Origin: Neolewinella aurantiaca
GTDB taxonomy: Bacteria > Bacteroidota > Bacteroidia > Chitinophagales > Saprospiraceae
NCBI RefSeq assembly: GCF_008014675.1
Contig: NZ_VOXD01000004.1
Span: 62,001 to 126,000, forward strand
Length of the DNA: 64,000 nt
Direction: 5' to 3'
This document shows, piece by piece, positions 1-64,000 of the stretch. The translations under genes and the position numbers were made by a program. The notes under the pieces are model-generated. The model did not search any database and had not been told where the DNA came from. It saw only the letters and a list, made by a program, of their open reading frames with translations. How positions within the stretch are numbered: position 1 is the stretch's first letter; each line of letters begins with the position of its first letter.

Positions 1-1220
1 ACAACATCCAGAACAGTGGTGTACTGCTCGGTGCCATTGACGTAAGCGGAGACGCTGTACCAACACCTGACTTCGAAGGTTACCGTGAGGATCCTTCTAC
101 CGTTCCCGGAGTTCCCGAAGGAGCGTCTGCTTTCTCTACCATCAACGCCGTAAGTGACGATTTCGAGGTGCCTACTATCTTCAAGGGTAACCTCAGCTAC
201 ACGCACATCTTCGACAACCGCTACAGCCTCGGTTTCAACCTCCTTGCCAGCCGCACGGTAAACAACTACACTTACCAGGAGGCTAACCTGGTGGAAGATC
301 CTTTCTTCACTTCGGGAAGCGACGGCCGCGATGTATTCGTACCGGCGGAAACCATCACCGAAAATGGTTCTACCGACTGGACTGAATCACGTATTTCTGA
401 CCGCGTCGGGCGCACCCTCCTTCTGACTTCCGACGGAGAGCTGGATCAGATTGCACTGATCCTGGAAGCTACCGCTAAAATCGGCAAAGATGGCTACCTC
501 AACGCGAGCTACACCTTCAACGAAGCGAAAGACAACTCCAGCTACAACTGCTGTGTGGCCAATACTTCTACCTTCCTGCCGGTAACGGGCGATCCGCGTG
601 CGCTGAACCGTGGTATCTCCGACAACAACTTCGCTAATAAGCTGATCGTAAACGGAGCAACTCCGAGCTTCGCCGGCTTCAACCTCGGTTTTGCGGTCAT
701 CGGTTCCGGAGGCAGCCCCTACGGCTTTACCGTCAACAGCAACCGTAGCGCCAACGGCGATTTCAACCTGCGCAACGATGTAGCTTACATCTACGATCCG
801 GCCGACCCGAACACGCCCGCAGGCATTCGCGATGCTTACAACGAGATCCTCAATAACCCTGAAATTCCTGAGCACTACAAAGAGTACCTTCAGGATAACT
901 TCGGTCAGTTCGCGGAGCGTAACGGTGGTAAAAACCCCTTCCGCGCTACCGTCGATCTGCGTGCCGCTTACAAAATCACGCTGCCCAACACGAAGCACGG
1001 CCTCGAGATTACTGCCGACCTGTTCAACTTTGCTAACCTTCTCAACAAAGAATGGGGCGTAACGAACAACTACAGCCGCGAAAACCGACTGATGAGCATC
1101 ACTGGCTTCGATCAGGAAACAGAGTCTTACATCTACTCCGTCAACTCCGGTGTCGCCAACGAATCGATCAACGGTACACCATGGCGCCTGCAAATGGGCG
1201 TTCGGTACACTTTTAACTAG
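1..1220 (+). CDS. TonB-dependent receptor, Oar-like, C-terminal part (5' end outside window)
   Basis: The reading frame is open from the first bases of the window, so only about the last 405 residues are present; apparent internal starts such as the GTG at 168 are not the real start. The translation is rich in alternating Tyr/Asn/Phe strands typical of an outer-membrane beta-barrel and ends in a barrel-closing strand, MGVRYTFN. It resembles the C-terminal half of large carboxypeptidase-regulatory-domain receptors (Oar/OmpA-like) of Bacteroidota, which are energised by TonB and import unknown ligands. Plug and signal peptide lie outside the window, so the substrate cannot be inferred. A hairpin follows about 120 bases after the stop. 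Confidence 0.8.
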   Translation, partial: NIQNSGVLLGAIDVSGDAVPTPDFEGYREDPSTVPGVPEGASAFSTINAVSDDFEVPTIFKGNLSYTHIFDNRYSLGFNLLASRTVNNYTYQEANLVEDPFFTSGSDGRDVFVPAETITENGSTDWTESRISDRVGRTLLLTSDGELDQIALILEATAKIGKDGYLNASYTFNEAKDNSSYNCCVANTSTFLPVTGDPRALNRGISDNNFANKLIVNGATPSFAGFNLGFAVIGSGGSPYGFTVNSNRSANGDFNLRNDVAYIYDPADPNTPAGIRDAYNEILNNPEIPEHYKEYLQDNFGQFAERNGGKNPFRATVDLRAAYKITLPNTKHGLEITADLFNFANLLNKEWGVTNNYSRENRLMSITGFDQETESYIYSVNSGVANESINGTPWRLQMGVRYTFN

Positions 1221-1238
1221 TCTGTAATTTGATAGTGA

Positions 1239-1256
1239 GGCGGGGCCGCAGGTGCA
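1239..1256 (+). repeat. dispersed GC-rich motif, copy 1
   Basis: GGCGGGGCCGCAGGTGCA, an 18-bp match to a motif found 17 times in this window (consensus GGGCGCGGMCGCRGGTGCA). This copy lies 20 bases after the receptor stop codon. It has no obvious partner of opposite orientation nearby. Confidence 0.6.
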
Positions 1257-1338
1257 AGGGTTGCTTTTCGAGAAAGGAGCAACGTGAATGCCCCCCAGCG
1301 GCTCCTCTGAATCCTGTTTTCATCATCACAACTTTTGT

Positions 1339-1363
1339 GGAGGCCGGCAATCCGTCGGCCTCC
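1339..1363 (+). terminator. hairpin, possible terminator of the upstream receptor gene
   Basis: GGAGGCCG and CGGCCTCC form a perfect 8-bp stem with a 9-base loop. The following GCTTTGTT is only a weak U tract. It lies between the receptor stop (1220) and the next gene (1519). Confidence 0.45.
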
Positions 1364-1518
1364 GCTTTGTTGCTCCTGATCATTTGGTCCGGGGCCAGCT
1401 TTCGGAGCCTCTTTCATTGAGGGCTTCATGCAGCGATGCAGTTCAGCTTTTCGCAGAATCCGAAACACGCTGGCGCGGCCAGCGGAAGCCATTGCTCCGC
1501 CGCTTTAAAAACATAGCT

Positions 1519-3930
1519 ATGAAATATACTCTTCCACTAATATTATCCCTTGCGCTCCTAACGGTTTTTGCATCCTGCGGCCGCGCCCCTCAAATGAATA
1601 CGGGCGATAAAGTAGAGCGAAACCACCTGGCTAATGGTTGGGCGCTTACGCCCATCGGTACCCAGACCGACCTCGGCGATCTGCCACTGAACGCCGTGGT
1701 AAGTGCCAACGGACAGCGTATGGCGGTAACGAACAACGGCCAGAGCATTCACTCTCTGCAGTGGCTTGACCTGGCCAAGACCAAGGTGTTGAGCACTCTG
1801 GAAATAGAAGCCGGCTGGGTGGGGCTTACCCTCAACCAGGCCGGAACCCGCCTCTACGCCTCCGGCGGAGAAACGAATAAAGTCTGGATTGTCAGCACCG
1901 AAAAAGACGAGCTTACACTGATCGATTCACTGGTGCTCACCCAGCCCTGGCCCGAAGGCGTGGCTTCGGTATCCGGCCTGAGCCTCGACGAAAAACGCAA
2001 CCACCTCTATGCCGTAACTAAGCGCGACAGTAGCCTGTACACCTTCGATCTGGCGACCGGCGATAAACTGAGCCGTACTCCGCTCGGTGCGTCGGCCTAT
2101 GCCTGCTCTTACGATGCAGGCCGCGACGAACTGTACGTATCGCTTTGGGACAACGACGCAGTGGCCGTTATCGACCCCGTTGATTTCACGACGAAAGCCC
2201 GCATCGAGGTAGGCTATCACCCCAATGATTTGCTGCGCCACCCTACCGACAACCGGCTGTTCGTAGCCTGTGCCGACGAAAATGCGGTCGCTGTCATTGA
2301 CCTCGATAAACTCGCCGTAAGCGAGCAACTGAACTGTGCCCTCTACCCCGATGCGCCAACGGGAAGTACCACCAACGCCCTCGCGCTCTCTCCTGACGGC
2401 AAGACCCTTTACGCTGCCAACGCCGACAACAACGCTCTGGCGGTATTCGACGTGGCCCGGCCCGGTTTCTCTGAATCGGAAGGCTTCATCCCCACCGGTT
2501 GGTATCCAACCGCAGTAAAGGCCGTCGGTGACCAGCTGTACGTCGTGAACGGAAAAGGACTGACGACCAAAGCCAACCCTAACGGGCCCAACCCCTACGA
2601 GCGCCGCACGCCAGAGACGGAGTACATCGCCCGCCTTTTCCCCGGTAACCTGTCGGCGTTCCCGGTTCCGGATGAAGCCGGTCTTAAGCGCTACACGGGC
2701 ATGGTTTATACCAATACGCCTTACACCAAAGAGAAAGAATTGCTGGCGGCTGGTGATCCTAACGGACCGATACCACGCCGGGTCGGGGACCCCAGCCCCA
2801 TCAAATATGTCTTCTACATCATTAAAGAAAACCGGACGTACGACCAGATACTGGGCGATATGCCCGAGGGCAACGGTGATCCCCGTCTTTGCATCTTTCC
2901 TGACAGCGTTTCCCCGAACCATCACGCCCTGGCCAGAGAGTTTGTGTTGCTGGACAACTACTACGTCGACGCCGAAGTAAGCGCCGACGGCCACAACTGG
3001 AGTACCGCTGCCTACGCTACGGACTACACCGAAAAAGTATGGCCCACCAGCTACGGTGGCCGGGGTGGTGCGTATGACTTTGAAGGACAGCGCGAAATCA
3101 GTTACCCTAAGCAGGGCTACATCTGGGATTACTGCCTTCGTGCCGGTATCAGCTACCGCACTTACGGAGAGTTCTCCAACCTCAACGAAACCTATCTGGA
3201 AAGCCTGGAAGGGCATATGGCTACGGAGTTTCCGGGCTATAATCTGCGGATTCGGGATACCCTCCGCTACTCCCGTTGGGAAGCGGATTTCGATTCGTTG
3301 CTGGCCGTCAACGCCGTGCCGCGCTTCAATACCATTCGCTTCGGTAATGACCACACCTCCGGTGCCAGACTGGGGTCCCCGACGCCGGCGGCAATGGTTG
3401 CAGATAACGACCTGGCCATCGGCAAATTCGTAGAGCATCTCTCTAAGTCTTCCATTTGGAAAGAGTCTGCCGTATTCATTACCGAAGACGATGCCCAAAA
3501 TGGCCCCGATCACGTGGATGCGCACCGCTCGCTGATGCTGATCGCCAGCCCCTACACCCGCCGGAAGCACGTGGAATCAACGATGTACTCCACCGCCGGC
3601 GCGCTGCGGACAATGGAGCTCATTCTCGGGTTACCGCCGATGAGTCAGTATGATGCGGCGGCGACTCCGCTTTTTGCCTGCTTCCAGAACACACCTGATA
3701 CGACAGGCTACCGCGCCCGGCCGGCCAATATCGACCTGGATGCTGTAAACGTGAGAAAGAACAGCCTTTCTGAGCTGTCTGAAAAAATAGACCTGGATCG
3801 TGAAGACCAGGTTCCTGACGAGCTATTTACCGCAATTATCTGGAAAACAGTGCTGGGCGAAGACGCCGTAGTACCGGCACCACGCCGGGGAGCATTCATT
3901 AAAATAGGAGAAGATGAAGACGAAGATTAA
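1519..3930 (+). CDS. lipoprotein with YncE-like beta-propeller and phosphoesterase domain
   Basis: 803 residues if started at the ATG at 1519, chosen because it opens a clean lipoprotein signal ending LTVFASC (Cys20); the frame is open further upstream, but that part is not protein-like. Residues ~60-400 carry repeated blades (VAVIDP, LALSPDGKTLYAAN) of a YncE-type seven-bladed propeller. From residue ~427, YIIKENRTYDQILGDMPEGN followed by SADGHNWS and EDDAQNGPDHVDAHR match the phosphoesterase/alkaline-phosphatase superfamily (acid phosphatase/phospholipase C-like). It is probably anchored in the outer membrane or periplasm and releases phosphate from an unknown substrate. The last 17 bases overlap the next gene, a TonB receptor, suggesting a coupled hydrolysis-and-uptake operon (inference). 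Confidence 0.85.
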   Translation: MKYTLPLILSLALLTVFASCGRAPQMNTGDKVERNHLANGWALTPIGTQTDLGDLPLNAVVSANGQRMAVTNNGQSIHSLQWLDLAKTKVLSTLEIEAGWVGLTLNQAGTRLYASGGETNKVWIVSTEKDELTLIDSLVLTQPWPEGVASVSGLSLDEKRNHLYAVTKRDSSLYTFDLATGDKLSRTPLGASAYACSYDAGRDELYVSLWDNDAVAVIDPVDFTTKARIEVGYHPNDLLRHPTDNRLFVACADENAVAVIDLDKLAVSEQLNCALYPDAPTGSTTNALALSPDGKTLYAANADNNALAVFDVARPGFSESEGFIPTGWYPTAVKAVGDQLYVVNGKGLTTKANPNGPNPYERRTPETEYIARLFPGNLSAFPVPDEAGLKRYTGMVYTNTPYTKEKELLAAGDPNGPIPRRVGDPSPIKYVFYIIKENRTYDQILGDMPEGNGDPRLCIFPDSVSPNHHALAREFVLLDNYYVDAEVSADGHNWSTAAYATDYTEKVWPTSYGGRGGAYDFEGQREISYPKQGYIWDYCLRAGISYRTYGEFSNLNETYLESLEGHMATEFPGYNLRIRDTLRYSRWEADFDSLLAVNAVPRFNTIRFGNDHTSGARLGSPTPAAMVADNDLAIGKFVEHLSKSSIWKESAVFITEDDAQNGPDHVDAHRSLMLIASPYTRRKHVESTMYSTAGALRTMELILGLPPMSQYDAAATPLFACFQNTPDTTGYRARPANIDLDAVNVRKNSLSELSEKIDLDREDQVPDELFTAIIWKTVLGEDAVVPAPRRGAFIKIGEDEDED

Positions 3931-6046
3931 ATTTTTGCCAGGGCTATTGCTCGGGCTGGGCCTCAGCCTGCAACTTGCCAGCCAGAACGACAGCGGGGTA
4001 AACGTTGAAACCGACACTCCTCCGTCGGGTACAGAAATAAACGTGGTCCGGGATTCAACGTTGAAGGACAGCTTATGGAGCACCTTCAGCAGCGACCTCG
4101 ACCAGGTTGTCGTTACGGCGCAACGCCGCTCTGCTTCCCGGCAGGAGGCAGGGAACAGTGTTCAATTGTTGAGTCGTGATTTTCTTGATCGTCAGACGCC
4201 CCGCTCCATGGCTGAGGCGCTGGTCGGTGTCCCCGGCGTCTGGATGCAGAAGACGAACCACGGTGGCGGATCACCCTTCGTGCGTGGCCTTACCGGAAAT
4301 CAGGTGTTGTTGCTTTACGACGGAATACGGCTCAATAATTCAACCTACCGCTACGGACCCAACCAATACTTCAACAGCATAGATCCTTTCTCTGTAGAGA
4401 GGGTAGAGGTTGTGCCGGGTGGGGGCGGAGTACTGTACGGCAGCGATGCGCTTGGCGGTACGATTAATGTTTTGACCAGAGAGCCACAATTTGCTGCGGG
4501 CGATTCAACCTTATTGACGGGCCGTTTACTGGGGCGGCTGCGAAGCTCGGACATGGAAAAAACCATGCGTGCTGAAGTAGGTGTCGAAAAGGAAAAACTA
4601 GCCTTGTTCGCAGGCGTCAGCCTGCGCGATTTCGGCAACCTTCACGGTGGCGGAGACCTGGGCGAACTCGTGGCAACCGGTTACGACGAACGTGCTGTCG
4701 ACGTAAAAGCAAAGTTCAAAACAGGCAAGCGCAGCGTCCTGACCGCAGCGTACAATGGTCTGGTGCAAACCGGTGTCGGCCGTTACGATCAGGTAGCTCA
4801 GCGGGGCTACGCCCGCTACGACTTCGATCCGCAAGAGCGTCAACTCGCTTACCTGCGTTGGCGCTTGCTGCCGGTAGCCTCCTGGTGGGAAAGCTTTGAG
4901 GTGACAGCCGCTCATCAGCAGAGCCGGGAAGTCCGCTTAAAACAGAAAGAGGATAGCGAAATCCTCACCCGGGAGGATGACCGTATCAATACCAATTCTT
5001 TGGCTGCGGTGGCAGGCTTCAGGTTTAATCCGGCATGGACGGCTACTGTGGGTGCCGAGGCTTACCACGATCAGGTGTTCAGTTCTGCCTTTGACCAGAA
5101 CGTGAACGGAGGAGAAATCCTACCAAAACGTGGCCTGTATCCGGCGGAAGCAACTGCCCTGAGCTACGCGGTATTCACCAGCCACCGCTACCGTGTGGGC
5201 AACTGGGCGGTGAGTGCCGGTCTGCGGTACAACCTCTTCCGTACCGAGTTTACGGATGATACTTTTGGGAATACCGATTTCAAACCCACCGCACTGGTGT
5301 GGGACGGAGGCCTAACCTACAACCTGAGCCAGGGGCAGCAGTTGGAACTAAAGGTAGCTTCCAGCTTCCGGGCTCCGAACGTGAACGACCTGAGCAGCTT
5401 TGGTAGCTTCGATTTCGGTATCGAGGTACCCAGTCCGGATCTGGAGCCTGAGCGAAGCCTCAACACAGAACTGGCCTACCGGCAGTATAGCGGAAGGCTA
5501 AAATGGGGTGTAACGGTATTCCGTAACCAACTCCGTAACCTGATCGAGCGGGAGCAATCAACCTACCTGGGAGAAGCAACCTACGAAGGCCAGGATGTCT
5601 ACACCAAAGTCAACCGGTCGGAAGCAACCATCTTTGGAGCGGAGGCTGATGCCGATTTCCGGCTCAACGATCAGTGGCGCATCATTACCAACCTGAGCTA
5701 CACCCGTGGCGAAGCGGACGGTAAGCCGATGCGACGCATTCCTCCGCTGCACGGTCGTTTTGACGTACTGTACCGTCCCGCCAAAAGCAAATGGTTTGCC
5801 GATGGTTCGCTCTTGTGGGCCGGCGCGCAGCGCCGGCTTAGCGGCGGCGACGTTGACGACCACCGCATTGCGGTGGGTGGTACCGATGGTTGGCTGACTG
5901 TTGGTGTCCGGGGCGGCTACGAATGGAAAGCCTGGACGGTTACACTCTTCGCTAATAACCTGAACAATGCGGCTTACCGTCTGCACGGCTCCGGTGTAGA
6001 CGGAGCGGGCCGCCACGCCGGAATGGAAGTTGCCTGGCGGTGGTAA
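3914..6046 (+). CDS. TonB-dependent outer-membrane receptor
   Basis: 710 residues starting with a signal peptide (MKTKIKFLPGLLLGLGLSLQ). The plug domain begins at about residue 63 (DQVVVTAQRR) and contains the typical GVPGVWMQ, VRGLTGNQVLLLYDGIRLN and VERVEVVPGGGGVLYGSDAL motifs. The rest is barrel, ending in VAWRW with a C-terminal aromatic. Complete plug plus barrel and no carboxypeptidase-regulatory extension indicate a FepA/HmuR-type importer rather than SusC. The start overlaps the preceding phosphoesterase lipoprotein by 17 bases, so translation is probably coupled. The ligand is unknown; the partner points to a phosphorylated or organophosphate compound, but heme-type receptors share the same plug signature. 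Confidence 0.85.
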   Translation: MKTKIKFLPGLLLGLGLSLQLASQNDSGVNVETDTPPSGTEINVVRDSTLKDSLWSTFSSDLDQVVVTAQRRSASRQEAGNSVQLLSRDFLDRQTPRSMAEALVGVPGVWMQKTNHGGGSPFVRGLTGNQVLLLYDGIRLNNSTYRYGPNQYFNSIDPFSVERVEVVPGGGGVLYGSDALGGTINVLTREPQFAAGDSTLLTGRLLGRLRSSDMEKTMRAEVGVEKEKLALFAGVSLRDFGNLHGGGDLGELVATGYDERAVDVKAKFKTGKRSVLTAAYNGLVQTGVGRYDQVAQRGYARYDFDPQERQLAYLRWRLLPVASWWESFEVTAAHQQSREVRLKQKEDSEILTREDDRINTNSLAAVAGFRFNPAWTATVGAEAYHDQVFSSAFDQNVNGGEILPKRGLYPAEATALSYAVFTSHRYRVGNWAVSAGLRYNLFRTEFTDDTFGNTDFKPTALVWDGGLTYNLSQGQQLELKVASSFRAPNVNDLSSFGSFDFGIEVPSPDLEPERSLNTELAYRQYSGRLKWGVTVFRNQLRNLIEREQSTYLGEATYEGQDVYTKVNRSEATIFGAEADADFRLNDQWRIITNLSYTRGEADGKPMRRIPPLHGRFDVLYRPAKSKWFADGSLLWAGAQRRLSGGDVDDHRIAVGGTDGWLTVGVRGGYEWKAWTVTLFANNLNNAAYRLHGSGVDGAGRHAGMEVAWRW

Positions 6047-6056
6047 GTTTTGCGGA

Positions 6057-6095
6057 GGGCAGCGCCGAAGTAACGGATAAACTCCGGCGCTGCCC
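6057..6095 (+). terminator. strong GC hairpin after the receptor gene
   Basis: GGGCAGCGCCG and CGGCGCTGCCC form a perfect 11-bp stem around a 17-base loop, starting 10 bases after the stop codon. There is no clear U tract, so it may be a terminator-like or mRNA 3'-end stabilising structure. Confidence 0.5.
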
Positions 6096-6161
6096 ACTGT
6101 GAAATTCTACTCTTGATATATGTCAAGGCGAGGAGAGGAGGAAGCTCCTGACCTTTGCCTC

Positions 6162-6587
6162 ATGCTACACATACAAACTACGATTCAGCTCCCCGCCCCA
6201 CCCGAAAAGGTGTGGGCAGTGCTCACCGACTTCGACTCTTACCCCCGGTGGAACCCCTTCGTCACCCGCGCCGAAGGCGACTGGGCCGTAGGCAATACCG
6301 TTGCCATTACTGCCGGTGGTATGGATTTCAAGCCGAAGGTTCTCGCCTTCACCCCCGACCGGGAACTACGCTGGAAGGGCAAACTGCTCTTCAACGGCAT
6401 CTTCGACGGGGAGCACTATTTCTTACTCACTGATAATTGCGACGGAACTACAGAGTTGGAGCACGGCGAGTGCTTCACGGGCTTGCTCGTGCCTGCCTTT
6501 CGGAAGAAATTGGAGACAGAGACCAAGGCTGGGTTCGAGGAGATGAACCTGGCTTTACTGGAGCGGATGCCTACCCGGCCAGGCTAG
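6162..6587 (+). CDS. SRPBCC (START-like) family protein
   Basis: 141 residues from the ATG at 6162 (MLHIQTTIQLPAPPEKVW); the frame opens at 6120, but the family begins with exactly this strand. VWAVLTDFDSYPRWNPFVT is the classic first helix of SRPBCC/polyketide-cyclase-like proteins, followed by alternating beta strands and a long C-terminal helix (FRKKLETETKAGFEEMN). These proteins form a hydrophobic cavity that binds lipids or other small apolar ligands; no catalytic function can be assigned. The 3' end overlaps the end of mfd on the opposite strand by 17 bases, so the two genes are convergent. Confidence 0.8.
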   Translation: MLHIQTTIQLPAPPEKVWAVLTDFDSYPRWNPFVTRAEGDWAVGNTVAITAGGMDFKPKVLAFTPDRELRWKGKLLFNGIFDGEHYFLLTDNCDGTTELEHGECFTGLLVPAFRKKLETETKAGFEEMNLALLERMPTRPG

Positions 6588-9500
6588 CCTCTCCGCGAAT
6601 CTCTTTAACCATCTCCTCCATCTTAATCGCAAGCCCTTCCAGCAATTTCTGCGTCTGATCCATAGAGCGAACGTTTTCTTTTACAAGCATCAGGCGTTGG
6701 GGTGAGGTCTTTTGCTTCAGTTTCAAGCCTCGCAGCGCACCTTCCTTGGCAATCAGCCCTGATAAAGCCGTAAAACCATCAGATTCGTAATACAAAGACT
6801 GCGGATTCTCGATAAAGAACAGCAACAGTTTATTGTTCTTCAAAATCAGTCGCTCAAAGCCCAGACGGCGGCAGAGCCAGCGAAGCCGCAATCCGTCGAA
6901 GAGTTCTTCTACTTCGGGTGGGATTTTGCCGAAACGATCTACAAGTCCTTCAGCAAATTTCTTCAATTCCTCTTCGGTCTCCAGGCTGTCGAGCGTTTGG
7001 TAAAGACGCAAGCGTTCAGCCGTGCTTTCTACGTAGAGGGTAGGGATGAGCATCTCCGTATCCGTCTCGATGTTTACTTCCCGCACAAAGTCGGAGACTT
7101 CCTTTAGCTGGTCAGCGAAGACATCTTTGAATTCACCCTGCTTCAATTCCCGGACGGCCTCTTCCAGAATGCGCTGGTAGGTCTCGTAACCCATATCTGA
7201 GATGAAACCGGATTGTTCTCCGCCCAGAAGGTTACCCGCTCCGCGGATATCCAGGTCTTTCATCGCAATATTGAAACCGGAGCCCAGATCGCTGTATTCT
7301 TCCAGGGTCCGAAGTCGCTTGCGGGCTTCGGGTGTCAGTACTGAGATAGGAGGAGCAATCAGATAGCAAAAAGCTTTTTTATTGGAGCGTCCTACGCGAC
7401 CCCGCAACTGGTGCAAATCCGACAAGCCGAACTGATGAGCATTATTGATGATGATGGTGTTCGCGTTGGAAATGTCGAGCCCGGTTTCAATGATGTTGGT
7501 ACAAATGAGCACATCGTACCGGCGGTCAATGAAATCCAATAGCGTTTTTTCCAGAACCTTAGGGTCCATCTGTCCGTGGGCTTTTGCAAACTGGACATCG
7601 GGGCACAGTTTACGCATCATCACGACCATGTCGTCGAGGCTCTTTACGCGGTTGTGGACGAAGAACGCCTGCCCTCCCCGGAAAACTTCATTCTCGATGG
7701 ACTCTTTGATAACCTCCTCGTTGAACTGCCGCACTTCGGTGTGAATCGGCTGCCGGTTGGGTGGGGCTGTACGCAGTACGCTCATGTCTCGGGCGTTCAT
7801 GAGGCTGAACTGCATAGTGCGGGGAATCGGGGTGGCGGTGAGTGTCAGGGTGTCTACGTTGACCTGAATGGCGCGGAGTTTTTCCTTGGCCTTTACGCCG
7901 AATTTTTGTTCTTCGTCGATCACCAACAGACCAAGGTCCTTGAACTTTACCTTGTTGCTGAGGATAGCGTGGGTACCAATCAGGAGGTCTATCTCTCCGG
8001 ACTCGAGCCTCTTATAAATTTCTGTTTTTTCTTTAGCCGTGCGGAAGCGGTTGACGTAATCTACCGTCATGCCAAATGGCTCCAGCCGTTCCTTGAATAC
8101 CCGAAAATGCTGAAGGGCCAGAATGGTAGTGGGCACTAAAACAGCCACTTGTTTGCCGTCTTCCGCGGCCTTGAAGGCGGCGCGCAGAGCAATCTCCGTC
8201 TTGCCGAATCCCACATCTCCACAGATCAGCCGGTCCATCGGGTTGGGCTTCATCATGTCCTGCTTCACGGCGTTAGTGGCCGAAAGTTGGTCTGGGGTGT
8301 CTTCGTATATGAAGCTCGCCTCGAGTTCGTTCTGCAGATGCCCGTCTGGCGGGAAGGCGTGGCCTGGCGTAGCCAGACGCTTGGCGTAGAGCTTGATCAG
8401 CTCGCCCGCCATGTCTTTCATCTTTTTCTTCGTGCGGGCCTTCATGTTTTTCCACGCTTCGCCTCCGATCTTATCGAGGCGGGGCAGGGTGCCGTCCTTT
8501 CCGGAGTACTTGCTCAGCTTATGAAGACTATTGATGCCGACGTAGAGAATGTCGTTGTTTTTATAGACCAAACGGACCGACTCCTGCTCTCGCCCACCAA
8601 TATTAAGCTTTTCCAATCCGGAAAAACGCCCGACGCCGTGATCGAGGTGAACGACGAGGTCTCCCGTTTGCAGGTCCCGCAGCATCCGCAGATTCAGGGC
8701 TTTGTCTTTGGTAAATCCTTTCTTCAGCCGGTAGCGGTGGTAGCGCTCAAAAATCTGGTGATCGGTATAGCAGGCAGCCTGCATGTCGGGGTCGATAAAC
8801 CCGGCGTGAATAGCAATCGGGATGGGCTCGAAGCGAACGGAAGCATCGAGGTCGTGAAAAATCGAATAAAAGCGCTCAATCTGCTTCGCATTGTTGGCGA
8901 AGATGTAGTTCGTCAGTCCGCCCGAAGTATTCTCCAGCAGGTTACGAATCAGGAGGTCAAAGTTTTTATTGAAGCTCGGCTGTGGCCTGGCCCGGCAATC
9001 GATCGTATGATTGATCGGCAGGCTCTGTTTGTAGTTGGTGAAAAAGACGATAGGTTTTTCCTTCACGTCTTCCAATACTTCGCCGGGACGAATAAAAGCG
9101 CGGTCGCGGAAGATGGCAGCAATCTCAGCGTCTTCAATCAGCGTCAGGTTCTGGGCAAATTCGTTGGCCTTGGTGAATGCCTCGTTGAGTTTGTCCATCA
9201 ACAACTGAAAGTCCCGCATCCAGATGAAAGTATCGGGCGGGAGCACCTCGAAGATGCTCGTCTTTTGATTCCGCTCAAACTTGGTGTTGATGTTAGGGAT
9301 AATACTTACGTATTCAACGCTGTCAATCGAACGCTGCTCCAGAGGATCAAAAGTGCGGATGGATTCTATCTCTTCGTCGAACAGCTCGATCCGGTAAGGG
9401 AATTCGTTGCCGTAGCTGAAGATGTCGATGATACCACCCCGGATACTGAATTGCCCCGGTTCGTAAACGAATTCCTGCCGCTTGAAACCGTATTCAACGA

Positions 9501-9996
9501 GTACTTCGATAATGGTGTCCACATCGATGTCCTCACCCTTGGTGAGTTCGATCCGGCTCTTGGTTAGTTCGCGGGGCGCGACGACCTGTTCAAACAATGC
9601 TTCGGGGTAAGTCACCACGATCTCGCCCTTGGATTTGGAGTGGGTGAGGTAGTTGATCGTTTCGGTGCGCAGCAGTACGTTCGTCGGGTCCAGGACCTCG
9701 AAGTAGAGCGGGCGGCGGAAGCTGTCGGGCAGCAGGCGGACCTGCTTCTTCGGCAACAGTTCGGCGATGGTGTTCTGGATGTAGGCCGCTTCTTCTTTGT
9801 CTGTTGCCACTACGAGATAGTGTCCGCCGGCGTGGCGGTAATTCCCGGCAATAAGGAAACTTTCAAGAGAACCGGCGAGCCCTTTGATTTGAATGCGTGG
9901 TGCATTTCCTTCCCGGCTGAGACGGGCAATTTCTTCGATCCGGGGGCTATCGGCGTAGCGCTGGAGGAGCTGTTCGGAGGGGTTGGGTAAGGACAT
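6571..9996 (-). CDS. mfd: transcription-repair coupling factor Mfd
   Basis: 1141 residues, full length for the family. Mfd removes RNA polymerase stalled at DNA lesions and recruits UvrA for nucleotide excision repair. Visible in order: an N-terminal UvrB-like module with IRGGIIDIFSYG; the CarD-like RNA-polymerase-interacting domain near residue 444 (GDLVVHLDHGVGRFSGLE); the translocase with Walker A GDVGFGKT (about 594), DEEQKFGV (about 691) and TATPIPRTMQFSL; helicase motif HQLRGRVGRSNKKAFCYL; and the C-terminal TRCF domain. The gene is monocistronic between a convergent SRPBCC gene and the repeat element E1, whose T-run lies only 48 bases upstream of the start. Confidence 0.97.
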   Translation of the reverse strand: MSLPNPSEQLLQRYADSPRIEEIARLSREGNAPRIQIKGLAGSLESFLIAGNYRHAGGHYLVVATDKEEAAYIQNTIAELLPKKQVRLLPDSFRRPLYFEVLDPTNVLLRTETINYLTHSKSKGEIVVTYPEALFEQVVAPRELTKSRIELTKGEDIDVDTIIEVLVEYGFKRQEFVYEPGQFSIRGGIIDIFSYGNEFPYRIELFDEEIESIRTFDPLEQRSIDSVEYVSIIPNINTKFERNQKTSIFEVLPPDTFIWMRDFQLLMDKLNEAFTKANEFAQNLTLIEDAEIAAIFRDRAFIRPGEVLEDVKEKPIVFFTNYKQSLPINHTIDCRARPQPSFNKNFDLLIRNLLENTSGGLTNYIFANNAKQIERFYSIFHDLDASVRFEPIPIAIHAGFIDPDMQAACYTDHQIFERYHRYRLKKGFTKDKALNLRMLRDLQTGDLVVHLDHGVGRFSGLEKLNIGGREQESVRLVYKNNDILYVGINSLHKLSKYSGKDGTLPRLDKIGGEAWKNMKARTKKKMKDMAGELIKLYAKRLATPGHAFPPDGHLQNELEASFIYEDTPDQLSATNAVKQDMMKPNPMDRLICGDVGFGKTEIALRAAFKAAEDGKQVAVLVPTTILALQHFRVFKERLEPFGMTVDYVNRFRTAKEKTEIYKRLESGEIDLLIGTHAILSNKVKFKDLGLLVIDEEQKFGVKAKEKLRAIQVNVDTLTLTATPIPRTMQFSLMNARDMSVLRTAPPNRQPIHTEVRQFNEEVIKESIENEVFRGGQAFFVHNRVKSLDDMVVMMRKLCPDVQFAKAHGQMDPKVLEKTLLDFIDRRYDVLICTNIIETGLDISNANTIIINNAHQFGLSDLHQLRGRVGRSNKKAFCYLIAPPISVLTPEARKRLRTLEEYSDLGSGFNIAMKDLDIRGAGNLLGGEQSGFISDMGYETYQRILEEAVRELKQGEFKDVFADQLKEVSDFVREVNIETDTEMLIPTLYVESTAERLRLYQTLDSLETEEELKKFAEGLVDRFGKIPPEVEELFDGLRLRWLCRRLGFERLILKNNKLLLFFIENPQSLYYESDGFTALSGLIAKEGALRGLKLKQKTSPQRLMLVKENVRSMDQTQKLLEGLAIKMEEMVKEIRGEASLAG

Positions 9997-10051
9997 CTGG
10001 TGTAGTAACCGCTGGGCTTTGCCTTCGGTTTTTCAAGGTGCGCTTTTTTTT

Positions 10052-10068
10052 GCGCGGCCGCAGGTGCC
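10052..10068 (+). repeat. dispersed GC-rich motif, left end of E1
   Basis: GCGCGGCCGCAGGTGCC immediately after eight T; pairs with the inverted copy at 10619-10635. Confidence 0.7.
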
Positions 10069-10181
10069 GGGTGACGTTAGAGAAGTTTATCCGTGGGGTG
10101 TACGCTTTATTCAACGCGGCAGGCAAGGTGAGACTGGAGGTAACGATAGCCTTTGGATTGTCTTTCGCTTGAGGCCGGGGT

Positions 10182-10347
10182 CAGGGCTGACGCATAGGAT
10201 TCGATTTTAAGCTTTTAGCTCGAGATCATAGTCACCGCCTAAGAGCTTGCATCCCAAAACGCGTAGCGTTTTCACTAGCCCCTCCCCAGCAGGGTTGGGT
10301 TGGGGTGGGGGTTTAACACGGCTTAACTAGCCTATGCGTTAGCCCTG
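10182..10347. mobile_element. 166-bp MITE-like unit, copy 1
   Basis: Ends in imperfect terminal inverted repeats CAGGGCTGACGCATAGG / CCTATGCGTTAGCCCTG (16 of 17). The interior has the palindromic AAAACGCGTAGCGTTTT and a C-rich/G-rich hairpin. Other copies lie at 15639-15803 and 20191-20356. It is too short to code for anything. No target duplication is recognisable around this copy. Confidence 0.7.
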
Positions 10348-10350
10348 GGG

Positions 10351-10494
10351 GCGGGAGTGGTCAGGCAGGACGGTAGTTGAGGTGAGGCGGGAGTGGTCAG
10401 GCAGGACGGTAGTTGAGGTGAGGCGGGAGTGGTCAGGCAGGACGGTAGTTGAGGTGAGGCGGGAGTGGTCAGGCAGGACGGTAGTTGAGGTGAG
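10351..10494. repeat. 36-bp tandem repeat, four units
   Basis: Four exact head-to-tail units beginning GCGGGAGTGGTCAGGCAGGA at 10351, 10387, 10423 and 10459, followed by a partial fifth at 10495. The related array at 15805 has only two units, one of them diverged, so the array behaves like a VNTR. The repeats are contiguous with no spacers, so this is not a CRISPR. Confidence 0.9.
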
Positions 10495-10618
10495 GCGGGA
10501 GTCGACAGGCCAACTTTTATCCGGCTTCGCCAGGCTAAAAGAATTGGACTGGCGACCCGCCGGAGAGGAGCAAAGCTGGAAGGTGCAGGGCTGCACTGCC
10601 TTGTAAAAATCCTCCCTC

Positions 10619-10635
10619 TGCACCTGCGGTCCCGC
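10619..10635 (-). repeat. dispersed GC-rich motif, right end of E1
   Basis: TGCACCTGCGGTCCCGC followed by eight A, in inverted orientation to 10052-10068. Confidence 0.65.
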
Positions 10636-10643
10636 AAAAAAAA

Positions 10644-10937
10644 TCACTCTTTAATTTCAGTAAATCATTCTGTCAGGGAATCGTCCTGCGGAATAATCTA
10701 CCAGGTGACTTGGTTCTACTGTGGCAAAGCTTCGAATCTTGAATGGGGTGTTCGTTTTATGTTTTGACATAGTGATTTGTTGTGGATTTAAATTTTGATA
10801 TTGGATCAATATTCAGAATTAAAGTCATTTATTTCTTGAATTTTGTATGCCCTCAAAAAGAGGTTATATCCGATGGGAAGAAGCCCTGTGCTGGCCATTG
10901 GATTACCTAACCAACTCACAATTATCACACCCCCCAT
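10644..10937. other. susC upstream region
   Basis: 294 bases between E1 and the susC start, AT-rich in its second half (10771-10850). It must hold the susC promoter, but no good TAnnTTTG box was found; GAATTTTG at about 10838 has one mismatch. A 37-codon minus-strand frame (10657-10770) is present but unsupported. Confidence 0.4.
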
Positions 10938-13900
10938 ATGAGACTACCTCTACTATTACTACTATTTGCCTTGTCTGCTTCCCTTACGGCGCAGCGTACA
11001 ATTACCGGAACGGTAACTTCAGCCTCCGACAACGAATCTTTGCTCGGTGTATATATCCTGATCAAAGGAACCACTTCCGGAACCGTTACAGACCTGGACG
11101 GAAACTATTCGATCACCGTGCCTGATGGTGCCGATGTTCTTGTTTTCTCTTACACGGGTTTTGCCACTCAAGAGGTCGAAATCGGTGTGCAGTCAGTGAT
11201 AGATGTTACTCTTTCCGAGGGTACTAACCTCAACGAGGTCATCGTAGTAGGATACGGCGAACAGAAACGGGGCGACATAACGGTGGCTCTTTCCAACGTG
11301 AGCAGCGATGATCTCAACGCGAGCGTAGTAACCTCAGTGGATCAGGCGCTTCAGGGCCGCGCTGCCGGTGTAACGATCATGGCCAGTTCCGGCCAGCCGG
11401 GGGCTGCGCCCCGCGTCAACATTCGCGGTGCAACCTCTGTGACCGCCAGCAGCGACCCACTCTACGTAATCGACGGCGTACCGATGGTGACTGAAGATAA
11501 CTCTAACCTCTTTACCGGAGGGTATCAGTTCAGCTCGATCTCGGACATTAACCCTAATGATATCGCTTCCATTCAGGTGCTTAAAGATGCCTCGGCTACG
11601 GCCATCTACGGCTCACGGGGCGCCAACGGTGTGATCCTGATCAATACCAAACGGGGCGCGAGCGGAGAGGCCAATATCGACTTCGAGGTAAGTACCGGCT
11701 GGCAGGCCCCCACGCGGGTTATTGATATGATGGACAGCCGGCAATTCATCGTGATGATGAACGAAGCGGCGGCCAATGACGGTCTGCCCGCCGACTGGTT
11801 TTCTAATCCCGATAACTTCAATTTTATCGGTAATCCCGACGACCCGGAACTGCAGAATACCGACTGGTACGGTGAAATTCTTCGTAACGACGCGCCGATC
11901 TCTGAGTACTCACTTAGCGCCCGGGGCGGTAACGAGAACCTTCGGTACTTTGTCAGCGGAGGTTACCTCGATCAGGAAGGCTACCAGAAGGGTACCGGCT
12001 TTACGCGGATGAGCGCACGTGCCAATCTCGATGCATCGCTCAACGATAAATTAACCGTCGGTGTCACTACTTTCGTTTCCCGTTCCAACGCCGAATCCAC
12101 GATCGGGGACAACTCGCTGTACGGCGTAATGATCAACGCCCTGGCTGCCGACCCCACTATGCCCGTTCTCGAAGACGACGGCTCTTACGCTAATCCGTTT
12201 AACTATTACAGCTGGTGGGCGTTCGAGAATCCCCGCGCAGCTACTGATCTCTACGAACGTAACACCATCACCAACCGCTATCTTGGTACGGTTTATGGTG
12301 AGCTGGAGCTGGCGACCAACCTCAAATTCCGCAGTTCATGGTCCGTCGATTACCAGTTTCTGAAGGACAACCTGTTTTACCCATCGAATACCTTCCAGTC
12401 TATCCGAGGTGGCATCAGCGGTGAAGCCCAGTATTCCAGCGCTGAATCCCTGACGTGGATTAACGAGAACATCCTGACGTACAATTTTCTGCTTGGTGGC
12501 CGCCATAGCCTGGATCTGCTGGGAGGGTTCACAATGCAGGAAAACACGCGGGACTTTGTAGACATCAACGGTCAGAACTTTGCCACCGATGTGCTCGGTG
12601 GTCTGGAGCTTGCCTCAGATATCACCGACGGTGGCACGTTTGGTACCGGCTGGGGGCTTAAGTCTTATCTCGGCCGCATTAATTACAACTTCGACGAGAA
12701 GTACTACGTCACCCTCAGCGCCCGGGCCGATGGTTCAAGCCGTTTCGGAGAGAACAATCGCTACGGTGTGTTCCCGTCGGTCGCTTTGGCCTGGCGCCTG
12801 AGCGGCGAAAACTTCCTCGCCACTTCCTCCTGGCTTTACGATGCTAAGTTGCGGGCCAGTTACGGTATCTCAGGAAACCAGGAGGGGATCAGTAATTTTG
12901 CCTCGCGCTCGCTTTGGTCCATCAGTGGCCAGTTTGCCGGTACACCCTCGAGCCGTCCCGACCAGTTGGGGAACTCCGAGCTGGGCTGGGAGTCTACCTC
13001 ACAACTCAACCTGGGGCTCGACCTCAGCGTCCTCGATGGCCGGGTCAACTTTACGTTTGATTACTTCAATAAATCTACTACCGATCTGCTGCTGCGTTCC
13101 ATCGTGCCTGCTACCAGCGGATATACTACCGCCTTTCGTAATATCGGAGAGGTGCGTAACACTGGCCTTGAATTCAGCCTCAACACAGTTAACCTGACCA
13201 CCCCGGGTGGCTTCAAGTGGACAACCGACTTCAACATCTCCACCATCGAAAACGAGGTCGTCAAGTTGGAGCAGGATGAGCAGGTGCAGGGAGACGGACA
13301 TATTCTACAGGAAGGAGAACCGCTAGGGTCATTTTTCCTTATCCCATTTGAGGGGGTAGACCCTCAAACGGGTAATTCGATCTTTACCGATCTGAACGAA
13401 GATGGTATAATCAATAACGACGACCGCGCTATACCTCGTGATGCCGACGGGAAGAACCTGAGTATCTGGCCCGACTACTTTGGTGGTATCACCAATACCT
13501 TCAGTTATAAAGGGTTCAGCTTAAGCGCATTTTTGCAGTTCAGCAAAGGGAACTACGTGAACAACCACAGCCGCTTTGCGCAGGAGCAGGTAGGTTGGTC
13601 GTTCAATTATGGCGGCTTCTTCCTTCCTTACGGGAACAATACCCAACGTGTGGAAGACAATCGCTGGCGCCAGCCGGGAGATCAGACCGATATTCCCCGG
13701 GCCAGCCTTGGATATTCCTTTGACTCCGACGGAAACGTAATCGAAGAACTTCCCCAAAACTGGCAGGAATACAGCACCCAGTGGCTGGAGGATGCATCTT
13801 ACCTGCGCCTCAAGACCCTGCAGGTAAGCTACGACCTCCCTTCCGCACTGTTTGAGGCCATTCCTCTGCGGAGTGCCCGGGTATTCTTCCGGGGGCAAAA

Positions 13901-14042
13901 CCTGTTTACAGCAACCGATTACCTTGGCGTAGACCCGGAAGTGAACTCCCGTGGAGGTAATTCCGTGCTCACGCCCGGCGAAGATTTCGGTGGCCTGGGC
14001 CAGGCGAAGTCGTACGTATTCGGCCTCAAGGTCGGTCTTTAA
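10938..14042 (+). CDS. SusC/RagA-type TonB-dependent receptor
   Basis: 1034 residues, usual SusC length. After a signal peptide (MRLPLLLLLFALSASLTAQ) comes a carboxypeptidase-regulatory-like domain with ITGTVTSASDNESLLGVYI and GTVTDLDGNYSI (residues ~20-95), then the linker NLNEVIVVGYGEQKRGDIT. The plug has QGRAAGVTIMASSGQPGAAP, VNIRGATSV, DPLYVIDGVPM and DASATAIYGSRGANGVILI. The remainder is barrel ending in FGLKVGL. SusC forms the outer-membrane pore that the downstream SusD lid closes, importing oligosaccharides or peptides. No glycoside hydrolase or ECF sigma/anti-sigma pair lies nearby, so the substrate is unknown. The pair is enclosed by direct repeats (E1 and E2). Confidence 0.93.
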   Translation: MRLPLLLLLFALSASLTAQRTITGTVTSASDNESLLGVYILIKGTTSGTVTDLDGNYSITVPDGADVLVFSYTGFATQEVEIGVQSVIDVTLSEGTNLNEVIVVGYGEQKRGDITVALSNVSSDDLNASVVTSVDQALQGRAAGVTIMASSGQPGAAPRVNIRGATSVTASSDPLYVIDGVPMVTEDNSNLFTGGYQFSSISDINPNDIASIQVLKDASATAIYGSRGANGVILINTKRGASGEANIDFEVSTGWQAPTRVIDMMDSRQFIVMMNEAAANDGLPADWFSNPDNFNFIGNPDDPELQNTDWYGEILRNDAPISEYSLSARGGNENLRYFVSGGYLDQEGYQKGTGFTRMSARANLDASLNDKLTVGVTTFVSRSNAESTIGDNSLYGVMINALAADPTMPVLEDDGSYANPFNYYSWWAFENPRAATDLYERNTITNRYLGTVYGELELATNLKFRSSWSVDYQFLKDNLFYPSNTFQSIRGGISGEAQYSSAESLTWINENILTYNFLLGGRHSLDLLGGFTMQENTRDFVDINGQNFATDVLGGLELASDITDGGTFGTGWGLKSYLGRINYNFDEKYYVTLSARADGSSRFGENNRYGVFPSVALAWRLSGENFLATSSWLYDAKLRASYGISGNQEGISNFASRSLWSISGQFAGTPSSRPDQLGNSELGWESTSQLNLGLDLSVLDGRVNFTFDYFNKSTTDLLLRSIVPATSGYTTAFRNIGEVRNTGLEFSLNTVNLTTPGGFKWTTDFNISTIENEVVKLEQDEQVQGDGHILQEGEPLGSFFLIPFEGVDPQTGNSIFTDLNEDGIINNDDRAIPRDADGKNLSIWPDYFGGITNTFSYKGFSLSAFLQFSKGNYVNNHSRFAQEQVGWSFNYGGFFLPYGNNTQRVEDNRWRQPGDQTDIPRASLGYSFDSDGNVIEELPQNWQEYSTQWLEDASYLRLKTLQVSYDLPSALFEAIPLRSARVFFRGQNLFTATDYLGVDPEVNSRGGNSVLTPGEDFGGLGQAKSYVFGLKVGL

Positions 14043-14079
14043 TGAACCCGTTCATCACCGACAAAAAGAAAAAACAACT

Positions 14080-15429
14080 ATGAAAATTTATAGCATAAAA
14101 CGGCTGCTTCCGGCGGTCGCCTTCCTCAGTCTCTTTTCCTGTGATGTCTTCGACGCCACCAGCGAAGTCGCCATCAACCCGGATCAGGCCTTCATAAGCG
14201 AAGCTGCCTCACGTTCTGCCGTAGCGGGTATCTATGATGCCATGCAAAGCGAAAGCTACTACGGCGCTTATTTTCAATACACCTCCGACAATTACGTAGA
14301 TGTAGGAGATTTTCAGGGCTTTTTTCAGGGTTTCCAGGCGCCGGACCAGGGAGCAATTCCTACCCGTAACGACAATATCCTGCAACTGTGGGCGCAAGCG
14401 TACCGCACCATTAATGCGGCCAACGAGGTGATCGATAAACTCCCCGCGGTAGAAGTAACCGGCTTCGAAGAAGAGGAAAAAACCGAATTACTGGCACAGG
14501 CCCGTGGGCTACGGGGGCTTGCTTACCTGGACCTCCTCACTCATTACGCCGAACACTTCGACCTCTCTTCCGATTTTGGTCTGGCCATCGTCAGTGAATC
14601 TAATAACGGCAACCTGACGCAGCTGCAAAACCCGGAGCGCTCTTCTGTTTCTGAATCTTACGATTTTGTGATCGCCGACCTCCAGTTTGCTGTGGATAAC
14701 CTCCCTGACTCAGGTGATAATTCCGAACTTACGAAAGCAGGAGCTCAGGGGCTGCTCGCCCGAGCACTTTTACATAAGGGAGATTACACAGAGGCCATTT
14801 CTCTGGCTACAGCAGTGATCGATAACCCCAGTTTCATGCTCGTCGATGATGTGGCAAGTATTTACACTGTCGACGGTAGCCCTGAGTCGATTTTCGAACT
14901 GCCGTACACAACTCTTGATCCCTCGAGCCTGGCCACCTACACAATTAGTCGCGATGAGGTAAGGCCCGAACCAAGCCTGATTGAAAGTTTTACCGAGGGC
15001 GACGAACGCAGGGCGTTGATTGCTTTCATCGATGGATTTAACGGCGAGCGCTTTGTGAAAGCGGAAGATTTTGCTAACCAGGCTAACCCGGCCTACATCA
15101 TCCGCATGGCAGAGATCTACCTTATCCGCGCCGAGGCGGCTTTTCTCGATGATGATGCGGGTAACGACGATCAGGCCCTGGCTGACCTCAACGCCGTGCG
15201 TGAGCGCGCAGGACTACCTCCCCACGATAATGCGGAAGACTTCGTCGATAAACTTCTGGACGAGTACCTGTGGGAGTTTTTCGCCGAAGGCCAGCGCTTC
15301 CGTAGCCTGGTTCGATTGGGCAAACTAAACGAAGTAGTCGGCTTAGCTGATTTTCGCCGCGTCTATCCTCTGCCGCAGCAAGAGTTGGATGTTATGGGGA
15401 ATAATCTGGTGCAAAACCCGGGATATTGA
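14080..15429 (+). CDS. SusD/RagB-type outer-membrane lipoprotein
   Basis: 449 residues from the ATG at 14080, 37 bases after susC; the frame extends upstream into the end of susC, but this start opens a lipoprotein signal ending LSLFSC (Cys21). SusD features: TPR-like helices (QARGLRGLAYLDLLTHYAEHF), YDFVIADLQFAVDNLP, AGAQGLLARALLHKGDYTEAI, and the C-terminal RMAEIYLIRAEAAF, LNAVRERAGLP and VYPLPQQELDVMGNNLVQNPGY motifs. It is slightly short for the family, which often exceeds 500 residues. It acts as the surface-exposed, ligand-binding lid of the SusC pore. A rho-independent terminator follows directly. Confidence 0.93.
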   Translation: MKIYSIKRLLPAVAFLSLFSCDVFDATSEVAINPDQAFISEAASRSAVAGIYDAMQSESYYGAYFQYTSDNYVDVGDFQGFFQGFQAPDQGAIPTRNDNILQLWAQAYRTINAANEVIDKLPAVEVTGFEEEEKTELLAQARGLRGLAYLDLLTHYAEHFDLSSDFGLAIVSESNNGNLTQLQNPERSSVSESYDFVIADLQFAVDNLPDSGDNSELTKAGAQGLLARALLHKGDYTEAISLATAVIDNPSFMLVDDVASIYTVDGSPESIFELPYTTLDPSSLATYTISRDEVRPEPSLIESFTEGDERRALIAFIDGFNGERFVKAEDFANQANPAYIIRMAEIYLIRAEAAFLDDDAGNDDQALADLNAVRERAGLPPHDNAEDFVDKLLDEYLWEFFAEGQRFRSLVRLGKLNEVVGLADFRRVYPLPQQELDVMGNNLVQNPGY

Positions 15430-15452
15430 CCTGAATATGCCAAAAAAATGTG

Positions 15453-15491
15453 CCCTCCTCCGAATGCTCGTTCGAGGGAGGGTTCTTTTTT
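15453..15491 (+). terminator. rho-independent terminator of susCD
   Basis: CCCTCCTCCGAA (15453-15464) pairs with TTCGAGGGAGGG (15471-15482) with one mismatch, followed by GTTCTTTTTT. The T-run is also the left boundary of element E2. Confidence 0.8.
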
Positions 15492-15508
15492 GCGCGGCCG
15501 CAGGTGCC
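15492..15508 (+). repeat. dispersed GC-rich motif, left end of E2
   Basis: GCGCGGCCGCAGGTGCC, identical to the left end of E1. Confidence 0.7.
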
Positions 15509-15638
15509 GGGTGACGTTGGGGAAGTTTGTCTGTGGGGTGTACGCTTAATTCAACGCGGCAGGCAAGATGAGACTGGAGGTAACGATAGCCTTTGGATTG
15601 TCTTTCGCTTGAGGCCGTTTTTTTTCCGGGGCCGGGGT

Positions 15639-15803
15639 CAGGGCTGACGCATAGGATTCGATTTTAAGCTTTTAGCTCGAGATCATAGTCACCGCCTAAG
15701 AACTTGCAACCCAAAACGCGTAGCGTTTTCACTAGCCCATCCCCCGTGGGGATGGGTTGGGGCGGGGGGTAACACGGCTTAACTAGCCTATGCGTTAGCC
15801 CTG
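15639..15803. mobile_element. 166-bp MITE-like unit, copy 2 (165 bp)
   Basis: Same terminal inverted repeats as copy 1 (CAGGGCTGACGCATAGG / CCTATGCGTTAGCCCTG). The internal hairpin here is CCCATCCCC-CGT-GGGGATGGG, a perfect 9-bp stem. Confidence 0.7.
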
Positions 15804-15958
15804 GGGGCGGGAGTGCTCATGCAGGACGGGGCGGAAGGAGAGGCGGGAGTGGTCAGGCAGGACGGCAGTTGAGGTGAGGCGGGAGTCGACAGGCCAACTT
15901 TTATCCGGCTTCGCCAGGCTAAAAGAATTGGACTGGCGACCCGCCGGTTATTCAAACA

Positions 15959-15977
15959 TTGCACCCGCGCCCGCGCC
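15959..15977 (-). repeat. dispersed GC-rich motif, right end of E2
   Basis: TTGCACCCGCGCCCGCGCC followed shortly by AAAAA, inverted relative to 15492-15508. Confidence 0.65.
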
Positions 15978-16033
15978 GGAAAAAGGACGGTCGTATTCCC
16001 TGGGAAGCGGGCATTTTACCGCAAATCGGCGGA

Positions 16034-16468
16034 CTACTCCGGGAAATTGTCCCGAATCCGGTCCAGGATCCGCGTCAAATCAGCATAGTCAGCTTCCGAG
16101 AGCCCGCTCCAGGCCTGTACGCGCAACGCTTCTACCTTCGGTAGAAGTTGTTCGTGAATGGTTTCTCCCTTCTTGGTGAGGGCTACCTGGTAGCGCCGAC
16201 GATCGTTGGGAAAGCGCGTTCGCGCAGCCATCCCTTTTTTTGCCAGCTTATCTATGATTCTGGAAACGGTTGGCGCGTCCTTGAAAGTGCCGTTGGCAAG
16301 GTCAGTCTGAGAAGAAGAGCCTTCTTTGTGGAGGTGATCGAGAACTACCCACTGCTCAGGCGTCAGGTCTACACCGGCATCCTTAAATGCCCGCTGGAAA
16401 TGTGCTTTCAGGAGGCGGGTGGTACGGTCTAACAGGGTACCGACGTTGTCGTAGGATAGCTGGCTCAA
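16034..16468 (-). CDS. MarR-family transcriptional regulator
   Basis: 144 residues when started at the TTG at 16468 (SQLSYDNVGTLLDRTTRLLK); the frame is open further upstream but would run into the neighbouring hydrolase gene. The winged helix-turn-helix is visible as LTPEQWVVLDHL, SQTDLANGTFKDAPTVSRII and the wing RTRFPNDRRRYQVALTKKGE, flanked by the helices that form the dimer interface. MarR proteins are dimeric repressors released by small phenolic or oxidising ligands; the ligand is unknown here. The gene lies 10 bases downstream of an alpha/beta hydrolase on the same strand, and the two are probably co-transcribed, so the regulator may control that enzyme. Confidence 0.9.
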   Translation of the reverse strand: MSQLSYDNVGTLLDRTTRLLKAHFQRAFKDAGVDLTPEQWVVLDHLHKEGSSSQTDLANGTFKDAPTVSRIIDKLAKKGMAARTRFPNDRRRYQVALTKKGETIHEQLLPKVEALRVQAWSGLSEADYADLTRILDRIRDNFPE

Positions 16469-16478
16469 AATGGGGTAT

Positions 16479-17204
16479 TTAACGGCTAAGGTAATAGTCG
16501 TAGAGCAATTGCTCCGGCAGCCAGTGGCTGCCGGTGTAAGGCACGACCTGAACGGAGGGTAATGGGCCGTACACTGCCTCCAGCCGTTCGTGGTGCAACA
16601 AGGGGTCCCGGTCTCCGGCAAAAACGGTGGCTTTCATCTCCCTTTTCTTCAGGGCCACTTCCAGTTTTGCCGGGCTGGGGGGGAACAGCAATACGCTCCG
16701 CAGGCTCCCTGCCATCCGTCGGCGAAAGGTGCCATCCTTCAGGTTATGGTTAAGGTATTCTGCAGAGTAACGATTGATTACACCACGCCGCCGCAGGAAA
16801 TTGCTAAGCTTCAGCAGGTACCGCGGCCGTTCGGTAAACTTAGCCAACGGCCGGATGAGCGATTTCGGTAAGGTATCGATCCAGTTCGTATAGCGCCCGC
16901 CCGCGCCATCGGGCGCTACCAGCGCCAGATCACGGATATCAGGATGGTCCAGAAAAGGTAAAGTGTTGCTGAGGATACGGCCACCCAGGCTGTGGCCCAG
17001 CAGGTAAACCGGGCGATCCCGGTAATCGGCCAGAAGAATGTTGAACAGCCCGGCAAGCTCGGCGGGAGAATAGCGCTGCTCCACCCATTCCGATTTGCCG
17101 TGGTAAGGCAGGTCAGGAGCAAAGGTGGTGAACTCGCGGCCGAGCGCGAGGGCCAGCCGTTCCATACGCCGTCCGTTGCGCCCGAAGCCGTGCACCGAAA
17201 GCAT
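16479..17204 (-). CDS. alpha/beta hydrolase
   Basis: 241 residues from the first ATG (17204). SVHGFGRNGRRM supplies the oxyanion-hole loop, VYLLGHSLGGRI the nucleophile elbow (Ser72 in this numbering), FAGDRDPLLHHE the likely acid and GSHWLPEQ the His. The true start is probably upstream: in frame before this ATG lies LYVRQYGNGPKI, the usual first strands of the fold, and only non-ATG codons (CTG, or ATT at 17255) are available back to a stop near 17325. It is a soluble esterase- or lipase-like enzyme of unknown substrate. It forms a pair with the marR gene behind it. Confidence 0.85.
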   Translation of the reverse strand: MLSVHGFGRNGRRMERLALALGREFTTFAPDLPYHGKSEWVEQRYSPAELAGLFNILLADYRDRPVYLLGHSLGGRILSNTLPFLDHPDIRDLALVAPDGAGGRYTNWIDTLPKSLIRPLAKFTERPRYLLKLSNFLRRRGVINRYSAEYLNHNLKDGTFRRRMAGSLRSVLLFPPSPAKLEVALKKREMKATVFAGDRDPLLHHERLEAVYGPLPSVQVVPYTGSHWLPEQLLYDYYLSR

Positions 17205-17428
17205 TATTTTAGGTCCGTTGCCGTACTGGCGAACGTACAGCCGGTCGGCTGAAATCGGAGCGTCGAGCGGTTCACGGCCAAATTTGCTGAGGAAAAAAGC
17301 TGTTGGTTCTATTGGTCTTTGGTTTTACTTTGAACCATAGAAACGCACCGGAGTAAAATACAGTTGGCTTATTTTAATCTAAAAGCGAACTATGAGCGTT
17401 TACGACCAACAGAACAACAAACCAACTA

Positions 17429-17953
17429 ATGTCCGCAACCGCAGAGTTACCTTACTTTATCAAACCTTCACGGCCTCTCAGCCCCGATCAGAAACGGGTC
17501 GTTTATGCCGAGGCCCGCAGTGCGATTCTTGGCACCCTTGGCGACGAAGCTGATGAACAGGTGAAAATGGTAACCATCAACTGTTTGCTCAAGACCTATA
17601 TCCCATATTTTTACTGGGTAGGCTTCTATCTCGTACGTGGCGAAAACCAACTGGTCGTGGGGCCGTACCAGGGCACGCTGGGATGTTTGTACATCCAGTT
17701 TGGCCGGGGTGTTTGCGGAACAGTTGCGGAAACTGGAGAGACTAAAATTGTGGACGATACCCATGCTCTCATTCAGGGGAAGGAGCACATCGCCTGTGAC
17801 CCTAACAGCCGTTCAGAGATCGTATTGCCGGTGCGCAGAAAGGATGGTTCATTGTTGGGCGTATTCGATGTGGACTCCACGCTGCCCGGCTCTTTCGACG
17901 AAGTTGATGCGTCCGCTTTGGAGGAGCTTCTGACGGAGGTTTTCAGTAATTGA
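17429..17953 (+). CDS. GAF-domain free methionine-(R)-sulfoxide reductase
   Basis: 174 residues, a single GAF domain. It carries the fRMsr signature GCLYIQFGRGVCGTVAE, IVDDTHALIQGKEHIACD and SRSEIVLPVRRKDGSLLGVFDVDS. The three cysteines correspond to those of characterised fRMsr: Cys86 and Cys96 (resolving) and Cys123 in HIACD (catalytic). By family knowledge the enzyme reduces free Met-R-sulfoxide with thioredoxin in the cytoplasm. The loop before HIACD (ALIQGKE) is a few residues longer than in the Escherichia coli enzyme. Monocistronic, with a hairpin after the stop. Confidence 0.9.
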   Translation: MSATAELPYFIKPSRPLSPDQKRVVYAEARSAILGTLGDEADEQVKMVTINCLLKTYIPYFYWVGFYLVRGENQLVVGPYQGTLGCLYIQFGRGVCGTVAETGETKIVDDTHALIQGKEHIACDPNSRSEIVLPVRRKDGSLLGVFDVDSTLPGSFDEVDASALEELLTEVFSN

Positions 17954-18013
17954 TCGGGTAGGGGAAAAGCTGGCGGGTTTTTAAGAAAAAATTAAGGATT
18001 CGGGAGGTGACGG

Positions 18014-18034
18014 GAGTGCAGAAGTGCACTCTTT
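18014..18034 (+). terminator. hairpin terminator after the fRMsr gene
   Basis: GAGTGCA-GAAG-TGCACTC, a perfect 7-bp stem with tetraloop followed by TTT, about 60 bases after the stop. Confidence 0.55.
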
Positions 18035-18196
18035 ATGATGCTGAAGCCGCTACTGTTTCGATGATCGAGTCTTACGGGGCGGGCCTTCCGGCTTAACCAC
18101 AGTAATTTTTTTTCCGAACAACAGACGGGTCTTACGAAAGCACCAGCATAATCTGATCTGGTTGAAAAAGGCCCAACCCCAACTCTTAACCATACA

Positions 18197-19111
18197 ATGA
18201 AAAAAATCTTTGTCATCGCCTTTGTCCTGATTGTAGGCCTGACTTCATGCGTAAGCAAAAAGAAATACCAGGAAATCCAGACATCCTCAGCGGAGCAACT
18301 GTCTCAGCGGGACCAAACCATTTCCCTGAATAATCAGGAGCTCAACCGCTACGCAGAGCGCCTCGCTACCTGCGAACGCAGGGAAGCCACTATCGCGAGC
18401 CAGTTCGAAGCGGCCAATACCCGCATCAAATCAATGGACGATCAGATTGCCGACCTCAAGCAGCAACGCGATCGCCAAATGACCCAGGTAGGTGACCTGA
18501 CTGTTCTCAGCCAGGGAGCCAACGCCAACATCGGAAATACCCTGAAGCAACTGGAAGGCAAAGACCAATACATCCGCCTGCTGCAAAACGCCAAATCGAA
18601 GGCCGATTCCATCAATCTCGCCCTGGCGGTCAACCTCAAGCAAGTGCTCCGGGAGGGCATAAACGATCAGGATGTGGAGATCAAAGTCGATAAAACAGTG
18701 GTGTACATCAACCTGTCCGACAAGATGCTCTACAAATCGGGCAGCTACCAGATTACCGATCGCGCCGGCGAGGTTCTGTCCAAAATTGCGGCTATCGCCA
18801 AAAGCCGCCCGAACCTGGACCTGATGGTGGAAGGCTACACCGACAACGTCGCCATCAACACCCCACTGGTGAAAGACAACTGGGACCTATCCGTCCTCCG
18901 CGCAACAGCGGTGGTGAAAGCCCTGCAGAACCAGTACGGCATCGATCCTAACCGCCTTGTCGCCGCCGGCCGCGGTCAGTACAACACCCTGGCCGACAAC
19001 GCTACCGCCGAAGGCCGCAGTACCAACCGCCGGACCCGCATAATCCTGCTGCCCAAACTGAACCAGTTTTACGACTTGCTCGACCCGGCCAAAATGCCCG
19101 CTACCAAGTAA
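18197..19111 (+). CDS. OmpA-family peptidoglycan-binding lipoprotein
   Basis: 304 residues. Lipoprotein signal MKKIFVIAFVLIVGLTSC (Cys18). Residues ~25-150 are a coiled coil with heptad-like Glu/Gln/Arg/Leu content (QRDQTISLNNQELNRYAERL). The C-terminal OmpA-like domain has LMVEGYTDNVAI, NWDLSVLRATAVVKAL, AAGRGQYNTLADNATAEGRS and NRRTRIILLP, containing the Asp and Arg that bind diaminopimelate in peptidoglycan. It probably tethers the outer membrane to the cell wall. It stands alone between strong terminators. Confidence 0.92.
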   Translation: MKKIFVIAFVLIVGLTSCVSKKKYQEIQTSSAEQLSQRDQTISLNNQELNRYAERLATCERREATIASQFEAANTRIKSMDDQIADLKQQRDRQMTQVGDLTVLSQGANANIGNTLKQLEGKDQYIRLLQNAKSKADSINLALAVNLKQVLREGINDQDVEIKVDKTVVYINLSDKMLYKSGSYQITDRAGEVLSKIAAIAKSRPNLDLMVEGYTDNVAINTPLVKDNWDLSVLRATAVVKALQNQYGIDPNRLVAAGRGQYNTLADNATAEGRSTNRRTRIILLPKLNQFYDLLDPAKMPATK

Positions 19112-19132
19112 GCAATTACCTGGTCAAACGAG

Positions 19133-19167
19133 ACGCCTCTCACCGCTCAGCGGTGGGAGGCGTTTTC
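19133..19167 (+). terminator. rho-independent terminator
   Basis: ACGCCTCTCACCGC-TCA-GCGGTGGGAGGCGT, a 14-bp stem with one T-G wobble, followed by TTTTCGTTTTT. It ends the OmpA-lipoprotein transcript. Confidence 0.88.
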
Positions 19168-19222
19168 GTTTTTGCTACCCGTTATTAACAAGCAAACAGC
19201 CTAACTCGCTAACTTACGGCCC

Positions 19223-20044
19223 ATGAGCGTACACAAGAAAGTAGAAGCAAAGCGCGTCACCGTCATGACGCTAAGGGCAATGAAAGAAGCAGGTGAGAAA
19301 ATTGCCATGCTTACTGCCTACGATTATTCGATGGCCCGCATCCTCGATGCGGGCGGAGCTGATGTGCTCCTGGTCGGAGACTCGGCTAGTAATGTTATGG
19401 CTGGTCACGAGACAACTCTGCCCATCACGTTAGACCAAATGATCTATCATGCCTCCAGCGTGGTGCGCGCCGTTGAGCGCGCTTTGGTGGTGGTCGACTT
19501 ACCCTTCGGTACCTACCAGGGCGACAGCAAGATGGCGCTGAAGTCGGCCATCCGGATCATGAAGGAGAGCGGTGGCCATGCCGTTAAGCTGGAAGGCGGC
19601 GAGGAGGTGAAGGAAAGCGTCAGTCGCATCCTTTCCGCAGGAATTCCCGTGATGGGGCACCTCGGGCTCACGCCGCAGTCGATTTATAAGTTTGGTACTT
19701 ACACCGTACGAGCCAAACAGGAGGCTGAAGCCCGCCGGCTCGTCAAAGACGCCAAGTTGCTGGAAGAACTAGGATGTTTTGGGTTGGTCCTCGAGAAAAT
19801 ACCGGCCGACCTGGCAAAAAAAGTCAGCGAAGCCATCGACATCCCTACTATCGGCATCGGGGGCGGAGCAGACTGCGACGGGCAAGTACTCGTTACCCAT
19901 GATCTGCTGGGCATCACAAAAGATTTTCACCCGCGTTTTCTGCGGCGCTACGCCGAATTGTTCGACGTTATCAAGGGCGCTACGGAACAGTACGTAGACG
20001 ACGTTAAGTCCGGGGATTTTCCAAGCGATAAAGAGCAATATTAG
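19223..20044 (+). CDS. panB: 3-methyl-2-oxobutanoate hydroxymethyltransferase (ketopantoate synthase)
   Basis: 273 residues, normal PanB length. It transfers a hydroxymethyl group from methylene-THF to 2-oxoisovalerate, the first committed step of pantothenate and CoA synthesis. Signature segments: [34 protein letters not shown] (metal-binding Asp in VGDS), [22 protein letters not shown], and FGLVLEKIP with the catalytic Glu at about residue 189, then [18 protein letters not shown]. No panC or other pathway gene is adjacent. Element E3 lies directly behind it. Confidence 0.96.
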
Positions 20045-20097
20045 CATCGGCGGTTTTGCCGGAGCCGCACGGTTTGGGGGGTGATCGCGTTCCATTT

Positions 20098-20116
20098 GGG
20101 CGCGGCCGCGGGTGCA
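20098..20116 (+). repeat. dispersed GC-rich motif, left end of E3
   Basis: GGGCGCGGCCGCGGGTGCA, the best match to the consensus. Confidence 0.7.
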
Positions 20117-20190
20117 GCGTAAGTTTTTGGAGAAAGTTCTGAGTAACGAAGCCGAAGTCATATCAGCCAAGCGCTGAGAGGAGATCCTGC

Positions 20191-20356
20191 CAGGGCTGAC
20201 GCATAGGATTCGATTTTAAGCTTTTAGCTCGAGATCATATTCATCGCCTAAGAGCTTGCAACCCAAAACGCGTAGCGTTTTCACGAGCCCATCCCCCGTG
20301 GGGAGGGGTTGGGGTGGGGGTTTAACACGGCTTAACTGGCCTATGCGTCAGCCCTG
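20191..20356. mobile_element. 166-bp MITE-like unit, copy 3, with target duplication
   Basis: Perfect 17-bp terminal inverted repeats CAGGGCTGACGCATAGG / CCTATGCGTCAGCCCTG. It is immediately flanked on both sides by the direct repeat GGAGATCCTGC (20180-20190 and 20357-20367), the hallmark of transposition. The interior is about 90% like copies 1 and 2. This copy defines the exact ends of the family. Confidence 0.85.
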
Positions 20357-20402
20357 GGAGATCCTGCTGGCTGGGAGCAGCCTTGTTCCTTTAACCTTAC
20401 CC

Positions 20403-20421
20403 TGCACCTGCGGCCCCGCCC
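20403..20421 (-). repeat. dispersed GC-rich motif, right end of E3
   Basis: TGCACCTGCGGCCCCGCCC, ending 42 bases upstream of the mltG start. A possible -7 box TACCTTCG (20432-20439) follows. Confidence 0.65.
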
Positions 20422-20463
20422 TGTTAATCTGTACCTTCGCGCGCCGAAATTACCATCAACCGG

Positions 20464-21483
20464 ATGCTGAAAAAAATAATCTTCTTTCTTCTCCTGACCG
20501 GCCTGGCCTTGGGGGCATTTGCCTACTATACGGTAATGGTTGCTCCCCTGGTTCCCGAAGGGGAACCCGTCGTTATCACAATACCCTCCGGGGCGAACTA
20601 CGAGCAGGTAATGGATAGCCTGGCGAAGAAGGGAATCCTGCCCAACCGGTCCATCTTCGACCCTCTGGCCGAACGAATGGCCTGGAAAAAGGATCCGATG
20701 CGTTCCGGTCGTTACCGCCTTACGCCGGGAGACAGCTACACCGGTCTTATCCGCAAGCTTCGCAGCGGTAGCCGGGAAACGGTAAACGTGGTTCTTACCG
20801 TAGAGCGCGAACCCGAAAACGTAGCCGCCAAAGCCGCCCGGTTTCTCGAGGCAGACAGCCTCGCTTTCGTCCGTCTCTTTCAGGATGAGGAGTACCTCAA
20901 GAGTATCGGTTATACCAAAGAAACCCTGCAGACTCTTTTTATCCCCAATACCTACGATATGTACTGGAACACAAGCCCTCAGGAGTTTGTGGAACGCATG
21001 ATCAAAGAGCACGACCGTTACTGGAACGAAGAGCGGCGCGCCAAGGCCAAAAAACAAGGTCTCACGCCCGCCGAAGCATACACGCTGGCGAGTATAGTAC
21101 ACAGCGAAAGCCTGGCGCGCAAAGAGCAGCCGCGCATTGCCGGCCTTTACCTTAATCGGCTGAAACAGGGGGTTAAGCTGCAGTCTGACCCTACCGCTGT
21201 ATTTGCTACCCGCGCCTTCGGAATTTCCCGGGTACTTTACGAACACATCGAGGTCGACCATCCTTACAATACGTACTTCAACTACGGCCTGCCGCCCGGG
21301 CCCATCGCCATGCCGGAGATCAGCGCAATTGAAGCTGTGCTGAACCCCGAAGATCACGACTACATCTACATGTGTGCCGTGGGCGATAATTCGGGCTTGC
21401 ACAACTTTGCGAAATCAGCCGCAGGTCACGCCCGCAACCGGGCTGTTTACGTTGCCAACCTCAAAGCCCGCGGTTTGCGGTGA
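20464..21483 (+). CDS. mltG: endolytic peptidoglycan transglycosylase MltG
   Basis: 339 residues with one N-terminal membrane helix (IIFFLLLTGLALGAFAYYTV), then a LysM-like region (VVITIPSGANYEQVMDSL) and the YceG catalytic domain. LASIVHSESL aligns with MASIIEKETA of the E. coli enzyme, so the likely catalytic Glu is Glu215. LYLNRLKQGVKLQSDPTAVFA, HPYNTYFNYGLPPGPIAMPE and HNFAKSAAGHARN follow as in the family. It cleaves nascent glycan strands at the inner membrane and sets glycan length. Transcription probably starts just upstream (TACCTTCG, 20432-20439), next to element E3. Confidence 0.95.
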   Translation: MLKKIIFFLLLTGLALGAFAYYTVMVAPLVPEGEPVVITIPSGANYEQVMDSLAKKGILPNRSIFDPLAERMAWKKDPMRSGRYRLTPGDSYTGLIRKLRSGSRETVNVVLTVEREPENVAAKAARFLEADSLAFVRLFQDEEYLKSIGYTKETLQTLFIPNTYDMYWNTSPQEFVERMIKEHDRYWNEERRAKAKKQGLTPAEAYTLASIVHSESLARKEQPRIAGLYLNRLKQGVKLQSDPTAVFATRAFGISRVLYEHIEVDHPYNTYFNYGLPPGPIAMPEISAIEAVLNPEDHDYIYMCAVGDNSGLHNFAKSAAGHARNRAVYVANLKARGLR

Positions 21484-21561
21484 CGCCGGCCGTACGGTCA
21501 GGCTGATTCCCGGATCGAAACTTGTACCTTAAGGCTTGTTTACTACTGAAATACAAGATTT

Positions 21562-22926
21562 ATGAAAATGCCCGAGAATACAACCATCCGCTTTCTTGCC
21601 GAGGACGCAAAGGAGCTGAAAAATACCATTAAGCCCGGCAGCTACCTGCGGACAGTTAAGCCCGATGGCTTCGTCGTGCGATTGCCTCAAAACGCAACAC
21701 CGGCAAAATTGCGGGAGCTGGCGCACCAGCTGAGCCACAAAGAGTCGGAGCAGTTCAAAACAGAAGTAGAGTTCGTTGATGCCCCACGGGAGCATGATCT
21801 GACCGCCGCTTTTGTCGGGGGGCTGCTGTTGGGCACATACTCCCCCGGGCGCTGGAAGAGCGAGAAGAGCAGTCATCCTTTGGCCGATAAAAAAATGGTC
21901 ATCAGCACCGGAGTCGGATCCAAAAAAGGAAAACAAGCGATTTTTCGCGAAAAAGAACTGGCAGAAACCCAGCTCAGCATCATGGCGCTCGTTGATGCAC
22001 CCGCAAACATGAAGCGTCCGCAACACCTGGCAGAATGGGCTAAAGCTTCAGGTAAGGCACACGGCTATAAAGTGAAAGTGCTCGATAAAAAGGCATGCAT
22101 TAAAGAAGGTCTGGGGGCACTTCTGGCCGTCAACCGGGGCAGCGAAGACGAGGCCCGCTTTATCATAACGGAGTACAAGGGAAAAGACGCACCGAAAAAG
22201 GGTGGCCCCGTAGCCATCATCGGTAAAGGCATCACGTTCGATACCGGAGGTGTATCCATAAAGCCGAGTGCTAACCTTCACCTGATGAAGTCGGACATGG
22301 GCGGAGCGGCAGCCACCTTCGGGGCAATGGAAGCCGCTGCACGGCTGGAGTTGCCCGTCCACCTGATCGGGATCGTGCCTAGCACCGACAATTCGGTCGA
22401 TGCACTGAGCTACAAGCCATCGGATGTGATCACTGGCCATTCCGGTAAAACGATCGAAATCATCGATACCGACGCCGAAGGACGGCTGGTGATGTCTGAC
22501 GGACTCAGCTACGCCAACAAACACTTCAGGCCGGAAGTTCTGATTGATGTAGCCACGCTTACCGGCAGCGCCGTTCGTACGTTCGGCTACGAATGCGGGG
22601 CGGTGATGAGCAAAAACGAAGAACTGATCAGTTCCTTCCGCGCTGCGGGTGAAGCCTGCGGAGAGCGGGTATGGCCACTACCGGTCTGGGATGAATACAT
22701 GAGCGGCCTCAACTCCGATGTTGCCGACATCAAGAATTATTCGGGCCGGCCGATCAACGGAGCCATCGACGCTTTTAAATTCCTCGAATTCTTTACCGGT
22801 GAACACCCCGCTTACATCCATTTCGACATCGCGGGAGTAGCCCTGAAACAGGGGCCGTACGCCAAAGACCGTCAGGCGACTGGCTTCGGGATGCGGCTGT
22901 TCATTGAATGGCTGGAGAACAGATAG
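21562..22926 (+). CDS. M17 leucyl aminopeptidase family protein
   Basis: 454 residues, typical for M17. The N-terminal domain is divergent; the catalytic domain shows the two-metal ligands in GKGITFDTGGVSIK and MKSDMGGAAAT, and the signature DTDAEGRLVMSDGLSYA at about residue 301, where the family usually has NTDAEGRL. It ends LNSDVADIKNY, INGAIDAFKFLEFF, YIHFDIAGVA. It is expected to be a hexameric cytoplasmic exopeptidase releasing N-terminal residues. The Asn-to-Asp change lies in the canonical signature, but the metal-binding Asp and Glu are kept. It is separate from mltG by 78 bases. Confidence 0.93.
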   Translation: MKMPENTTIRFLAEDAKELKNTIKPGSYLRTVKPDGFVVRLPQNATPAKLRELAHQLSHKESEQFKTEVEFVDAPREHDLTAAFVGGLLLGTYSPGRWKSEKSSHPLADKKMVISTGVGSKKGKQAIFREKELAETQLSIMALVDAPANMKRPQHLAEWAKASGKAHGYKVKVLDKKACIKEGLGALLAVNRGSEDEARFIITEYKGKDAPKKGGPVAIIGKGITFDTGGVSIKPSANLHLMKSDMGGAAATFGAMEAAARLELPVHLIGIVPSTDNSVDALSYKPSDVITGHSGKTIEIIDTDAEGRLVMSDGLSYANKHFRPEVLIDVATLTGSAVRTFGYECGAVMSKNEELISSFRAAGEACGERVWPLPVWDEYMSGLNSDVADIKNYSGRPINGAIDAFKFLEFFTGEHPAYIHFDIAGVALKQGPYAKDRQATGFGMRLFIEWLENR

Positions 22927-22942
22927 GCTGCGCTCGATTGCG

Positions 22943-23878
22943 TCAGTATATTCCACCACTGTGTACTACCACAACGGTGCTTCCCTGGGGGTAAATGCCC
23001 TTGCGTATCCGGTCCATTACGCCGTAAAAGAGCTTTGCGTTATAGACGGGCTCCAGTGGCGGTAGGCCTGGTTCGCCAATGTCGGCAATAGTGGCGAGAC
23101 CGCAGGTGCCGGGCGGGGATGAAGGACCATGTTCAACGATCCACTCCTTCGGGAAGCGGGCGTAGCCGCCGAAGTGGTAATCGGGGATGCACGACCAATT
23201 TTTTCCGGCGATGTCTGGTAAGAAGCCAATGATTTCGCTGGCCATCCAGTTCCCCTTCAGGGCGGGGTAGACCTCGACGTGAGTGGCCGGGTGGGCGGCG
23301 GCGATTACGCCGGCTGCTGAGCAGCCGGTGCCGGCACTCAAACAAAGGTGGCTGGGGGCTGCGCCCAGCGCCGCAACGACTTCGTCGTACAACTGGCCTA
23401 CGCTTTCTGCTGCACCTGCTCCGCTGCCGCCCTCGGGGACGGGCCAGACCCAGCGTTTGTCGGTTGCGAAGCGTTCGGCAATTTCGGCCCGCCTGGCCAT
23501 CAGCCAGGTATGGTCTTTTTTCATCCGGTACTCCACCCGGCTGATCAGGATGAGTTCGGCACCGTCGGCCCGGGCCCGATCGAGGACAGGATTGTCGGCT
23601 TCCTCCCCGCGTACATAAATAACGACCCGTAAGCCATAGATGCGTCCGGCCGTGGCAAGTGCCGAGAGATGGTTGGAGAATGCTCCGCCGAAAGAGAAGA
23701 GAACGGGCCTGACCGGCGCGCCACGCGCCGCCCCGAGGATTGGTTCCAGCTTCCTCACCTTATTGCCCTGCAGCGCGGTGCCGGGAGCCGGAGAGTAAAG
23801 GTCGTCGCGCTTGCACCAGAGTTCAATACCCGCCGCGTCTGCAGCGGGATGAAGAATTCGTTGGAGAGGACTGGTCAT
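22943..23878 (-). CDS. PLP-dependent D-cysteine desulfhydrase / ACC deaminase family enzyme
   Basis: 311 residues of the fold-type II PLP family. WCKRDDLYSP and LQGNKVRKLEPIL carry the Schiff-base Lys (Lys40); SFGGAFSNHLSALATAG binds the phosphate or carboxylate end; LSAGTGCSAAGVI is the Gly-rich phosphate loop. Family members deaminate D-cysteine or 1-aminocyclopropane-1-carboxylate, and the sequence alone does not decide which. The 3' end is convergent with the M17 peptidase gene (16 bases apart). One copy of the GC-rich motif lies within its coding region at 23093-23110. Confidence 0.88.
   Translation of the reverse strand: MTSPLQRILHPAADAAGIELWCKRDDLYSPAPGTALQGNKVRKLEPILGAARGAPVRPVLFSFGGAFSNHLSALATAGRIYGLRVVIYVRGEEADNPVLDRARADGAELILISRVEYRMKKDHTWLMARRAEIAERFATDKRWVWPVPEGGSGAGAAESVGQLYDEVVAALGAAPSHLCLSAGTGCSAAGVIAAAHPATHVEVYPALKGNWMASEIIGFLPDIAGKNWSCIPDYHFGGYARFPKEWIVEHGPSSPPGTCGLATIADIGEPGLPPLEPVYNAKLFYGVMDRIRKGIYPQGSTVVVVHSGGIY
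23093..23110 (+). repeat. dispersed GC-rich motif inside the PLP enzyme gene
   Basis: GGCGAGACCGCAGGTGCC, in the coding region of a minus-strand gene; it corresponds to the segment PGTCGLA. It matches the right half (CCGCAGGTGCC) perfectly and is weaker on the left. Confidence 0.45.
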
Positions 23879-23941
23879 AGGATCAGAAGGTCACAGCCCT
23901 GACCCTGGGTCAGCCCGGACTACCTCAGTTTTGAATTCTGG

Positions 23942-24151
23942 TTAAAGCGGAGAGATGTCAAATCCCGCATCTTCGACCATTTTGATGATCGCATCAGCGG
24001 AGGCAGTGCCTTCAACGCTGAGTACCTTGCGTTCATCTTCAACGTCGACACGCCATATCGTTACGCCTTCTACGTCGTCGAGGAAAGGAGTGACGGAACG
24101 GACACAGCTACCACAGTTGATGTTGGTGGTGAAATTCTTGATGGAAGTCAT
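23942..24151 (-). CDS. HMA-domain heavy-metal-binding protein (copper-chaperone-like)
   Basis: 69 residues from the ATG at 24151 (MTSIKNFTTNINCGSCVRSV); a frame-matching upstream ATG would add only ten non-conserved residues. NINCGSCV is the CxxC metal site of the HMA fold, followed by the expected beta-alpha-beta pattern (VTIWRVDVEDERKVLSVEG, ADAIIKMVEDAGFDI). Such proteins deliver Cu(I) or Zn(II) to P-type ATPases, none of which is in this window. It is probably in one transcript with, or independent from, the downstream PLP gene 63 bases away. Confidence 0.88.
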   Translation of the reverse strand: MTSIKNFTTNINCGSCVRSVTPFLDDVEGVTIWRVDVEDERKVLSVEGTASADAIIKMVEDAGFDISPL

Positions 24152-24216
24152 GAAGTGTGATTGGTTTCGAGAGTTAAACACGCGAAGCGCGAAAAAGTCG
24201 AAAAGTCATAGTGTTG

Positions 24217-24289
24217 CTATACCTAAGCCGGAGTGGTTAGGGACAATTAGCGAGTGAAAAAGTCCCCAATCACTCCGGCTTAGGTATAG
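24217..24289. repeat. 19-bp perfect inverted repeat (hairpin element)
   Basis: CTATACCTAAGCCGGAGTG (24217-24235) and its exact reverse complement (24271-24289) are separated by 35 bases, and the inner flanks GTTAGGGAC/GTCCCCAAT nearly pair as well. There is no U tract. It lies in the 408-base gap between the HMA gene and the next + strand gene. It may be a small MITE or a bidirectional terminator. Confidence 0.75.
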
Positions 24290-24463
24290 TTACTGTTCCC
24301 CAACATTCGGGTCGTGAAGTTTGCCCGCAGCTCTTGTTGATTTAACCATTTTTTAATAGTTGGCACCGTGCAGATCGTTCCGTGCTGAAGGGAGCCCGGG
24401 CCGGGCAGAAGGCCCCGGTGAGCTGGCCGTGTCAGTTGGTCCGCCATCTTCGAAAACCGTGCA

Positions 24464-24481
24464 TTGTACCCGCGTCCGCGC
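24464..24481 (-). repeat. dispersed GC-rich motif upstream of 24560 gene
   Basis: TTGTACCCGCGTCCGCGC followed by TCACAAAAA. It lies about 80 bases before the next start codon, in an otherwise featureless part of the gap. Confidence 0.6.
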
Positions 24482-24530
24482 TCACAAAAATCATAATTTG
24501 GTGAACGAAGCTACCCGTTTGCTCCTTTAC

Positions 24531-24538
24531 TAATTTTG
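24531..24538 (+). promoter_or_regulatory. possible -7 promoter box
   Basis: TAATTTTG fits the Bacteroidota -7 consensus TAnnTTTG, 21 bases before the ATG at 24560. No TTTG at the proper -33 distance was found. Confidence 0.4.
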
Positions 24539-24559
24539 GCCGTTAATCATTACCACGTC

Positions 24560-25384
24560 ATGGATATACGCTTTGTAAAACAGGAGGACATCGATAAGCA
24601 ACTGTACAACAGTTGTGTGCATTTTGCCACCAACGGCAGCGTTTACGGCTACGATTGGTTCCTGAACGCGACGGCGAAAGAATGGGACGTACTGGTTGAA
24701 GTGGAAAACGACAGTTGGGTAAGCGTAATGCCGTTGCCTTACGATAAAAACTGGCTGGGGCGCTTACAACTCCGTCAGCCCGATCTAGTGCCAGAATTGG
24801 CCGTTTATTCGGTGAAAGCGCTCAGTCCCAAGCGGATTCAGTCTTTTTGGGACGCCATTCCCGATAAGTTCCGGGGCGGAGGGCTCACCGTAGAGCCCGC
24901 ATCGGTGCCCGCCGATCAGGGAAGGTTTGAGGTGGAAGCCGCCGCGGGGTCTGCTCTTCTGCTGAATCAACCCTATGAAGAAATAATCGGTGATTTTTCG
25001 CCTGCCTACCACGAAGGACTCATCCGGGCCGAGGCCGCAGAACTGCGTCCGCAGCCGAGTTTTAAACCCGAAAAGCTAGCTGCTTTCTGGAAGGAGGTAA
25101 ACGGGAGTACCGCAACCAACGAGTGGGCGTTTCACGCTATGCAACGCCTTATGTATCAGGTCTTGCATCGCAGTTGGGGAGGCAGCCACGTAATGGCCGG
25201 TAAAGACGGAGAACCGTTGGCAATGACTTTTCTGGTGTACAGCCACGGGCGGATTTTCCCGATGTTTACCGCCCAAAGCAAAAAAGGTAAAACCGTAGGA
25301 GCGCTTACTTCCCTGTGGGACAATCTGTTGAGGACACACGCCGGAAAAGGACTGAAGTTGAAAAAAGAAGAAGTCGTGTTTTAA
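24560..25384 (+). CDS. conserved protein of unknown function, possibly GNAT/FemAB-like
   Basis: 274 residues from the ATG at 24560; a TTG 24 bases upstream would overlap the -7 box. The opening MDIRFVKQEDIDKQLYNSCV, then GSVYGYDWFLNATAKEWDVLV and WVSVMPLPYDKNWLGRLQLRQPDL, resembles a Bacteroidota-specific family that begins with a question-like YxYxWYLD motif and has a distant acyltransferase (GNAT/FemAB) layout, including a C-terminal LAMTFLVYSHGRIFPMFTAQSKKGK strand-loop. That assignment is from pattern recall and not certain. No signal peptide or membrane segment. It is upstream of murF, which might hint at an envelope role. Confidence 0.75.
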   Translation: MDIRFVKQEDIDKQLYNSCVHFATNGSVYGYDWFLNATAKEWDVLVEVENDSWVSVMPLPYDKNWLGRLQLRQPDLVPELAVYSVKALSPKRIQSFWDAIPDKFRGGGLTVEPASVPADQGRFEVEAAAGSALLLNQPYEEIIGDFSPAYHEGLIRAEAAELRPQPSFKPEKLAAFWKEVNGSTATNEWAFHAMQRLMYQVLHRSWGGSHVMAGKDGEPLAMTFLVYSHGRIFPMFTAQSKKGKTVGALTSLWDNLLRTHAGKGLKLKKEEVVF

Positions 25385-25417
25385 TACGCAACCGACAAAG
25401 CTTCCCCGGTAAGCCGT

Positions 25418-25425
25418 TATCTTTG
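25418..25425 (+). promoter_or_regulatory. -7 promoter box upstream of murF
   Basis: TATCTTTG, an exact TAnnTTTG match about 120 bases upstream of the murF start; the leader between them has a run of nine C near 25511. Confidence 0.45.
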
Positions 25426-25547
25426 AAACTTCTGTTCACCTTACATTTGCCCGTTCAGAGATAAAGATTATTTGCTCCGGTTTCCGGCGCGTATTTCCAG
25501 GCCTCAGTGAGCCCCCCCCCCGACTTTTAATTCCCCAAAGAAAGCTT

Positions 25548-26867
25548 ATGTCTAATAACGGTGAGGAAGCCCTCTACGATATCTACCGCAAACACCCGCG
25601 GGTTTGTACGGACAGCCGTAAAGTTTCACCCGGTGATCTGTTCGTTGGTTTGGCGGGGACGCAGGTGCAGGGGAATAAGTATGCGGCAGCAGCCCTCGAA
25701 GCCGGCGCTGCGTTTGCTATTGTCGACGATCCTTCGGTCGTAAAAAAAGGAGACGAACGCTACCTGCTGGTGCCAGATAGTCTGGTTGCGCTGCAGAACC
25801 TCGCTACCGAACATCGGCGGCGGCACCAGATGCCGGTGCTGGCCATTACGGGAAGTAACGGCAAGACAACAACCAAAGAACTTATCAATGCAGTAATGTC
25901 TCGCCGCTACGCGGTCCATGCTACACCGGGCAACTTCAACAATCATCTCGGGTTGCCGCTTACGGTACTTTCCACACCGGAGGATACTGAAATGACGATT
26001 TTGGAGATGGGCGCTAACCACCAGGGCGAGATTGCCGAACTCTGCCGCATCGGCCGCCCTACCCATGGACTGATCACCAACATCGGAGACGCCCACCTGG
26101 AAGGCTTTGGTGGCCGCGAAGGCGTAATTGCCGGAAAAGGAGAGTTGTTTACGTGGCTGGCCTCCAACCGGGGTGTCGCCTTCGTGAACGCAGACGAGCC
26201 TTACCTCATGGATATGGCGGCGGGCTTAGACCGCATCATAAGATATTTCGAGAGTGAAACGCCTTCGAAGGAAGTGCCGGGAATGGAAACTAAAGTTTAC
26301 AGCATCAGCCCCCGGATAGAGGTCGGCTTTCTGGATGAACACGGACAAATACTACGCTGCACCGTAGCGCTGAGCGGAAAACACAACCTGCAGAACGTGA
26401 AATCGGCAATTGCCGTTGGTAAGTACTTCAAAATCCCCTGTGCTGAGATCCAGGCCAGCCTGGAGGCTTTCAGGCCATCCAACTACAGAAGTCAGGAATT
26501 GGAGCACCGTGGCGTGTCTTTTTACTGGGACGCGTACAACGCCAACCCCAGCAGCGTGGAAGCGGCCCTGATGGCCTTTAACCGGGCGTACGAACCCACA
26601 AATGCTGTTGTAGTACTGGGTGAGATGCTCGAACTGGGCGCCTCTGCCCCTGCGGCGCACCGGCGCGCCGCCCTGAGGGCGGGGCAGGCAGCAGGAACGG
26701 TCCTGCTTACCGGAGCGGCGATGAAAGAAGCTGCCGAAGAATTCGAGCTGCGGTGGTTTGAGGACAGTGCCGCCCTGAACGAGTGGTTCTGGAAGCAGGA
26801 CTGGAGCGGGAAAACTGTTTTTGTGAAGGGAAGCCGGGGAAATAAGCTGGAACTGTTGTTGGAGTAA
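25548..26867 (+). CDS. murF: UDP-N-acetylmuramoyl-tripeptide--D-alanyl-D-alanine ligase
   Basis: 439 residues, typical Mur-ligase size. CTDSRKVSPGDLFVGLAG is the N-terminal UDP-binding signature; LAITGSNGKTTTKELI (residues ~99-114) is the ATP loop; TPGNFNNHLGLPLTVL and EMGANHQGEIAEL are MurF-specific, as are GDAHLEGFGG and FYWDAYNANPSSVEAAL near the C-terminus. It adds D-Ala-D-Ala to the peptidoglycan precursor in the cytoplasm. It is not in a division/cell-wall cluster here. One GC-rich repeat copy is embedded near the 5' end (25652-25669, encoding AGTQVQG). A small GGCTTTT/AAAAGCC hairpin follows the stop. Confidence 0.95.
   Translation: MSNNGEEALYDIYRKHPRVCTDSRKVSPGDLFVGLAGTQVQGNKYAAAALEAGAAFAIVDDPSVVKKGDERYLLVPDSLVALQNLATEHRRRHQMPVLAITGSNGKTTTKELINAVMSRRYAVHATPGNFNNHLGLPLTVLSTPEDTEMTILEMGANHQGEIAELCRIGRPTHGLITNIGDAHLEGFGGREGVIAGKGELFTWLASNRGVAFVNADEPYLMDMAAGLDRIIRYFESETPSKEVPGMETKVYSISPRIEVGFLDEHGQILRCTVALSGKHNLQNVKSAIAVGKYFKIPCAEIQASLEAFRPSNYRSQELEHRGVSFYWDAYNANPSSVEAALMAFNRAYEPTNAVVVLGEMLELGASAPAAHRRAALRAGQAAGTVLLTGAAMKEAAEEFELRWFEDSAALNEWFWKQDWSGKTVFVKGSRGNKLELLLE
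25652..25669 (+). repeat. dispersed GC-rich motif inside murF
   Basis: GGCGGGGACGCAGGTGCA, in frame as GTQVQ. Because the residues follow the conserved VGLAG segment, this may be a chance match. Confidence 0.35.
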
Positions 26868-26946
26868 GCGCTGGCTTTTGAAAAAAGCCTTACTTTCGCA
26901 GGCCCTCATAGATTGAGGGAGTCAACCCTTCCTAAAGCCTCCCGTA

Positions 26947-27234
26947 TTGCTACGTTCTGAATTTGAAGCCTCGCTGACTGCTGACCATCCACCGGAAGGC
27001 GTCAGTGTCGAAATTGCTGCCCTCTGGTGGTTGTGTAACCACAACTGGCAAAAAGGACATGACCTCATTGACCGCGCTCCCGGACAGGATGCAGCCTGGG
27101 TTCATGCGCTGATGCACCGGATGGAAGGCGATCAGGCAAATGCCCGTTACTGGTATTCCCGTGCCGGCAGGGAGGTTGGAACAAGTACTATCGGGCAGGA
27201 AGTCGAAGACTTATTGGATTATTTTATGGACTGA
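26947..27234 (+). CDS. small conserved hypothetical protein
   Basis: 95 residues with a TTG start at 26947; there is no ATG in frame. WKxGHDLIDRAPGQDAAWVHALMHRMEGDQANARYWYSRAGR resembles a widespread small family with the pattern HE..(Q/D)....AWVHAYLHR.EGD..NA.YWYRRAG, whose function is not known to me. All-helical, soluble, TPR-like in flavour. A candidate -7 box TACTTTCG (26891-26898) and a hairpin CCCTCA/TGAGGG (26903-26919) lie just upstream. Confidence 0.7.
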   Translation: MLRSEFEASLTADHPPEGVSVEIAALWWLCNHNWQKGHDLIDRAPGQDAAWVHALMHRMEGDQANARYWYSRAGREVGTSTIGQEVEDLLDYFMD

Positions 27235-27487
27235 GACAAAGCTTTATCCGGGAAAGGAACGCGGGCAAACCTGAGGCTGATTCAAGGGAGCCGGGCCGGT
27301 TGAGTACCAGGCCCGCAACCGGTTTCAAAGTTTCCAGATACCAACATGTATACGTGTAAGCGTTAGTTGGGCAGGCCGGTTGCTGTTAATTGGCAAAGTT
27401 GTTATTCTGTGGGCTTTTGATCACTAAGCGGCTTGATTAATTATTACATTGCACCTTTGTAGTTAAGGGCTACATTATAACTGTTAC

Positions 27488-28039
27488 ATGAAAAATTGGT
27501 ATTTTTTTCGGGAAGCCATGAAAAGCTTCCGCACAACCGGGTCAATAACTTCCTCCTCAAAGGCATTGGTTAACAAGCTGGTAGAACCGCTGCCCGCTCA
27601 CCGCCCGCTGGTGATTGTAGAGCTTGGACCGGGAGATGGCTGCGTAACGCGGGCCATTCTGGACAAGGTGCATCCGGAGAGTAAGGTGACTGCTTTTGAA
27701 ATAAATCCCGTCTTCGTGGAAAAGCTGGCAAGCATCAAAGATGAGCGCCTCCGGGTTTTGCCCACCGGTGCAGAACGACTCACGGACTACGTGGAGCCGG
27801 CAACGGTAGATTATGTCGTTTCCAGCTTACCCCTTTCCATGATTCCCAAAGGGGTCAAAGAAACAATTTTAAAGCAGTCTCAACTGGTCTTGCGGCCCGA
27901 CGGAAGATACCTGCAGTTTCAGTATGCCCTGCAGGACTACGGCTTACTCAAAGACTATTTTAACCGGGTATCGGTGAGCTTCACGATGGCAAACCTGCCG
28001 CCGGCTTTCATCTATTCCTGTTCGTTAAGCATAGTTTGA
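27488..28039 (+). CDS. class I SAM-dependent methyltransferase (phospholipid N-methyltransferase-like)
   Basis: 183 residues. The N-terminal FREAMKSFRTTGSITSSSKALVNKLV and IVELGPGDGCVTRAIL (motif I) are typical of the rRNA-dimethylase-like/PmtA group, with KVTAFEINPVFVEKL as motif II and YVVSSLPLSMIP in place of the NPPY-type catalytic motif. PmtA enzymes methylate phosphatidylethanolamine at the membrane; an rRNA or small-molecule substrate cannot be excluded. The upstream gap (27235-27487) holds no gene; a TTGCACCTTTG stretch at 27449 resembles a promoter. Monocistronic. Confidence 0.82.
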   Translation: MKNWYFFREAMKSFRTTGSITSSSKALVNKLVEPLPAHRPLVIVELGPGDGCVTRAILDKVHPESKVTAFEINPVFVEKLASIKDERLRVLPTGAERLTDYVEPATVDYVVSSLPLSMIPKGVKETILKQSQLVLRPDGRYLQFQYALQDYGLLKDYFNRVSVSFTMANLPPAFIYSCSLSIV

Positions 28040-28131
28040 GGTGCCCAAAGTCCCCGTAATCGAGCCCTTTAGACCATACCTGCGTCACAAATAGCCATCT
28101 CGTAGAACCAATTGCCACGCCAGGACTTTTA

Positions 28132-28151
28132 CTTTAAGTTGTAACTTAAAG
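28132..28151. promoter_or_regulatory. perfect inverted repeat upstream of the response regulator (possible operator)
   Basis: CTTTAAGTT-GT-AACTTAAAG, two 9-bp arms with a 2-base spacer, ending 8 bases before the ATG of the regulator gene. Its size and place fit a dimer-binding or autoregulatory site, or an mRNA hairpin occluding the start; the sequence does not decide. Confidence 0.55.
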
Positions 28152-28159
28152 AAAATTGT

Positions 28160-28843
28160 ATGCTACGCGTATTGCTGGTAGAAGACGAGGAGAATATCCG
28201 AGAGACCGTAAAGCTTAACCTCGAGATCGAAGGGTATGAGGTTGTTACGGCTGATGATGGGCGTAAAGCGCTTAAATACAGTCAGGAACAGCACTTCGAT
28301 GTAATGATTGTTGATGTGATGCTGCCCGAAATAGATGGCTTTCAAATCGTCGAACAAGTCCGGCTTACCGACCGGGAAACCCCGATCATATTTTTGACGG
28401 CTAAAGACCAGGCTGCTGACCGTATTCAGGGCCTGAAGAAAGGAGCCGATGACTACCTCACCAAACCCTTTGTCTTCGAAGAACTTCACCTCCGCGTTCG
28501 CAGGCTAATTGAGCGCACCAGCAAGAGCCCCGACGTAAAGCCGGACCTGTTTACCTTTGGGAACAACAAAGTTAACTTCGCCACCTACGAGGCTGAAGGT
28601 AATCAGGGAACTTTCACCCTCACAAAAAAGGAAGCAATGCTGCTCAAACTGCTGACCGACCGCGAAGGTGAAGTAGTAAGCCGTCAGCAAATCCTTCAAT
28701 CAGTATGGGGATACGATGTATACCCCAGTACGCGAACCATCGATAACTTCATTCTTTCTTTCCGTAAGTACTTTGAAGAAGAACCTAAGACTCCGGTGCA
28801 CTTTCTCAGCGTGCGGGGCGTTGGGTATAAGTTCGTAGAATAG
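28160..28843 (+). CDS. OmpR/PhoB-family response regulator
   Basis: 227 residues. The receiver domain has the acidic pocket (VEDEEN), the phospho-acceptor Asp52 in MIVDVMLPEIDG, Thr80 in FLTAKD and Lys102 in DYLTKPF. The C-terminal winged helix contains LTKKEAMLLKLLTDREGEVVSR, VWGYDVYPSTRTIDNFILSFRKYFE and SVRGVGYKFVE. It is a phosphorylation-dependent transcription factor. No sensor kinase is adjacent, so the partner lies elsewhere. The inverted repeat just upstream suggests autoregulation (inference). Confidence 0.95.
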   Translation: MLRVLLVEDEENIRETVKLNLEIEGYEVVTADDGRKALKYSQEQHFDVMIVDVMLPEIDGFQIVEQVRLTDRETPIIFLTAKDQAADRIQGLKKGADDYLTKPFVFEELHLRVRRLIERTSKSPDVKPDLFTFGNNKVNFATYEAEGNQGTFTLTKKEAMLLKLLTDREGEVVSRQQILQSVWGYDVYPSTRTIDNFILSFRKYFEEEPKTPVHFLSVRGVGYKFVE

Positions 28844-28875
28844 AATACCTACCTTCGCGATTCTAGAAAGCCCCA

Positions 28876-30969
28876 ATGAACAATATCACTTTTGAATACC
28901 CCGCCTGGTTTCTCATCATCTGCGCCCTTGCTGGCCTTGGCGTAGCACTTTTGCTGTATTTCAGAGAGCGAACCTTTAGTGAGCAGCCCAAAAGCTTGGT
29001 TTGGGGCATGGGGTTTCTGCGGTGGCTCGGTTACAGCCTGCTGGCAGCCTTGCTTCTGTCTCCGTTACTGCGTTATCTCCAGACCGACCGTCAGGAACCG
29101 GTCGTTGTCCTGGCTCAGGACGTAAGCGAGTCGGTTGCGATGGAAATGGACACCACCGCCTATGCTGCCCAATGGGCAGCCCTGCGGGAGGATCTCTCGG
29201 CTAAGTACCAGGTCGTCGATTACACCTTCGGGGCCTCGGTTAAGCCGGGCGGAAACCTGACGTTCACCGACAAACGGACCAACCTGGATGCAGTCCTTAC
29301 CGAGATAAGTGACGTTTACGGTGCTCAAAACCTCGGGGCAGTCGTTTTGGCTACCGATGGTATTTACAACGAAGGCACCAACCCCGCCTACCGCAACTTT
29401 CAGATTAAGGCGCCGGTTTACACCGTTGGCCTCGGCGATACCACCCAAAGGAGAGACCTGCTCATCCGGCGTGTGTTCCACAACAAGATCGCCTACCTGG
29501 ACGATCGTTTCTCGATCCAGATCGATGTCAGCGCTCGTAATGCTGCTGCAACTAGTACTACTCTTACCGTAAGCAGGGTAGGGGACAGCGGCAGCAAGGC
29601 CCTCCATACCGAGAGTATCAACATCGACCGCAACGATTTCTTCACCACGCGGGAAGTTGTTCTCGACGCAGATAAGCCCGGTGTGCAGCGCTACCGCATC
29701 AGCCTCAGCGGCATTGGTGACGAAGTGAGCACAGCCAATAACCGCCGGGATATCTTTGTTGATGTACTGGATGCCCGTCAGAAAATATTGCTGCTCGCCG
29801 CAGCTCCTCATCCTGATCTTACGGCAATGCGTCAGGCACTCGCTGCGGGGAAAAACAATGAGGTCGAGGTGGCTTATATTAAAAAATTTACGGGAAACCC
29901 CGCCGACTACGACCTGGTAGTGCTCCATCAGTTGCCAGCTACCCGGAACCCGGCAAATACGGTGTTAGATCGGCTGAAAGCTGGCAAAACCCCCACACTT
30001 TATATTCTCGGAGAAACCTCACCGTCCCGTCAGGTGATGGCCGCTCAGGATTTGTTGAAGTACACCGGCAGAGCAGGAACAAAAGGCAACGACGTGAGTA
30101 CCCGGCTCGTGCCAGGTTTCAACCTTTTCACCCTGAGCGATGATTTGAAGCAGGCCCTGCCTAAATTTCCTCCTCTTACTGCTCCCTTCGGAGAGTTTAC
30201 TGCCGGGCCGGGCGCTACAACGGTGCTTAAGCAGCGTATCGGCCGGGTGGATACGGAGTTTCCATTGATTGTGGTAGGCGAAAGCCGTGGTGTCCGGACA
30301 GGCGTAATTGCGGGAAGTGGATTGTGGCAATGGCGACTGTTCGATTACCTCGAGTACAACAGCCACGAGCACTTCGATGAACTGTTGAGCCAACTGACCC
30401 AATACCTTACGGTGCAGGAAGACAAGCGGCGTTTCCGGGTCAGCCTCCCCGAGAACCTCTTCGATGAAAACGAACCGGTTCAGCTCGACGCGGAACTGTA
30501 CAACAGCAACTACGAACTGGTAAACGATGCCGAGGCAACCGTTACCATCACCGGCCCTGAGGGCCGGGAATACCCTTTCGCTTTTACCCGCACCAGCAAT
30601 GCCTACAGCCTCAACGCCGGTTCGTTGCCGGTCGGTAATTACCGTTTCCGGGCCACTGCTGATACGGGAAGTGAGAAACTGAATTTCGATGGGCGCTTTA
30701 GTGTTCAGGCGGTTGAGGTAGAGCGTTACGCCCTCGAGGCGGATCATGGTCTGCTCCGCAGGCTGAGCGACCGTTTTGGCGGAGAGCTGCTCTTTCCTGC
30801 AGATTTGCCCGGTTTACCCGACCGGTTAGAGACCGGAGGAACCGTAAAACCAGTTCTGTTTGAAACCGTGAATACCAAATCGGTCGTACACCTCAAGTGG
30901 ATCTTCTTCCTCCTTTTGGCGCTGTTTGGTGCAGAATGGTTTATGCGCAGGTATTTTGGGGGTTACTAG
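28876..30969 (+). CDS. membrane-anchored vWA-like protein
   Basis: 697 residues. Two N-terminal membrane helices (WFLIICALAGLGVALLLYF, LRWLGYSLLAALLLSPLL), a large extracytoplasmic part and a C-terminal helix (WIFFLLLALFGAEWFMRR). The segment VVLAQDVSESV followed by GAVVLATDGIYNEGTNP resembles a von Willebrand A fold, with DxSxS altered to DVSES. Later domains are Ig-like beta-sandwiches. The architecture matches Bacteroidota proteins related to BatA-type/DUF glutamine-amidotransferase-like membrane proteins, of unknown function. It begins 32 bases after the response regulator, preceded by TACCTTCG, so it may have its own promoter. Confidence 0.75.
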   Translation: MNNITFEYPAWFLIICALAGLGVALLLYFRERTFSEQPKSLVWGMGFLRWLGYSLLAALLLSPLLRYLQTDRQEPVVVLAQDVSESVAMEMDTTAYAAQWAALREDLSAKYQVVDYTFGASVKPGGNLTFTDKRTNLDAVLTEISDVYGAQNLGAVVLATDGIYNEGTNPAYRNFQIKAPVYTVGLGDTTQRRDLLIRRVFHNKIAYLDDRFSIQIDVSARNAAATSTTLTVSRVGDSGSKALHTESINIDRNDFFTTREVVLDADKPGVQRYRISLSGIGDEVSTANNRRDIFVDVLDARQKILLLAAAPHPDLTAMRQALAAGKNNEVEVAYIKKFTGNPADYDLVVLHQLPATRNPANTVLDRLKAGKTPTLYILGETSPSRQVMAAQDLLKYTGRAGTKGNDVSTRLVPGFNLFTLSDDLKQALPKFPPLTAPFGEFTAGPGATTVLKQRIGRVDTEFPLIVVGESRGVRTGVIAGSGLWQWRLFDYLEYNSHEHFDELLSQLTQYLTVQEDKRRFRVSLPENLFDENEPVQLDAELYNSNYELVNDAEATVTITGPEGREYPFAFTRTSNAYSLNAGSLPVGNYRFRATADTGSEKLNFDGRFSVQAVEVERYALEADHGLLRRLSDRFGGELLFPADLPGLPDRLETGGTVKPVLFETVNTKSVVHLKWIFFLLLALFGAEWFMRRYFGGY

Positions 30970-31084
30970 AGCTTTCGGGGTGACAGCCTTTTGAGTTAAG
31001 AGTTGCGGTACGGATGTTTCAAGCCACGACTTTACTTTTTACCGGTATCTGTTAGAAGGTAAGGAATTTCCCCACCATGTTATC

Positions 31085-31092
31085 TATCTTTG
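31085..31092 (+). promoter_or_regulatory. -7 promoter box heading the polysaccharide locus
   Basis: TATCTTTG, an exact TAnnTTTG match, 52 bases upstream of the antiterminator start codon. Confidence 0.5.
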
Positions 31093-31144
31093 CGGCCAAT
31101 TGACTGCACTGCAGTAACGAAGTAAATCCTCTGTCTTCTATCCT

Positions 31145-31792
31145 ATGGCCATTCGAATTTCGAGCCTGAACCATTCATTACGACCTCTCAAAAACGCTCC
31201 GGCCGACGATATGCACGTTACCGAACGGCGCTGGTTTGCGGTTCGGACAGCGGCGAAGCACGAAAAACTGGCAGTAAAGGAAATTCGTGCACTTGGGATC
31301 GAGTGCTACATTCCCCTGCGGGAGAAAACGTACAACTACAGTTCGAAAAAGGTAATCAGAGAATTGCCTTTGATGAGCGGCTACGTTTTTGTCAAAATTC
31401 GTCGTGAGGAAGAGAATGTCGTACGTTTTGCGAACTATGTATCCCGGTTCGTAACTATTGGCGATGTCCGTAAAAGGGTCACGGAGGAAGAAATGGACCT
31501 GCTGCGCAGAATCAGTACCGACCGCAAACTTGACTGGGATACTGTTGAAGAAGCTTTCGATTTCATGGAGGGTACTCCTGTGGAAATAATCAAAGGTCCT
31601 CTGGCGGGTGTGCGTGGTGTCTACATCAATAAAAAGAATAAAAAGACTTTCGTAATTGCCTTGGGCAGTCTGAATACCTGCTTGTCTACCTGTGAGATAG
31701 ACCCCCGCTATTTGGTGGTTCTTAACGGAGCAAAACCAGTAAGCGATAAGGATTCGACACTTGGGCAAGAAGGGAAATCACCACTTTGGTAA
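31145..31792 (+). CDS. UpxY-family (NusG-like) transcription antiterminator
   Basis: 215 residues; the first 22 are non-conserved, so an internal ATG at 31211 (MHVTERRWFAVRT) is an alternative start. WFAVRTAAKHEKLAVKEIRALGIECYIPL is the NGN domain of NusG/RfaH relatives, LMSGYVFVKIR its second part, and FDFMEGTPVEIIKGPLAGVRGVYI the KOW motif. In Bacteroides, UpxY proteins head capsule loci and allow RNA polymerase to read through the long operon. Here the gene is likewise the first of a polysaccharide cluster more than 30 kb long, on the same strand as all following genes. Its own promoter box is at 31085. Confidence 0.9.
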   Translation: MAIRISSLNHSLRPLKNAPADDMHVTERRWFAVRTAAKHEKLAVKEIRALGIECYIPLREKTYNYSSKKVIRELPLMSGYVFVKIRREEENVVRFANYVSRFVTIGDVRKRVTEEEMDLLRRISTDRKLDWDTVEEAFDFMEGTPVEIIKGPLAGVRGVYINKKNKKTFVIALGSLNTCLSTCEIDPRYLVVLNGAKPVSDKDSTLGQEGKSPLW

Positions 31793-31844
31793 AGAGTTGG
31801 ATGCAAGGCCGGAAAAGCTTGCCGTTACCCTCGGCTTGGGCTAA

Positions 31845-31874
31845 GCGTCTCCGACGCATGGACGCCGAAGGCGT
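31845..31874 (+). promoter_or_regulatory. two small hairpins in the leader after the antiterminator gene
   Basis: GCGTC-TCC-GACGC (31845-31857) and ACGCC-GAA-GGCGT (31862-31874), two adjacent 5-bp stems with 3-base loops in the 157-base gap before the first sugar gene. Possibly a pause or loading signal for the antiterminator; no experimental analogue is recognised. Confidence 0.3.
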
Positions 31875-31949
31875 GTCCTGTCGAATGCTGTTTTTGTTTA
31901 TTTAACGGCTAGTCCTGACAATCGTCCCTAAACTAAACTAACTCATTAG

Positions 31950-32963
31950 ATGATTCTTGTAACCGGCTCAGCGGGTTTTATTGGTCACGCCCTCGTTAAT
32001 GTGCTCGCCGCAGCGGGAGAAGAGGTCGTAGGCATTGATAACCTCAACGACTACTACGATCCCAGGCTGAAATGGGCGAGGTTAGCCGAGGCAGGCATCG
32101 ACCAGGCTGCCGTTGAAGCCGACGGAGAAGCAATCAGTAAGCGCTTTCCAAACTACCGCTTTCGCCGCCTGGCGCTGGAGGATAAGGCAGGGATGGAGAA
32201 GCTGTTCAATGATTTTAGCTTTACGAGGGTATGCAACCTCGCCGCTCAGGCCGGGGTACGCTACAGCCTCACCAACCCGCAAGCCTACGTAGAGAGTAAC
32301 GTTACCGGCTTTGTCAACATTTTAGAAAATTGCAAGGCAAATAAGATCGACCACTTGGTCTACGCCAGCAGTAGCAGTGTGTACGGCCTCAACGATAAAG
32401 TGCCTTTTGCCGAAACAGACCCGGTAGAACAGCCCGCCAGCCTCTACGCAGCCACCAAGCGCAGCAACGAATTGATGGCGCATACCTATAGCCATCTTTA
32501 TAATTTGCCAACGACAGGTTTGCGCTTTTTTACCGTTTACGGACCCTGGGGACGGCCAGATATGGCGTATAGCCTGTTCAGCGACGCAATCCTTTCCGGC
32601 CGGCCGATTAAAGTGTTCAATCACGGTAAAATGTCACGCGATTTTACCTACGTCGATGACATCGTGGAGGGCGTCCGTAGAGTATTGCTGAATCCGAGAC
32701 CTGCGCAAACGGGTGTCCCGAACCGCATCTATAACATCGGTAACGGCAAACCGGTAAGTTTGCTCGGTTTCATCGAAACGATGGAAAAGCACCTGGAGAT
32801 AGTTGCCGAGAAAGAATATTTAGGAATGCAGCCGGGCGACGTTGAGAAAACTTTTGCCGATACTACAGCGCTGGAGCAAGACTATAATTACCGGGCCGCA
32901 ACTGACCTGGACAAAGGAATAGGCGCGTTTGTGGATTGGTACCGCAGCTACTACAAAGTATAA
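31950..32963 (+). CDS. UDP-glucuronate 4-epimerase-like NAD-dependent epimerase
   Basis: 337 residues. An extended SDR: TGSAGFIG nucleotide loop at residues 5-12, DNLNDYYDPRLKWARL (the GAE-specific insert), YASSSSVYGLN and catalytic Tyr166-Lys170 in LYAATKRSNELM. RFFTVYGPWGRPDMAY is characteristic of UDP-glucuronate epimerases (CapI/LpsL). It would supply UDP-galacturonate for the polymer. The stop codon abuts an inverted-repeat element that starts on its last base. Confidence 0.92.
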   Translation: MILVTGSAGFIGHALVNVLAAAGEEVVGIDNLNDYYDPRLKWARLAEAGIDQAAVEADGEAISKRFPNYRFRRLALEDKAGMEKLFNDFSFTRVCNLAAQAGVRYSLTNPQAYVESNVTGFVNILENCKANKIDHLVYASSSSVYGLNDKVPFAETDPVEQPASLYAATKRSNELMAHTYSHLYNLPTTGLRFFTVYGPWGRPDMAYSLFSDAILSGRPIKVFNHGKMSRDFTYVDDIVEGVRRVLLNPRPAQTGVPNRIYNIGNGKPVSLLGFIETMEKHLEIVAEKEYLGMQPGDVEKTFADTTALEQDYNYRAATDLDKGIGAFVDWYRSYYKV

Positions 32964-33123
32964 GAGCTTGTTCGGGTTTAACACTTCGGCTTGCTTGCGC
33001 CAAATTCAATGCTGCACTTCTTCGCTCAAAACCTCCATAGTTATGGCTATGCAAGTTTCTCGTTCAACGTTCAGCATCAAATTTGTCAGCAATCAGCCAG
33101 AAGGTAGAACCTGAACAAGCTCT
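32963..33123. mobile_element. 161-bp MITE-like element
   Basis: Terminal inverted repeats of about 19 bp with 16 matches: AGAGCTTGTTCGGGTTTAA on the left against AGAGCTTGTTCAGGTTCTA read from the right; the outer 11 bp are perfect. The interior is also roughly palindromic (CAAATTCAATGCTG / CAGCATCAAATTTG, and CATAG/CTATG), so the whole can fold into a long hairpin. No coding capacity. No clear target duplication. Confidence 0.75.
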
Positions 33124-33164
33124 AAGTTTTTTGCAAAGAATTTTGCCGAAGCTCCTTTAAAACA

Positions 33165-33183
33165 GGGCGCAGGCGCAGGTGCA
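33165..33183 (+). repeat. dispersed GC-rich motif before a glycosyltransferase gene
   Basis: GGGCGCAGGCGCAGGTGCA, ending 23 bases upstream of the ATG at 33206. An inverted copy lies at 34681, on the far side of the gene. Confidence 0.65.
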
Positions 33184-33205
33184 AAATGAGGTTTTTAAAA
33201 CAGCA

Positions 33206-34522
33206 ATGAAGCGAGTACTCCTCATTACCTACTACTGGCCGCCGAGCGGAGGCATCACCGTCCTGAGGATGCTGAAGTTTGCCAAGTACCTGCGGGCAAC
33301 AGGTTGGGAACCGGTGATCTTCACCGCCGAGGGCGCACACTACCCAACCATTGATCCCACCAACGAACGGGATGTGCCCCAGGGAATAGAAATTATCCGC
33401 CAGCGGATCTGGGAGCCTTATTCGCTCTACAAGAAGTTCATGGGCAAACCCGCGGACGAAAACGTGAACAACGTTTTCTATACCGATGATGCCGATGGGG
33501 GCTGGAAGCATAAAGCAGCAGTATGGGTCAGGAGTAACTTCTTTATCCCCGATGCGCGGGCAACCTGGATCAAAGGATCGGTTAAACGATTGAACGCTTA
33601 CCTGGCCAAACACCCAGTAGAAGCCATCCTCAGCGACGGGCCACCGCACTCAAATACCCGTATCGCCACCCTGGTGAGCCGGGCAACCGGAACCCCCTGG
33701 CTGGCTGATTTTCAGGATCCGTGGACTCAGGTAGATTACTACCAACTTCTCAACCTCACCCGTTGGGGCCGAAACAAACACGAACGCCAGGAGCAGGAAG
33801 CTTTCGCGCAGGCCAAACGGACGACCATAGTAAGCCCGAGCTGGAAGCACGATCTGGAAGCCATCGGAGCAAAAAACGTGGAAGTAATTCCCTACGGCTA
33901 CGACCCGGAAGATTTTGCAGACCTGAAACGGTCTGCTCACCAAAAATTCACCCTTACGCATCTGGGGATAATGGGCTACGACCGTAACCCTGTTAACCTC
34001 TTCGCGGCCATCGCGCTGCTTAAAAAAGAACTACCTGATTTTGCGGACGACTTCGAACTCCGCCTTTTCGGGCAACTGGACTACAGGGTCAAAGAAAATA
34101 TTCTGGCGGCGGGCATCGGTGATCAGACCAACTTTGCCGGCAACGTAGCCAGAGCCGAAGCGCTGCAGCAACAGGTAGACAGCCACCTGCTGTTGCTGTT
34201 GCTCAATCAGCAAGAGAACGCAAAGGGCCGGATTCCCGGAAAATTATTTGAATACCTGGCCGCGCGCCGTCCAATTCTCAACTTTGGGGGCACCGACAGC
34301 GACGTAGCCGGCATCCTGAACGAGACCAAGAGTGGTTCTACTTTTGGTTACGATGCTTCGCCGCAGGAGATTGCCAGGGTGTTGAAAGAGGCTTACTCCG
34401 ATTATAAATCAGGTAAAGCAGTACAAATGGATGCCGAAGTGATCAAAGCCTACAGCCATCCTGTTTTAGTGAAAAAACTGGGAGAACTGCTGGATGAAAT
34501 GACGGCGCAATCTCCAACATGA
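33206..34522 (+). CDS. glycosyltransferase, GT4-like
   Basis: 438 residues from the ATG at 33206 (MKRVLLITYYWPPSGG); an in-frame GTG nine codons earlier falls inside the repeated motif and is unlikely. PPSGGITVLRMLKFAKYL and the C-terminal KLFEYLAARRPILNFGG fit GT-B glycosyltransferases of the group acting in exopolysaccharide loci. LADFQDPWTQ and SDGPPHSN are typical of a subgroup shared with the gene at 61759 ([16 protein letters not shown]). The donor sugar is unknown. It is bracketed by two inverted copies of the GC-rich motif and two different MITE-like elements. Confidence 0.85.
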   Translation: MKRVLLITYYWPPSGGITVLRMLKFAKYLRATGWEPVIFTAEGAHYPTIDPTNERDVPQGIEIIRQRIWEPYSLYKKFMGKPADENVNNVFYTDDADGGWKHKAAVWVRSNFFIPDARATWIKGSVKRLNAYLAKHPVEAILSDGPPHSNTRIATLVSRATGTPWLADFQDPWTQVDYYQLLNLTRWGRNKHERQEQEAFAQAKRTTIVSPSWKHDLEAIGAKNVEVIPYGYDPEDFADLKRSAHQKFTLTHLGIMGYDRNPVNLFAAIALLKKELPDFADDFELRLFGQLDYRVKENILAAGIGDQTNFAGNVARAEALQQQVDSHLLLLLLNQQENAKGRIPGKLFEYLAARRPILNFGGTDSDVAGILNETKSGSTFGYDASPQEIARVLKEAYSDYKSGKAVQMDAEVIKAYSHPVLVKKLGELLDEMTAQSPT

Positions 34523-34523
34523 G

Positions 34524-34634
34524 GTGTGTGCCATAAAATGAACCACTATCACGAATTCGCCGCCTGTTACGTCTCCCTTCTCCTGAGGAGAGGGGCAGGG
34601 GAGAGGGAAATCCGCCCATGTTCTTGGTACACAC
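34524..34634. mobile_element. 110-bp repeat family, copy A
   Basis: Weak terminal inverted repeats GTGTGTGCC / GGTACACAC (8 of 9). The middle contains ACTATCACGAATTCGCCGCC and a hairpin of CCCTTCTCC and GGAGAGGG type. Copy B lies at 41066-41175, about 80% alike. It occupies the gap between a glycosyltransferase gene and rfbB. Confidence 0.65.
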
Positions 34635-34680
34635 GGCATCAGCCCGCTCCCGGCAGAATATATTTTCTTAACACCTTTCA

Positions 34681-34700
34681 TTGCACCGGCGTCCGCGCCC
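34681..34700 (-). repeat. dispersed GC-rich motif upstream of rfbB
   Basis: TTGCACCGGCGTCCGCGCCC followed by TGAAAAATA, 22 bases before the rfbB start. Confidence 0.65.
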
Positions 34701-34722
34701 TGAAAAATATAACTGAACAAAA

Positions 34723-35787
34723 ATGAGCATAGTAGAAAAAACAATCCTAGTAACCGGAGGAGCAGGATTCATTGGCAACCATGTTGTGCGCCGTTTGGTC
34801 AACAAATATCCCGATTATAAAGTCGTGAATCTGGATGCTCTGACCTACGCTGGTAACCTGGAAAACGTTAAAGACGTTGCCGACGCCGCTAACTACAGCT
34901 TCGTTAAGGCCGATATTACAGACCTGGAGGCCATTCGTTCGGTCTTCGCTGTCTACAATCCGGACGTAGTGATCCACCTGGCCGCCGAGAGCCACGTAGA
35001 TCGCAGCATCGAGGATCCTTTGGTATTCGTGAAGACGAATTTGATGGGGACGGCAACTATGCTTCAGGTCGCCAAAGAAAGCTGGAGCGAAAGCAACTAC
35101 GACGGTAAGCTTTTTTACCACGTCAGCACCGACGAGGTATACGGTAGCCTGGGCGAGCAAGGCTTTTTTGTTGAAGAAACCCCCTACGATCCGCGCAGCC
35201 CTTACTCGGCTTCCAAGGCCGGCAGCGACCACCTAGCACGTGCCTGGAACCACACTTTTGGTCTGCCGGTAATTGTGTCTAACTGCTCCAATAATTACGG
35301 CCCGTACCAGTTTCCGGAGAAATTACTGCCGCTTTTTATCAACAACATCAAGCACGTAAAGCCGCTACCGGTCTACGGTAAGGGAATCAACGTCCGCGAT
35401 TGGCTCTACGTAGAAGACCACGCCCGCGCTATCGATGATATTATGCACAAAGGCAAAGTTGGAGAGACGTATAACATCGGTGGCCACAACGAGTACCGCA
35501 ACATCGACCTCATCATGTTGCTGTGCAAATTGATGGACAAAAAACTGGGCCGTCCTGAAGGAACGAGCGAGGGCCTCATTACCTACGTTACCGACCGTGC
35601 CGGACACGACATGCGTTACGCCATCGATGCAACCAAGCTGAAAGAAGACCTGGGCTGGGAGCCAAGCCTCCAGTTCGAAGAAGGCCTTTCCAAAACGATC
35701 GACTGGTACCTCGACAACGAAGAATGGCTGGAGAGCGTAACCTCCGGCGCTTACCAAAATTACTACGAAAAAATGTACGGAGAGTAG
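34723..35787 (+). CDS. rfbB: dTDP-glucose 4,6-dehydratase
   Basis: 354 residues. TGGAGFIGNHVVRRL binds NAD; HLAAESHVDRSIEDP, VSTDEVYGSLG (catalytic Asp-Glu pair) and Tyr161-Lys165 in YSASKAGSDHL are RfbB signatures, as is SNCSNNYGPYQFPEKLLPL. It converts dTDP-glucose to dTDP-4-keto-6-deoxyglucose. rfbA follows directly, but no rfbC or rfbD is in this window, so the final dTDP-sugar (rhamnose or another 6-deoxysugar) depends on genes elsewhere. Confidence 0.97.
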   Translation: MSIVEKTILVTGGAGFIGNHVVRRLVNKYPDYKVVNLDALTYAGNLENVKDVADAANYSFVKADITDLEAIRSVFAVYNPDVVIHLAAESHVDRSIEDPLVFVKTNLMGTATMLQVAKESWSESNYDGKLFYHVSTDEVYGSLGEQGFFVEETPYDPRSPYSASKAGSDHLARAWNHTFGLPVIVSNCSNNYGPYQFPEKLLPLFINNIKHVKPLPVYGKGINVRDWLYVEDHARAIDDIMHKGKVGETYNIGGHNEYRNIDLIMLLCKLMDKKLGRPEGTSEGLITYVTDRAGHDMRYAIDATKLKEDLGWEPSLQFEEGLSKTIDWYLDNEEWLESVTSGAYQNYYEKMYGE

Positions 35788-35877
35788 ATAGTTGGTAGTG
35801 TGTAGTGCCCGGCACTCGTTGGTACTGCCTACTACATTCTACCCAATACATTCTACTCTCTACCTATACTCACTAGT

Positions 35878-36738
35878 ATGAAAGGAATTATACTCGCCGG
35901 TGGCTCCGGAACAAGACTATACCCTATTACCCAGGGCGTTTGCAAGCAATTGATGCCTGTTTACGACAAGCCCATGATTTACTACCCGCTCTCTATTCTG
36001 ATGCTGGCGGGAATCAGAGAAATCCTCATTATTACTACTCCGGAGGACAACACTGCCTTCCGTAACCTGTTGGGGGACGGAACCGATCTGGGGTGCCGTT
36101 TCGAGTACGCTATCCAGGAAGTCCCCAACGGATTGGCCCAGGCTTTTGTGATTGGCGAAGACTTTATCGGTGGAGACAAAGCCGCGTTAATCCTCGGCGA
36201 TAATATCTTCCACGGAGCAGGACTGAGTCAATTGCTGCAGGAAAGTGCAAAACTTGAAACTGGTGCGCGGGTATTTGCTTACCCGGTACACGATCCTGAA
36301 CGGTATGGCGTAGTGGAGTTTGACAACGAAAAGCGGGCTATTTCCATCGAGGAAAAGCCAGCAGAACCGAAAAGCAATTACGCGGTGCCGGGGCTCTACT
36401 TCTACGACGAGCGAGTCACTGAAATAGCAAAGAACATTGCGCCCAGCGCCCGTGGCGAATACGAAATCACAGACGTGAACCGGAAATACCTGGAAATGGG
36501 CGAACTGGAAGTAGGAGTGATGCAACGGGGTACCGCCTGGCTGGATACTGGTACATTTGAAAGCCTGCACGATGCTGCAGAGTTTGTTCGTGTCATCGAG
36601 AAGCGCCAGGACTTCAAGATCGGATGCATCGAGGAAGTTGCGTGGCGGATGGGGTACATCTCTAAAGATCAACTGATGGCCATCGCAGCTCCGCTGAAGA
36701 AAAGCGGGTACGGAGAGTACCTGGAACGACTGGCATAG
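35878..36738 (+). CDS. rfbA: glucose-1-phosphate thymidylyltransferase
   Basis: 286 residues, RfbA length. [20 protein letters not shown] is the nucleotidyl-transferase loop; [24 protein letters not shown] (metal Asp) and [32 protein letters not shown] are diagnostic. It makes dTDP-glucose from glucose-1-phosphate and dTTP, the substrate of the preceding rfbB product. It starts 90 bases after rfbB and is followed by a transporter gene. Confidence 0.97.
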
Positions 36739-36794
36739 TTCTCCTCTCAGACGGCTGAACGTGGACGATAACAATTTAGAAGAACGAGTTACTA

Positions 36795-38600
36795 TTGCCA
36801 ACCATCAGCCTAAGATACTTCAGGTTCTTCTACGGCTACCTCGGCAATGGAGTTTGGCTCACACTCGTGGCCAGTATGTTTATGGCCGTGTTGGACGGCA
36901 TCGGCCTTACGATGTTTCTCCCCCTGATGCAGGCAATGGATGGCGATACTTCAGGAGGCGCGGCCGCAGGTGCAGGGGAAGGGATGGGGAACATGGCTTT
37001 CCTGCTGGAGGCTATAGCGGCCACTGGCCTTGGAGTCAACCTTGTAAACCTGCTCCTGATCATGCTAGGCTTCTTTGTACTTAAGGGCGTGGCAAAGTTT
37101 GCCTCAGAATACTACCGGGTAATTCTGAGACAACGCTTCGCCAATAAAATGAGGTTAAACAATATGCGGCTTTTGGCCAGGTACGATTATGCTGCATTTA
37201 TGGGGGCAGACTCCGGCCGGATACAGAATTCCTTCAGTGCCGAAGTAAACCGGGTAACGATGGCGTACCAGCACTATTTCGTGATGCTGCAGTATGCAAT
37301 CATGTTGCTGGTGTACGCAGGGTTGGCTTCCCTGGCGAACCCTAAGTTCGCGCTGATGGTAGGGGCCGCTGGTTTGCTCTCGAACTTTGCTTTCAGCAAA
37401 ATCTATAAAGCAACGAAAACCGCCTCCACTAAATTGACGGAGGAAATGCACGCCTTCCAGGGCTTTCTGATCCAAAGCATAGCAAGTTTTAAGTACCTCA
37501 AAGCGACGGGGCTGATCAATAAGTACAAAGACAAAGTGGAAGACTCCATCATCACGGTAGAAGGGTTTCAGCGTAAAACGGGAACCCTCAGTGCCATCGC
37601 GAACGCTCTGCGTGAACCCATAATCATGCTTATTGTGGTGGTAGCCATCCTGGTTCAGGTGCTGGTATTCGGAGAACGACTCGGGCTGATGATTCTCAGC
37701 CTGTTGTTTCTGTACCGGGGCCTCGGGTCACTGGTGGGCGCACAGAACGCCTACAACATGTTCCTTAGTCAATCGGGATCGATCGACAATATCGAAGCGT
37801 TTGGCAAGGAACTGACCGCAGATCAGGAGGTTGTCGGCAGCCAACCCTACCGGGGAATGACCGCCGGCATCAGCCTCAAAAAATTGCGCTACACCTACGG
37901 TGAAGGGACGGTAGTGGAAAACCTGAGCTTCGATATTCCGCACAAGCATACCATCGGCATCGTCGGGGCAAGCGGTACGGGAAAAACTACCCTGGTAAAC
38001 ATCCTCTGTGGTCTGCTGAAGGTAGACCGCGGCATGCTTACCATCAACGGAACAGACGCGAACGACCTGGACACAGTGGCTTACCGCGCCAAAATCGGTT
38101 ACGTTACCCAGGAAGCGCAGATATTCAGTGATACCATCTACAACAACGTCAGTTTCTGGGACCCGCTGACCGACGAGGTGAAAAACCGGGTTCACGCTGC
38201 TTTGAAACTGGCCCACGCCGACGGGTTCGTGAACGACCTGAACCAAGGGGCTGACACCGTGGTCGGAATCAATGGGATCAACCTGAGTGGTGGGCAGCGG
38301 CAGCGCATCTCGATCGCCCGCGAGCTTTACCGCGAAGTAGACCTCCTGATTCTGGATGAAGCCACCTCAGCACTCGATTCGCAGTCGGAAAAGCTCATTC
38401 AGGAGAATATCGAGAGCCTGGCCGGGCGTTACACGATACTGGTCATTGCACACCGGTTGTCCACCATTCGTAAAGCCGACGAAATACTGTTTCTGCACCC
38501 CGGCGGGAAGTATGAAACGGGCACTTTTTCTTCGCTGATGGCTTCTTCTCCAGCTTTCAAAGAGATGGTCGCTTTACAGTCTTTCGGTAACATTGAATGA
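36795..38600 (+). CDS. ABC exporter (fused permease/ATPase), lipid-linked glycan flippase-like
   Basis: 601 residues with a TTG start at 36795; a stop at 36777 leaves no upstream ATG. The N-terminal six-helix membrane domain is followed by an ATPase with Walker A GASGTGKTTL (about residue 391), signature LSGGQRQRISIA and Walker B LLILDEATSALDS. Between the first two helices it has the low-complexity loop GGAAAGAGEG, encoded by a copy of the dispersed GC-rich motif. In this context it resembles MsbA/PglK-type half-transporters that flip lipid-linked sugars; function in polymer export is inferred. A Wzx-type flippase is also encoded downstream. Confidence 0.88.
   Translation: MPTISLRYFRFFYGYLGNGVWLTLVASMFMAVLDGIGLTMFLPLMQAMDGDTSGGAAAGAGEGMGNMAFLLEAIAATGLGVNLVNLLLIMLGFFVLKGVAKFASEYYRVILRQRFANKMRLNNMRLLARYDYAAFMGADSGRIQNSFSAEVNRVTMAYQHYFVMLQYAIMLLVYAGLASLANPKFALMVGAAGLLSNFAFSKIYKATKTASTKLTEEMHAFQGFLIQSIASFKYLKATGLINKYKDKVEDSIITVEGFQRKTGTLSAIANALREPIIMLIVVVAILVQVLVFGERLGLMILSLLFLYRGLGSLVGAQNAYNMFLSQSGSIDNIEAFGKELTADQEVVGSQPYRGMTAGISLKKLRYTYGEGTVVENLSFDIPHKHTIGIVGASGTGKTTLVNILCGLLKVDRGMLTINGTDANDLDTVAYRAKIGYVTQEAQIFSDTIYNNVSFWDPLTDEVKNRVHAALKLAHADGFVNDLNQGADTVVGINGINLSGGQRQRISIARELYREVDLLILDEATSALDSQSEKLIQENIESLAGRYTILVIAHRLSTIRKADEILFLHPGGKYETGTFSSLMASSPAFKEMVALQSFGNIE
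36957..36974 (+). repeat. dispersed GC-rich motif inside the ABC exporter gene
   Basis: GGCGCGGCCGCAGGTGCA, read in frame as GAAAGA within a short extracytoplasmic loop. The near-perfect match and the low-complexity protein segment suggest an insertion tolerated by the protein. Confidence 0.65.
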
Positions 38601-38689
38601 GACCCGCCTGAAGCCGACCTCTGCAAAAGGTATACGCTGACCGGCCGAACAACCGACGATCTAACGCCTTTTCCCCCATCAATCACAAC

Positions 38690-39631
38690 ATGAACAAAAG
38701 AGTACTCATTACCGGTGCTGCCGGGTTCCTGGGCAGCCATCTCAGCGATCGTTTCCTCAAAGAAGGTTACGAAGTGATCGGGATGGATAACCTGATTACA
38801 GGCTCGATGGATAACATTGCGCACCTGATGCCACGTGAGGATTTTACCTTCTACCACCACGACGTGAGCAAATTTGTTCACGTAGCGGGAGAGCTAGATT
38901 ACATCTTGCACTTCGCGTCGCCCGCCAGCCCGATCGACTACCTTAAAATGCCGATTCAAACGCTGAAAGTAGGTAGCCTCGGTACCCACAACCTCCTTGG
39001 CCTGGCCAAGGCAAAGAACGCCCGGATGCTGATCGCATCTACCAGCGAAGTCTACGGCGACCCGCTCGTTCACCCCCAAACGGAAGACTATTGGGGTAAC
39101 GTAAACCCCGTTGGCCCACGCGGCGTCTACGACGAGGCCAAACGATTCCAGGAAGCAATGACGATGGCCTACCACACCTTCCACGGCCTGGAGACCCGGA
39201 TCGTCAGAATCTTCAATACCTACGGACCACGGATGCGGGTTGACGACGGACGGGTGCTGCCCGCCTTCATCAGCCAGGCAATCAGGGGCGAAGGGCTCAC
39301 CGTATTTGGCGATGGCAGCCAGACGCGTTCCTTCTGCTACGTTGATGACCTCGTGGAAGGTATTTACCGCCTCCTGCTGAGCGATTTCGCCCAGCCCGTC
39401 AACATCGGCAACGGAGACGAGATCACTATCATGGACTTTGCCAGGGAAATCCTTGCGCTCGTAGGTAACGACAAAGCCTACCTCGACCACCGGCCACTGC
39501 CGGTAGACGACCCCAAAAAGCGCCGGCCCAATACCGACCTGGCCAAAAAAGTGCTCGATTGGCAACCAACCATCAGCCGGGCCGAAGGTCTGGCCAAAAC
39601 ATTGCCTTACTTTCTCGATAAAGTGAAGTAA
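38690..39631 (+). CDS. UDP-glucuronate decarboxylase (UDP-xylose synthase)
   Basis: 313 residues. [60 protein letters not shown] and Tyr147-Lys151 ([10 protein letters not shown]) are hallmarks of UXS, as are [17 protein letters not shown] and [15 protein letters not shown]. It oxidises and decarboxylates UDP-glucuronate to UDP-xylose. The dehydrogenase that may supply a UDP-uronic acid is the next gene, 70 bases downstream. Confidence 0.95.
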
Positions 39632-39701
39632 GCCACCGCCGCTTTTTACCGGTACCCCCCGCAGAACAATCATCCGGGCAAATTGCCCCTGACTATAAAA
39701 A

Positions 39702-41039
39702 ATGACAATTCCTCAAGGAAATACATCAACGCTGAATCCCGATCAGATGCTGACGGAACTGCGCGGCGGCGAAAAGGCCATCTCTGTCATAGGGCTGGGA
39801 TATGTAGGCCTTCCGCTTGCGTTGGAGCTGGCGAAGAAATTCCGTGTCATTGGTTTCGATATTTCGGAGTCACGCATACAAATGATGCAGGAAGGCAAAG
39901 ATCCCAGCGAAGAACTGGACGCTTCAGACTTTGCTGACAAAAACATTGTTTTCACCTGCGACCCCGCCGTAATACAAGAGGCTTCTTTCTATATCGTTGC
40001 CGTACCTACTCCCGTAGATGAGAGCCGCACGCCCAACTTAAAGCCCCTTATGAGCGCCACCGAAACGGTGGGCAAAGCCCTGAGCGCAGGAGACATCGTG
40101 GTGTTCGAGTCAACCGTTTACCCCGGCTGTACGGAAGAAGACTGCGTTCCGGTACTCGAAAAAGAAAGCGGACTTAGCTTCGGTGAATTTACCGTGGGTT
40201 ACTCTCCCGAACGGATCAACCCGGGCGACAAAGTACATACCGTCGCTTCCATCATGAAGGTGGTAAGCGGCAGCGACCCCGAAACCCTGAAGGTAGTGGC
40301 GGGTATTTACGGCGACGTAATCACCGCCGGAATCCACGAAGCGAAAACGATCAAAGTAGCCGAAGCCGCTAAAGTGATCGAGAACAGCCAGCGCGACGTA
40401 AACATCAGCTTCGTCAACGAACTGAGTATGATCTTCAGTAAAATGGGGATCGATACCCAGGACGTGCTCGAAGCCGCCGGTACGAAGTGGAATTTCCTGC
40501 CCTTCCGGCCCGGCCTGGTCGGCGGCCACTGCATCAGTGTAGATCCATACTACCTGTTGCACAAGAGCGTAAAAATGGGTTACGACCCTCAGGTGATCGC
40601 CAGCGGACGCAGGGTGAATGACCAGATTCCCAGCTTTATCGCTAAGCAAATCGTTCAGCATCTGCTGAAAGCGGATGTACCTCTCAAAACCAGTAAAGTA
40701 CTGGTGCTCGGCGTTACATTTAAAGAAAACGTCGCCGATATCCGCAACTCAAAAGTAGTGGATATGGTCCGGGAACTGATGGATTTCGACATCAGCGTAG
40801 ACCTGTACGATCCCCACGCTAATCAGGAAGAAGTCGCTCATGACTACGGCCTGACCATGGTTGATGAAATCGGCGAAGCCTACGACGCGATTGTAGTCGC
40901 TGTGGCTCATAAAGTATTCCGGGCCTATACGCTCGACGATTTCCGTAAGCTCAGCAACAGAACCTTACTTATGTTTGATCTTAAAGGTCTTTACGACCGG
41001 TCGGAGCTGAGCCCCGGCGAAACAATCTGGCGGCTGTAA
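39702..41039 (+). CDS. UDP-sugar 6-dehydrogenase (nucleotide sugar dehydrogenase)
   Basis: 445 residues. SVIGLGYVGLPLALELAKKF binds NAD; VFESTVYPGCTEEDC, GYSPERINPGD and FLPFRPGLVGGHCISVDPYYL with catalytic Cys277 identify a UDP-hexose or UDP-HexNAc dehydrogenase. The GHCISVDPYYL form is that of the WbpA/TviB/CapL group, which oxidises UDP-HexNAc, rather than of Ugd, which acts on UDP-glucose; specificity is therefore open. If it is WbpA-like, the UDP-glucuronate used by the neighbouring UXS and epimerase must come from another gene. Confidence 0.93.
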   Translation: MTIPQGNTSTLNPDQMLTELRGGEKAISVIGLGYVGLPLALELAKKFRVIGFDISESRIQMMQEGKDPSEELDASDFADKNIVFTCDPAVIQEASFYIVAVPTPVDESRTPNLKPLMSATETVGKALSAGDIVVFESTVYPGCTEEDCVPVLEKESGLSFGEFTVGYSPERINPGDKVHTVASIMKVVSGSDPETLKVVAGIYGDVITAGIHEAKTIKVAEAAKVIENSQRDVNISFVNELSMIFSKMGIDTQDVLEAAGTKWNFLPFRPGLVGGHCISVDPYYLLHKSVKMGYDPQVIASGRRVNDQIPSFIAKQIVQHLLKADVPLKTSKVLVLGVTFKENVADIRNSKVVDMVRELMDFDISVDLYDPHANQEEVAHDYGLTMVDEIGEAYDAIVVAVAHKVFRAYTLDDFRKLSNRTLLMFDLKGLYDRSELSPGETIWRL

Positions 41040-41065
41040 ACGCAGTCCCGAACTGCGAAAATATT

Positions 41066-41175
41066 GTGTGTATCATCAAATGCGCTACTATCACGAATTT
41101 GCCGCTTGTCACGTCTTCCCTCTCCCGAGGAGGGGGCTGGGGGAGAGGGAAATCCGTGCATCTCGTGATACAGAC
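41066..41175. mobile_element. 110-bp repeat family, copy B
   Basis: Terminal inverted repeats GTGTGTATCA / TGATACAGAC (9 of 10); central part ACTATCACGAATTTGCCGCT with a CCCTCTCCC/GGGAGAGGG hairpin, as in copy A (34524). The following gene's frame stays open back through this element to the GTG at 41068, producing an artificial N-terminal extension. Confidence 0.65.
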
Positions 41176-41217
41176 GAAAATATCTATTCCCTTTTCGAAA
41201 AAAATAATCCCTGTAAA

Positions 41218-43887
41218 TTGAAAAAGTTAACGTTAATCTTCCTGCTACTTTGCTTCACGGTTTCGGTACAGGCCCAAACTCCCGGCAACCCCGCGCAGCA
41301 GGCAGCGGTGGAGCAAATGCTGGCCGGGCGCGGTATTGATCAGGAAGAACTCCGCCAGCGACTTGCAGTAAAGGGAATTTACATGGAAAACCTGACCCCG
41401 GAGGAAGCTATTCGTTTACGGCCCCAAATCGAAGCAGTTATTGCGGAGATGGAGCAGGAGGAAAAAATCAAAAAGGAAGCAGTATTGTCTGCCGACAAGA
41501 TCGAAGAAGATGTTGATGATGGGACTTCAGTGGAGGAAGCTACCGCCGAGGTTGCCAGCAAAGAAGTAGATGAAGTATTACCGAAAAGCCAGATTTATGG
41601 CCACAACATTTTCCGTAACAGAAGCCTTTCGTTGTTTCAGGCAAGTAACGATGCAACTCCTCCCGAAACTTATCCGCTGAAAGTAGGTGACCAACTCGCG
41701 GTGAATATCTTCGGCGCGAGCCAAACGGACTTCGTTCTGCGAATCAACGAGGAGGGCTTTGTGGAGTTGCCGAATACAATCCGTATCCCCCTTGCAGGGG
41801 TGTCTCTGGGAGAGGCACGCCGGTTGCTTGCGAACCGGCTGAAGCGTTCTTATACTTTTAGCGACGGGCAATTGACGATTCAGACCCAGGTAACTCGTAC
41901 AATTAACGTAAATATCTTCGGCGAGGTAACCAATAGCGGAAGTTTCAATATCTCTAGCCTCAATACTGGTTTTAATGCCTTAGTCGCGGCAGGTGGCCCG
42001 TCCGAGCGCGGCTCGGTACGTAATATCAAACTTACCAACGGAGATAAAACCACTACCCTCGACGTTTACGCCTACCTGCGTAATCCTGCCCAGCAATCCA
42101 GTCAGTTCCTGCAGGATAATGCTATCATTTTTGTGCCCTTCGCCGAAACGGTAGTAGAGGCTACCGGTGGGGTCCAAAGGCCTATGTTCTATGAACTCAA
42201 GGCTGACGAAACACTAGCCGATCTGATCGACTATGCCGGAGGAACTACTCCCCGTGCCGAACCCCGCAGTGTCCGCATCACCAGATACGTTGACGGAGAG
42301 TTACGGCTGATTAACATTGACCTGACTGTACAGCCTGATTTCGAATTGCAAAACGGTGACGTGGTGTCTGTGCCTGAGGTAGAAAACCCCGTTTCGTCCT
42401 TTGTAACCGTGGAGGGAGCCGTACTGCTGCCGGGGCGCTACGCTTTTGAAGAAAGCATGACCGTCGCAACATTGTTAGAGGCCGCCCGCCTGCGGCCCGG
42501 AGCACGGCGTGACGTCGCTTTCCTGACCCGTCGTAATGAAGATGGCACCCGCAAGCTCAGCCGCATCGATCTCACGTCAGCAACTACGGGCGCGGACGCG
42601 GGTGCAATGATGAAATTAAAGCAAGGGGACGTTCTGCAGATCCTTGCATCGGAGCGGTTTTTGGACCAAGGATTTATAACCATTTCCGGAGCTGTGCGCG
42701 ACAGCAGCCGCAGCTACCCTTTCCCCGACGATGGAGGACTGAAACTCTCCGAAGCTATTCTTCTTGCCGGCGGTCTGCAGGCCAACGCCCGTAATGAAGC
42801 CAGCATTATCCGCACTCCCCGCAATAATCAGGAGGAGCGGGAATACCTGACTGTTCCCCTCAACGAGGCCGCTACCCAAGAGCTGGCTCCGGGAGATCAG
42901 GTCGTCATCTACACCCGGGAGCGCTTCACCGACGCTTTCCAGGTCAGTATCCGCGGCGCGGTGCGGCAGCCCGGAAGTTACCGCTACGACCCCAGCCTGC
43001 AACTCAGCGACTTGCTGACGTTGGCTGGCGGCTTCCGCCTCGAAGCCGCTCGTAATAAAGTAGACGTCTTCCGTCTGTCCATTACGCAGAATGAACCTAC
43101 CCAAACCCTTACCGCTACGCTTGAGTTTGACAATGACTTCCAGCTGCTCAGCAGCTCTGACCCCAACTTCCAGCTTCAGCCTTCCGACATCATCGTAGTG
43201 AGAAGCGCCCCGGAATTCGAAAATATTCAAACGGTATTCGTACAGGGAGAGGTGCGCTACCCAGGGGAATACGCGTTGGATCAGGATAATCTGCGACTCT
43301 TAGACCTGGTGAAAAATGCCGGTGGCCTGAGCGGGGAGGCCTTCGCCGAAGGTGCAACGCTGGTTCGCCGTGAAAACAACGTAGGCTTTGTAGTCATTCG
43401 TTTAGACGAAGTCCTCTCCGGAGAAGATATTACTACTAATATCGTCCTTAAGCCCGGGGACCTGCTGCGAATCCCGAAGGCTCAGGAACTGGTCTCTATC
43501 CGTACTCTCAACACTAACGCCGACAGCATTTTCGTGGATTCCCTGTTACGTTCCGGTGAAATCAACCTCGCTTTCACCGGCGAGAAAAAGGCAGATTGGT
43601 ACATCAAAAACTTTGCCGCCGGATATGATGAGGACGCTTGGAAAAAGACAACCAGGGTAGTCCTCCCTAACGGAGAGATAAAGGGAACAAAGCGTTTTCT
43701 GTTCTTTAAAACTTACCCCATTGTAGAACCCGGCAGCACTGTCGCCGTAGATGCCAAGCCCCCAAGGAAGCAGAAGAAGCCTAAACCGGATAAAGAACCG
43801 TTCGATTGGGGCCAGTTTGCCCGGGATACGGTCGCTGCGGCTACTAGTGTGCTGACGCTGATACTGTTAACGCAGCGGATTGATTAG
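41218..43887 (+). CDS. SLBB-domain polysaccharide export protein (Wza-like)
   Basis: 889 residues from the TTG at 41218, chosen because it opens a signal peptide (MKKLTLIFLLLCFTVSVQAQ); earlier starts lie in a repeat element. YPLKVGDQLAVNIFGASQTDF is the Poly_export domain (from about residue 155), followed by at least five SLBB units with motifs such as NIFGEVTNSGSF, VEGAVLLPGRYAF, ISIRGAVRQPGSYRY and FVQGEVRYPGEYAL. The C-terminal helix TVAAATSVLTLILLTQ may span or associate with the outer membrane. It forms the outer-membrane exit channel with the Wzz-like partner at 51466. A GC-rich motif copy is read in frame at 42588. Confidence 0.92.
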   Translation: MKKLTLIFLLLCFTVSVQAQTPGNPAQQAAVEQMLAGRGIDQEELRQRLAVKGIYMENLTPEEAIRLRPQIEAVIAEMEQEEKIKKEAVLSADKIEEDVDDGTSVEEATAEVASKEVDEVLPKSQIYGHNIFRNRSLSLFQASNDATPPETYPLKVGDQLAVNIFGASQTDFVLRINEEGFVELPNTIRIPLAGVSLGEARRLLANRLKRSYTFSDGQLTIQTQVTRTINVNIFGEVTNSGSFNISSLNTGFNALVAAGGPSERGSVRNIKLTNGDKTTTLDVYAYLRNPAQQSSQFLQDNAIIFVPFAETVVEATGGVQRPMFYELKADETLADLIDYAGGTTPRAEPRSVRITRYVDGELRLINIDLTVQPDFELQNGDVVSVPEVENPVSSFVTVEGAVLLPGRYAFEESMTVATLLEAARLRPGARRDVAFLTRRNEDGTRKLSRIDLTSATTGADAGAMMKLKQGDVLQILASERFLDQGFITISGAVRDSSRSYPFPDDGGLKLSEAILLAGGLQANARNEASIIRTPRNNQEEREYLTVPLNEAATQELAPGDQVVIYTRERFTDAFQVSIRGAVRQPGSYRYDPSLQLSDLLTLAGGFRLEAARNKVDVFRLSITQNEPTQTLTATLEFDNDFQLLSSSDPNFQLQPSDIIVVRSAPEFENIQTVFVQGEVRYPGEYALDQDNLRLLDLVKNAGGLSGEAFAEGATLVRRENNVGFVVIRLDEVLSGEDITTNIVLKPGDLLRIPKAQELVSIRTLNTNADSIFVDSLLRSGEINLAFTGEKKADWYIKNFAAGYDEDAWKKTTRVVLPNGEIKGTKRFLFFKTYPIVEPGSTVAVDAKPPRKQKKPKPDKEPFDWGQFARDTVAAATSVLTLILLTQRID
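42588..42606 (+). repeat. dispersed GC-rich motif inside the export gene
   Basis: GGGCGCGGACGCGGGTGCA, in frame as GADAGA in the linker before KLKQGDVLQI of an SLBB unit. Confidence 0.65.
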
Positions 43888-44025
43888 ATATGGATTTCCT
43901 CGCCAATTACTTCGATAACATATACCTATCGTAGTCAGAATAAAACTCATAATCTACAGACTAATAAGTCTTATTGAATCAGTCAAAAAAATATTATCTG
44001 CGGTAGGTCTGGCAAAAGGTTATGT

Positions 44026-44037
44026 TTACACGTGTAA
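44026..44037. promoter_or_regulatory. perfect 12-bp palindrome upstream of wzx
   Basis: TTACACGTGTAA, 58 bases before the flippase start, in the 207-base AT-rich gap where base composition changes. Possible operator; palindromes this short also arise by chance. Confidence 0.3.
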
Positions 44038-44094
44038 GTTGCAAGGTAAAACAATACGAGCACGGGTTTTTAGCCTACAGTCTAGAGTGAATAG

Positions 44095-45540
44095 ATGAAA
44101 AACTTCAGAAAAAATACAGTTCTTGGATTAAAATGGAATATGGCTAACCGCATGATTAGCCAGGTGCTTAGCCTGATTATTGGTATTGTGCTTGCGCGCC
44201 TCCTCAGTCCAAAAGAATTCGGAGTGGTGGGGATAGTGCTGGTATTCCGAGGAGTTGCAGGTCTGTTTCTTGATTTTGGCTTTACTAGTGCAATCATTCA
44301 GAATAAAAATTCTGATTCTCGGCACTGGTCAAGTGTCTTCTGGTTCAACCTTATAATCAGTTTACTTCTTGCGATAATTTTTTCCCTATCAGCACCCTTA
44401 ATCGCTGATTTCTTTAACCAGCCGGCACTGAATGAAGTGACCGTTGCTATCGCGTGGACACTGGTTGTCCAGGCTTTCGGTATGGTTCAGATTTCGCTGT
44501 TTCAGAAGGCCCTGCGGTTTAAGAAAATCGCAATTGTTGAACTGATATCCCAAATTATAGCTGGTGTTTTTTCAATATACGCCGCTTATAACGGATGGTC
44601 CTATTGGAGCTTGATTCTACAATTGTACATCTCAGGTATTATTCGTGTGCTACTGGTGTGGTGGTTGTCAGATTGGAAACCCATGCTAATCTTTGACTAT
44701 GGAATCATCAGCGAAATGATGAGCTTCTCTTTTCCGCTCATGGGAACTAAAATAGCTCACTACAGTACACAAAATGTAGACAACCTTATAGTTGGCAAGA
44801 TGCTTGGTACGGAAGCCCTCGGTATTTACACCCGAGCATATACACTTATGCTTTTACCTCTGCAGGCAGTATCGAGGGTAATCTCATCCGTGATGTTTCC
44901 TGCTTATTCCCAGATACAGGATCAACCCGAAAGAATTAAAAAAATTTATTTATCTATTAACCGGGTCATAGCAACGATCACCTTTCCGATGATGTTCGGT
45001 CTTGCGGTAGTTGCTGAGTCGTTTGTTCCTGCGGTACTGGGTAATCAGTGGATGGATGTAGTCCCCCTGATCCAGATTTTAGCACCCATAGGAGCCTGGC
45101 GTTCGGTGCACACTCTCAGTGGAAACGTACTTATGGCCATCGGTAAAACTAAACTATTGTTTTGGATTACCTTCCCAATCAGTATACTCACGGTTGTAGT
45201 AATGCTAATTGGCATATACCTGGATGGGCTGAGTGGGTTAGCTCTCGGCTACTGCCTGGCGAGTTTTTTTAACGGATGTTTTCTGGACTACCAATTGAAG
45301 CGGTTTATTAATCTGCCAATTCTGGATAATTACATGAATATTCTTATGCCAGCTTTAGTAACACTACTAATGTGCGGAGCTGTGTACAGCGTAAATATGT
45401 TATACGGTAATAATCTATCAGACGTGCTGAGGTTGATCGTATTGGTACTTGTTGGTATAGTAAGTTACGCCGGGCTGTTGGGGATTACCGGTGAAGCCAA
45501 GTCAATAGTCCAACTTCTGAAGAGTAGAAAGTTGACGTAG
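44095..45540 (+). CDS. polysaccharide flippase, Wzx/MOP family
   Basis: 481 residues, almost entirely membrane helices (about 12-14). LGLKWNMANRMISQVLSLIIGIVLARLLSPKEFGVVGIVLVF and DFGFTSAIIQNKNSDSRHWSSVFW are typical of WzxC-type lipopolysaccharide/exopolysaccharide translocases of the MOP superfamily. It flips undecaprenyl-linked repeat units across the inner membrane for Wzy. Codons are clearly more AT-rich than in the preceding genes, marking the start of the low-GC cassette. Confidence 0.93.
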   Translation: MKNFRKNTVLGLKWNMANRMISQVLSLIIGIVLARLLSPKEFGVVGIVLVFRGVAGLFLDFGFTSAIIQNKNSDSRHWSSVFWFNLIISLLLAIIFSLSAPLIADFFNQPALNEVTVAIAWTLVVQAFGMVQISLFQKALRFKKIAIVELISQIIAGVFSIYAAYNGWSYWSLILQLYISGIIRVLLVWWLSDWKPMLIFDYGIISEMMSFSFPLMGTKIAHYSTQNVDNLIVGKMLGTEALGIYTRAYTLMLLPLQAVSRVISSVMFPAYSQIQDQPERIKKIYLSINRVIATITFPMMFGLAVVAESFVPAVLGNQWMDVVPLIQILAPIGAWRSVHTLSGNVLMAIGKTKLLFWITFPISILTVVVMLIGIYLDGLSGLALGYCLASFFNGCFLDYQLKRFINLPILDNYMNILMPALVTLLMCGAVYSVNMLYGNNLSDVLRLIVLVLVGIVSYAGLLGITGEAKSIVQLLKSRKLT

Positions 45541-45665
45541 TAAATTGATCCAGTTTTGCCTGGAATTCAGGTTAGTGTGCTAAAATCTGCGGAAAAATAG
45601 TTGGTTCACACACTAAAATTCAGCACCATCTTTACTGAACCGTTGCAGACGTAATTATAATTTTC

Positions 45666-46475
45666 ATGATGAGGAATAAAGTTTTGATGCTGCTGGGGAT
45701 GCACCGGTCCGGCACCTCACTAATGGGACAGTGGTTAGCTAACTGTGGCTTGCACCTTGGTGAAGAAATGCTGGGAAAGTCTGCCAGTAACAAATTTGGA
45801 CATTTTGAGGATAGAGATTTTCTTGAGTTTCACCGTGCACTGTTAGCTCACAATAACCTCGATTATGACGTTGGTGAGAAGATGAGCATAGAGATACCGA
45901 CAGAATTTGAAGTCGAAGCGGAAAAGCTCATTGAAGCAAAGAATAACGAGAATGGTCAGTGGGGGTGGAAAGAACCAAGAACATGTCTTTTTTTAGACTT
46001 TTGGGACGAAAAAATTCCTGGAGCAAAGTCTCTGGTGATCTACCGTGATTACGAGAATGTTGTCGACTCTTTACTACGTCGATACTTTCATAAGTACGAT
46101 CACAGAAGAAACTTCATCCTGAAGTTCTGGCACAGGAGAAAGGTTCGCCGTTCACTGAACGACCTGGCTAATCACTTTTTAAGAGTATGGATAAATTATA
46201 ATGAACATCTCATAAGCTATGTAATCCGTAAGCAGGCTGGTGAAGACTACCTTTTAATCAGCCATTCTGACTTTCTTGAAAAATCGGATATTATTGTCCG
46301 TAAACTCGTTCAGGATTGGGGGTTTCAACTTGATCTGGTTGGGATTGAATCTGTCTACAAGGCCAGGGAATTAAGTAAGGGAGCTCGGTTTGATGTCAAT
46401 TATAAAAAGCAGAATGTTGATGATGCTAAGCGTGTATTGAACAAACTAAGTCAGTTAAGGACTTTGGGTCAATGA
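45666..46475 (+). CDS. sulfotransferase family protein 1
   Basis: 269 residues (second ATG at 45669 possible). MLLGMHRSGTSLMGQWL contains the 5'-phosphosulfate loop (residues 11-18) of PAPS-dependent sulfotransferases; SLVIYRDYENVVDSLLRRY resembles the 3'-phosphate-binding region, and WGWKEPRTCLFLDFW lies between. It probably transfers sulfate to a sugar hydroxyl of the repeat unit in the cytoplasm. The PAPS-forming genes are not in this window. Monotopic, no signal peptide. AT-rich codon use. A TTAGTGTG/CACACTAA inverted repeat lies upstream at 45572-45616. Confidence 0.85.
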   Translation: MMRNKVLMLLGMHRSGTSLMGQWLANCGLHLGEEMLGKSASNKFGHFEDRDFLEFHRALLAHNNLDYDVGEKMSIEIPTEFEVEAEKLIEAKNNENGQWGWKEPRTCLFLDFWDEKIPGAKSLVIYRDYENVVDSLLRRYFHKYDHRRNFILKFWHRRKVRRSLNDLANHFLRVWINYNEHLISYVIRKQAGEDYLLISHSDFLEKSDIIVRKLVQDWGFQLDLVGIESVYKARELSKGARFDVNYKKQNVDDAKRVLNKLSQLRTLGQ

Positions 46476-46567
46476 AGTACGTTTTAGGGCAGGAATGAAA
46501 TTTATTCAGGCATTAACACTCAACAACAAAGCGGTCTAAGCAGAACAGACCTTAAACAAATTACAAT

Positions 46568-47272
46568 ATGGCTTTTTTCAATAGGCTGTCTAGTTTGTCT
46601 AGTCAAATAGCTAACAGACCCTTAAACAGCAAGGCTATTGCTGATAAGGTTTTTTGTATAGGGCTGCATAAAACAGGTACGACAACGCTAGCGAAGTACT
46701 TCAAGCAACATGGCTTTCAAGTAACTCATTCAACCAGTTGGGATCGTGACGGAGCGATGCTGAAAAAATACGATTTTTTCTCAGACGGAGGAAGTCATTT
46801 CGACGGAGATAATGAGCTTGATTATGAACGGCTATTTTACGACTTCAGGAACGCAAAATTTATCCTGCAAACACGGGATACTGAAAAATGGGTAGTGTCG
46901 AAACTAAAACATGCTGGCTGGAGGCCCGATACGGAGGTTCAAGTAGACGACCCTTTAAAAATAAGGCATGAAGATTGGACTTATAAGTCTTACCTGACGG
47001 TTAAACGATTTATTGAACACAAAAAAAACTACGAGGAAAAGGTACTTTCCTTTTTCGCGGAACATGGACCTGAAAGGCTTTTGGTAGTTGATATAACCAA
47101 AAAAGAAGAACAAGCTAACGAGATTGAAAATATTAAAAAATTTGTCGGACTCAAATCCTTTTCAAATATTAACCTCCCGCACGCCAATAAACGGAAGTCT
47201 AGTGTTCATCTTTCGGATGAAACATATGTGTATATTCGAGATGTTATTTCGAGAATGAATAGCGAGCGCTGA
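46568..47272 (+). CDS. sulfotransferase family protein 2
   Basis: 234 residues. KVFCIGLHKTGTTTLAKYF carries the 5'-phosphosulfate loop (GLHKTGTTT, residues 32-40) and FILQTRDTEKWVVSKL the likely 3'-phosphate site. The segment order and short length fit the sulfotransferase-3/P-loop group found in marine bacterial polysaccharide loci. It is only distantly similar to the preceding sulfotransferase, so it may sulfate a different position. AT-rich, in the low-GC cassette. Confidence 0.82.
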   Translation: MAFFNRLSSLSSQIANRPLNSKAIADKVFCIGLHKTGTTTLAKYFKQHGFQVTHSTSWDRDGAMLKKYDFFSDGGSHFDGDNELDYERLFYDFRNAKFILQTRDTEKWVVSKLKHAGWRPDTEVQVDDPLKIRHEDWTYKSYLTVKRFIEHKKNYEEKVLSFFAEHGPERLLVVDITKKEEQANEIENIKKFVGLKSFSNINLPHANKRKSSVHLSDETYVYIRDVISRMNSER

Positions 47273-47486
47273 TTTAAAAGAGGGTGATTGAGATGAGGCG
47301 CTTTCATTTTCTTCAGGTGCTAATTTTTTAATGCATTACCAGAGCATATCTAGCATCACCTTTAGCGGGTGTTTTCTGGTCAATTACCATGCCTTAACCT
47401 AGAGCGGTTGATTGTTCTGTGAAAAGAAAACAGATCATGTTAGGTGATTTTTGATAATAAACTGATCTTCAACAGAAGAATAAAAA

Positions 47487-48386
47487 ATGACTTATAATAA
47501 CACCATAAAAAAGGTTTTATGCATCATAGTTACCTACAATGCTTCTGATTGGTTAAATACTTGCATTAGTTCAGTTGTTAACTCCGATTATCCGGTCGAT
47601 CTTGCTGTTGTCGACAATGCCTCTACGGATGGAACAGCCGACCTCATTAAGAACCAATATCTGGATAGTATCAGTTATTTCTACCCCCTAAACGAAAACT
47701 TAGGATTTGGTAAAGCACATAATTTTGTCTTTCATGAATGTGATCTGACTGAATATGACTATGTTTTTCTACTTAACCAAGACGCTGAGATTTCGAGGTC
47801 TGGCATTTCAGAACTAGTACAAGTAGCCGAAGGCGATGGAACCTTAGGGATTTTAAGCCCGATTCATTATTACTCGGAAGGAGTTATGGACCGTTCTTTC
47901 GCGGGCTATTATGACCGGACCTTGGGAGAAAGAACAAAAATCAACGGTATTAATGTCCGAATGGTAGATTTTGTAAACGCAGCGATTTGGCTTGTTCGCG
48001 CTGACCTCATAATTAAACTAGATGGTTTTAACCCATTGTTTCAACATTATGGGGAGGACACTAACTTTGTGCACAAACTTCATGCTGCTGGCTACAGGGT
48101 CGGAATTGTTGAGTCTACTGCCGGTTTTCATTATCGTAACCAAGAGGCTACGGGACTGGACCGGCGCTCATTCGCTGATATGTTCTATCTAAAGCGTTTA
48201 ATTAGATTACTTAACCCCTCACTTTATTTTTTAAAAGAAATCATTGTGCTGCTAGGAGCAGCGGCGAATCACATTTTTTTGTACTTAATTAACAATGAAT
48301 TAGGTGAGGCTAAAAACATTTTAAATGGCCTGGTAAAACTATTGAAGCAGCTAGCGGTGATTTATCATTACCGTAAATTAACATGA
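47487..48386 (+). CDS. glycosyltransferase family 2 (rhamnosyltransferase-like)
   Basis: 299 residues. IIVTYNASDWLNTCISSVV, AVVDNASTDGTADLI and YDYVFLLNQDAEI (DxD-like) are GT2 motifs, followed by FNPLFQHYGEDTNFVHKLHAAGYRVG as in inverting rhamnosyl-type enzymes. A C-terminal hydrophobic region (YFLKEIIVLLGAAANHIFLYL) suggests membrane association. dTDP-sugar genes upstream would fit a 6-deoxyhexose donor, but this is inference. The IS1-family element inserted 270 bases behind it. Confidence 0.9.
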   Translation: MTYNNTIKKVLCIIVTYNASDWLNTCISSVVNSDYPVDLAVVDNASTDGTADLIKNQYLDSISYFYPLNENLGFGKAHNFVFHECDLTEYDYVFLLNQDAEISRSGISELVQVAEGDGTLGILSPIHYYSEGVMDRSFAGYYDRTLGERTKINGINVRMVDFVNAAIWLVRADLIIKLDGFNPLFQHYGEDTNFVHKLHAAGYRVGIVESTAGFHYRNQEATGLDRRSFADMFYLKRLIRLLNPSLYFLKEIIVLLGAAANHIFLYLINNELGEAKNILNGLVKLLKQLAVIYHYRKLT

Positions 48387-48701
48387 TTTTAACCCTCATG
48401 ACTTGATACGTTTGTACTCAGGTTAATTATAAAGTTTTGAATGTTTTTAACTGCTGTAGGAAGTTGAAACTAGAATTAAATAAAACTTCATTAAAGCACT
48501 GACTTACGTTTACTGCCAAAACGCATGTGTCGGAATTTACAACTAATATTATTAGTGTCTAAAACTAAGGTGTTGAATGTTTTCCGATTTAAATAGGCCT
48601 GATGTGCGAAAGATTCAGAGTATGCGAGAAAGAGATTACAAATCCGATTTTTATTTGGAGGTGTCTCAAATGTAAGGATAGCCGTATCCTAAAAATGGCA
48701 G

Positions 48702-48792
48702 GGGCGCAAACCAGATTGTCGCTCAACCCCCTCCCAGCCTCCCCACACCGCTGCGCTGGGGAGGAGCAATCGCGACAATCTGGTTTGCGCCC
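48702..48792. repeat. hairpin repeat nested in the IS element
   Basis: Two perfectly complementary 21-base arms (48702-48722 and 48772-48792; arm core CGCAAACCAGATTGTCGC) surround a C-rich/G-rich 49-base middle. The 18-base arm core reappears alone at 59314-59331. It lies between the left end and the transposase start, where a promoter would be expected. Confidence 0.85.
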
Positions 48793-48842
48793 AATGGCAG
48801 TGGGGCAGAGTTGCTATCTTGATAGCGACAAAACTCCAAAAT

Positions 48843-49579
48843 ATGCTCATCTGCCCCAGCTGCATGAGTGGGAAGGTAGTCAAGAATGGCAAAACCTACT
48901 ACGGAAAGCAGAATCATAAATGCAAAGATTGTAACCGACAATTCGTGACCAACAACAAACATACTATCACCGACCAATGACGAGAGGACGTCTCTGCTCT
49001 ACTGGCTAGCCCACTAGAGCGGAGACGTCTGAGAGGAATCTGTCGGTCTATGGGTGTGAGTTTAAGTTGGTTGCTGCCTTACGCTGTAGATGTCTGGGCG
49101 GAGACACCAGAGGACTTAGGAGCGAATAACGAATGGCTGAACTCTTTATCGGACGAACAACTTCAAAGCATTAAATTACAGATAGATGAGATGTGGTCCT
49201 TTGTTGATTTCAAGAAGAACAAGAAGTGGATTTGGGTAGTCTATTGCCCTGCGACAAAGCAGGCCTTGGCAATGCATATTGGTCGCCGATCAAAAAATGA
49301 CCTTGAAGCCATTCTACAGAACTTACCTGATCGATTACGCCGCAACTGTAAGTTTGCGACCGACCACTTCGAGAGCTACTATCAGCTGATTCCTAAAGAT
49401 CCGCACCAGCCAGGTAAAGCTTATACTACTACATAGAAGGTTACTTTGCTGGAGTTCGAGCCAGAGTAAGTAGGCTCGTCCGAAAGGCTCCTAGTTTCTG
49501 AAAGGACTTGGATAATCATGTGGCTGCGATCCGATATTTTCTGTGGCAACGAAATCTAGATTCCTATCCTTACATGTGA
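48843..49579 (+). pseudogene. degenerate IS1-family transposase
   Basis: From ATG 48843 the frame gives MLICPSCMSGKVVKNGKTYY and CKDCNRQFVTNN, the Zn-ribbon of IS1 InsA. Then a TGA at 48978 interrupts; RRRLRGICRSMGVSLSWLLP (helix-turn-helix) and DEMWSFVDFKKNKKWIWVVY plus CKFATDHFESYYQLIP (DDE Asp residues) follow. Near 49420 a one-base shift moves the rest (IEGYFAGVRARVSRLVRKAP, with the catalytic Glu) to another frame, and a second TGA follows at 49499. Three lesions make it non-functional; trans-mobilisation remains possible because the ends are intact. Confidence 0.85.
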
Positions 49580-49652
49580 TACACCCCCTTTTATTTTGTT
49601 AGAGGGCTAATAGTTCTTTACTTCAAAAAATTATTTGTCTAATAAAGTGTAT

Positions 49653-50843
49653 ATGAATCAACAACGTAAAAAGGTGCTATTTATCCACCATGGAAGTGCT
49701 TACGGAGGCGCACCAATGAGTTTGCTGTATACCGCACTCGGAATTAAGGAACACGGATATGAGCCTTTTGTAGCGATGGTGCAACCTTCTGATGATCTAC
49801 GAAAGCTGTACAATGATAATGGTATTGAGACTTTTGAACTTTCAGGATTTCCACGTTATTTTTTTTGGAGTAGCGATAACTATCGGCTATACTATCCGAT
49901 TGCAATAAAAAAAATCCTGGGTGCTGCATCTAAATATACTTCAGGCAGGGAAAAACTTTTTCTACTTCTGGATTCATTGAAGCCAGATATAGTACATCTT
50001 AATTCTGTAACGCTTGTTGCTGCAGTCAGCATGATGCGAGGCAGGACTGAAGAACTCGTATGGCATATAAGAGAATATGGGCCGAAGTACAAGGATTTTC
50101 GTTGGAAGTACATCCAGAAACAAATGATGGCCACAGAGAAGGTCATATACCTTTCGGAAGGAGAGCGAAAATCTTGGATCGAACGATCCGACCACGGTAT
50201 TGTAGTCAATAATTTTGTAAATGTTAATGACTTTTCAGCACCTGATCATCGTGGAAAAGAGAAGAGTATACTTGGAGTAGAAAACTGTTTTACACTGCTT
50301 TATGTAGGAGGGTTGAAAAAGAACAAAGGGCCAGAGTTGCTGCTTGAAACTCTGAATAATTTAAAGAAACGTGGGCATAAGGTAAAGTGCCTTATGCCTG
50401 GTGCCGTGACACCCGAAGAAGCAAGAGGAGAAACAATTGATGCTTACGCTTCATTCCTTATTGAAAGAATCAATGAGCTAAAATTGAATGATGTCTGTGT
50501 AAGATCGCCATTCTCATCAGATATTAGAGCGTTTTTCGTTGCTGCAGATGTTTTGTTGTTTCCTGCAATTTTCCCGCATTTTGCCAGACCAGTTATTGAA
50601 GCGAGTGCAATGAAAATTCCAGTAGTAGTAAGCAATTTAGAACCATTAGATGAGTTGGTCATTGATAACGAAACAGGTTTTTTAGCTGAATTGAGTGCCG
50701 AATCCTTTAGTGATAAGCTAGAGCGATTAATTAAAGATCCATCTTTAAGAACTGATATGGGCCTAAGAGGTCGTAAGTTTGCGCTTAGCCATTTTGATGC
50801 GGAGCAGCAGATAAGGAAAATCGCTAACTATTATGAAGGGTAA
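49653..50843 (+). CDS. glycosyltransferase family 4
   Basis: 396 residues from ATG 49653 (MNQQRKKVLFIHHGSAYGGA); an in-frame TTG six codons earlier is less likely. FIHHGSAYGGAPMSLLYTA is the acceptor-side loop, LYVGGLKKNKGPELLLETL the donor-side loop and EASAMKIPVVVSNLEPLDELV the conserved E-x7-E region of GT-B enzymes. Donor sugar unknown. First gene after the IS element and likely the start of a tightly packed operon running to 58156. Low GC. Confidence 0.88.
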   Translation: MNQQRKKVLFIHHGSAYGGAPMSLLYTALGIKEHGYEPFVAMVQPSDDLRKLYNDNGIETFELSGFPRYFFWSSDNYRLYYPIAIKKILGAASKYTSGREKLFLLLDSLKPDIVHLNSVTLVAAVSMMRGRTEELVWHIREYGPKYKDFRWKYIQKQMMATEKVIYLSEGERKSWIERSDHGIVVNNFVNVNDFSAPDHRGKEKSILGVENCFTLLYVGGLKKNKGPELLLETLNNLKKRGHKVKCLMPGAVTPEEARGETIDAYASFLIERINELKLNDVCVRSPFSSDIRAFFVAADVLLFPAIFPHFARPVIEASAMKIPVVVSNLEPLDELVIDNETGFLAELSAESFSDKLERLIKDPSLRTDMGLRGRKFALSHFDAEQQIRKIANYYEG

Positions 50844-50864
50844 GGACAAGTTGAAACAGTCGTT

Positions 50865-51446
50865 ATGATTAGTATGCTCAAGAAAATTTATAATTATGTC
50901 ATCTGGAAATTGAACTTGTATCATTTAAATAAGAACAGGGTATCTTTCCACAAAGACATCAAGATCTTAGGAAAGTTAACTGTCTTGAATCGGGGCGGGT
51001 GTTTTTTACTAGGTCGAAACGTGATTATCAACTCTCGTTATAGTGCAAACCCTGTTGGAAACGGACGGCAAACGGGTTTTTTCTTAAAGCCAAAGGCGAG
51101 TCTGACCATTGGAGATAATGTGGGAATCTCTAACGCTACTATCTATTGCTGGAAGTCAATAACTATTGAGTCGGACGTACTGATCGGAGGAGGAGTACAA
51201 ATATATGATTCGGACTTTCACTCACTAGGTTATGAAGACCGTGTCTTAAATGGGGACAAAAAAATTGCGGTAAGTCCGGTTAAAATAGAACAAGGAGCAT
51301 TTATTGGCATGAATAGTATCGTACTGAAAGGGGTTACGGTGGGGGCAAGAAGCATTATTGGTGCAGGGTCGGTTGTTACCAAGAGTGTGCCAGCAGGGGA
51401 AATATGGGGAGGGAACCCGGCGAAATTTATAAAGAAAGTATTCTGA
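50865..51446 (+). CDS. hexapeptide-repeat acyltransferase 1
   Basis: 193 residues. Left-handed beta-helix hexapeptide repeats throughout (LTIGDNVGISNATIYC, ITIESDVLIGGGVQIYDSDFHS) ending with VTVGARSIIGAGSVVTKSVPAGEIWGGNPAKFIKK, typical of WcaF/Maa-like O-acetyltransferases. It would acetylate a sugar of the repeat unit using acetyl-CoA as a trimer. 21 bases after the preceding glycosyltransferase. Confidence 0.9.
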   Translation: MISMLKKIYNYVIWKLNLYHLNKNRVSFHKDIKILGKLTVLNRGGCFLLGRNVIINSRYSANPVGNGRQTGFFLKPKASLTIGDNVGISNATIYCWKSITIESDVLIGGGVQIYDSDFHSLGYEDRVLNGDKKIAVSPVKIEQGAFIGMNSIVLKGVTVGARSIIGAGSVVTKSVPAGEIWGGNPAKFIKKVF

Positions 51447-51465
51447 TCTTAAATAGGATGAATTG

Positions 51466-52515
51466 ATGAAGGAGGATAATGAACTGTCAGTTAAAGAACT
51501 CTTTGTTGAGTTAAGTGCATATTTCAAATATGCTCGCTCGAAGTGGTGGTTAGTGGTGTTGGTTTGTTTGGTAATTATAGGTGGTAGTGTTGTTACTCGT
51601 TACTTAAGCGCACCTCTTTATACGGCTAAGTTGACGTACCTGGTAGAGACTGGAGGTGGGGGTGGCGGTAACGTTATCCTGTCCCAGTTAGGCTTGGGTG
51701 GTGGGCAAGCACCCAATGTAGAGAGGATTCAGCAAATTGCTTTATCTGATCAGGTGGGACTTAAAGTACTGTATGAAGGAGTAGAACTTAACGGTAAGAG
51801 AAAGTTGTTAGGTAACTACTTAATAGATGAGTTGGAGTTGCGGGAGAAATGGCGTGAAGAAGAATATGGCTTTGCGGAACTAGAACTGTTGGATTCTATT
51901 CCATTTCCAATTTCGAGAGATTACGCTAGTCTACATAAGGCACTACTTAACTTACTGTATGTCGGAGGGGGGCCTGACGGTCCGTTGATCAGGGTCGAAA
52001 CGGATGCACTTACAGTTATTGCTGAGGTAACGGTGGTGACTACCGATGAGCTGTTGTCCATTCATCTGGCCAATACGGAGTTTGACAAACTACGAGAGTT
52101 CTACACTATAAAATCTCAGGTAAGGCAATTGGACAATATAGCAGTATCCCGTACCCTCAGCGATTCGCTACAGCGGGAATTGACGAACGTACAGAAGCAA
52201 TTGCTACAGGCGCAAGATCGTCGGTCAGATATTGTGTTTAACCGAAACCGTTACGAAGTGGTACGTCTTGAGCAAGAACAACAAAAGCTAATCCTAGCAT
52301 ATACCGAAGCGTACAAAAATTTGCAAATAGCTGAGTTTACTTTCCGCAGCCAGCGCCCTAATATTGAAGTGATTGACCGACCCTTTGCCCCGATTTACGG
52401 TTACAGGTACCCAATAGTCCGCTTGGTTATGTTGAGCGGAATCATCAGTGTCATTGTCGCTCTGGCCCTGCTTTTCTTTGCTTACTTGTGGAAAAAAATA
52501 TTAACAGATATTTGA
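51466..52515 (+). CDS. Wzz/chain-length determinant-like protein
   Basis: 349 residues from ATG 51466, after an in-frame TTG. Membrane helix near residues 28-46 (WWLVVLVCLVIIGGSVVTRYL), a periplasmic part with a long coiled coil (SDSLQRELTNVQKQLLQAQD, VRLEQEQQKLILAYTEAYKNL), then IDRPFAPIYGYRYPIVRLVM and a second helix. This is the Wzz topology, with no cytoplasmic tyrosine-kinase domain. It should control chain length and connect Wzy to the SLBB export protein 7.6 kb upstream. Its stop TGA overlaps the next start (TGATG). Confidence 0.9.
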   Translation: MKEDNELSVKELFVELSAYFKYARSKWWLVVLVCLVIIGGSVVTRYLSAPLYTAKLTYLVETGGGGGGNVILSQLGLGGGQAPNVERIQQIALSDQVGLKVLYEGVELNGKRKLLGNYLIDELELREKWREEEYGFAELELLDSIPFPISRDYASLHKALLNLLYVGGGPDGPLIRVETDALTVIAEVTVVTTDELLSIHLANTEFDKLREFYTIKSQVRQLDNIAVSRTLSDSLQRELTNVQKQLLQAQDRRSDIVFNRNRYEVVRLEQEQQKLILAYTEAYKNLQIAEFTFRSQRPNIEVIDRPFAPIYGYRYPIVRLVMLSGIISVIVALALLFFAYLWKKILTDI

Positions 52516-54320
52516 TGATTGAGTGCAGAAATCATATCACTTATTTGTTGGTAATTGCCGTACTGCTCTTTGGTGTGCTGAACTGTCAAACTGTGGGAAC
52601 AACGCTACAAATTACGGCCTCGATGGAAGGCAAGGATCTTTCTCCAATGATTCGTACAACTTTGGAGCGTAATCCTAGTCAGCCGCTCAACCTAACTTTG
52701 GCGAGGGGGAAATTCTTTTTGTCGGAGAACATCCAACTCCCCGGGGGGAGCCGTTTGGTGGGGGCAGGAAGAGGTGCTACTGTTTTAGAAAGTGCCGCAG
52801 GAGTTGTTCTACTTGTAGCCGATGTTTCTGAGGTAGTGATTTCAGACTTTACGCTTAAGTCTGATGGTGGACACAGTTCGGTGGAGGTTCGTTCTGGCAC
52901 CTATCGGGAAAAAAAATCCGCCCGCCCGATACGTAACGTTCGGATCGAGAATATCAGGATAGATAACAATGCAAATACGACTAAAGGTCGGCATGGTATT
53001 TCGATTAGAGCGTGGGCCAACGAGGATGTGAGTGACATTGTCATTCGCAACTGTTCTGTAACCGGTGCATGGGGTAGGGACATCAATTTTGGCTTAGACA
53101 ATTGTTACCTTGCCTCTTATGACAGCGACGGTACGGGGAGCGTTCACGACGTTCTTGTGGAAGGCTGTGATTTCGATCTTGCTGGCCGTCAAAATCTCTC
53201 GGTAGCAGGTAAAGGGGCTGGAAAGCCATACAATATCACTATTCGAAATTGCAGTTTTAAGAATAGCACCCTTGCAGGGATTGACCTGGAAGAAGCACGT
53301 GCCGTCAAAATTGAAGGATGCTCTTTTGAGGACAATGGTTTATGTACCACCTACTTTGATTTAGGGTCTCGTAACAATGCTATGCGTTCTGCTTTGGTGG
53401 CACACAATAGTGAAGCGGCGGTTAGTGATTGTACCTTCCGTAACGCATTCATTGGTTATGCTGCTGTCCACAAGGAAAGTGGCGGAATGCACCTGACCGA
53501 CTGCCATTTTACTGATGCTCCTGTCGCCAATGGAAATTTTGCCGGGTTTGGGGAAACGGAATTCAATAACTGTTCTTTCACGGGAAGTAACCGTCCGGTG
53601 GTAAAGATGTACCGTGGCCGCTTTCAGTTTACGGATTGCCGGTTTTCGGGCAGCGCTGAGTCACTGATAGAACTTGCCGGAGGAGGAACCTCCAAGAGAG
53701 AACATGAAATAGCTGGTTTTACTAACTGTGAGTTTACTGGTTCCGGCTCCACTACTGCGATTCTGGCCAATTACGAGTTCCTTGTTTTTGAGGGCTGTAA
53801 ATTTCAAACTTTTTCTAATTTATTTAGTACTTCCGGAATCAACCGGTGGAATACCCTTAAACTTCTCAATGCCAACGTAAGCGATGTTGGCTCTATTGGA
53901 GAGTTTCCTTATCAATCTTTAGAGTATTTGAAAATTGAGAATAGTCACCTTGAGCTGTCTAAAGGAGGACTTACCTCGCCTACGGTGAACGGTGTTTTTG
54001 AACTGAATGGAAACGATATAAAGCTGGCCAACAAAACAGCTGCACTAGTTAAAAGTAAGCAGTTTCGCAAAGTTGTGTTGAAGGGAAACACCATTTCTCA
54101 AGAGGTAGCGACTATGCCTCTAATTGACCTTACTACCCAAGCCGATGGAGAAGTTCATATCATTGATAATGTATTGCCTGAAAAAAGCAGGGAAGTCTCT
54201 CTTATCAAAATAGCGGGACGCGGAAAGATTCCTTTAGGTAAAACAACCATTGGTGGTAATAAAAGCCTCTCCGGGAAGTCAGTAGATCCGGACCTATTTG
54301 GAACCTTGAAGAAAAACTAG
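52515..54320 (+). CDS. secreted parallel beta-helix protein
   Basis: 601 residues from ATG 52515, overlapping the Wzz stop by one base; a GTG at 52488 is an alternative. N-terminal hydrophobic signal (ITYLLVIAVLLFGVLNCQT; the Cys context is not a good lipobox). The body is many right-handed beta-helix (PbH1) rungs of the pattern VRIENIRIDNN, IVIRNCSVTG, VLVEGCDFDLAG, ITIRNCSFKNST, VKIEGCSFEDN, FNNCSFTGS, FTDCRFSGS. Such folds occur in polysaccharide lyases, epimerases and tail-spike glycosidases. Catalytic residues cannot be identified. Its position between wzz and wzy suggests it modifies or trims the polymer in the periplasm (inference). Confidence 0.85.
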   Translation: MIECRNHITYLLVIAVLLFGVLNCQTVGTTLQITASMEGKDLSPMIRTTLERNPSQPLNLTLARGKFFLSENIQLPGGSRLVGAGRGATVLESAAGVVLLVADVSEVVISDFTLKSDGGHSSVEVRSGTYREKKSARPIRNVRIENIRIDNNANTTKGRHGISIRAWANEDVSDIVIRNCSVTGAWGRDINFGLDNCYLASYDSDGTGSVHDVLVEGCDFDLAGRQNLSVAGKGAGKPYNITIRNCSFKNSTLAGIDLEEARAVKIEGCSFEDNGLCTTYFDLGSRNNAMRSALVAHNSEAAVSDCTFRNAFIGYAAVHKESGGMHLTDCHFTDAPVANGNFAGFGETEFNNCSFTGSNRPVVKMYRGRFQFTDCRFSGSAESLIELAGGGTSKREHEIAGFTNCEFTGSGSTTAILANYEFLVFEGCKFQTFSNLFSTSGINRWNTLKLLNANVSDVGSIGEFPYQSLEYLKIENSHLELSKGGLTSPTVNGVFELNGNDIKLANKTAALVKSKQFRKVVLKGNTISQEVATMPLIDLTTQADGEVHIIDNVLPEKSREVSLIKIAGRGKIPLGKTTIGGNKSLSGKSVDPDLFGTLKKN

Positions 54321-54323
54321 CCA

Positions 54324-55571
54324 GTGCTACGTAAGGGACTAGCGGTTTATATCCTATTGTTACCATTCACGTCTGCTTTCGCGCTGACGTCAACCATAAC
54401 GCTTAGCGTAGTATGGGTATGCGCACTGCTACTACTGTACGTATTCTATATTATGATAAACAAGAAGATGCAGAACCCGCTGACGGTTGAGCATCTTTTA
54501 GCGGGGACTTTTCTTCTTGGAATAGTCATTTCCTATGTTTACAATGGTTTCCTCCAGTCGAAGCCTACGAACCACCTGATTGCCTACTTCGTCACGTTTG
54601 GGCTCTTCTTTGGCTTTATCAACCAACTGTTAAACGAGCTCGGGCCAAGTGAAAAGAACGTAGACTTCGTACTTAAATGGCTGACGATCATGATGGTATT
54701 CGTCAGTTGCTTTGCGGTAGCGGAGTTTGGGGTCCGGATGGCCATTGGGGTCAATATCGGAGACTTTCTGCCACGGCCGTTCAGGGGGGAATACGACTCT
54801 TCTACACTTGACAAGTTTCTGGTGCGAGTACGAGGTTTTACGGAGGAATCCGGCCAGCATGCATTCATCAGTGAAGCTTTTATGCCGCTCTGTATCTACT
54901 ACCTCATTTACCGGACCAATTGGCCTGGATTAATAAAAGGAGGTCTGATCGGGCTGCTGATTGTTAGCTTTCTGTTGGCGTTTAGCGCAGGCGCGCTTGT
55001 CGCTTTGGGGCTGGCCTTAGGAGTAATGGGTGCATATTACTTCGTATTTCGACGCATTAGCGTGGGGACCATCTTCAAACTGGTGATAGGGGTTTTGGTA
55101 GCCTACCTGGCTATTCTGGCCCTTCTTGACATCGATCTTTTTGCTACGCTTTACGCCATCGTTGAAGCAAAACTAAACGGCGGTGGATCATTGAATGACC
55201 GTAGCAGTCGGATGGATGAGTTTTGGATTGCTTACTTACCTCAACCCATATATCATAAACTTTTGGGGTTCGGGCCTTCAGGGTTCCGTATTCTCGGACT
55301 AGAAAAATCTATTCTCTCTCTCTACCCGACTTTCATGAACGAAGGAGGCATTATCAGCCTTAGTACTTTTCTATTGTTTCTCACGTACACGTTCTGGACA
55401 ATAGTACGCATTGAAGGCGTAGCGAAACTATTTTTACTTGTGAGTTTTGTTGCTTGCGTTGTCCATTATATCGCTGTTGCTGATTACTTCCGGCCGTGGT
55501 TTTGGTTTTTTACAGCGCTGGTCTTTTTTATAAGTCGGGTTGAAAGCGAAGCGAAAATAGCCAAGGTGTAA
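54324..55571 (+). CDS. O-antigen/exopolysaccharide polymerase, Wzy-like
   Basis: 415 residues with a GTG start three bases after the preceding stop. About ten membrane helices with one long periplasmic loop (GDFLPRPFRGEYDSSTLDKFLVRVRGFTEESGQHA) and DRSSRMDEFWIAYLPQPIYHKLLGFGPSGF, typical of Wzy/O-antigen-ligase family proteins. It would polymerise lipid-linked repeat units in the periplasm. Identified by topology and context because Wzy sequences diverge strongly. Confidence 0.85.
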   Translation: MLRKGLAVYILLLPFTSAFALTSTITLSVVWVCALLLLYVFYIMINKKMQNPLTVEHLLAGTFLLGIVISYVYNGFLQSKPTNHLIAYFVTFGLFFGFINQLLNELGPSEKNVDFVLKWLTIMMVFVSCFAVAEFGVRMAIGVNIGDFLPRPFRGEYDSSTLDKFLVRVRGFTEESGQHAFISEAFMPLCIYYLIYRTNWPGLIKGGLIGLLIVSFLLAFSAGALVALGLALGVMGAYYFVFRRISVGTIFKLVIGVLVAYLAILALLDIDLFATLYAIVEAKLNGGGSLNDRSSRMDEFWIAYLPQPIYHKLLGFGPSGFRILGLEKSILSLYPTFMNEGGIISLSTFLLFLTYTFWTIVRIEGVAKLFLLVSFVACVVHYIAVADYFRPWFWFFTALVFFISRVESEAKIAKV

Positions 55572-55572
55572 C

Positions 55573-56217
55573 ATGAATCAACTGAAATCCCTACTACGCC
55601 TCTGCCAAAAAAACCACGTGAGTTTCCTCTACGTCGCGATAAGGGCTGCGTACTGGAAACTATTCAGAGGGTTACTGCTATTCGCTCCCGCAGCAGTGGC
55701 AATGCGGATAAAAGGGAGAATTGAAACTTCGGATCGCCTTGTCGTTGGTTTGGGTGAATCGAACTTTACTGACGGAAGAGAGCGAACGATACTAAATATA
55801 CGCGGCAAGCTGGCCCTTGCCGGAGCCTATTCTATTGGGAGCGGTTGCCGCTTCGATATCGGGAATGACGCAACCGTTAAAATTGGAAAAGGCGGCTATA
55901 TCAACGTCAACACAACAGTTGTCATCATGCATGGGCTCACGATTGGAGATCAATGCGTGATTTCCTGGAACTGCCAATTCCTGGATGAAGACTTTCATCA
56001 GGTGGAGTATGAAGGTAAAACTCAACGGCCTAAAGAAATTACCCTGGGCAGCCACGTTTGGGTCGGCTGCGGATCAAGTATATACAGCGGTACAAGTATC
56101 CCGGATGGTTGCATCGTTGCCTCCAACAGTGTAGTGCGTGGTGTATTTTCCGAACCTAATTGCATAATCGGAGGAAATCCTGCTAAAATTATTAAAAGAA
56201 ACGTTGATTGGAAATAA
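55573..56217 (+). CDS. hexapeptide-repeat acyltransferase 2
   Basis: 214 residues starting one base after the wzy stop. Beta-helix hexapeptides (IGSGCRFDIGNDATVKIGKGGYINVNTTVVI, HGLTIGDQCVISWNCQFLDEDFHQV) end with HVWVGCGSSIYSGTSIPDGCIVASNSVV and GGNPAKIIK. Related in design to the first acyltransferase gene but clearly different in sequence, so a second acetylation site is plausible. Confidence 0.9.
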   Translation: MNQLKSLLRLCQKNHVSFLYVAIRAAYWKLFRGLLLFAPAAVAMRIKGRIETSDRLVVGLGESNFTDGRERTILNIRGKLALAGAYSIGSGCRFDIGNDATVKIGKGGYINVNTTVVIMHGLTIGDQCVISWNCQFLDEDFHQVEYEGKTQRPKEITLGSHVWVGCGSSIYSGTSIPDGCIVASNSVVRGVFSEPNCIIGGNPAKIIKRNVDWK

Positions 56218-57005
56218 CTGATAATAAACCACTAATCTCCATTATCACCGTAGTTTACAATGGTGCGGCCTACCTGGAAGAAACGATCAGGAGTGTCCTT
56301 GCTCAGGATTATTCTAACTACGAGTATATCATCATTGATGGAGGGAGTACTGATGGTTCAGTCGAGATAATAAAGCGCTATGCTGATCATCTTGTTTACT
56401 GGGTCAGTGAACCTGACCGTGGCATGTACGACGCGATTAATAAAGGCATCGGGCGGGCGAAGGGGGAGATTTGGACCAGCCTCAATTCAGATGATCGTTT
56501 GGCCTCGGAAGGCGTATTTTCCGCAGTAATAGATGCTTACCGGAAGCACCCGGAGCACATTGCCTACTTTGGCAACATCATTAAGGAACGTGACGGTGAG
56601 CGGAGACATATCAGGTTGGAGGATGTTGGTTTTCAGCGATTGCTCTCTTCCCGCCATTGCACCTTTATGCCTCAGCCTGCTACTTATAACGTTAAGGCCA
56701 AAACAGATGCGGTGGGGTACTTCGATGACCAGTACCGCTACGCGGCGGATTATGACTATCACCTGCGGATACTCAAAGAAGGGACTGCTTTACACGTTCC
56801 GATCGAATTTACCATATTCCGCCAACATGAGGATGCGCTGACGAGTACCGGAAACGACAAGATGCGGGAAGAAAAAGAGAAAATTATTACGGCTCACGGC
56901 TACGGACAACAGCCACTTAAAGAGCGCCTTCTTTACTTTATCGGCTGGTCGAAGTACGCTATCCGTAACAAGTTGTTTACCCGCACCAGTACCGCTGAAT
57001 TATGA
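56208..57005 (+). CDS. glycosyltransferase family 2
   Basis: 265 residues, TTG start at 56208 inside the end of the previous gene (10-base overlap); no ATG is available in frame before the conserved first strand. LISIITVVYNGAAYLEETI, YIIIDGGSTDGSVEII and WTSLNSDDRLASEG (DxD-type SDD) are GT2-A motifs of the colanic/WcaE-like subgroup. Ends with a TGA overlapping the ATG of the next gene (ATGA). Confidence 0.9.
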   Translation: MEITDNKPLISIITVVYNGAAYLEETIRSVLAQDYSNYEYIIIDGGSTDGSVEIIKRYADHLVYWVSEPDRGMYDAINKGIGRAKGEIWTSLNSDDRLASEGVFSAVIDAYRKHPEHIAYFGNIIKERDGERRHIRLEDVGFQRLLSSRHCTFMPQPATYNVKAKTDAVGYFDDQYRYAADYDYHLRILKEGTALHVPIEFTIFRQHEDALTSTGNDKMREEKEKIITAHGYGQQPLKERLLYFIGWSKYAIRNKLFTRTSTAEL

Positions 57006-58156
57006 AGAAAATACTAATTGATGCAACCTGCATTCTGCCCAAGCAGAGCGGCGTGGGGAGATATGCCATCGAACTTTTGCGGGCTATGGTGGCTCTTGAC
57101 CAGAAGAGATGGGCGCTCCACATTTTGTTGCATCCCGATATCAGAAACATGACGGATTCTCCGGTAGGTTTCCTGTTTGCAGAGTCACGGATAAAACCGG
57201 AAGTGAGCTACCTTGAAGTGCCGGGTATAGGGTTTAAACGAGAGTGGGTTTTCTGGCGTATGCGCGGTCAGTTTCCTGCTCATGACTTGTTTCACTGCCT
57301 GTCTTCCAATGCTCCCTGGTGCATGGCGAAGCGTGGGCTCGTTACCATACATGACCTGAAATTCATTCTTTTTCCTGGTTTTTTCGGAAAAGTCGGGCGT
57401 TTGAAAAGCTTGTATCTGAGTAAGCAGTTTCGTGCTATTGCGCGCAGGTACCAAAGAATAATTACAGTAAGTGACTCTACCCGACACGATTTTCTGGAAG
57501 TTTATGGTAGCGAAGCCAAAGGACTGGAAAAGAGGGTTAAAGCAATTTTGTCCGGGTATTCCGTGCCAGGTGGAAGTACTTCACTTCCTGAATTAAAACA
57601 GCAATACGGTATTGACGGCCCTTACTTCTTCTACCTGGGAGAGTTGCGGCCGCACAAGAATGTACGGGGCATGATCGATGCCTTTATTGCTCATAAGCGA
57701 GCGAATCCTGATAATGATGCATTGTTTGTTATCGGGGGGCATGCTCACCCTTCTTTTGTCGCAGATTATGTGGAGGATGAGGCAGTTCGCTTTATCGGTT
57801 TTGTACGGGAACAGGATCTTGGCCCGCTTTATAAGCACTCGCTGGCCTGTTATTTTGCCAGCTTATATGAAGGTTTTGGTTTCCCGATTCTCGAAGCGAT
57901 GGCCTCAGGCACTTTGGTGATCACCTCGTCCATCAGTTCGATGCCGGAAGTGGCTGGTGACGCTGCAATACTGGTGGACCCTACGGATAAAAGTGACATG
58001 GAATCCGCACTTACCCGTGTAAAGGAGATGTCTGAAAAAGAAAGAGAAGCCTTTATTCAGAAGGCTTCATTGAATCTGGACCGTTTCTCCTGGAAATCCT
58101 GTGCCAGACAAACTTTCGAGCAGTACAACTTACTGATCGGGAACCTCACGAAGTAA
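57002..58156 (+). CDS. glycosyltransferase family 4 (mannosyltransferase-like)
   Basis: 384 residues, start overlapping the preceding stop by four bases. SGVGRYAIELLRAMV, VTIHDLKFILFPGFF, YFFYLGELRPHKNVRGMIDAF and ASLYEGFGFPILEAMASGT are strong GT4 motifs of the WbaZ/MtfB-like group, often mannosyltransferases. GDP-mannose-derived sugars are suggested by gmd and fcl downstream, so the donor could be GDP-Man or GDP-Fuc; this is inference. Confidence 0.9.
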   Translation: MKKILIDATCILPKQSGVGRYAIELLRAMVALDQKRWALHILLHPDIRNMTDSPVGFLFAESRIKPEVSYLEVPGIGFKREWVFWRMRGQFPAHDLFHCLSSNAPWCMAKRGLVTIHDLKFILFPGFFGKVGRLKSLYLSKQFRAIARRYQRIITVSDSTRHDFLEVYGSEAKGLEKRVKAILSGYSVPGGSTSLPELKQQYGIDGPYFFYLGELRPHKNVRGMIDAFIAHKRANPDNDALFVIGGHAHPSFVADYVEDEAVRFIGFVREQDLGPLYKHSLACYFASLYEGFGFPILEAMASGTLVITSSISSMPEVAGDAAILVDPTDKSDMESALTRVKEMSEKEREAFIQKASLNLDRFSWKSCARQTFEQYNLLIGNLTK

Positions 58157-58167
58157 ATTAAAAGTAG

Positions 58168-59283
58168 TTGAAGCCTCCACTTACCGTAGCCATCATCTCC
58201 AACACAGCCTGGAGTCTGGTCAATTTCCGTACCAGACTCATGGAGTCTTTGCGGGAGGCTGGCCACCGGGTCGTGGCCGTTGCTCCACCTGATGACTACG
58301 TTGACAGCGTAAACGCTTTGTGTGATGTGTTTGTGCCGCTGAAGGAACTTAGCGCCAAGGGGAAAAACCCCGCTCAGGATTACCGCCTGTACCGGGAATT
58401 TTGTGCAATCTTCCGGAAACACGGTATTGACTTTGCTTTCACCTTCACGGCAAAACCCAATATCTACGGCGCAATGGCCGGAAAGCGTTGTGGAGTTCCC
58501 GTGGTGCCAACGGTCAATGGATTAGGGAACGTATTTATCGAAAAAAGTCCGACCCAGGTGCTCATGCGGGCACTATACCGGCGAGCTTTCCGGAGTTGCC
58601 CCACGGTATTGTTTCAGAACATCGATGACGAAGAACTGTTTCTTGAAGCAGGAATTGTTGAGCTGGGGCAATGCGGTAACGTTCCGGGTTCAGGGGTGGA
58701 TTTGAAAAAATTCCCCGTTAAAGAAAGGGCTTCCGCCAGGCCTTACCGCCGCTTTCTGTTCACCGCCCGGCTGGTTAGGGAAAAAGGCGTTTTTTATTTT
58801 CTTTCCGTTGCGGAGAAAATCCGCCAGTCCGATCTTCCGGCGGAGTTCGTTGTTATTGGAATGCCAGCTAATAATCCTTCAAGCATCAGTCCTGATGCTT
58901 TATCCGAGTACGTGTTCAAAAAGAGTATAACTTATCTGGGGCAAACGGATGATATGAATGCTGCGCTGGAGAAAACAGATGTGTTGGTTCTTCCTTCTTA
59001 TTATCGGGAGGGTATTCCTCGTATCTTGCTGGAGGGGTTGGCCAAAGGCCTTCCAATCATTACTACTGATAGTGTCGGCTGCCGGGAAACGGTCACGAAC
59101 GAGGTAAACGGCCTACTGATCGCTCCACGTAGTGAACGTGCACTGGAGCAAGCAGTCCGCAGTATGCTGGAACGATCAGAGGAAGAACTTGAGGGTATGG
59201 GGAGAGCCAGCCGTCGGTTAGCCGAGGAGCGCTTTGATGTAAATCAGGTCGTTAGTACCTACTTAAGTATACTGGAGGCTTGA
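58168..59283 (+). CDS. glycosyltransferase family 4, paralogue of the gene at 62964
   Basis: 371 residues with a TTG start at 58168. AIISNTAWSLVNFRTRLMESL and GHRVVAVAPPDDYVD at the N-terminus, TFTAKPNIYGAMAGKRCGVP, FLFTARLVREKGVFYFL and YYREGIPRILLEGLAKGLPIITTDSVGCRE at the C-terminus identify a GT4 enzyme of the PglA/CapM-like type. The protein at 62964 shares the same segments (VANTAWNLLNFRKSL, YREGCPRVLLEG). Last gene of the packed operon; a 440-base gap follows. Confidence 0.9.
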   Translation: MKPPLTVAIISNTAWSLVNFRTRLMESLREAGHRVVAVAPPDDYVDSVNALCDVFVPLKELSAKGKNPAQDYRLYREFCAIFRKHGIDFAFTFTAKPNIYGAMAGKRCGVPVVPTVNGLGNVFIEKSPTQVLMRALYRRAFRSCPTVLFQNIDDEELFLEAGIVELGQCGNVPGSGVDLKKFPVKERASARPYRRFLFTARLVREKGVFYFLSVAEKIRQSDLPAEFVVIGMPANNPSSISPDALSEYVFKKSITYLGQTDDMNAALEKTDVLVLPSYYREGIPRILLEGLAKGLPIITTDSVGCRETVTNEVNGLLIAPRSERALEQAVRSMLERSEEELEGMGRASRRLAEERFDVNQVVSTYLSILEA

Positions 59284-59313
59284 TCAGGGGTTCCGGTTAC
59301 ACACTTTCTGTTA

Positions 59314-59331
59314 ACAATCTGGTTTGCGCCC
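59314..59331. repeat. solo copy of the hairpin arm
   Basis: ACAATCTGGTTTGCGCCC, identical over 18 bases to the right arm of the hairpin at 48772-48792 within the IS1-family element. Confidence 0.75.
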
Positions 59332-59610
59332 TAACGATCTTAGGCCTGTCTAGGACACTATACATTTAAGAGTAACGTCCTGATTATTTACCTCTTAACC
59401 ATATAGCATCAGTCGTATTTTACAGTCGGAAAGTCACCCTCAGGTTTATTCTCCGCCAAAAATCGAAGGGGGCATGTCTAATCACTTTATTCACTTGAGC
59501 TGCTGGGCTTCGTTTAAAAGTTGCGTCGGATAGTTACGGCCGGACCTTAAGTGGGCAATTCTGACTTAAGAGCCTAAAGTAATTGCTCTCTTTGCTCCAT
59601 TATCCTTTTC

Positions 59611-59631
59611 TTTGCACCCGCGTTTGCGCCC
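59611..59631 (-). repeat. dispersed GC-rich motif upstream of gmd
   Basis: TTGCACCCGCGTTTGCGCCC (59612-59631) followed by AAAAGG, 92 bases before gmd. Its right part GTTTGCGCCC is shared with the hairpin arm at 59314. Confidence 0.65.
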
Positions 59632-59723
59632 AAAAGGAATGAACGCTTCTAAATGTCTACCTCGCTACCTGCGCGGCGGCTTAATTTGTCAACGGGCTTC
59701 TGGTCCGGTTTACTATTATCAGC

Positions 59724-60839
59724 ATGGCTAAAAAAGCTCTCATTACCGGTGTTACCGGACAAGACGGAGCGTACCTCTCCGAACTACTTCTCAAGAAAGG
59801 TTACGAAGTTCACGGCATTAAGCGCCGTGCTTCTCTGTTCAATACCAATCGTATTGATCATTTGTACCAAGACCCTCACGTAGACAACCGCAACTTCATC
59901 CTCCACTACGGAGACCTGACCGATTCGACGAACCTTGTACGCATCGTCCAGGAAGTCCAGCCCGACGAGATCTACAACCTCGGCGCGATGAGCCACGTTA
60001 AGGTGAGCTTCGATATGCCGGAGTACGCCGCCGATGCCGATGGCATCGGAACGACACGTCTGCTGGAGGCCATCCGCCTGCTGGGCCTGACCAAGAAAAC
60101 TCGCTTCTACCAGGCATCGACGTCCGAACTCTACGGGTTGGTGCAGGAAGTACCTCAGTCAGAGACAACACCGTTTTACCCCCGCTCCCCGTATGCGGTG
60201 GCGAAGATGTACGCCTACTGGATCACGGTCAACTACCGCGAAGCCTACGGCATGTACGCCTGTAACGGCATCCTGTTCAACCACGAATCGCCGCTGCGCG
60301 GCGAGACTTTCGTGACCCGCAAGATCACCCGCGCGGTGGCCAAGATCAGCCTCGGCCTGCAGCAAGACCTGTTCCTTGGTAACCTCGACGCGAAGCGCGA
60401 CTGGGGCCACGCCAAAGACTACGTCGAAGGAATGTGGCGGATGCTCCAGCAGGATGAGCCGGAAGACTTCGTGCTCGCTACGGGTATCACCACTACGGTC
60501 CGCGACTTTGTAATCATGAGTTTCCGCGAAGTAGGGGTTGAATTGTCCTGGTCTGGCGAAGGTGTAGACGAGAAGGGTACCATCGCTTCGGTGAGTAACC
60601 CCGACTTCCCCCTCGCAGTAGGTACACAGGTTGTTGCGGTCGATCCGCGTTACTTCCGTCCTACGGAAGTGGAGCTTCTGCTGGGCGACCCGGCAAAAGC
60701 GAAGGCGAAACTGGGCTGGGAGGCAGAGTACTCTCTGGCCGACATGTGCTCCGAAATGGTTCGGGCAGATATCGAAGTTTTCCGCAGAGACCAGATTCTT
60801 AAGGAAGCCGGATTCGAAATCCGCAACCAGTACGAGTAA
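59724..60839 (+). CDS. gmd: GDP-mannose 4,6-dehydratase
   Basis: 371 residues. [67 protein letters not shown] and [20 protein letters not shown] are diagnostic of Gmd, including the catalytic Thr/Ser-Glu and Tyr-Lys. It converts GDP-mannose to GDP-4-keto-6-deoxymannose. Three bases before fcl, so the pair makes GDP-L-fucose. High GC and strong codon bias, unlike the preceding cassette. Confidence 0.97.
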
Positions 60840-60842
60840 GCC

Positions 60843-61775
60843 ATGGAAAAGCAGAACAAAATCTACATCGCCGGCCATCGTGGTATGGTTGGCTCGGCCA
60901 TCAGAAGGAACCTGGAATCAGCAGGGTACACAAACATCGTTACGCGGACGAGCGGGGAGTTAGACCTTCGCGATCAGGCTGCGGTACAGGCGTTTTTTGC
61001 GGTCGAGAAGCCGGACTACGTTTTCCTCGCGGCAGCCAAGGTTGGGGGTATTCTGGCCAACAACACGTACCGCGGCGAGTTCCTCTACGATAACCTCATG
61101 ATCGAGGCCAACGTAATCGAGGCCGCACGGGTACACGAGGTCAAAAAGCTGATGTTCCTTGGATCCAGCTGCATCTACCCCAAACTGGCGGAGCAGCCCC
61201 TCACGGAGGATGCCCTGCTGACTGGTCCGCTGGAGCCGACGAACGAACCCTACGCGATCGCGAAGATCACCGGAATCAAACTGTGTGATGCCTACCGTCA
61301 CCAGTATGGTTGCGACTTCATCTCGGTAATGCCCACGAACCTTTACGGCCCGAACGACAATTACGACCTGAAGAGCAGCCACGTTCTTCCGGCCCTGATC
61401 CGCAAGTTCCACGAGGCGAAGAAGAACGGCACTCCGGAAGTTGTGATGTGGGGAACGGGGTCTCCGAAACGAGAGTTTCTGCACGCCGACGACCTCGCCG
61501 CAGCGTGCGTTTTTCTGATGCACAACTTCAGCGATTACGGTTTCGTGAACATCGGAACGGGCGAGGACCTCGCTATTCTGGAGCTGGCGCAAACGATCAA
61601 ATCGGTAGTTGGTTACGAAGGGGAAATCACCCACGACCTGACCAAGCCCGACGGCACGCCCCGCAAACTAATGAATGTTGGCAAGCTCCATGCGATGGGC
61701 TGGAAACACCAGATCGATCTGCAAGAGGGCATCGAGAAGGTTTACGCATCACTGACCAATGAAGAATGGTACTAG
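60843..61775 (+). CDS. fcl: GDP-L-fucose synthase
   Basis: 310 residues. [72 protein letters not shown] and [20 protein letters not shown] are the family signature with Ser-Tyr-Lys catalytic residues. It epimerises and reduces the Gmd product with NADPH. The end overlaps the next glycosyltransferase gene by 17 bases. Confidence 0.97.
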
Positions 61776-62967
61776 GGGGGTGCTCTTCATCACACAACGT
61801 TTTCCGCCACATACCGGAGCCGCAGCGCGCCGGCTCCGGTATCTGGCGCAAAATTTTTCGAAAACCGGTGATGTATTTGTCATCAGGGCAGGAGTGCCGG
61901 GGATCGAACTAGATGAAGTGAAAGAAACCCTGGTGATCGCAGCCAGTGACCTGCGGAAACTGTCGGGCAAAAACGGCAAAACCCTGAGCGGAAAAGCGAA
62001 GGAAAACTTCCCGGTAAAGCAACTTCTGAAAGCCCGCCAGGCCTTCCCTTTTCTTTACCTGACCGACGACGGCGGTGTACGGTACCGGCAACAAGCGTAT
62101 CACAAGGCATGCAAATTAATCGAAAAACACGGTATCACTACCGTGTTTTCGTCGTTTAGGCCCTGGTCGGATCACTTGGTTGCCCGCCAACTGAAGCGCA
62201 AATATCCTCATCTTGTCTGGATTGCCGATTTTCGCGATTTGCCCGTTGATCCCGTCCGTAAGGATGTCTGGTGGCCGGGCCTGCAAAAATGGTGGGGAAG
62301 GAAAGTTGTTGCGCGGGCCGATGAAATGTGGGCCGTATCTGAAGGGCAAGAAGAGCAGTTCATGGGGTGGCACCCCAACATAAAAGTGCAACGCAATGCG
62401 TTGCTGAAAATGCCGCCGATATGTTCCACTCCGCTGACCGATCGTTTTACGATCGTGTACACCGGAAGCCTTTACCCCGGCTTGCAGTCGGTGGCGCCTC
62501 TGGTCGGGGCACTGCGAAAAATGTTGGCAGCAGGGACGATGAGCCCCGAAAAACTATGTCTGGTATACCGGGGTAAAGACGCTCCGGTTTTTGCAGAATG
62601 GACCAAAGAGTTGCCCGCTGCCTGCCTTGACATTCAACCTTCCATTGCACCCGCGGCCGCGCAAAAAATGCAACAAAACGCCCAGTTATTGCTCCTGCTC
62701 AACTGGTCTGCTCCTGGGTATTTCGGCGTGCTGACGGCGAAGCTGTGGGACTACCTCGCGACCGCAAGACCGGTGCTCGCACTGGTAAACGGGCCGGGTG
62801 ATAAGGAACTTAAAGGCATAATAGAGGGCGCAAACGCAGGTGCCGTGTTTGCGGATGAGGAGCAAGGGAGGTTGGAGAAATGGCTCTCCGAGCAGTACGC
62901 AGCCTGGCTGAAAAACGGCGAACTGCCCTGGTTTCCTGACCGGCAAAAACTAACCAGCTACTTATGA
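61759..62967 (+). CDS. glycosyltransferase, GT4-like
   Basis: 402 residues starting inside the 3' end of fcl. [25 protein letters not shown] is the acceptor-side loop, [20 protein letters not shown] resembles the gene at 33206, and [15 protein letters not shown] plus [17 protein letters not shown] form the donor site. Two GC-rich motif copies are in frame near its 3' end (IAPAAAQ and GANAGA), one of each orientation 180 bases apart. The donor sugar may be GDP-fucose from the preceding genes (inference). Confidence 0.85.
62645..62663 (-). repeat. dispersed GC-rich motif inside a glycosyltransferase gene, copy 1
   Basis: TTGCACCCGCGGCCGCGCA followed by AAAAAATG, in frame as APAAAQK. Confidence 0.65.
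62826..62844 (+). repeat. dispersed GC-rich motif inside a glycosyltransferase gene, copy 2
   Basis: GGGCGCAAACGCAGGTGCC, in frame as GANAGA; forward orientation, unlike its neighbour 180 bases upstream. Confidence 0.6.
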
Positions 62968-64000
62968 TCGTTGCTGTAGTCGCCAATACCGCCTGGAACC
63001 TGTTGAACTTCCGGAAGAGCCTGATCGGCGCCCTCCTGGCGGAGAACCACCGGGTCGTGCTACTCGCCCCTGACGGTCCCGAGTGCGAACAATTGTCGGC
63101 GTCGGGAGCAGAATTTATCCGGCTCCGGCACTTGCGGAGAAAAGGAGTAAATCCCCTGCGGGACCTGGCGCTACTGTACGAGTTGCGTACCGTTTACGCC
63201 CGGGAAAAAATTGATGTAGCACTTCATTTTACCATAAAACCGGTCATCTACGGATCGTTCGCTGCGCGGATGACAGGAGTGCGCAACATCAGCACCCTCA
63301 CCGGCCTGGGCTATACGTTTTTATCGGGCGGATGGGCAAACGGATTGGTTCGGAGTATGTACCGTATTGCCCTGCGCCATGCCGCAGCGGTTCTGTTCCA
63401 TAACCACGACGACCGGCAGTTGTTTCTTGACGGCGGCCTCGTCACGGAGGCACAATCACAAGTCGTAGCGGGCTCCGGCCTGCAACTGGACGATTACCCG
63501 CTAAGCCCTTACGAAGAAGCTATACCCAACCGTTTTTTGTTCGTTGCGCGCCTGCTGACCGACAAGGGAATCCGAGAGTACGTAGCCGCCGCAGAAGCGG
63601 CCAGGGAGGTGAACCCAGAGCTGTCTTTCCATATTCTGGGGCCGCTCGATCCCGAGAACCCGGCGGGCATTAAGGCGGAAGAACTGGAGCGATGGGTTGC
63701 CGAAGGCATCATTGCCTACGACGGGGTATCGGCCGATGTATGGCCGCACCTTGCCCGGGCGTCTGTTGTCGTATTGCCTTCTTACCGGGAAGGTTGTCCG
63801 CGGGTACTGCTGGAGGGAGGCGCCGTCGGCAGGCCACTCCTGACCACTGATGTGCCCGGTTGCCGGGCCGTCGTTACGGCCGGAGAGAACGGTTGTCTGG
63901 TGCCAGCCTGCAATGCGGATGCGCTGGCCCGTGCGATGCTCGAGATGAGCGCCCTCCCAAAGGAAGAACTGAAGGCGATGGGCCTGAGGGGGCGAAAAAT
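62964..64000 (+). CDS. glycosyltransferase family 4, 3' end outside window
   Basis: 345 codons are visible with no stop; the ATG overlaps the preceding TGA by three bases (ATGA). VAVVANTAWNLLNFRKSL, HFTIKPVIYGSFAARMTGV, NISTLTGLGYTF, FLFVARLLTDKGIREYV and SYREGCPRVLLEGGAVGRPLLTTDVPGCRAV match GT4 enzymes of the PglA/CapM-like type. It is a paralogue of the gene at 58168, with the same segments in the same order. It shows that the polysaccharide locus continues past the window. Confidence 0.88.
   Translation, partial: MIVAVVANTAWNLLNFRKSLIGALLAENHRVVLLAPDGPECEQLSASGAEFIRLRHLRRKGVNPLRDLALLYELRTVYAREKIDVALHFTIKPVIYGSFAARMTGVRNISTLTGLGYTFLSGGWANGLVRSMYRIALRHAAAVLFHNHDDRQLFLDGGLVTEAQSQVVAGSGLQLDDYPLSPYEEAIPNRFLFVARLLTDKGIREYVAAAEAAREVNPELSFHILGPLDPENPAGIKAEELERWVAEGIIAYDGVSADVWPHLARASVVVLPSYREGCPRVLLEGGAVGRPLLTTDVPGCRAVVTAGENGCLVPACNADALARAMLEMSALPKEELKAMGLRGRK

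Follow-up and report, generated by a model that had tools for sequence, protein, structure and literature searches.

A dispersed, hairpin-cored and putative self-recognition sequence in the genus Neolewinella

Uptake sequences have been described from the Neisseriaceae (DUS) and the Pasteurellaceae (USS) (PMC1939737, PMC3630211, PMC7811141). They are characterized in PMC1939737 as originating by point mutation, as being in excess in non-coding DNA and as non-palindromic, with unbiased orientation, even spacing and an overrepresentation that is gradual over mismatch loads. DUS have dialects, one of which differs by an inserted base, and in Simonsiella DUS pairs overlap in a dyad (PMC3630211); the USS is reported as a strong core with A/T tracts (PMC7811141). 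REP elements are described as palindromes with a stem of 5-13 bp (PMC3733652). Our literature search found neither uptake data for Neolewinella nor an uptake sequence for its order, and none established in its phylum. To our knowledge there is no third group with established uptake sequences.

Here we report a motif of approximately 30 bp in Neolewinella aurantiaca with the consensus [T-run] GGGCG-CGGM-CGC-AGGTGCA-RRGNAAGGTT. We tentatively read it as a putative self-recognition sequence with a hairpin core that would most likely serve DNA uptake, and give this reading a little less than even credence. The window, i.e. the whole stretch of 64,000 nucleotides that was analysed, contains 19 confident copies, which were scored by a weight matrix:

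1238..1267, + strand, intergenic copy (33.8 bits)
1559..1588, − strand, copy of the AGGATGCA variant, overlooked in an earlier note on the window (26.7 bits)
10050..10079, + strand, intergenic copy with a T-run 5' of it (31.9 bits)
10608..10637, − strand, intergenic copy (29.7 bits)
15490..15519, + strand, intergenic copy (30.8 bits)
15949..15978, − strand, intergenic copy (26.1 bits)
20098..20127, + strand, intergenic copy (36.1 bits)
20392..20421, − strand, intergenic copy, inverted neighbour of the copy at 20098 (40.9 bits)
23092..23121, + strand, copy antisense within a PLP-dependent enzyme gene, kept in G008 and G003 (30.5 bits)
24454..24483, − strand, intergenic copy (27.7 bits)
25651..25680, + strand, copy within a Mur ligase gene, LAGTQVQGN (29.1 bits)
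33165..33194, + strand, copy directly upstream of a glycosyltransferase gene, kept in G008 (35.2 bits)
34671..34700, − strand, intergenic copy, kept in G008 and there with a 5-nt loop (37.4 bits)
36956..36985, + strand, copy in an ABC transporter gene, in a loop of variable length, GGAAAGAGEG (37.1 bits)
39940..39969, − strand, copy on the antisense strand of a UDP-glucose/GDP-mannose dehydrogenase gene, overlooked in the earlier note (22.2 bits)
42588..42617, + strand, copy in a polysaccharide-export (SLBB) gene, GADAGAM (31.7 bits)
59602..59631, − strand, intergenic copy (30.4 bits)
62635..62664, − strand, copy within a gene (35.3 bits)
62826..62855, + strand, copy in the same gene as that at 62635, on the opposite strand (26.4 bits)

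The motif is present, within 2 bases, at all 17 positions that the earlier note had listed. Of the 17 positions, 15 lie within 3 mismatches of that reader's consensus, where 0.12 were expected and none of 100 shuffles had more than 2; positions 10619 and 23093 have 4 mismatches. The observation is confirmed as real and is larger than first stated. About 184 copies were found in 459 kb sampled from the genome, which corresponds to a mean density of about one copy per 2.5 kb and, by extrapolation from this sample, to about 2,400 copies in the whole genome. The list of 184 comprises 170 weight-matrix matches of at least 14 bits and 14 matches of the right half only. Five of the latter were alignable, of which four lack a counterpart in the relatives and may have matched by chance. 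A + + pair separated by 6 bp probably represents a single place counted twice. Sites above 16 bits number 163 in the 458,765 bases sampled compared to 0 in an order-5 Markov control, and only 15 further sites score 10-16 bits, which is unlike the gradual overrepresentation of DUS and USS. Exact GCGSRRRCGCRGGTGCA occurs 385 times genome-wide (197 forward, 188 reverse) and the reversed pattern, serving as control, 0 times. This is clearly not the count near chance that the earlier note had named as an argument against itself, and the strong excess in both orientations is as expected for uptake sequences.

The motif is restricted to one genus, Neolewinella, whose species spell it in different dialects (GGGCGCTGCCGCRGGTGC; TTTTTTGRCTRNCAAAGTAGCARNG), as would be expected of uptake sequences in related species. 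The G014 dialect has 753 exact matches. That of G011, which contains GTAG, has 674, with 0 in the other 59 genomes searched; the G001 dialect is weaker than both, and one species, G007, is without a clear motif (7 sites in 120 kb). The k-mers of G022 appeared promising at first as a dialect and were rejected as a local array. The A-run seen by the earlier note beyond the GC part (a T-run on the motif strand) stands in part, as its excess is strong in the G011 dialect and weak in N. aurantiaca.

The coding share of the sampled sequence is 85% according to a simple hexamer caller, yet 95 of the 184 copies are intergenic and 89 lie in genes, which amounts to an approximately 6-fold enrichment per base between genes. 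Within genes 47 copies are sense and 42 antisense. The description of the genic copies as in frame, given in the earlier note, needs correcting: of the three sense frames just one is avoided (3 of 47). An orientation relative to downstream start codons, also proposed there, disappeared in the larger sample, where 22 copies between tandem genes run with and 27 against transcription. That the motif is a coding remnant, its complement being the end of a signal peptide (CTCVRAQ), is in our view highly improbable. Some copies do encode an end of this type, e.g. MRFFTLLLVLFYCTCVRAQ and MLRFFALLLLTFFCTCVRAQ; against this, half of the copies are intergenic, and N-terminal frames were found for 30 of 184 copies, where random places gave 39.9 on average and the other strand gave 27, which refutes a signal-peptide origin as a general explanation. 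The signal-peptide copies look like a secondary use. The view of the earlier note that the motif looks like a recognition site and not a coding remnant is supported by the intergenic enrichment together with the lack of strand preference, the orthologous conservation and the even spacing outside the window. A structured RNA element was rejected on account of the missing orientation preference and of an Rfam search of the window, which gave 0 matches at gathering scores.

The core of the motif represents a 3-bp hairpin (stem 3-4 bp) with a loop of 4-6 nt. If all these loops are allowed, pairing is possible in 345 of 349 pooled sites, which include orthologous copies and are hence non-independent. 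The closing base pair takes all four Watson-Crick forms (G-C, T-A, C-G, A-T), and at one orthologous place GCT/AGC is found versus GCG/CGC. Covariation of the columns 3/6, 4/5, −1/10 and −2/11 is no higher than in shuffles of the pooled set; in the relatives alone columns 4/5 covary with p 0.02, and columns 3/6 have a tendency away from pairing. Taken in isolation, the hairpin has a folding energy of −2.5 to −3.8 kcal/mol, which is weak and does not surpass that of shuffles. Of three test sequences one adopts another structure, and free-energy folding alone is no support for the hairpin. As DUS and USS are reported to be non-palindromic (PMC1939737), a core that pairs and covaries is a feature alien to both, and copies on some phages are likewise unusual for such sequences.

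The spacing of the copies has a CV of 0.76 in C1, compared to 1.04 for placement-matched chance (0 of 2,000 simulations), of 0.72 compared to 0.99 in the C2 part (p 0.03), and of 0.70 compared to 0.98 for the G011 dialect (p 0.006), for which genes were taken from long ORFs only. Spacing evener than chance, as expected for uptake sequences, is therefore seen in these three, and the 64-kb window alone is uneven (CV 1.23). Regular spacing, many copies and a dyad core would also be in agreement with a regularly placed binding site of twofold symmetry (GCG-N4-CGC) for a nucleoid or chromosome-organising protein. We regard such a site as very unlikely, since binding to a duplex dyad does not predict partner bases that covary through four Watson-Crick types across gaps of 4, 5 and 6, and the tail is asymmetric and copies occur on phages.

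Among 21 well-scored alignable coding sites, 19 are sites in at least one relative too, and 10 have at least one motif-free relative. At four of these 10 informative sites the motif-free relatives align gaplessly with no length change; at the other six the lengths differ by −229 to +38 nt, and no element length recurs. The gapless differences may be gains or losses of the motif. In our preferred reading the copies would in general have been gained by substitution, and an insertion predating all compared genomes may instead be their source. At intergenic orthologous places divergence is too high to separate the two.

This bears on the possibility that a Y1 (HUH) transposase moved a REP-like hairpin element, of which old and decayed copies would remain. 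Close pairs are mostly inverted (+ then − in 14 of 20), Y1 genes occur in 20 of 21 Neolewinella genomes, one dialect includes GTAG, and the motif has the hairpin and conserved adjacent tail that are the usual form of a HUH substrate. Like REP/REPIN families, many of which are genus-limited, it is a small hairpin with inverted pairs in hundreds to thousands of copies. However, GTAG- and CGTC-tagged REPs have stems of 5-13 bp, are mostly intergenic and, in the GTAG type, are tied to a transposase, whereas here the stem is 3-4 bp, the main dialect is without a tag, and about half of the copies are genic. The search for Y1 genes covered 40 genomes, and that of N. aurantiaca was searched a second time. 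Around its four Y1 genes 6 sites lie in approximately 12 kb compared to 4-5 expected from the mean density, none of the four is flanked on both sides, and no flanking pattern emerged at these loci or at 15 loci of other Neolewinella genomes. Considering also the even spacing and the four gapless coding sites, a REP/Y1 origin is disfavoured and we hold it to be unlikely; the REP-type repeat with a RAYT suggested by the earlier note is not supported.

Some phage contigs carry the motif, among them one of a tailed phage with tape-measure and head-protease genes and 6 copies in the 22 kb examined. The viral stretches were chosen for containing the motif, and 29 of the 49 sites in them are the matches used for this choice, so that these 49 sites give no measure of phage enrichment; the hosts of the phages are inferred only. 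The viral search gave two single matches with the G011 dialect, probably due to chance, and 0 with those of G014 and G001. A letter-scrambled pattern also gave 0 and is a weak control, as its length exceeds that of the real pattern by 4 letters. The phage copies are as easily explained by an intracellular role. The motif would then be a Chi-like self-marker: a nuclease of recombination, repair or defence would read it in single-stranded DNA and spare DNA so marked, and selection would spread the motif through the chromosome and the phages of these hosts. Even spacing, balanced strands, conserved pairing ability and the tailed-phage contig agree with this, and Chi is likewise a dispersed, species-specific recognition sequence. 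Chi-type sites, however, are far shorter (5-8 nt) and are not known to form a hairpin, approximately 30 bits of conservation far exceed the need of a nuclease signal, and the phage evidence is subject to the above choice of stretches and hosts. We consider a self-marker of this kind conceivable, if somewhat unlikely.

Both orientations, even spacing, orthologous conservation, gapless motif-free relatives and no tie to Y1 genes argue for marks of the DUS/USS type and not for REP. Like DUS, the motif has thousands of copies on both strands and also within genes, with clade dialects; DUS are reported to originate by substitution, which may also apply to the motif. DUS differ in being 10-12 bp long with a core CTG and a known receptor, ComP, compared to approximately 30 bp and a covarying mini-hairpin with a loop of 4-6 nt in another phylum. 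With the USS it shares a strong core plus A/T tracts, even spacing and non-coding copies above expectation; the USS is reported as non-palindromic and its core letters are unrelated.

For DNA uptake as the preferred reading we propose that a cell protein would recognise the 5' T-tract, the mini-hairpin GCG-N4..6-CGC, in which pairing would outweigh the letters, and the AGGTGCA-RRG tail next to it. DNA bearing the motif could be favoured during uptake and recombination, copies arising by mutation might be driven up wherever genes tolerate them, and lineages may have changed the spelling together with the putative receptor. This protein would play its part during DNA uptake and would see the paired form, either single-stranded or extruded. 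ComEC is present in all 21 Neolewinella genomes and, being near universal (37 of 40 genomes overall), is no proof of such a role. Riemerella columbina, which belongs to the same phylum and is competent, is reported to prefer its own DNA (PMC7965970). It is possible, although we would not call it probable, that the motif represents a structural counterpart of uptake sequences read in the single strand, marking the chromosome every 2-4 kb as well as some phages, with conserved mini-hairpin pairing and letters that vary between species. If so, this would be a third, independent origin of uptake sequences, whose core is base-paired and whose dialects fall within a single genus, and the start, shift and reading of uptake specificity could be tested by comparison. 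If the motif is instead read inside the cell, it would be a new and unusually large self-marker that some phages also bear. Either way it marks the genus Neolewinella and suggests what DNA meant for Neolewinella should carry.

An extra match at 23400-23429, where the right half alone scores, is absent from all three aligned relatives and is probably due to chance. At C1:161086 all five motif-free relatives are without length change. The copy at 39940 is present in G005, G006 and G018 and absent in 11 relatives, 8 of which have the same length. At the 36956 copy all six motif-free relatives are 9-38 nt shorter.

All 17 positions at which the earlier note had placed a dispersed motif carry it, 15 with at most three mismatches and two with four, while shuffled sequence gives 0.12 matches at up to three mismatches. 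A weight matrix trained on the organism's own genome (G000; 6.0 Mb in 104 contigs) identifies 19 copies in the window with confidence, of which two are additions to the note's list, and one weak copy. The short form GCGSRRRCGCRGGTGCA has 385 exact matches in G000 (197 and 188 by strand), and its reversed pattern has none genome-wide. We counted 184 sites in 458,765 bases (contig C1, part of contig C2 and the window), which extrapolates to roughly 2,400 sites in total. The scores over these bases form two peaks: 163 sites exceed 16 bits (control: 0), and 15 lie between 10 and 16 bits (control: 4).

Intergenic DNA holds 95 of the 184 sites, while 85% of the bases are coding. Gene-borne copies are sense in 47 and antisense in 42 cases, and only three of the 47 lie in the frame requiring AGG and a cysteine codon. 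Between tandem genes 22 copies point with and 27 against transcription, so that there is no orientation preference; 32 of the 93 classified intergenic copies occupy divergent and 12 convergent regions. The mean score of coding copies (27.6 bits, 76 sites) is lower than that of intergenic ones (31.9 bits, 92 sites), and 14 of 20 pairs less than 200 bp apart are inverted, plus then minus. Along C1 (132 sites) the spacing has a coefficient of variation (CV) of 0.76; 2,000 simulated placements with the same split between coding and intergenic DNA give 1.04, and not one of them was as even. The C2 part is also more even (p 0.03). The window by itself is uneven (CV 1.23) because the polysaccharide gene cluster at 42.6-59.6 kb has no site. 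This 17-kb gap (42600-59600) has a weak coding signal, with a flippase, glycosyltransferases and a beta-helix protein, and fits recent acquisition or turnover. Antisense copies at C1 58648, 70554 and 75865 serve as signal-peptide ends (CTCVRAQ, CTCALAQ).

The consensus reads, 5' to 3', weak T-tract, G GGCG, loop CGGM, CGC, AGGTGCA, RRG, NAA, GGTT, with a loose purine tail at the 3' end that frequently contains GGAGCAAGG. Its left portion is GCG-loop-CGC. Loop variants include CAAA and GGGA; most loops have four nucleotides, but five- and six-nucleotide forms occur too (e.g. GGGCGC-CGGA-GCGCAGGTGCA), and an alternative stem GCT-CGGC-AGC was seen repeatedly. For the pairing test own stretches were pooled with same-dialect relatives, and sites were chosen ignoring the two tested columns. 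Among the 349 pooled sites, in which every orthologous copy is counted singly so that the events are not independent, 311 have G-C as the closing pair, 10 have T-A, three C-G and one A-T. The 325 paired sites compare to a shuffle maximum of 306, and the mutual information of this column pair is joint highest of all, tied with one neighbour pair. Twenty of the remaining 24 sites pair if the loop is taken as five or six nucleotides, and four fail to pair; the two outer stem pairs, nearly invariant, are little informative. At one orthologous coding place the stem is GCT/AGC in G000 and the relative G008, and GCG/CGC in G002, G003, G005 and G006. This exchange and the covarying closing pair show that the pairing ability of the core is conserved. 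On its own a 21-mer hairpin has little stability (-2.5 to -3.8 kcal/mol, no better than shuffles), and one of three tested folds otherwise; for the paired form to matter, a protein would have to hold it.

Orthologous DNA was compared for 26 coding sites (77 site-relative pairs). Twenty-one of them score well; 19 of these 21 have a counterpart site in one or more relatives, with flanks about 67-91% identical, and 10 are without the motif in at least one relative. At four of these 10 (Mur ligase, dehydrogenase, C1:161086, C1:172655) motif-free relatives align gapless, which rests on one relative each for the Mur ligase and C1:172655. At the dehydrogenase site eight of 11 motif-free relatives have the same length, the other three differing by 1-3 nt; at C1:161086 the motif is present in G000, G008 and G003, and different letters of the same length in G002, G005, G006, G018 and G019. 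The other six show length differences of -229, -18, -3, +6 and +24 and, at window position 36956, of +9 to +38 nt. No transposition-sized gap recurs among the 10 sites, and substitution, as gain or as loss of the motif, probably accounts for some of them. Insertion may be the origin at 36956, or may have preceded the divergence of all the genomes compared. A REP element, a hairpin repeat tied to Y1 transposases (RAYT), is disfavoured by stem length, copies in genes, the absence of a link to the four Y1 transposase genes of G000 and the mode of change.

Within a set of 60 genomes the short form occurs in all 20 other genus members (1 to 333 exact copies each); outside the genus 38 of 39 genomes have no match and one has a single match. 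Among 395 genomes of the class more than one match was found only in G000 and one other genus member, with one match in each of four others. A 29-base form, compared with 84,980 species genomes, hits 46 stretches, all from Lewinella, Neolewinella or one Bacteroidia MAG. Species poor in the short form use their own spelling: in G014 GGGCGCTGCCGCRGGTGC (50 sites in 120 kb), whose search form has 753 exact matches there, at most 116 in other genus members and none outside; in G011 TTTTTTGRCTRNCAAAGTAGCARNG (61 sites in 180 kb; 674 exact matches, 0 in the 59 other genomes); and in G001, more weakly, GGGCGGCGGAGCGCAGGTA (30 sites in 120 kb). Sites are sparse in G007 (7 in 120 kb). In every dialect GG is followed by one arm of a 3-bp stem, the loop, the other arm and the tail. 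In G011, where the T-tract is most distinct and the stem arms are RCT/AGT, 43 copies comprise 15 intergenic and 28 coding ones (14 sense, 14 antisense), and spacing is even (CV 0.70 compared to 0.98, p 0.006); this dialect is an independent repeat of the main dialect's other marks. A comparable motif is absent from the best 14 overrepresented words of five genomes from other genera (60-120 kb of each).

Copy number, regular spacing, presence on both strands, non-coding excess, gapless change at some sites and dialects, together with the poor fit of the REP model, favour an uptake-type self-recognition sequence as the most likely reading, which we put forward tentatively. Such properties are reported for the uptake sequences of Neisseriaceae (DUS) and Pasteurellaceae (USS) in PMC1939737 and PMC3630211, and the T-tract resembles the A/T tracts described for the USS of Haemophilus (PMC7811141). 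By contrast, PMC1939737 describes uptake sequences as non-palindromic, with gradual overrepresentation of near-miss forms, whereas the present core pairs and middling scores are few. The first contrast is softened by DUS pairs overlapping in a dyad in one Neisseriaceae genome (PMC3630211). ComEC, found in 21 of 21 genus genomes and 37 of 40 overall, is not telling. Riemerella columbina, of the same phylum, favours its own DNA, and its authors' candidate words are A/T-rich only (PMC7965970).

Copies in some phages count against the uptake reading and require explanation whatever the model. A 21-base form matches 29 places in 23 viral-contig stretches; their 202,339 bases hold 49 sites, 20 of them besides the matches used for selection, in stretches chosen by motif match and partly from contigs that are near copies of one another. 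Genes for a tape-measure protein and for a head maturation protease mark one 38.7-kb contig as a tailed phage; it has six sites in the 22 kb examined, and its host we infer from the motif only. Each stretch of the viral loci L326, L328, L334, L335 and others, at least one of them a tailed phage, has 2-5 motif copies in the host dialect. Such copies could arise via phage DNA transfer by uptake, intracellular protection or long prophage residence. An intracellular self-marker ranks second to the uptake kind and seems rather unlikely.

Other repeats were met. At 32961-33124 of the window lies a MITE-like element of 164 bp whose inverted ends are AGAGCTTGTTC...GAACAAGCTCT; the only further copy in 459 kb searched (C1, about 79870-80034, 93% identical) also has a self-match on the opposite strand. 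The segment C1:78571-78750 (L034 18571-18750) represents a repeat family unrelated to the motif: about 166-180 bp of it recur at no fewer than about 30 places in G003 with 81-86% identity, and in shorter pieces in G019, G006 and G002. G022 has a local repeat array (L306 13900-18200) in which some repeats lie 91 bp apart and the inverted arms are GCAAGTTTCCCTTAAG...GGGACAAGTGTAACTTGC, and tandem arrays of about 128-137 bp units with internal inverted words occur in G014 (L285 13989-14490) and G001 (L282 1479-2027).
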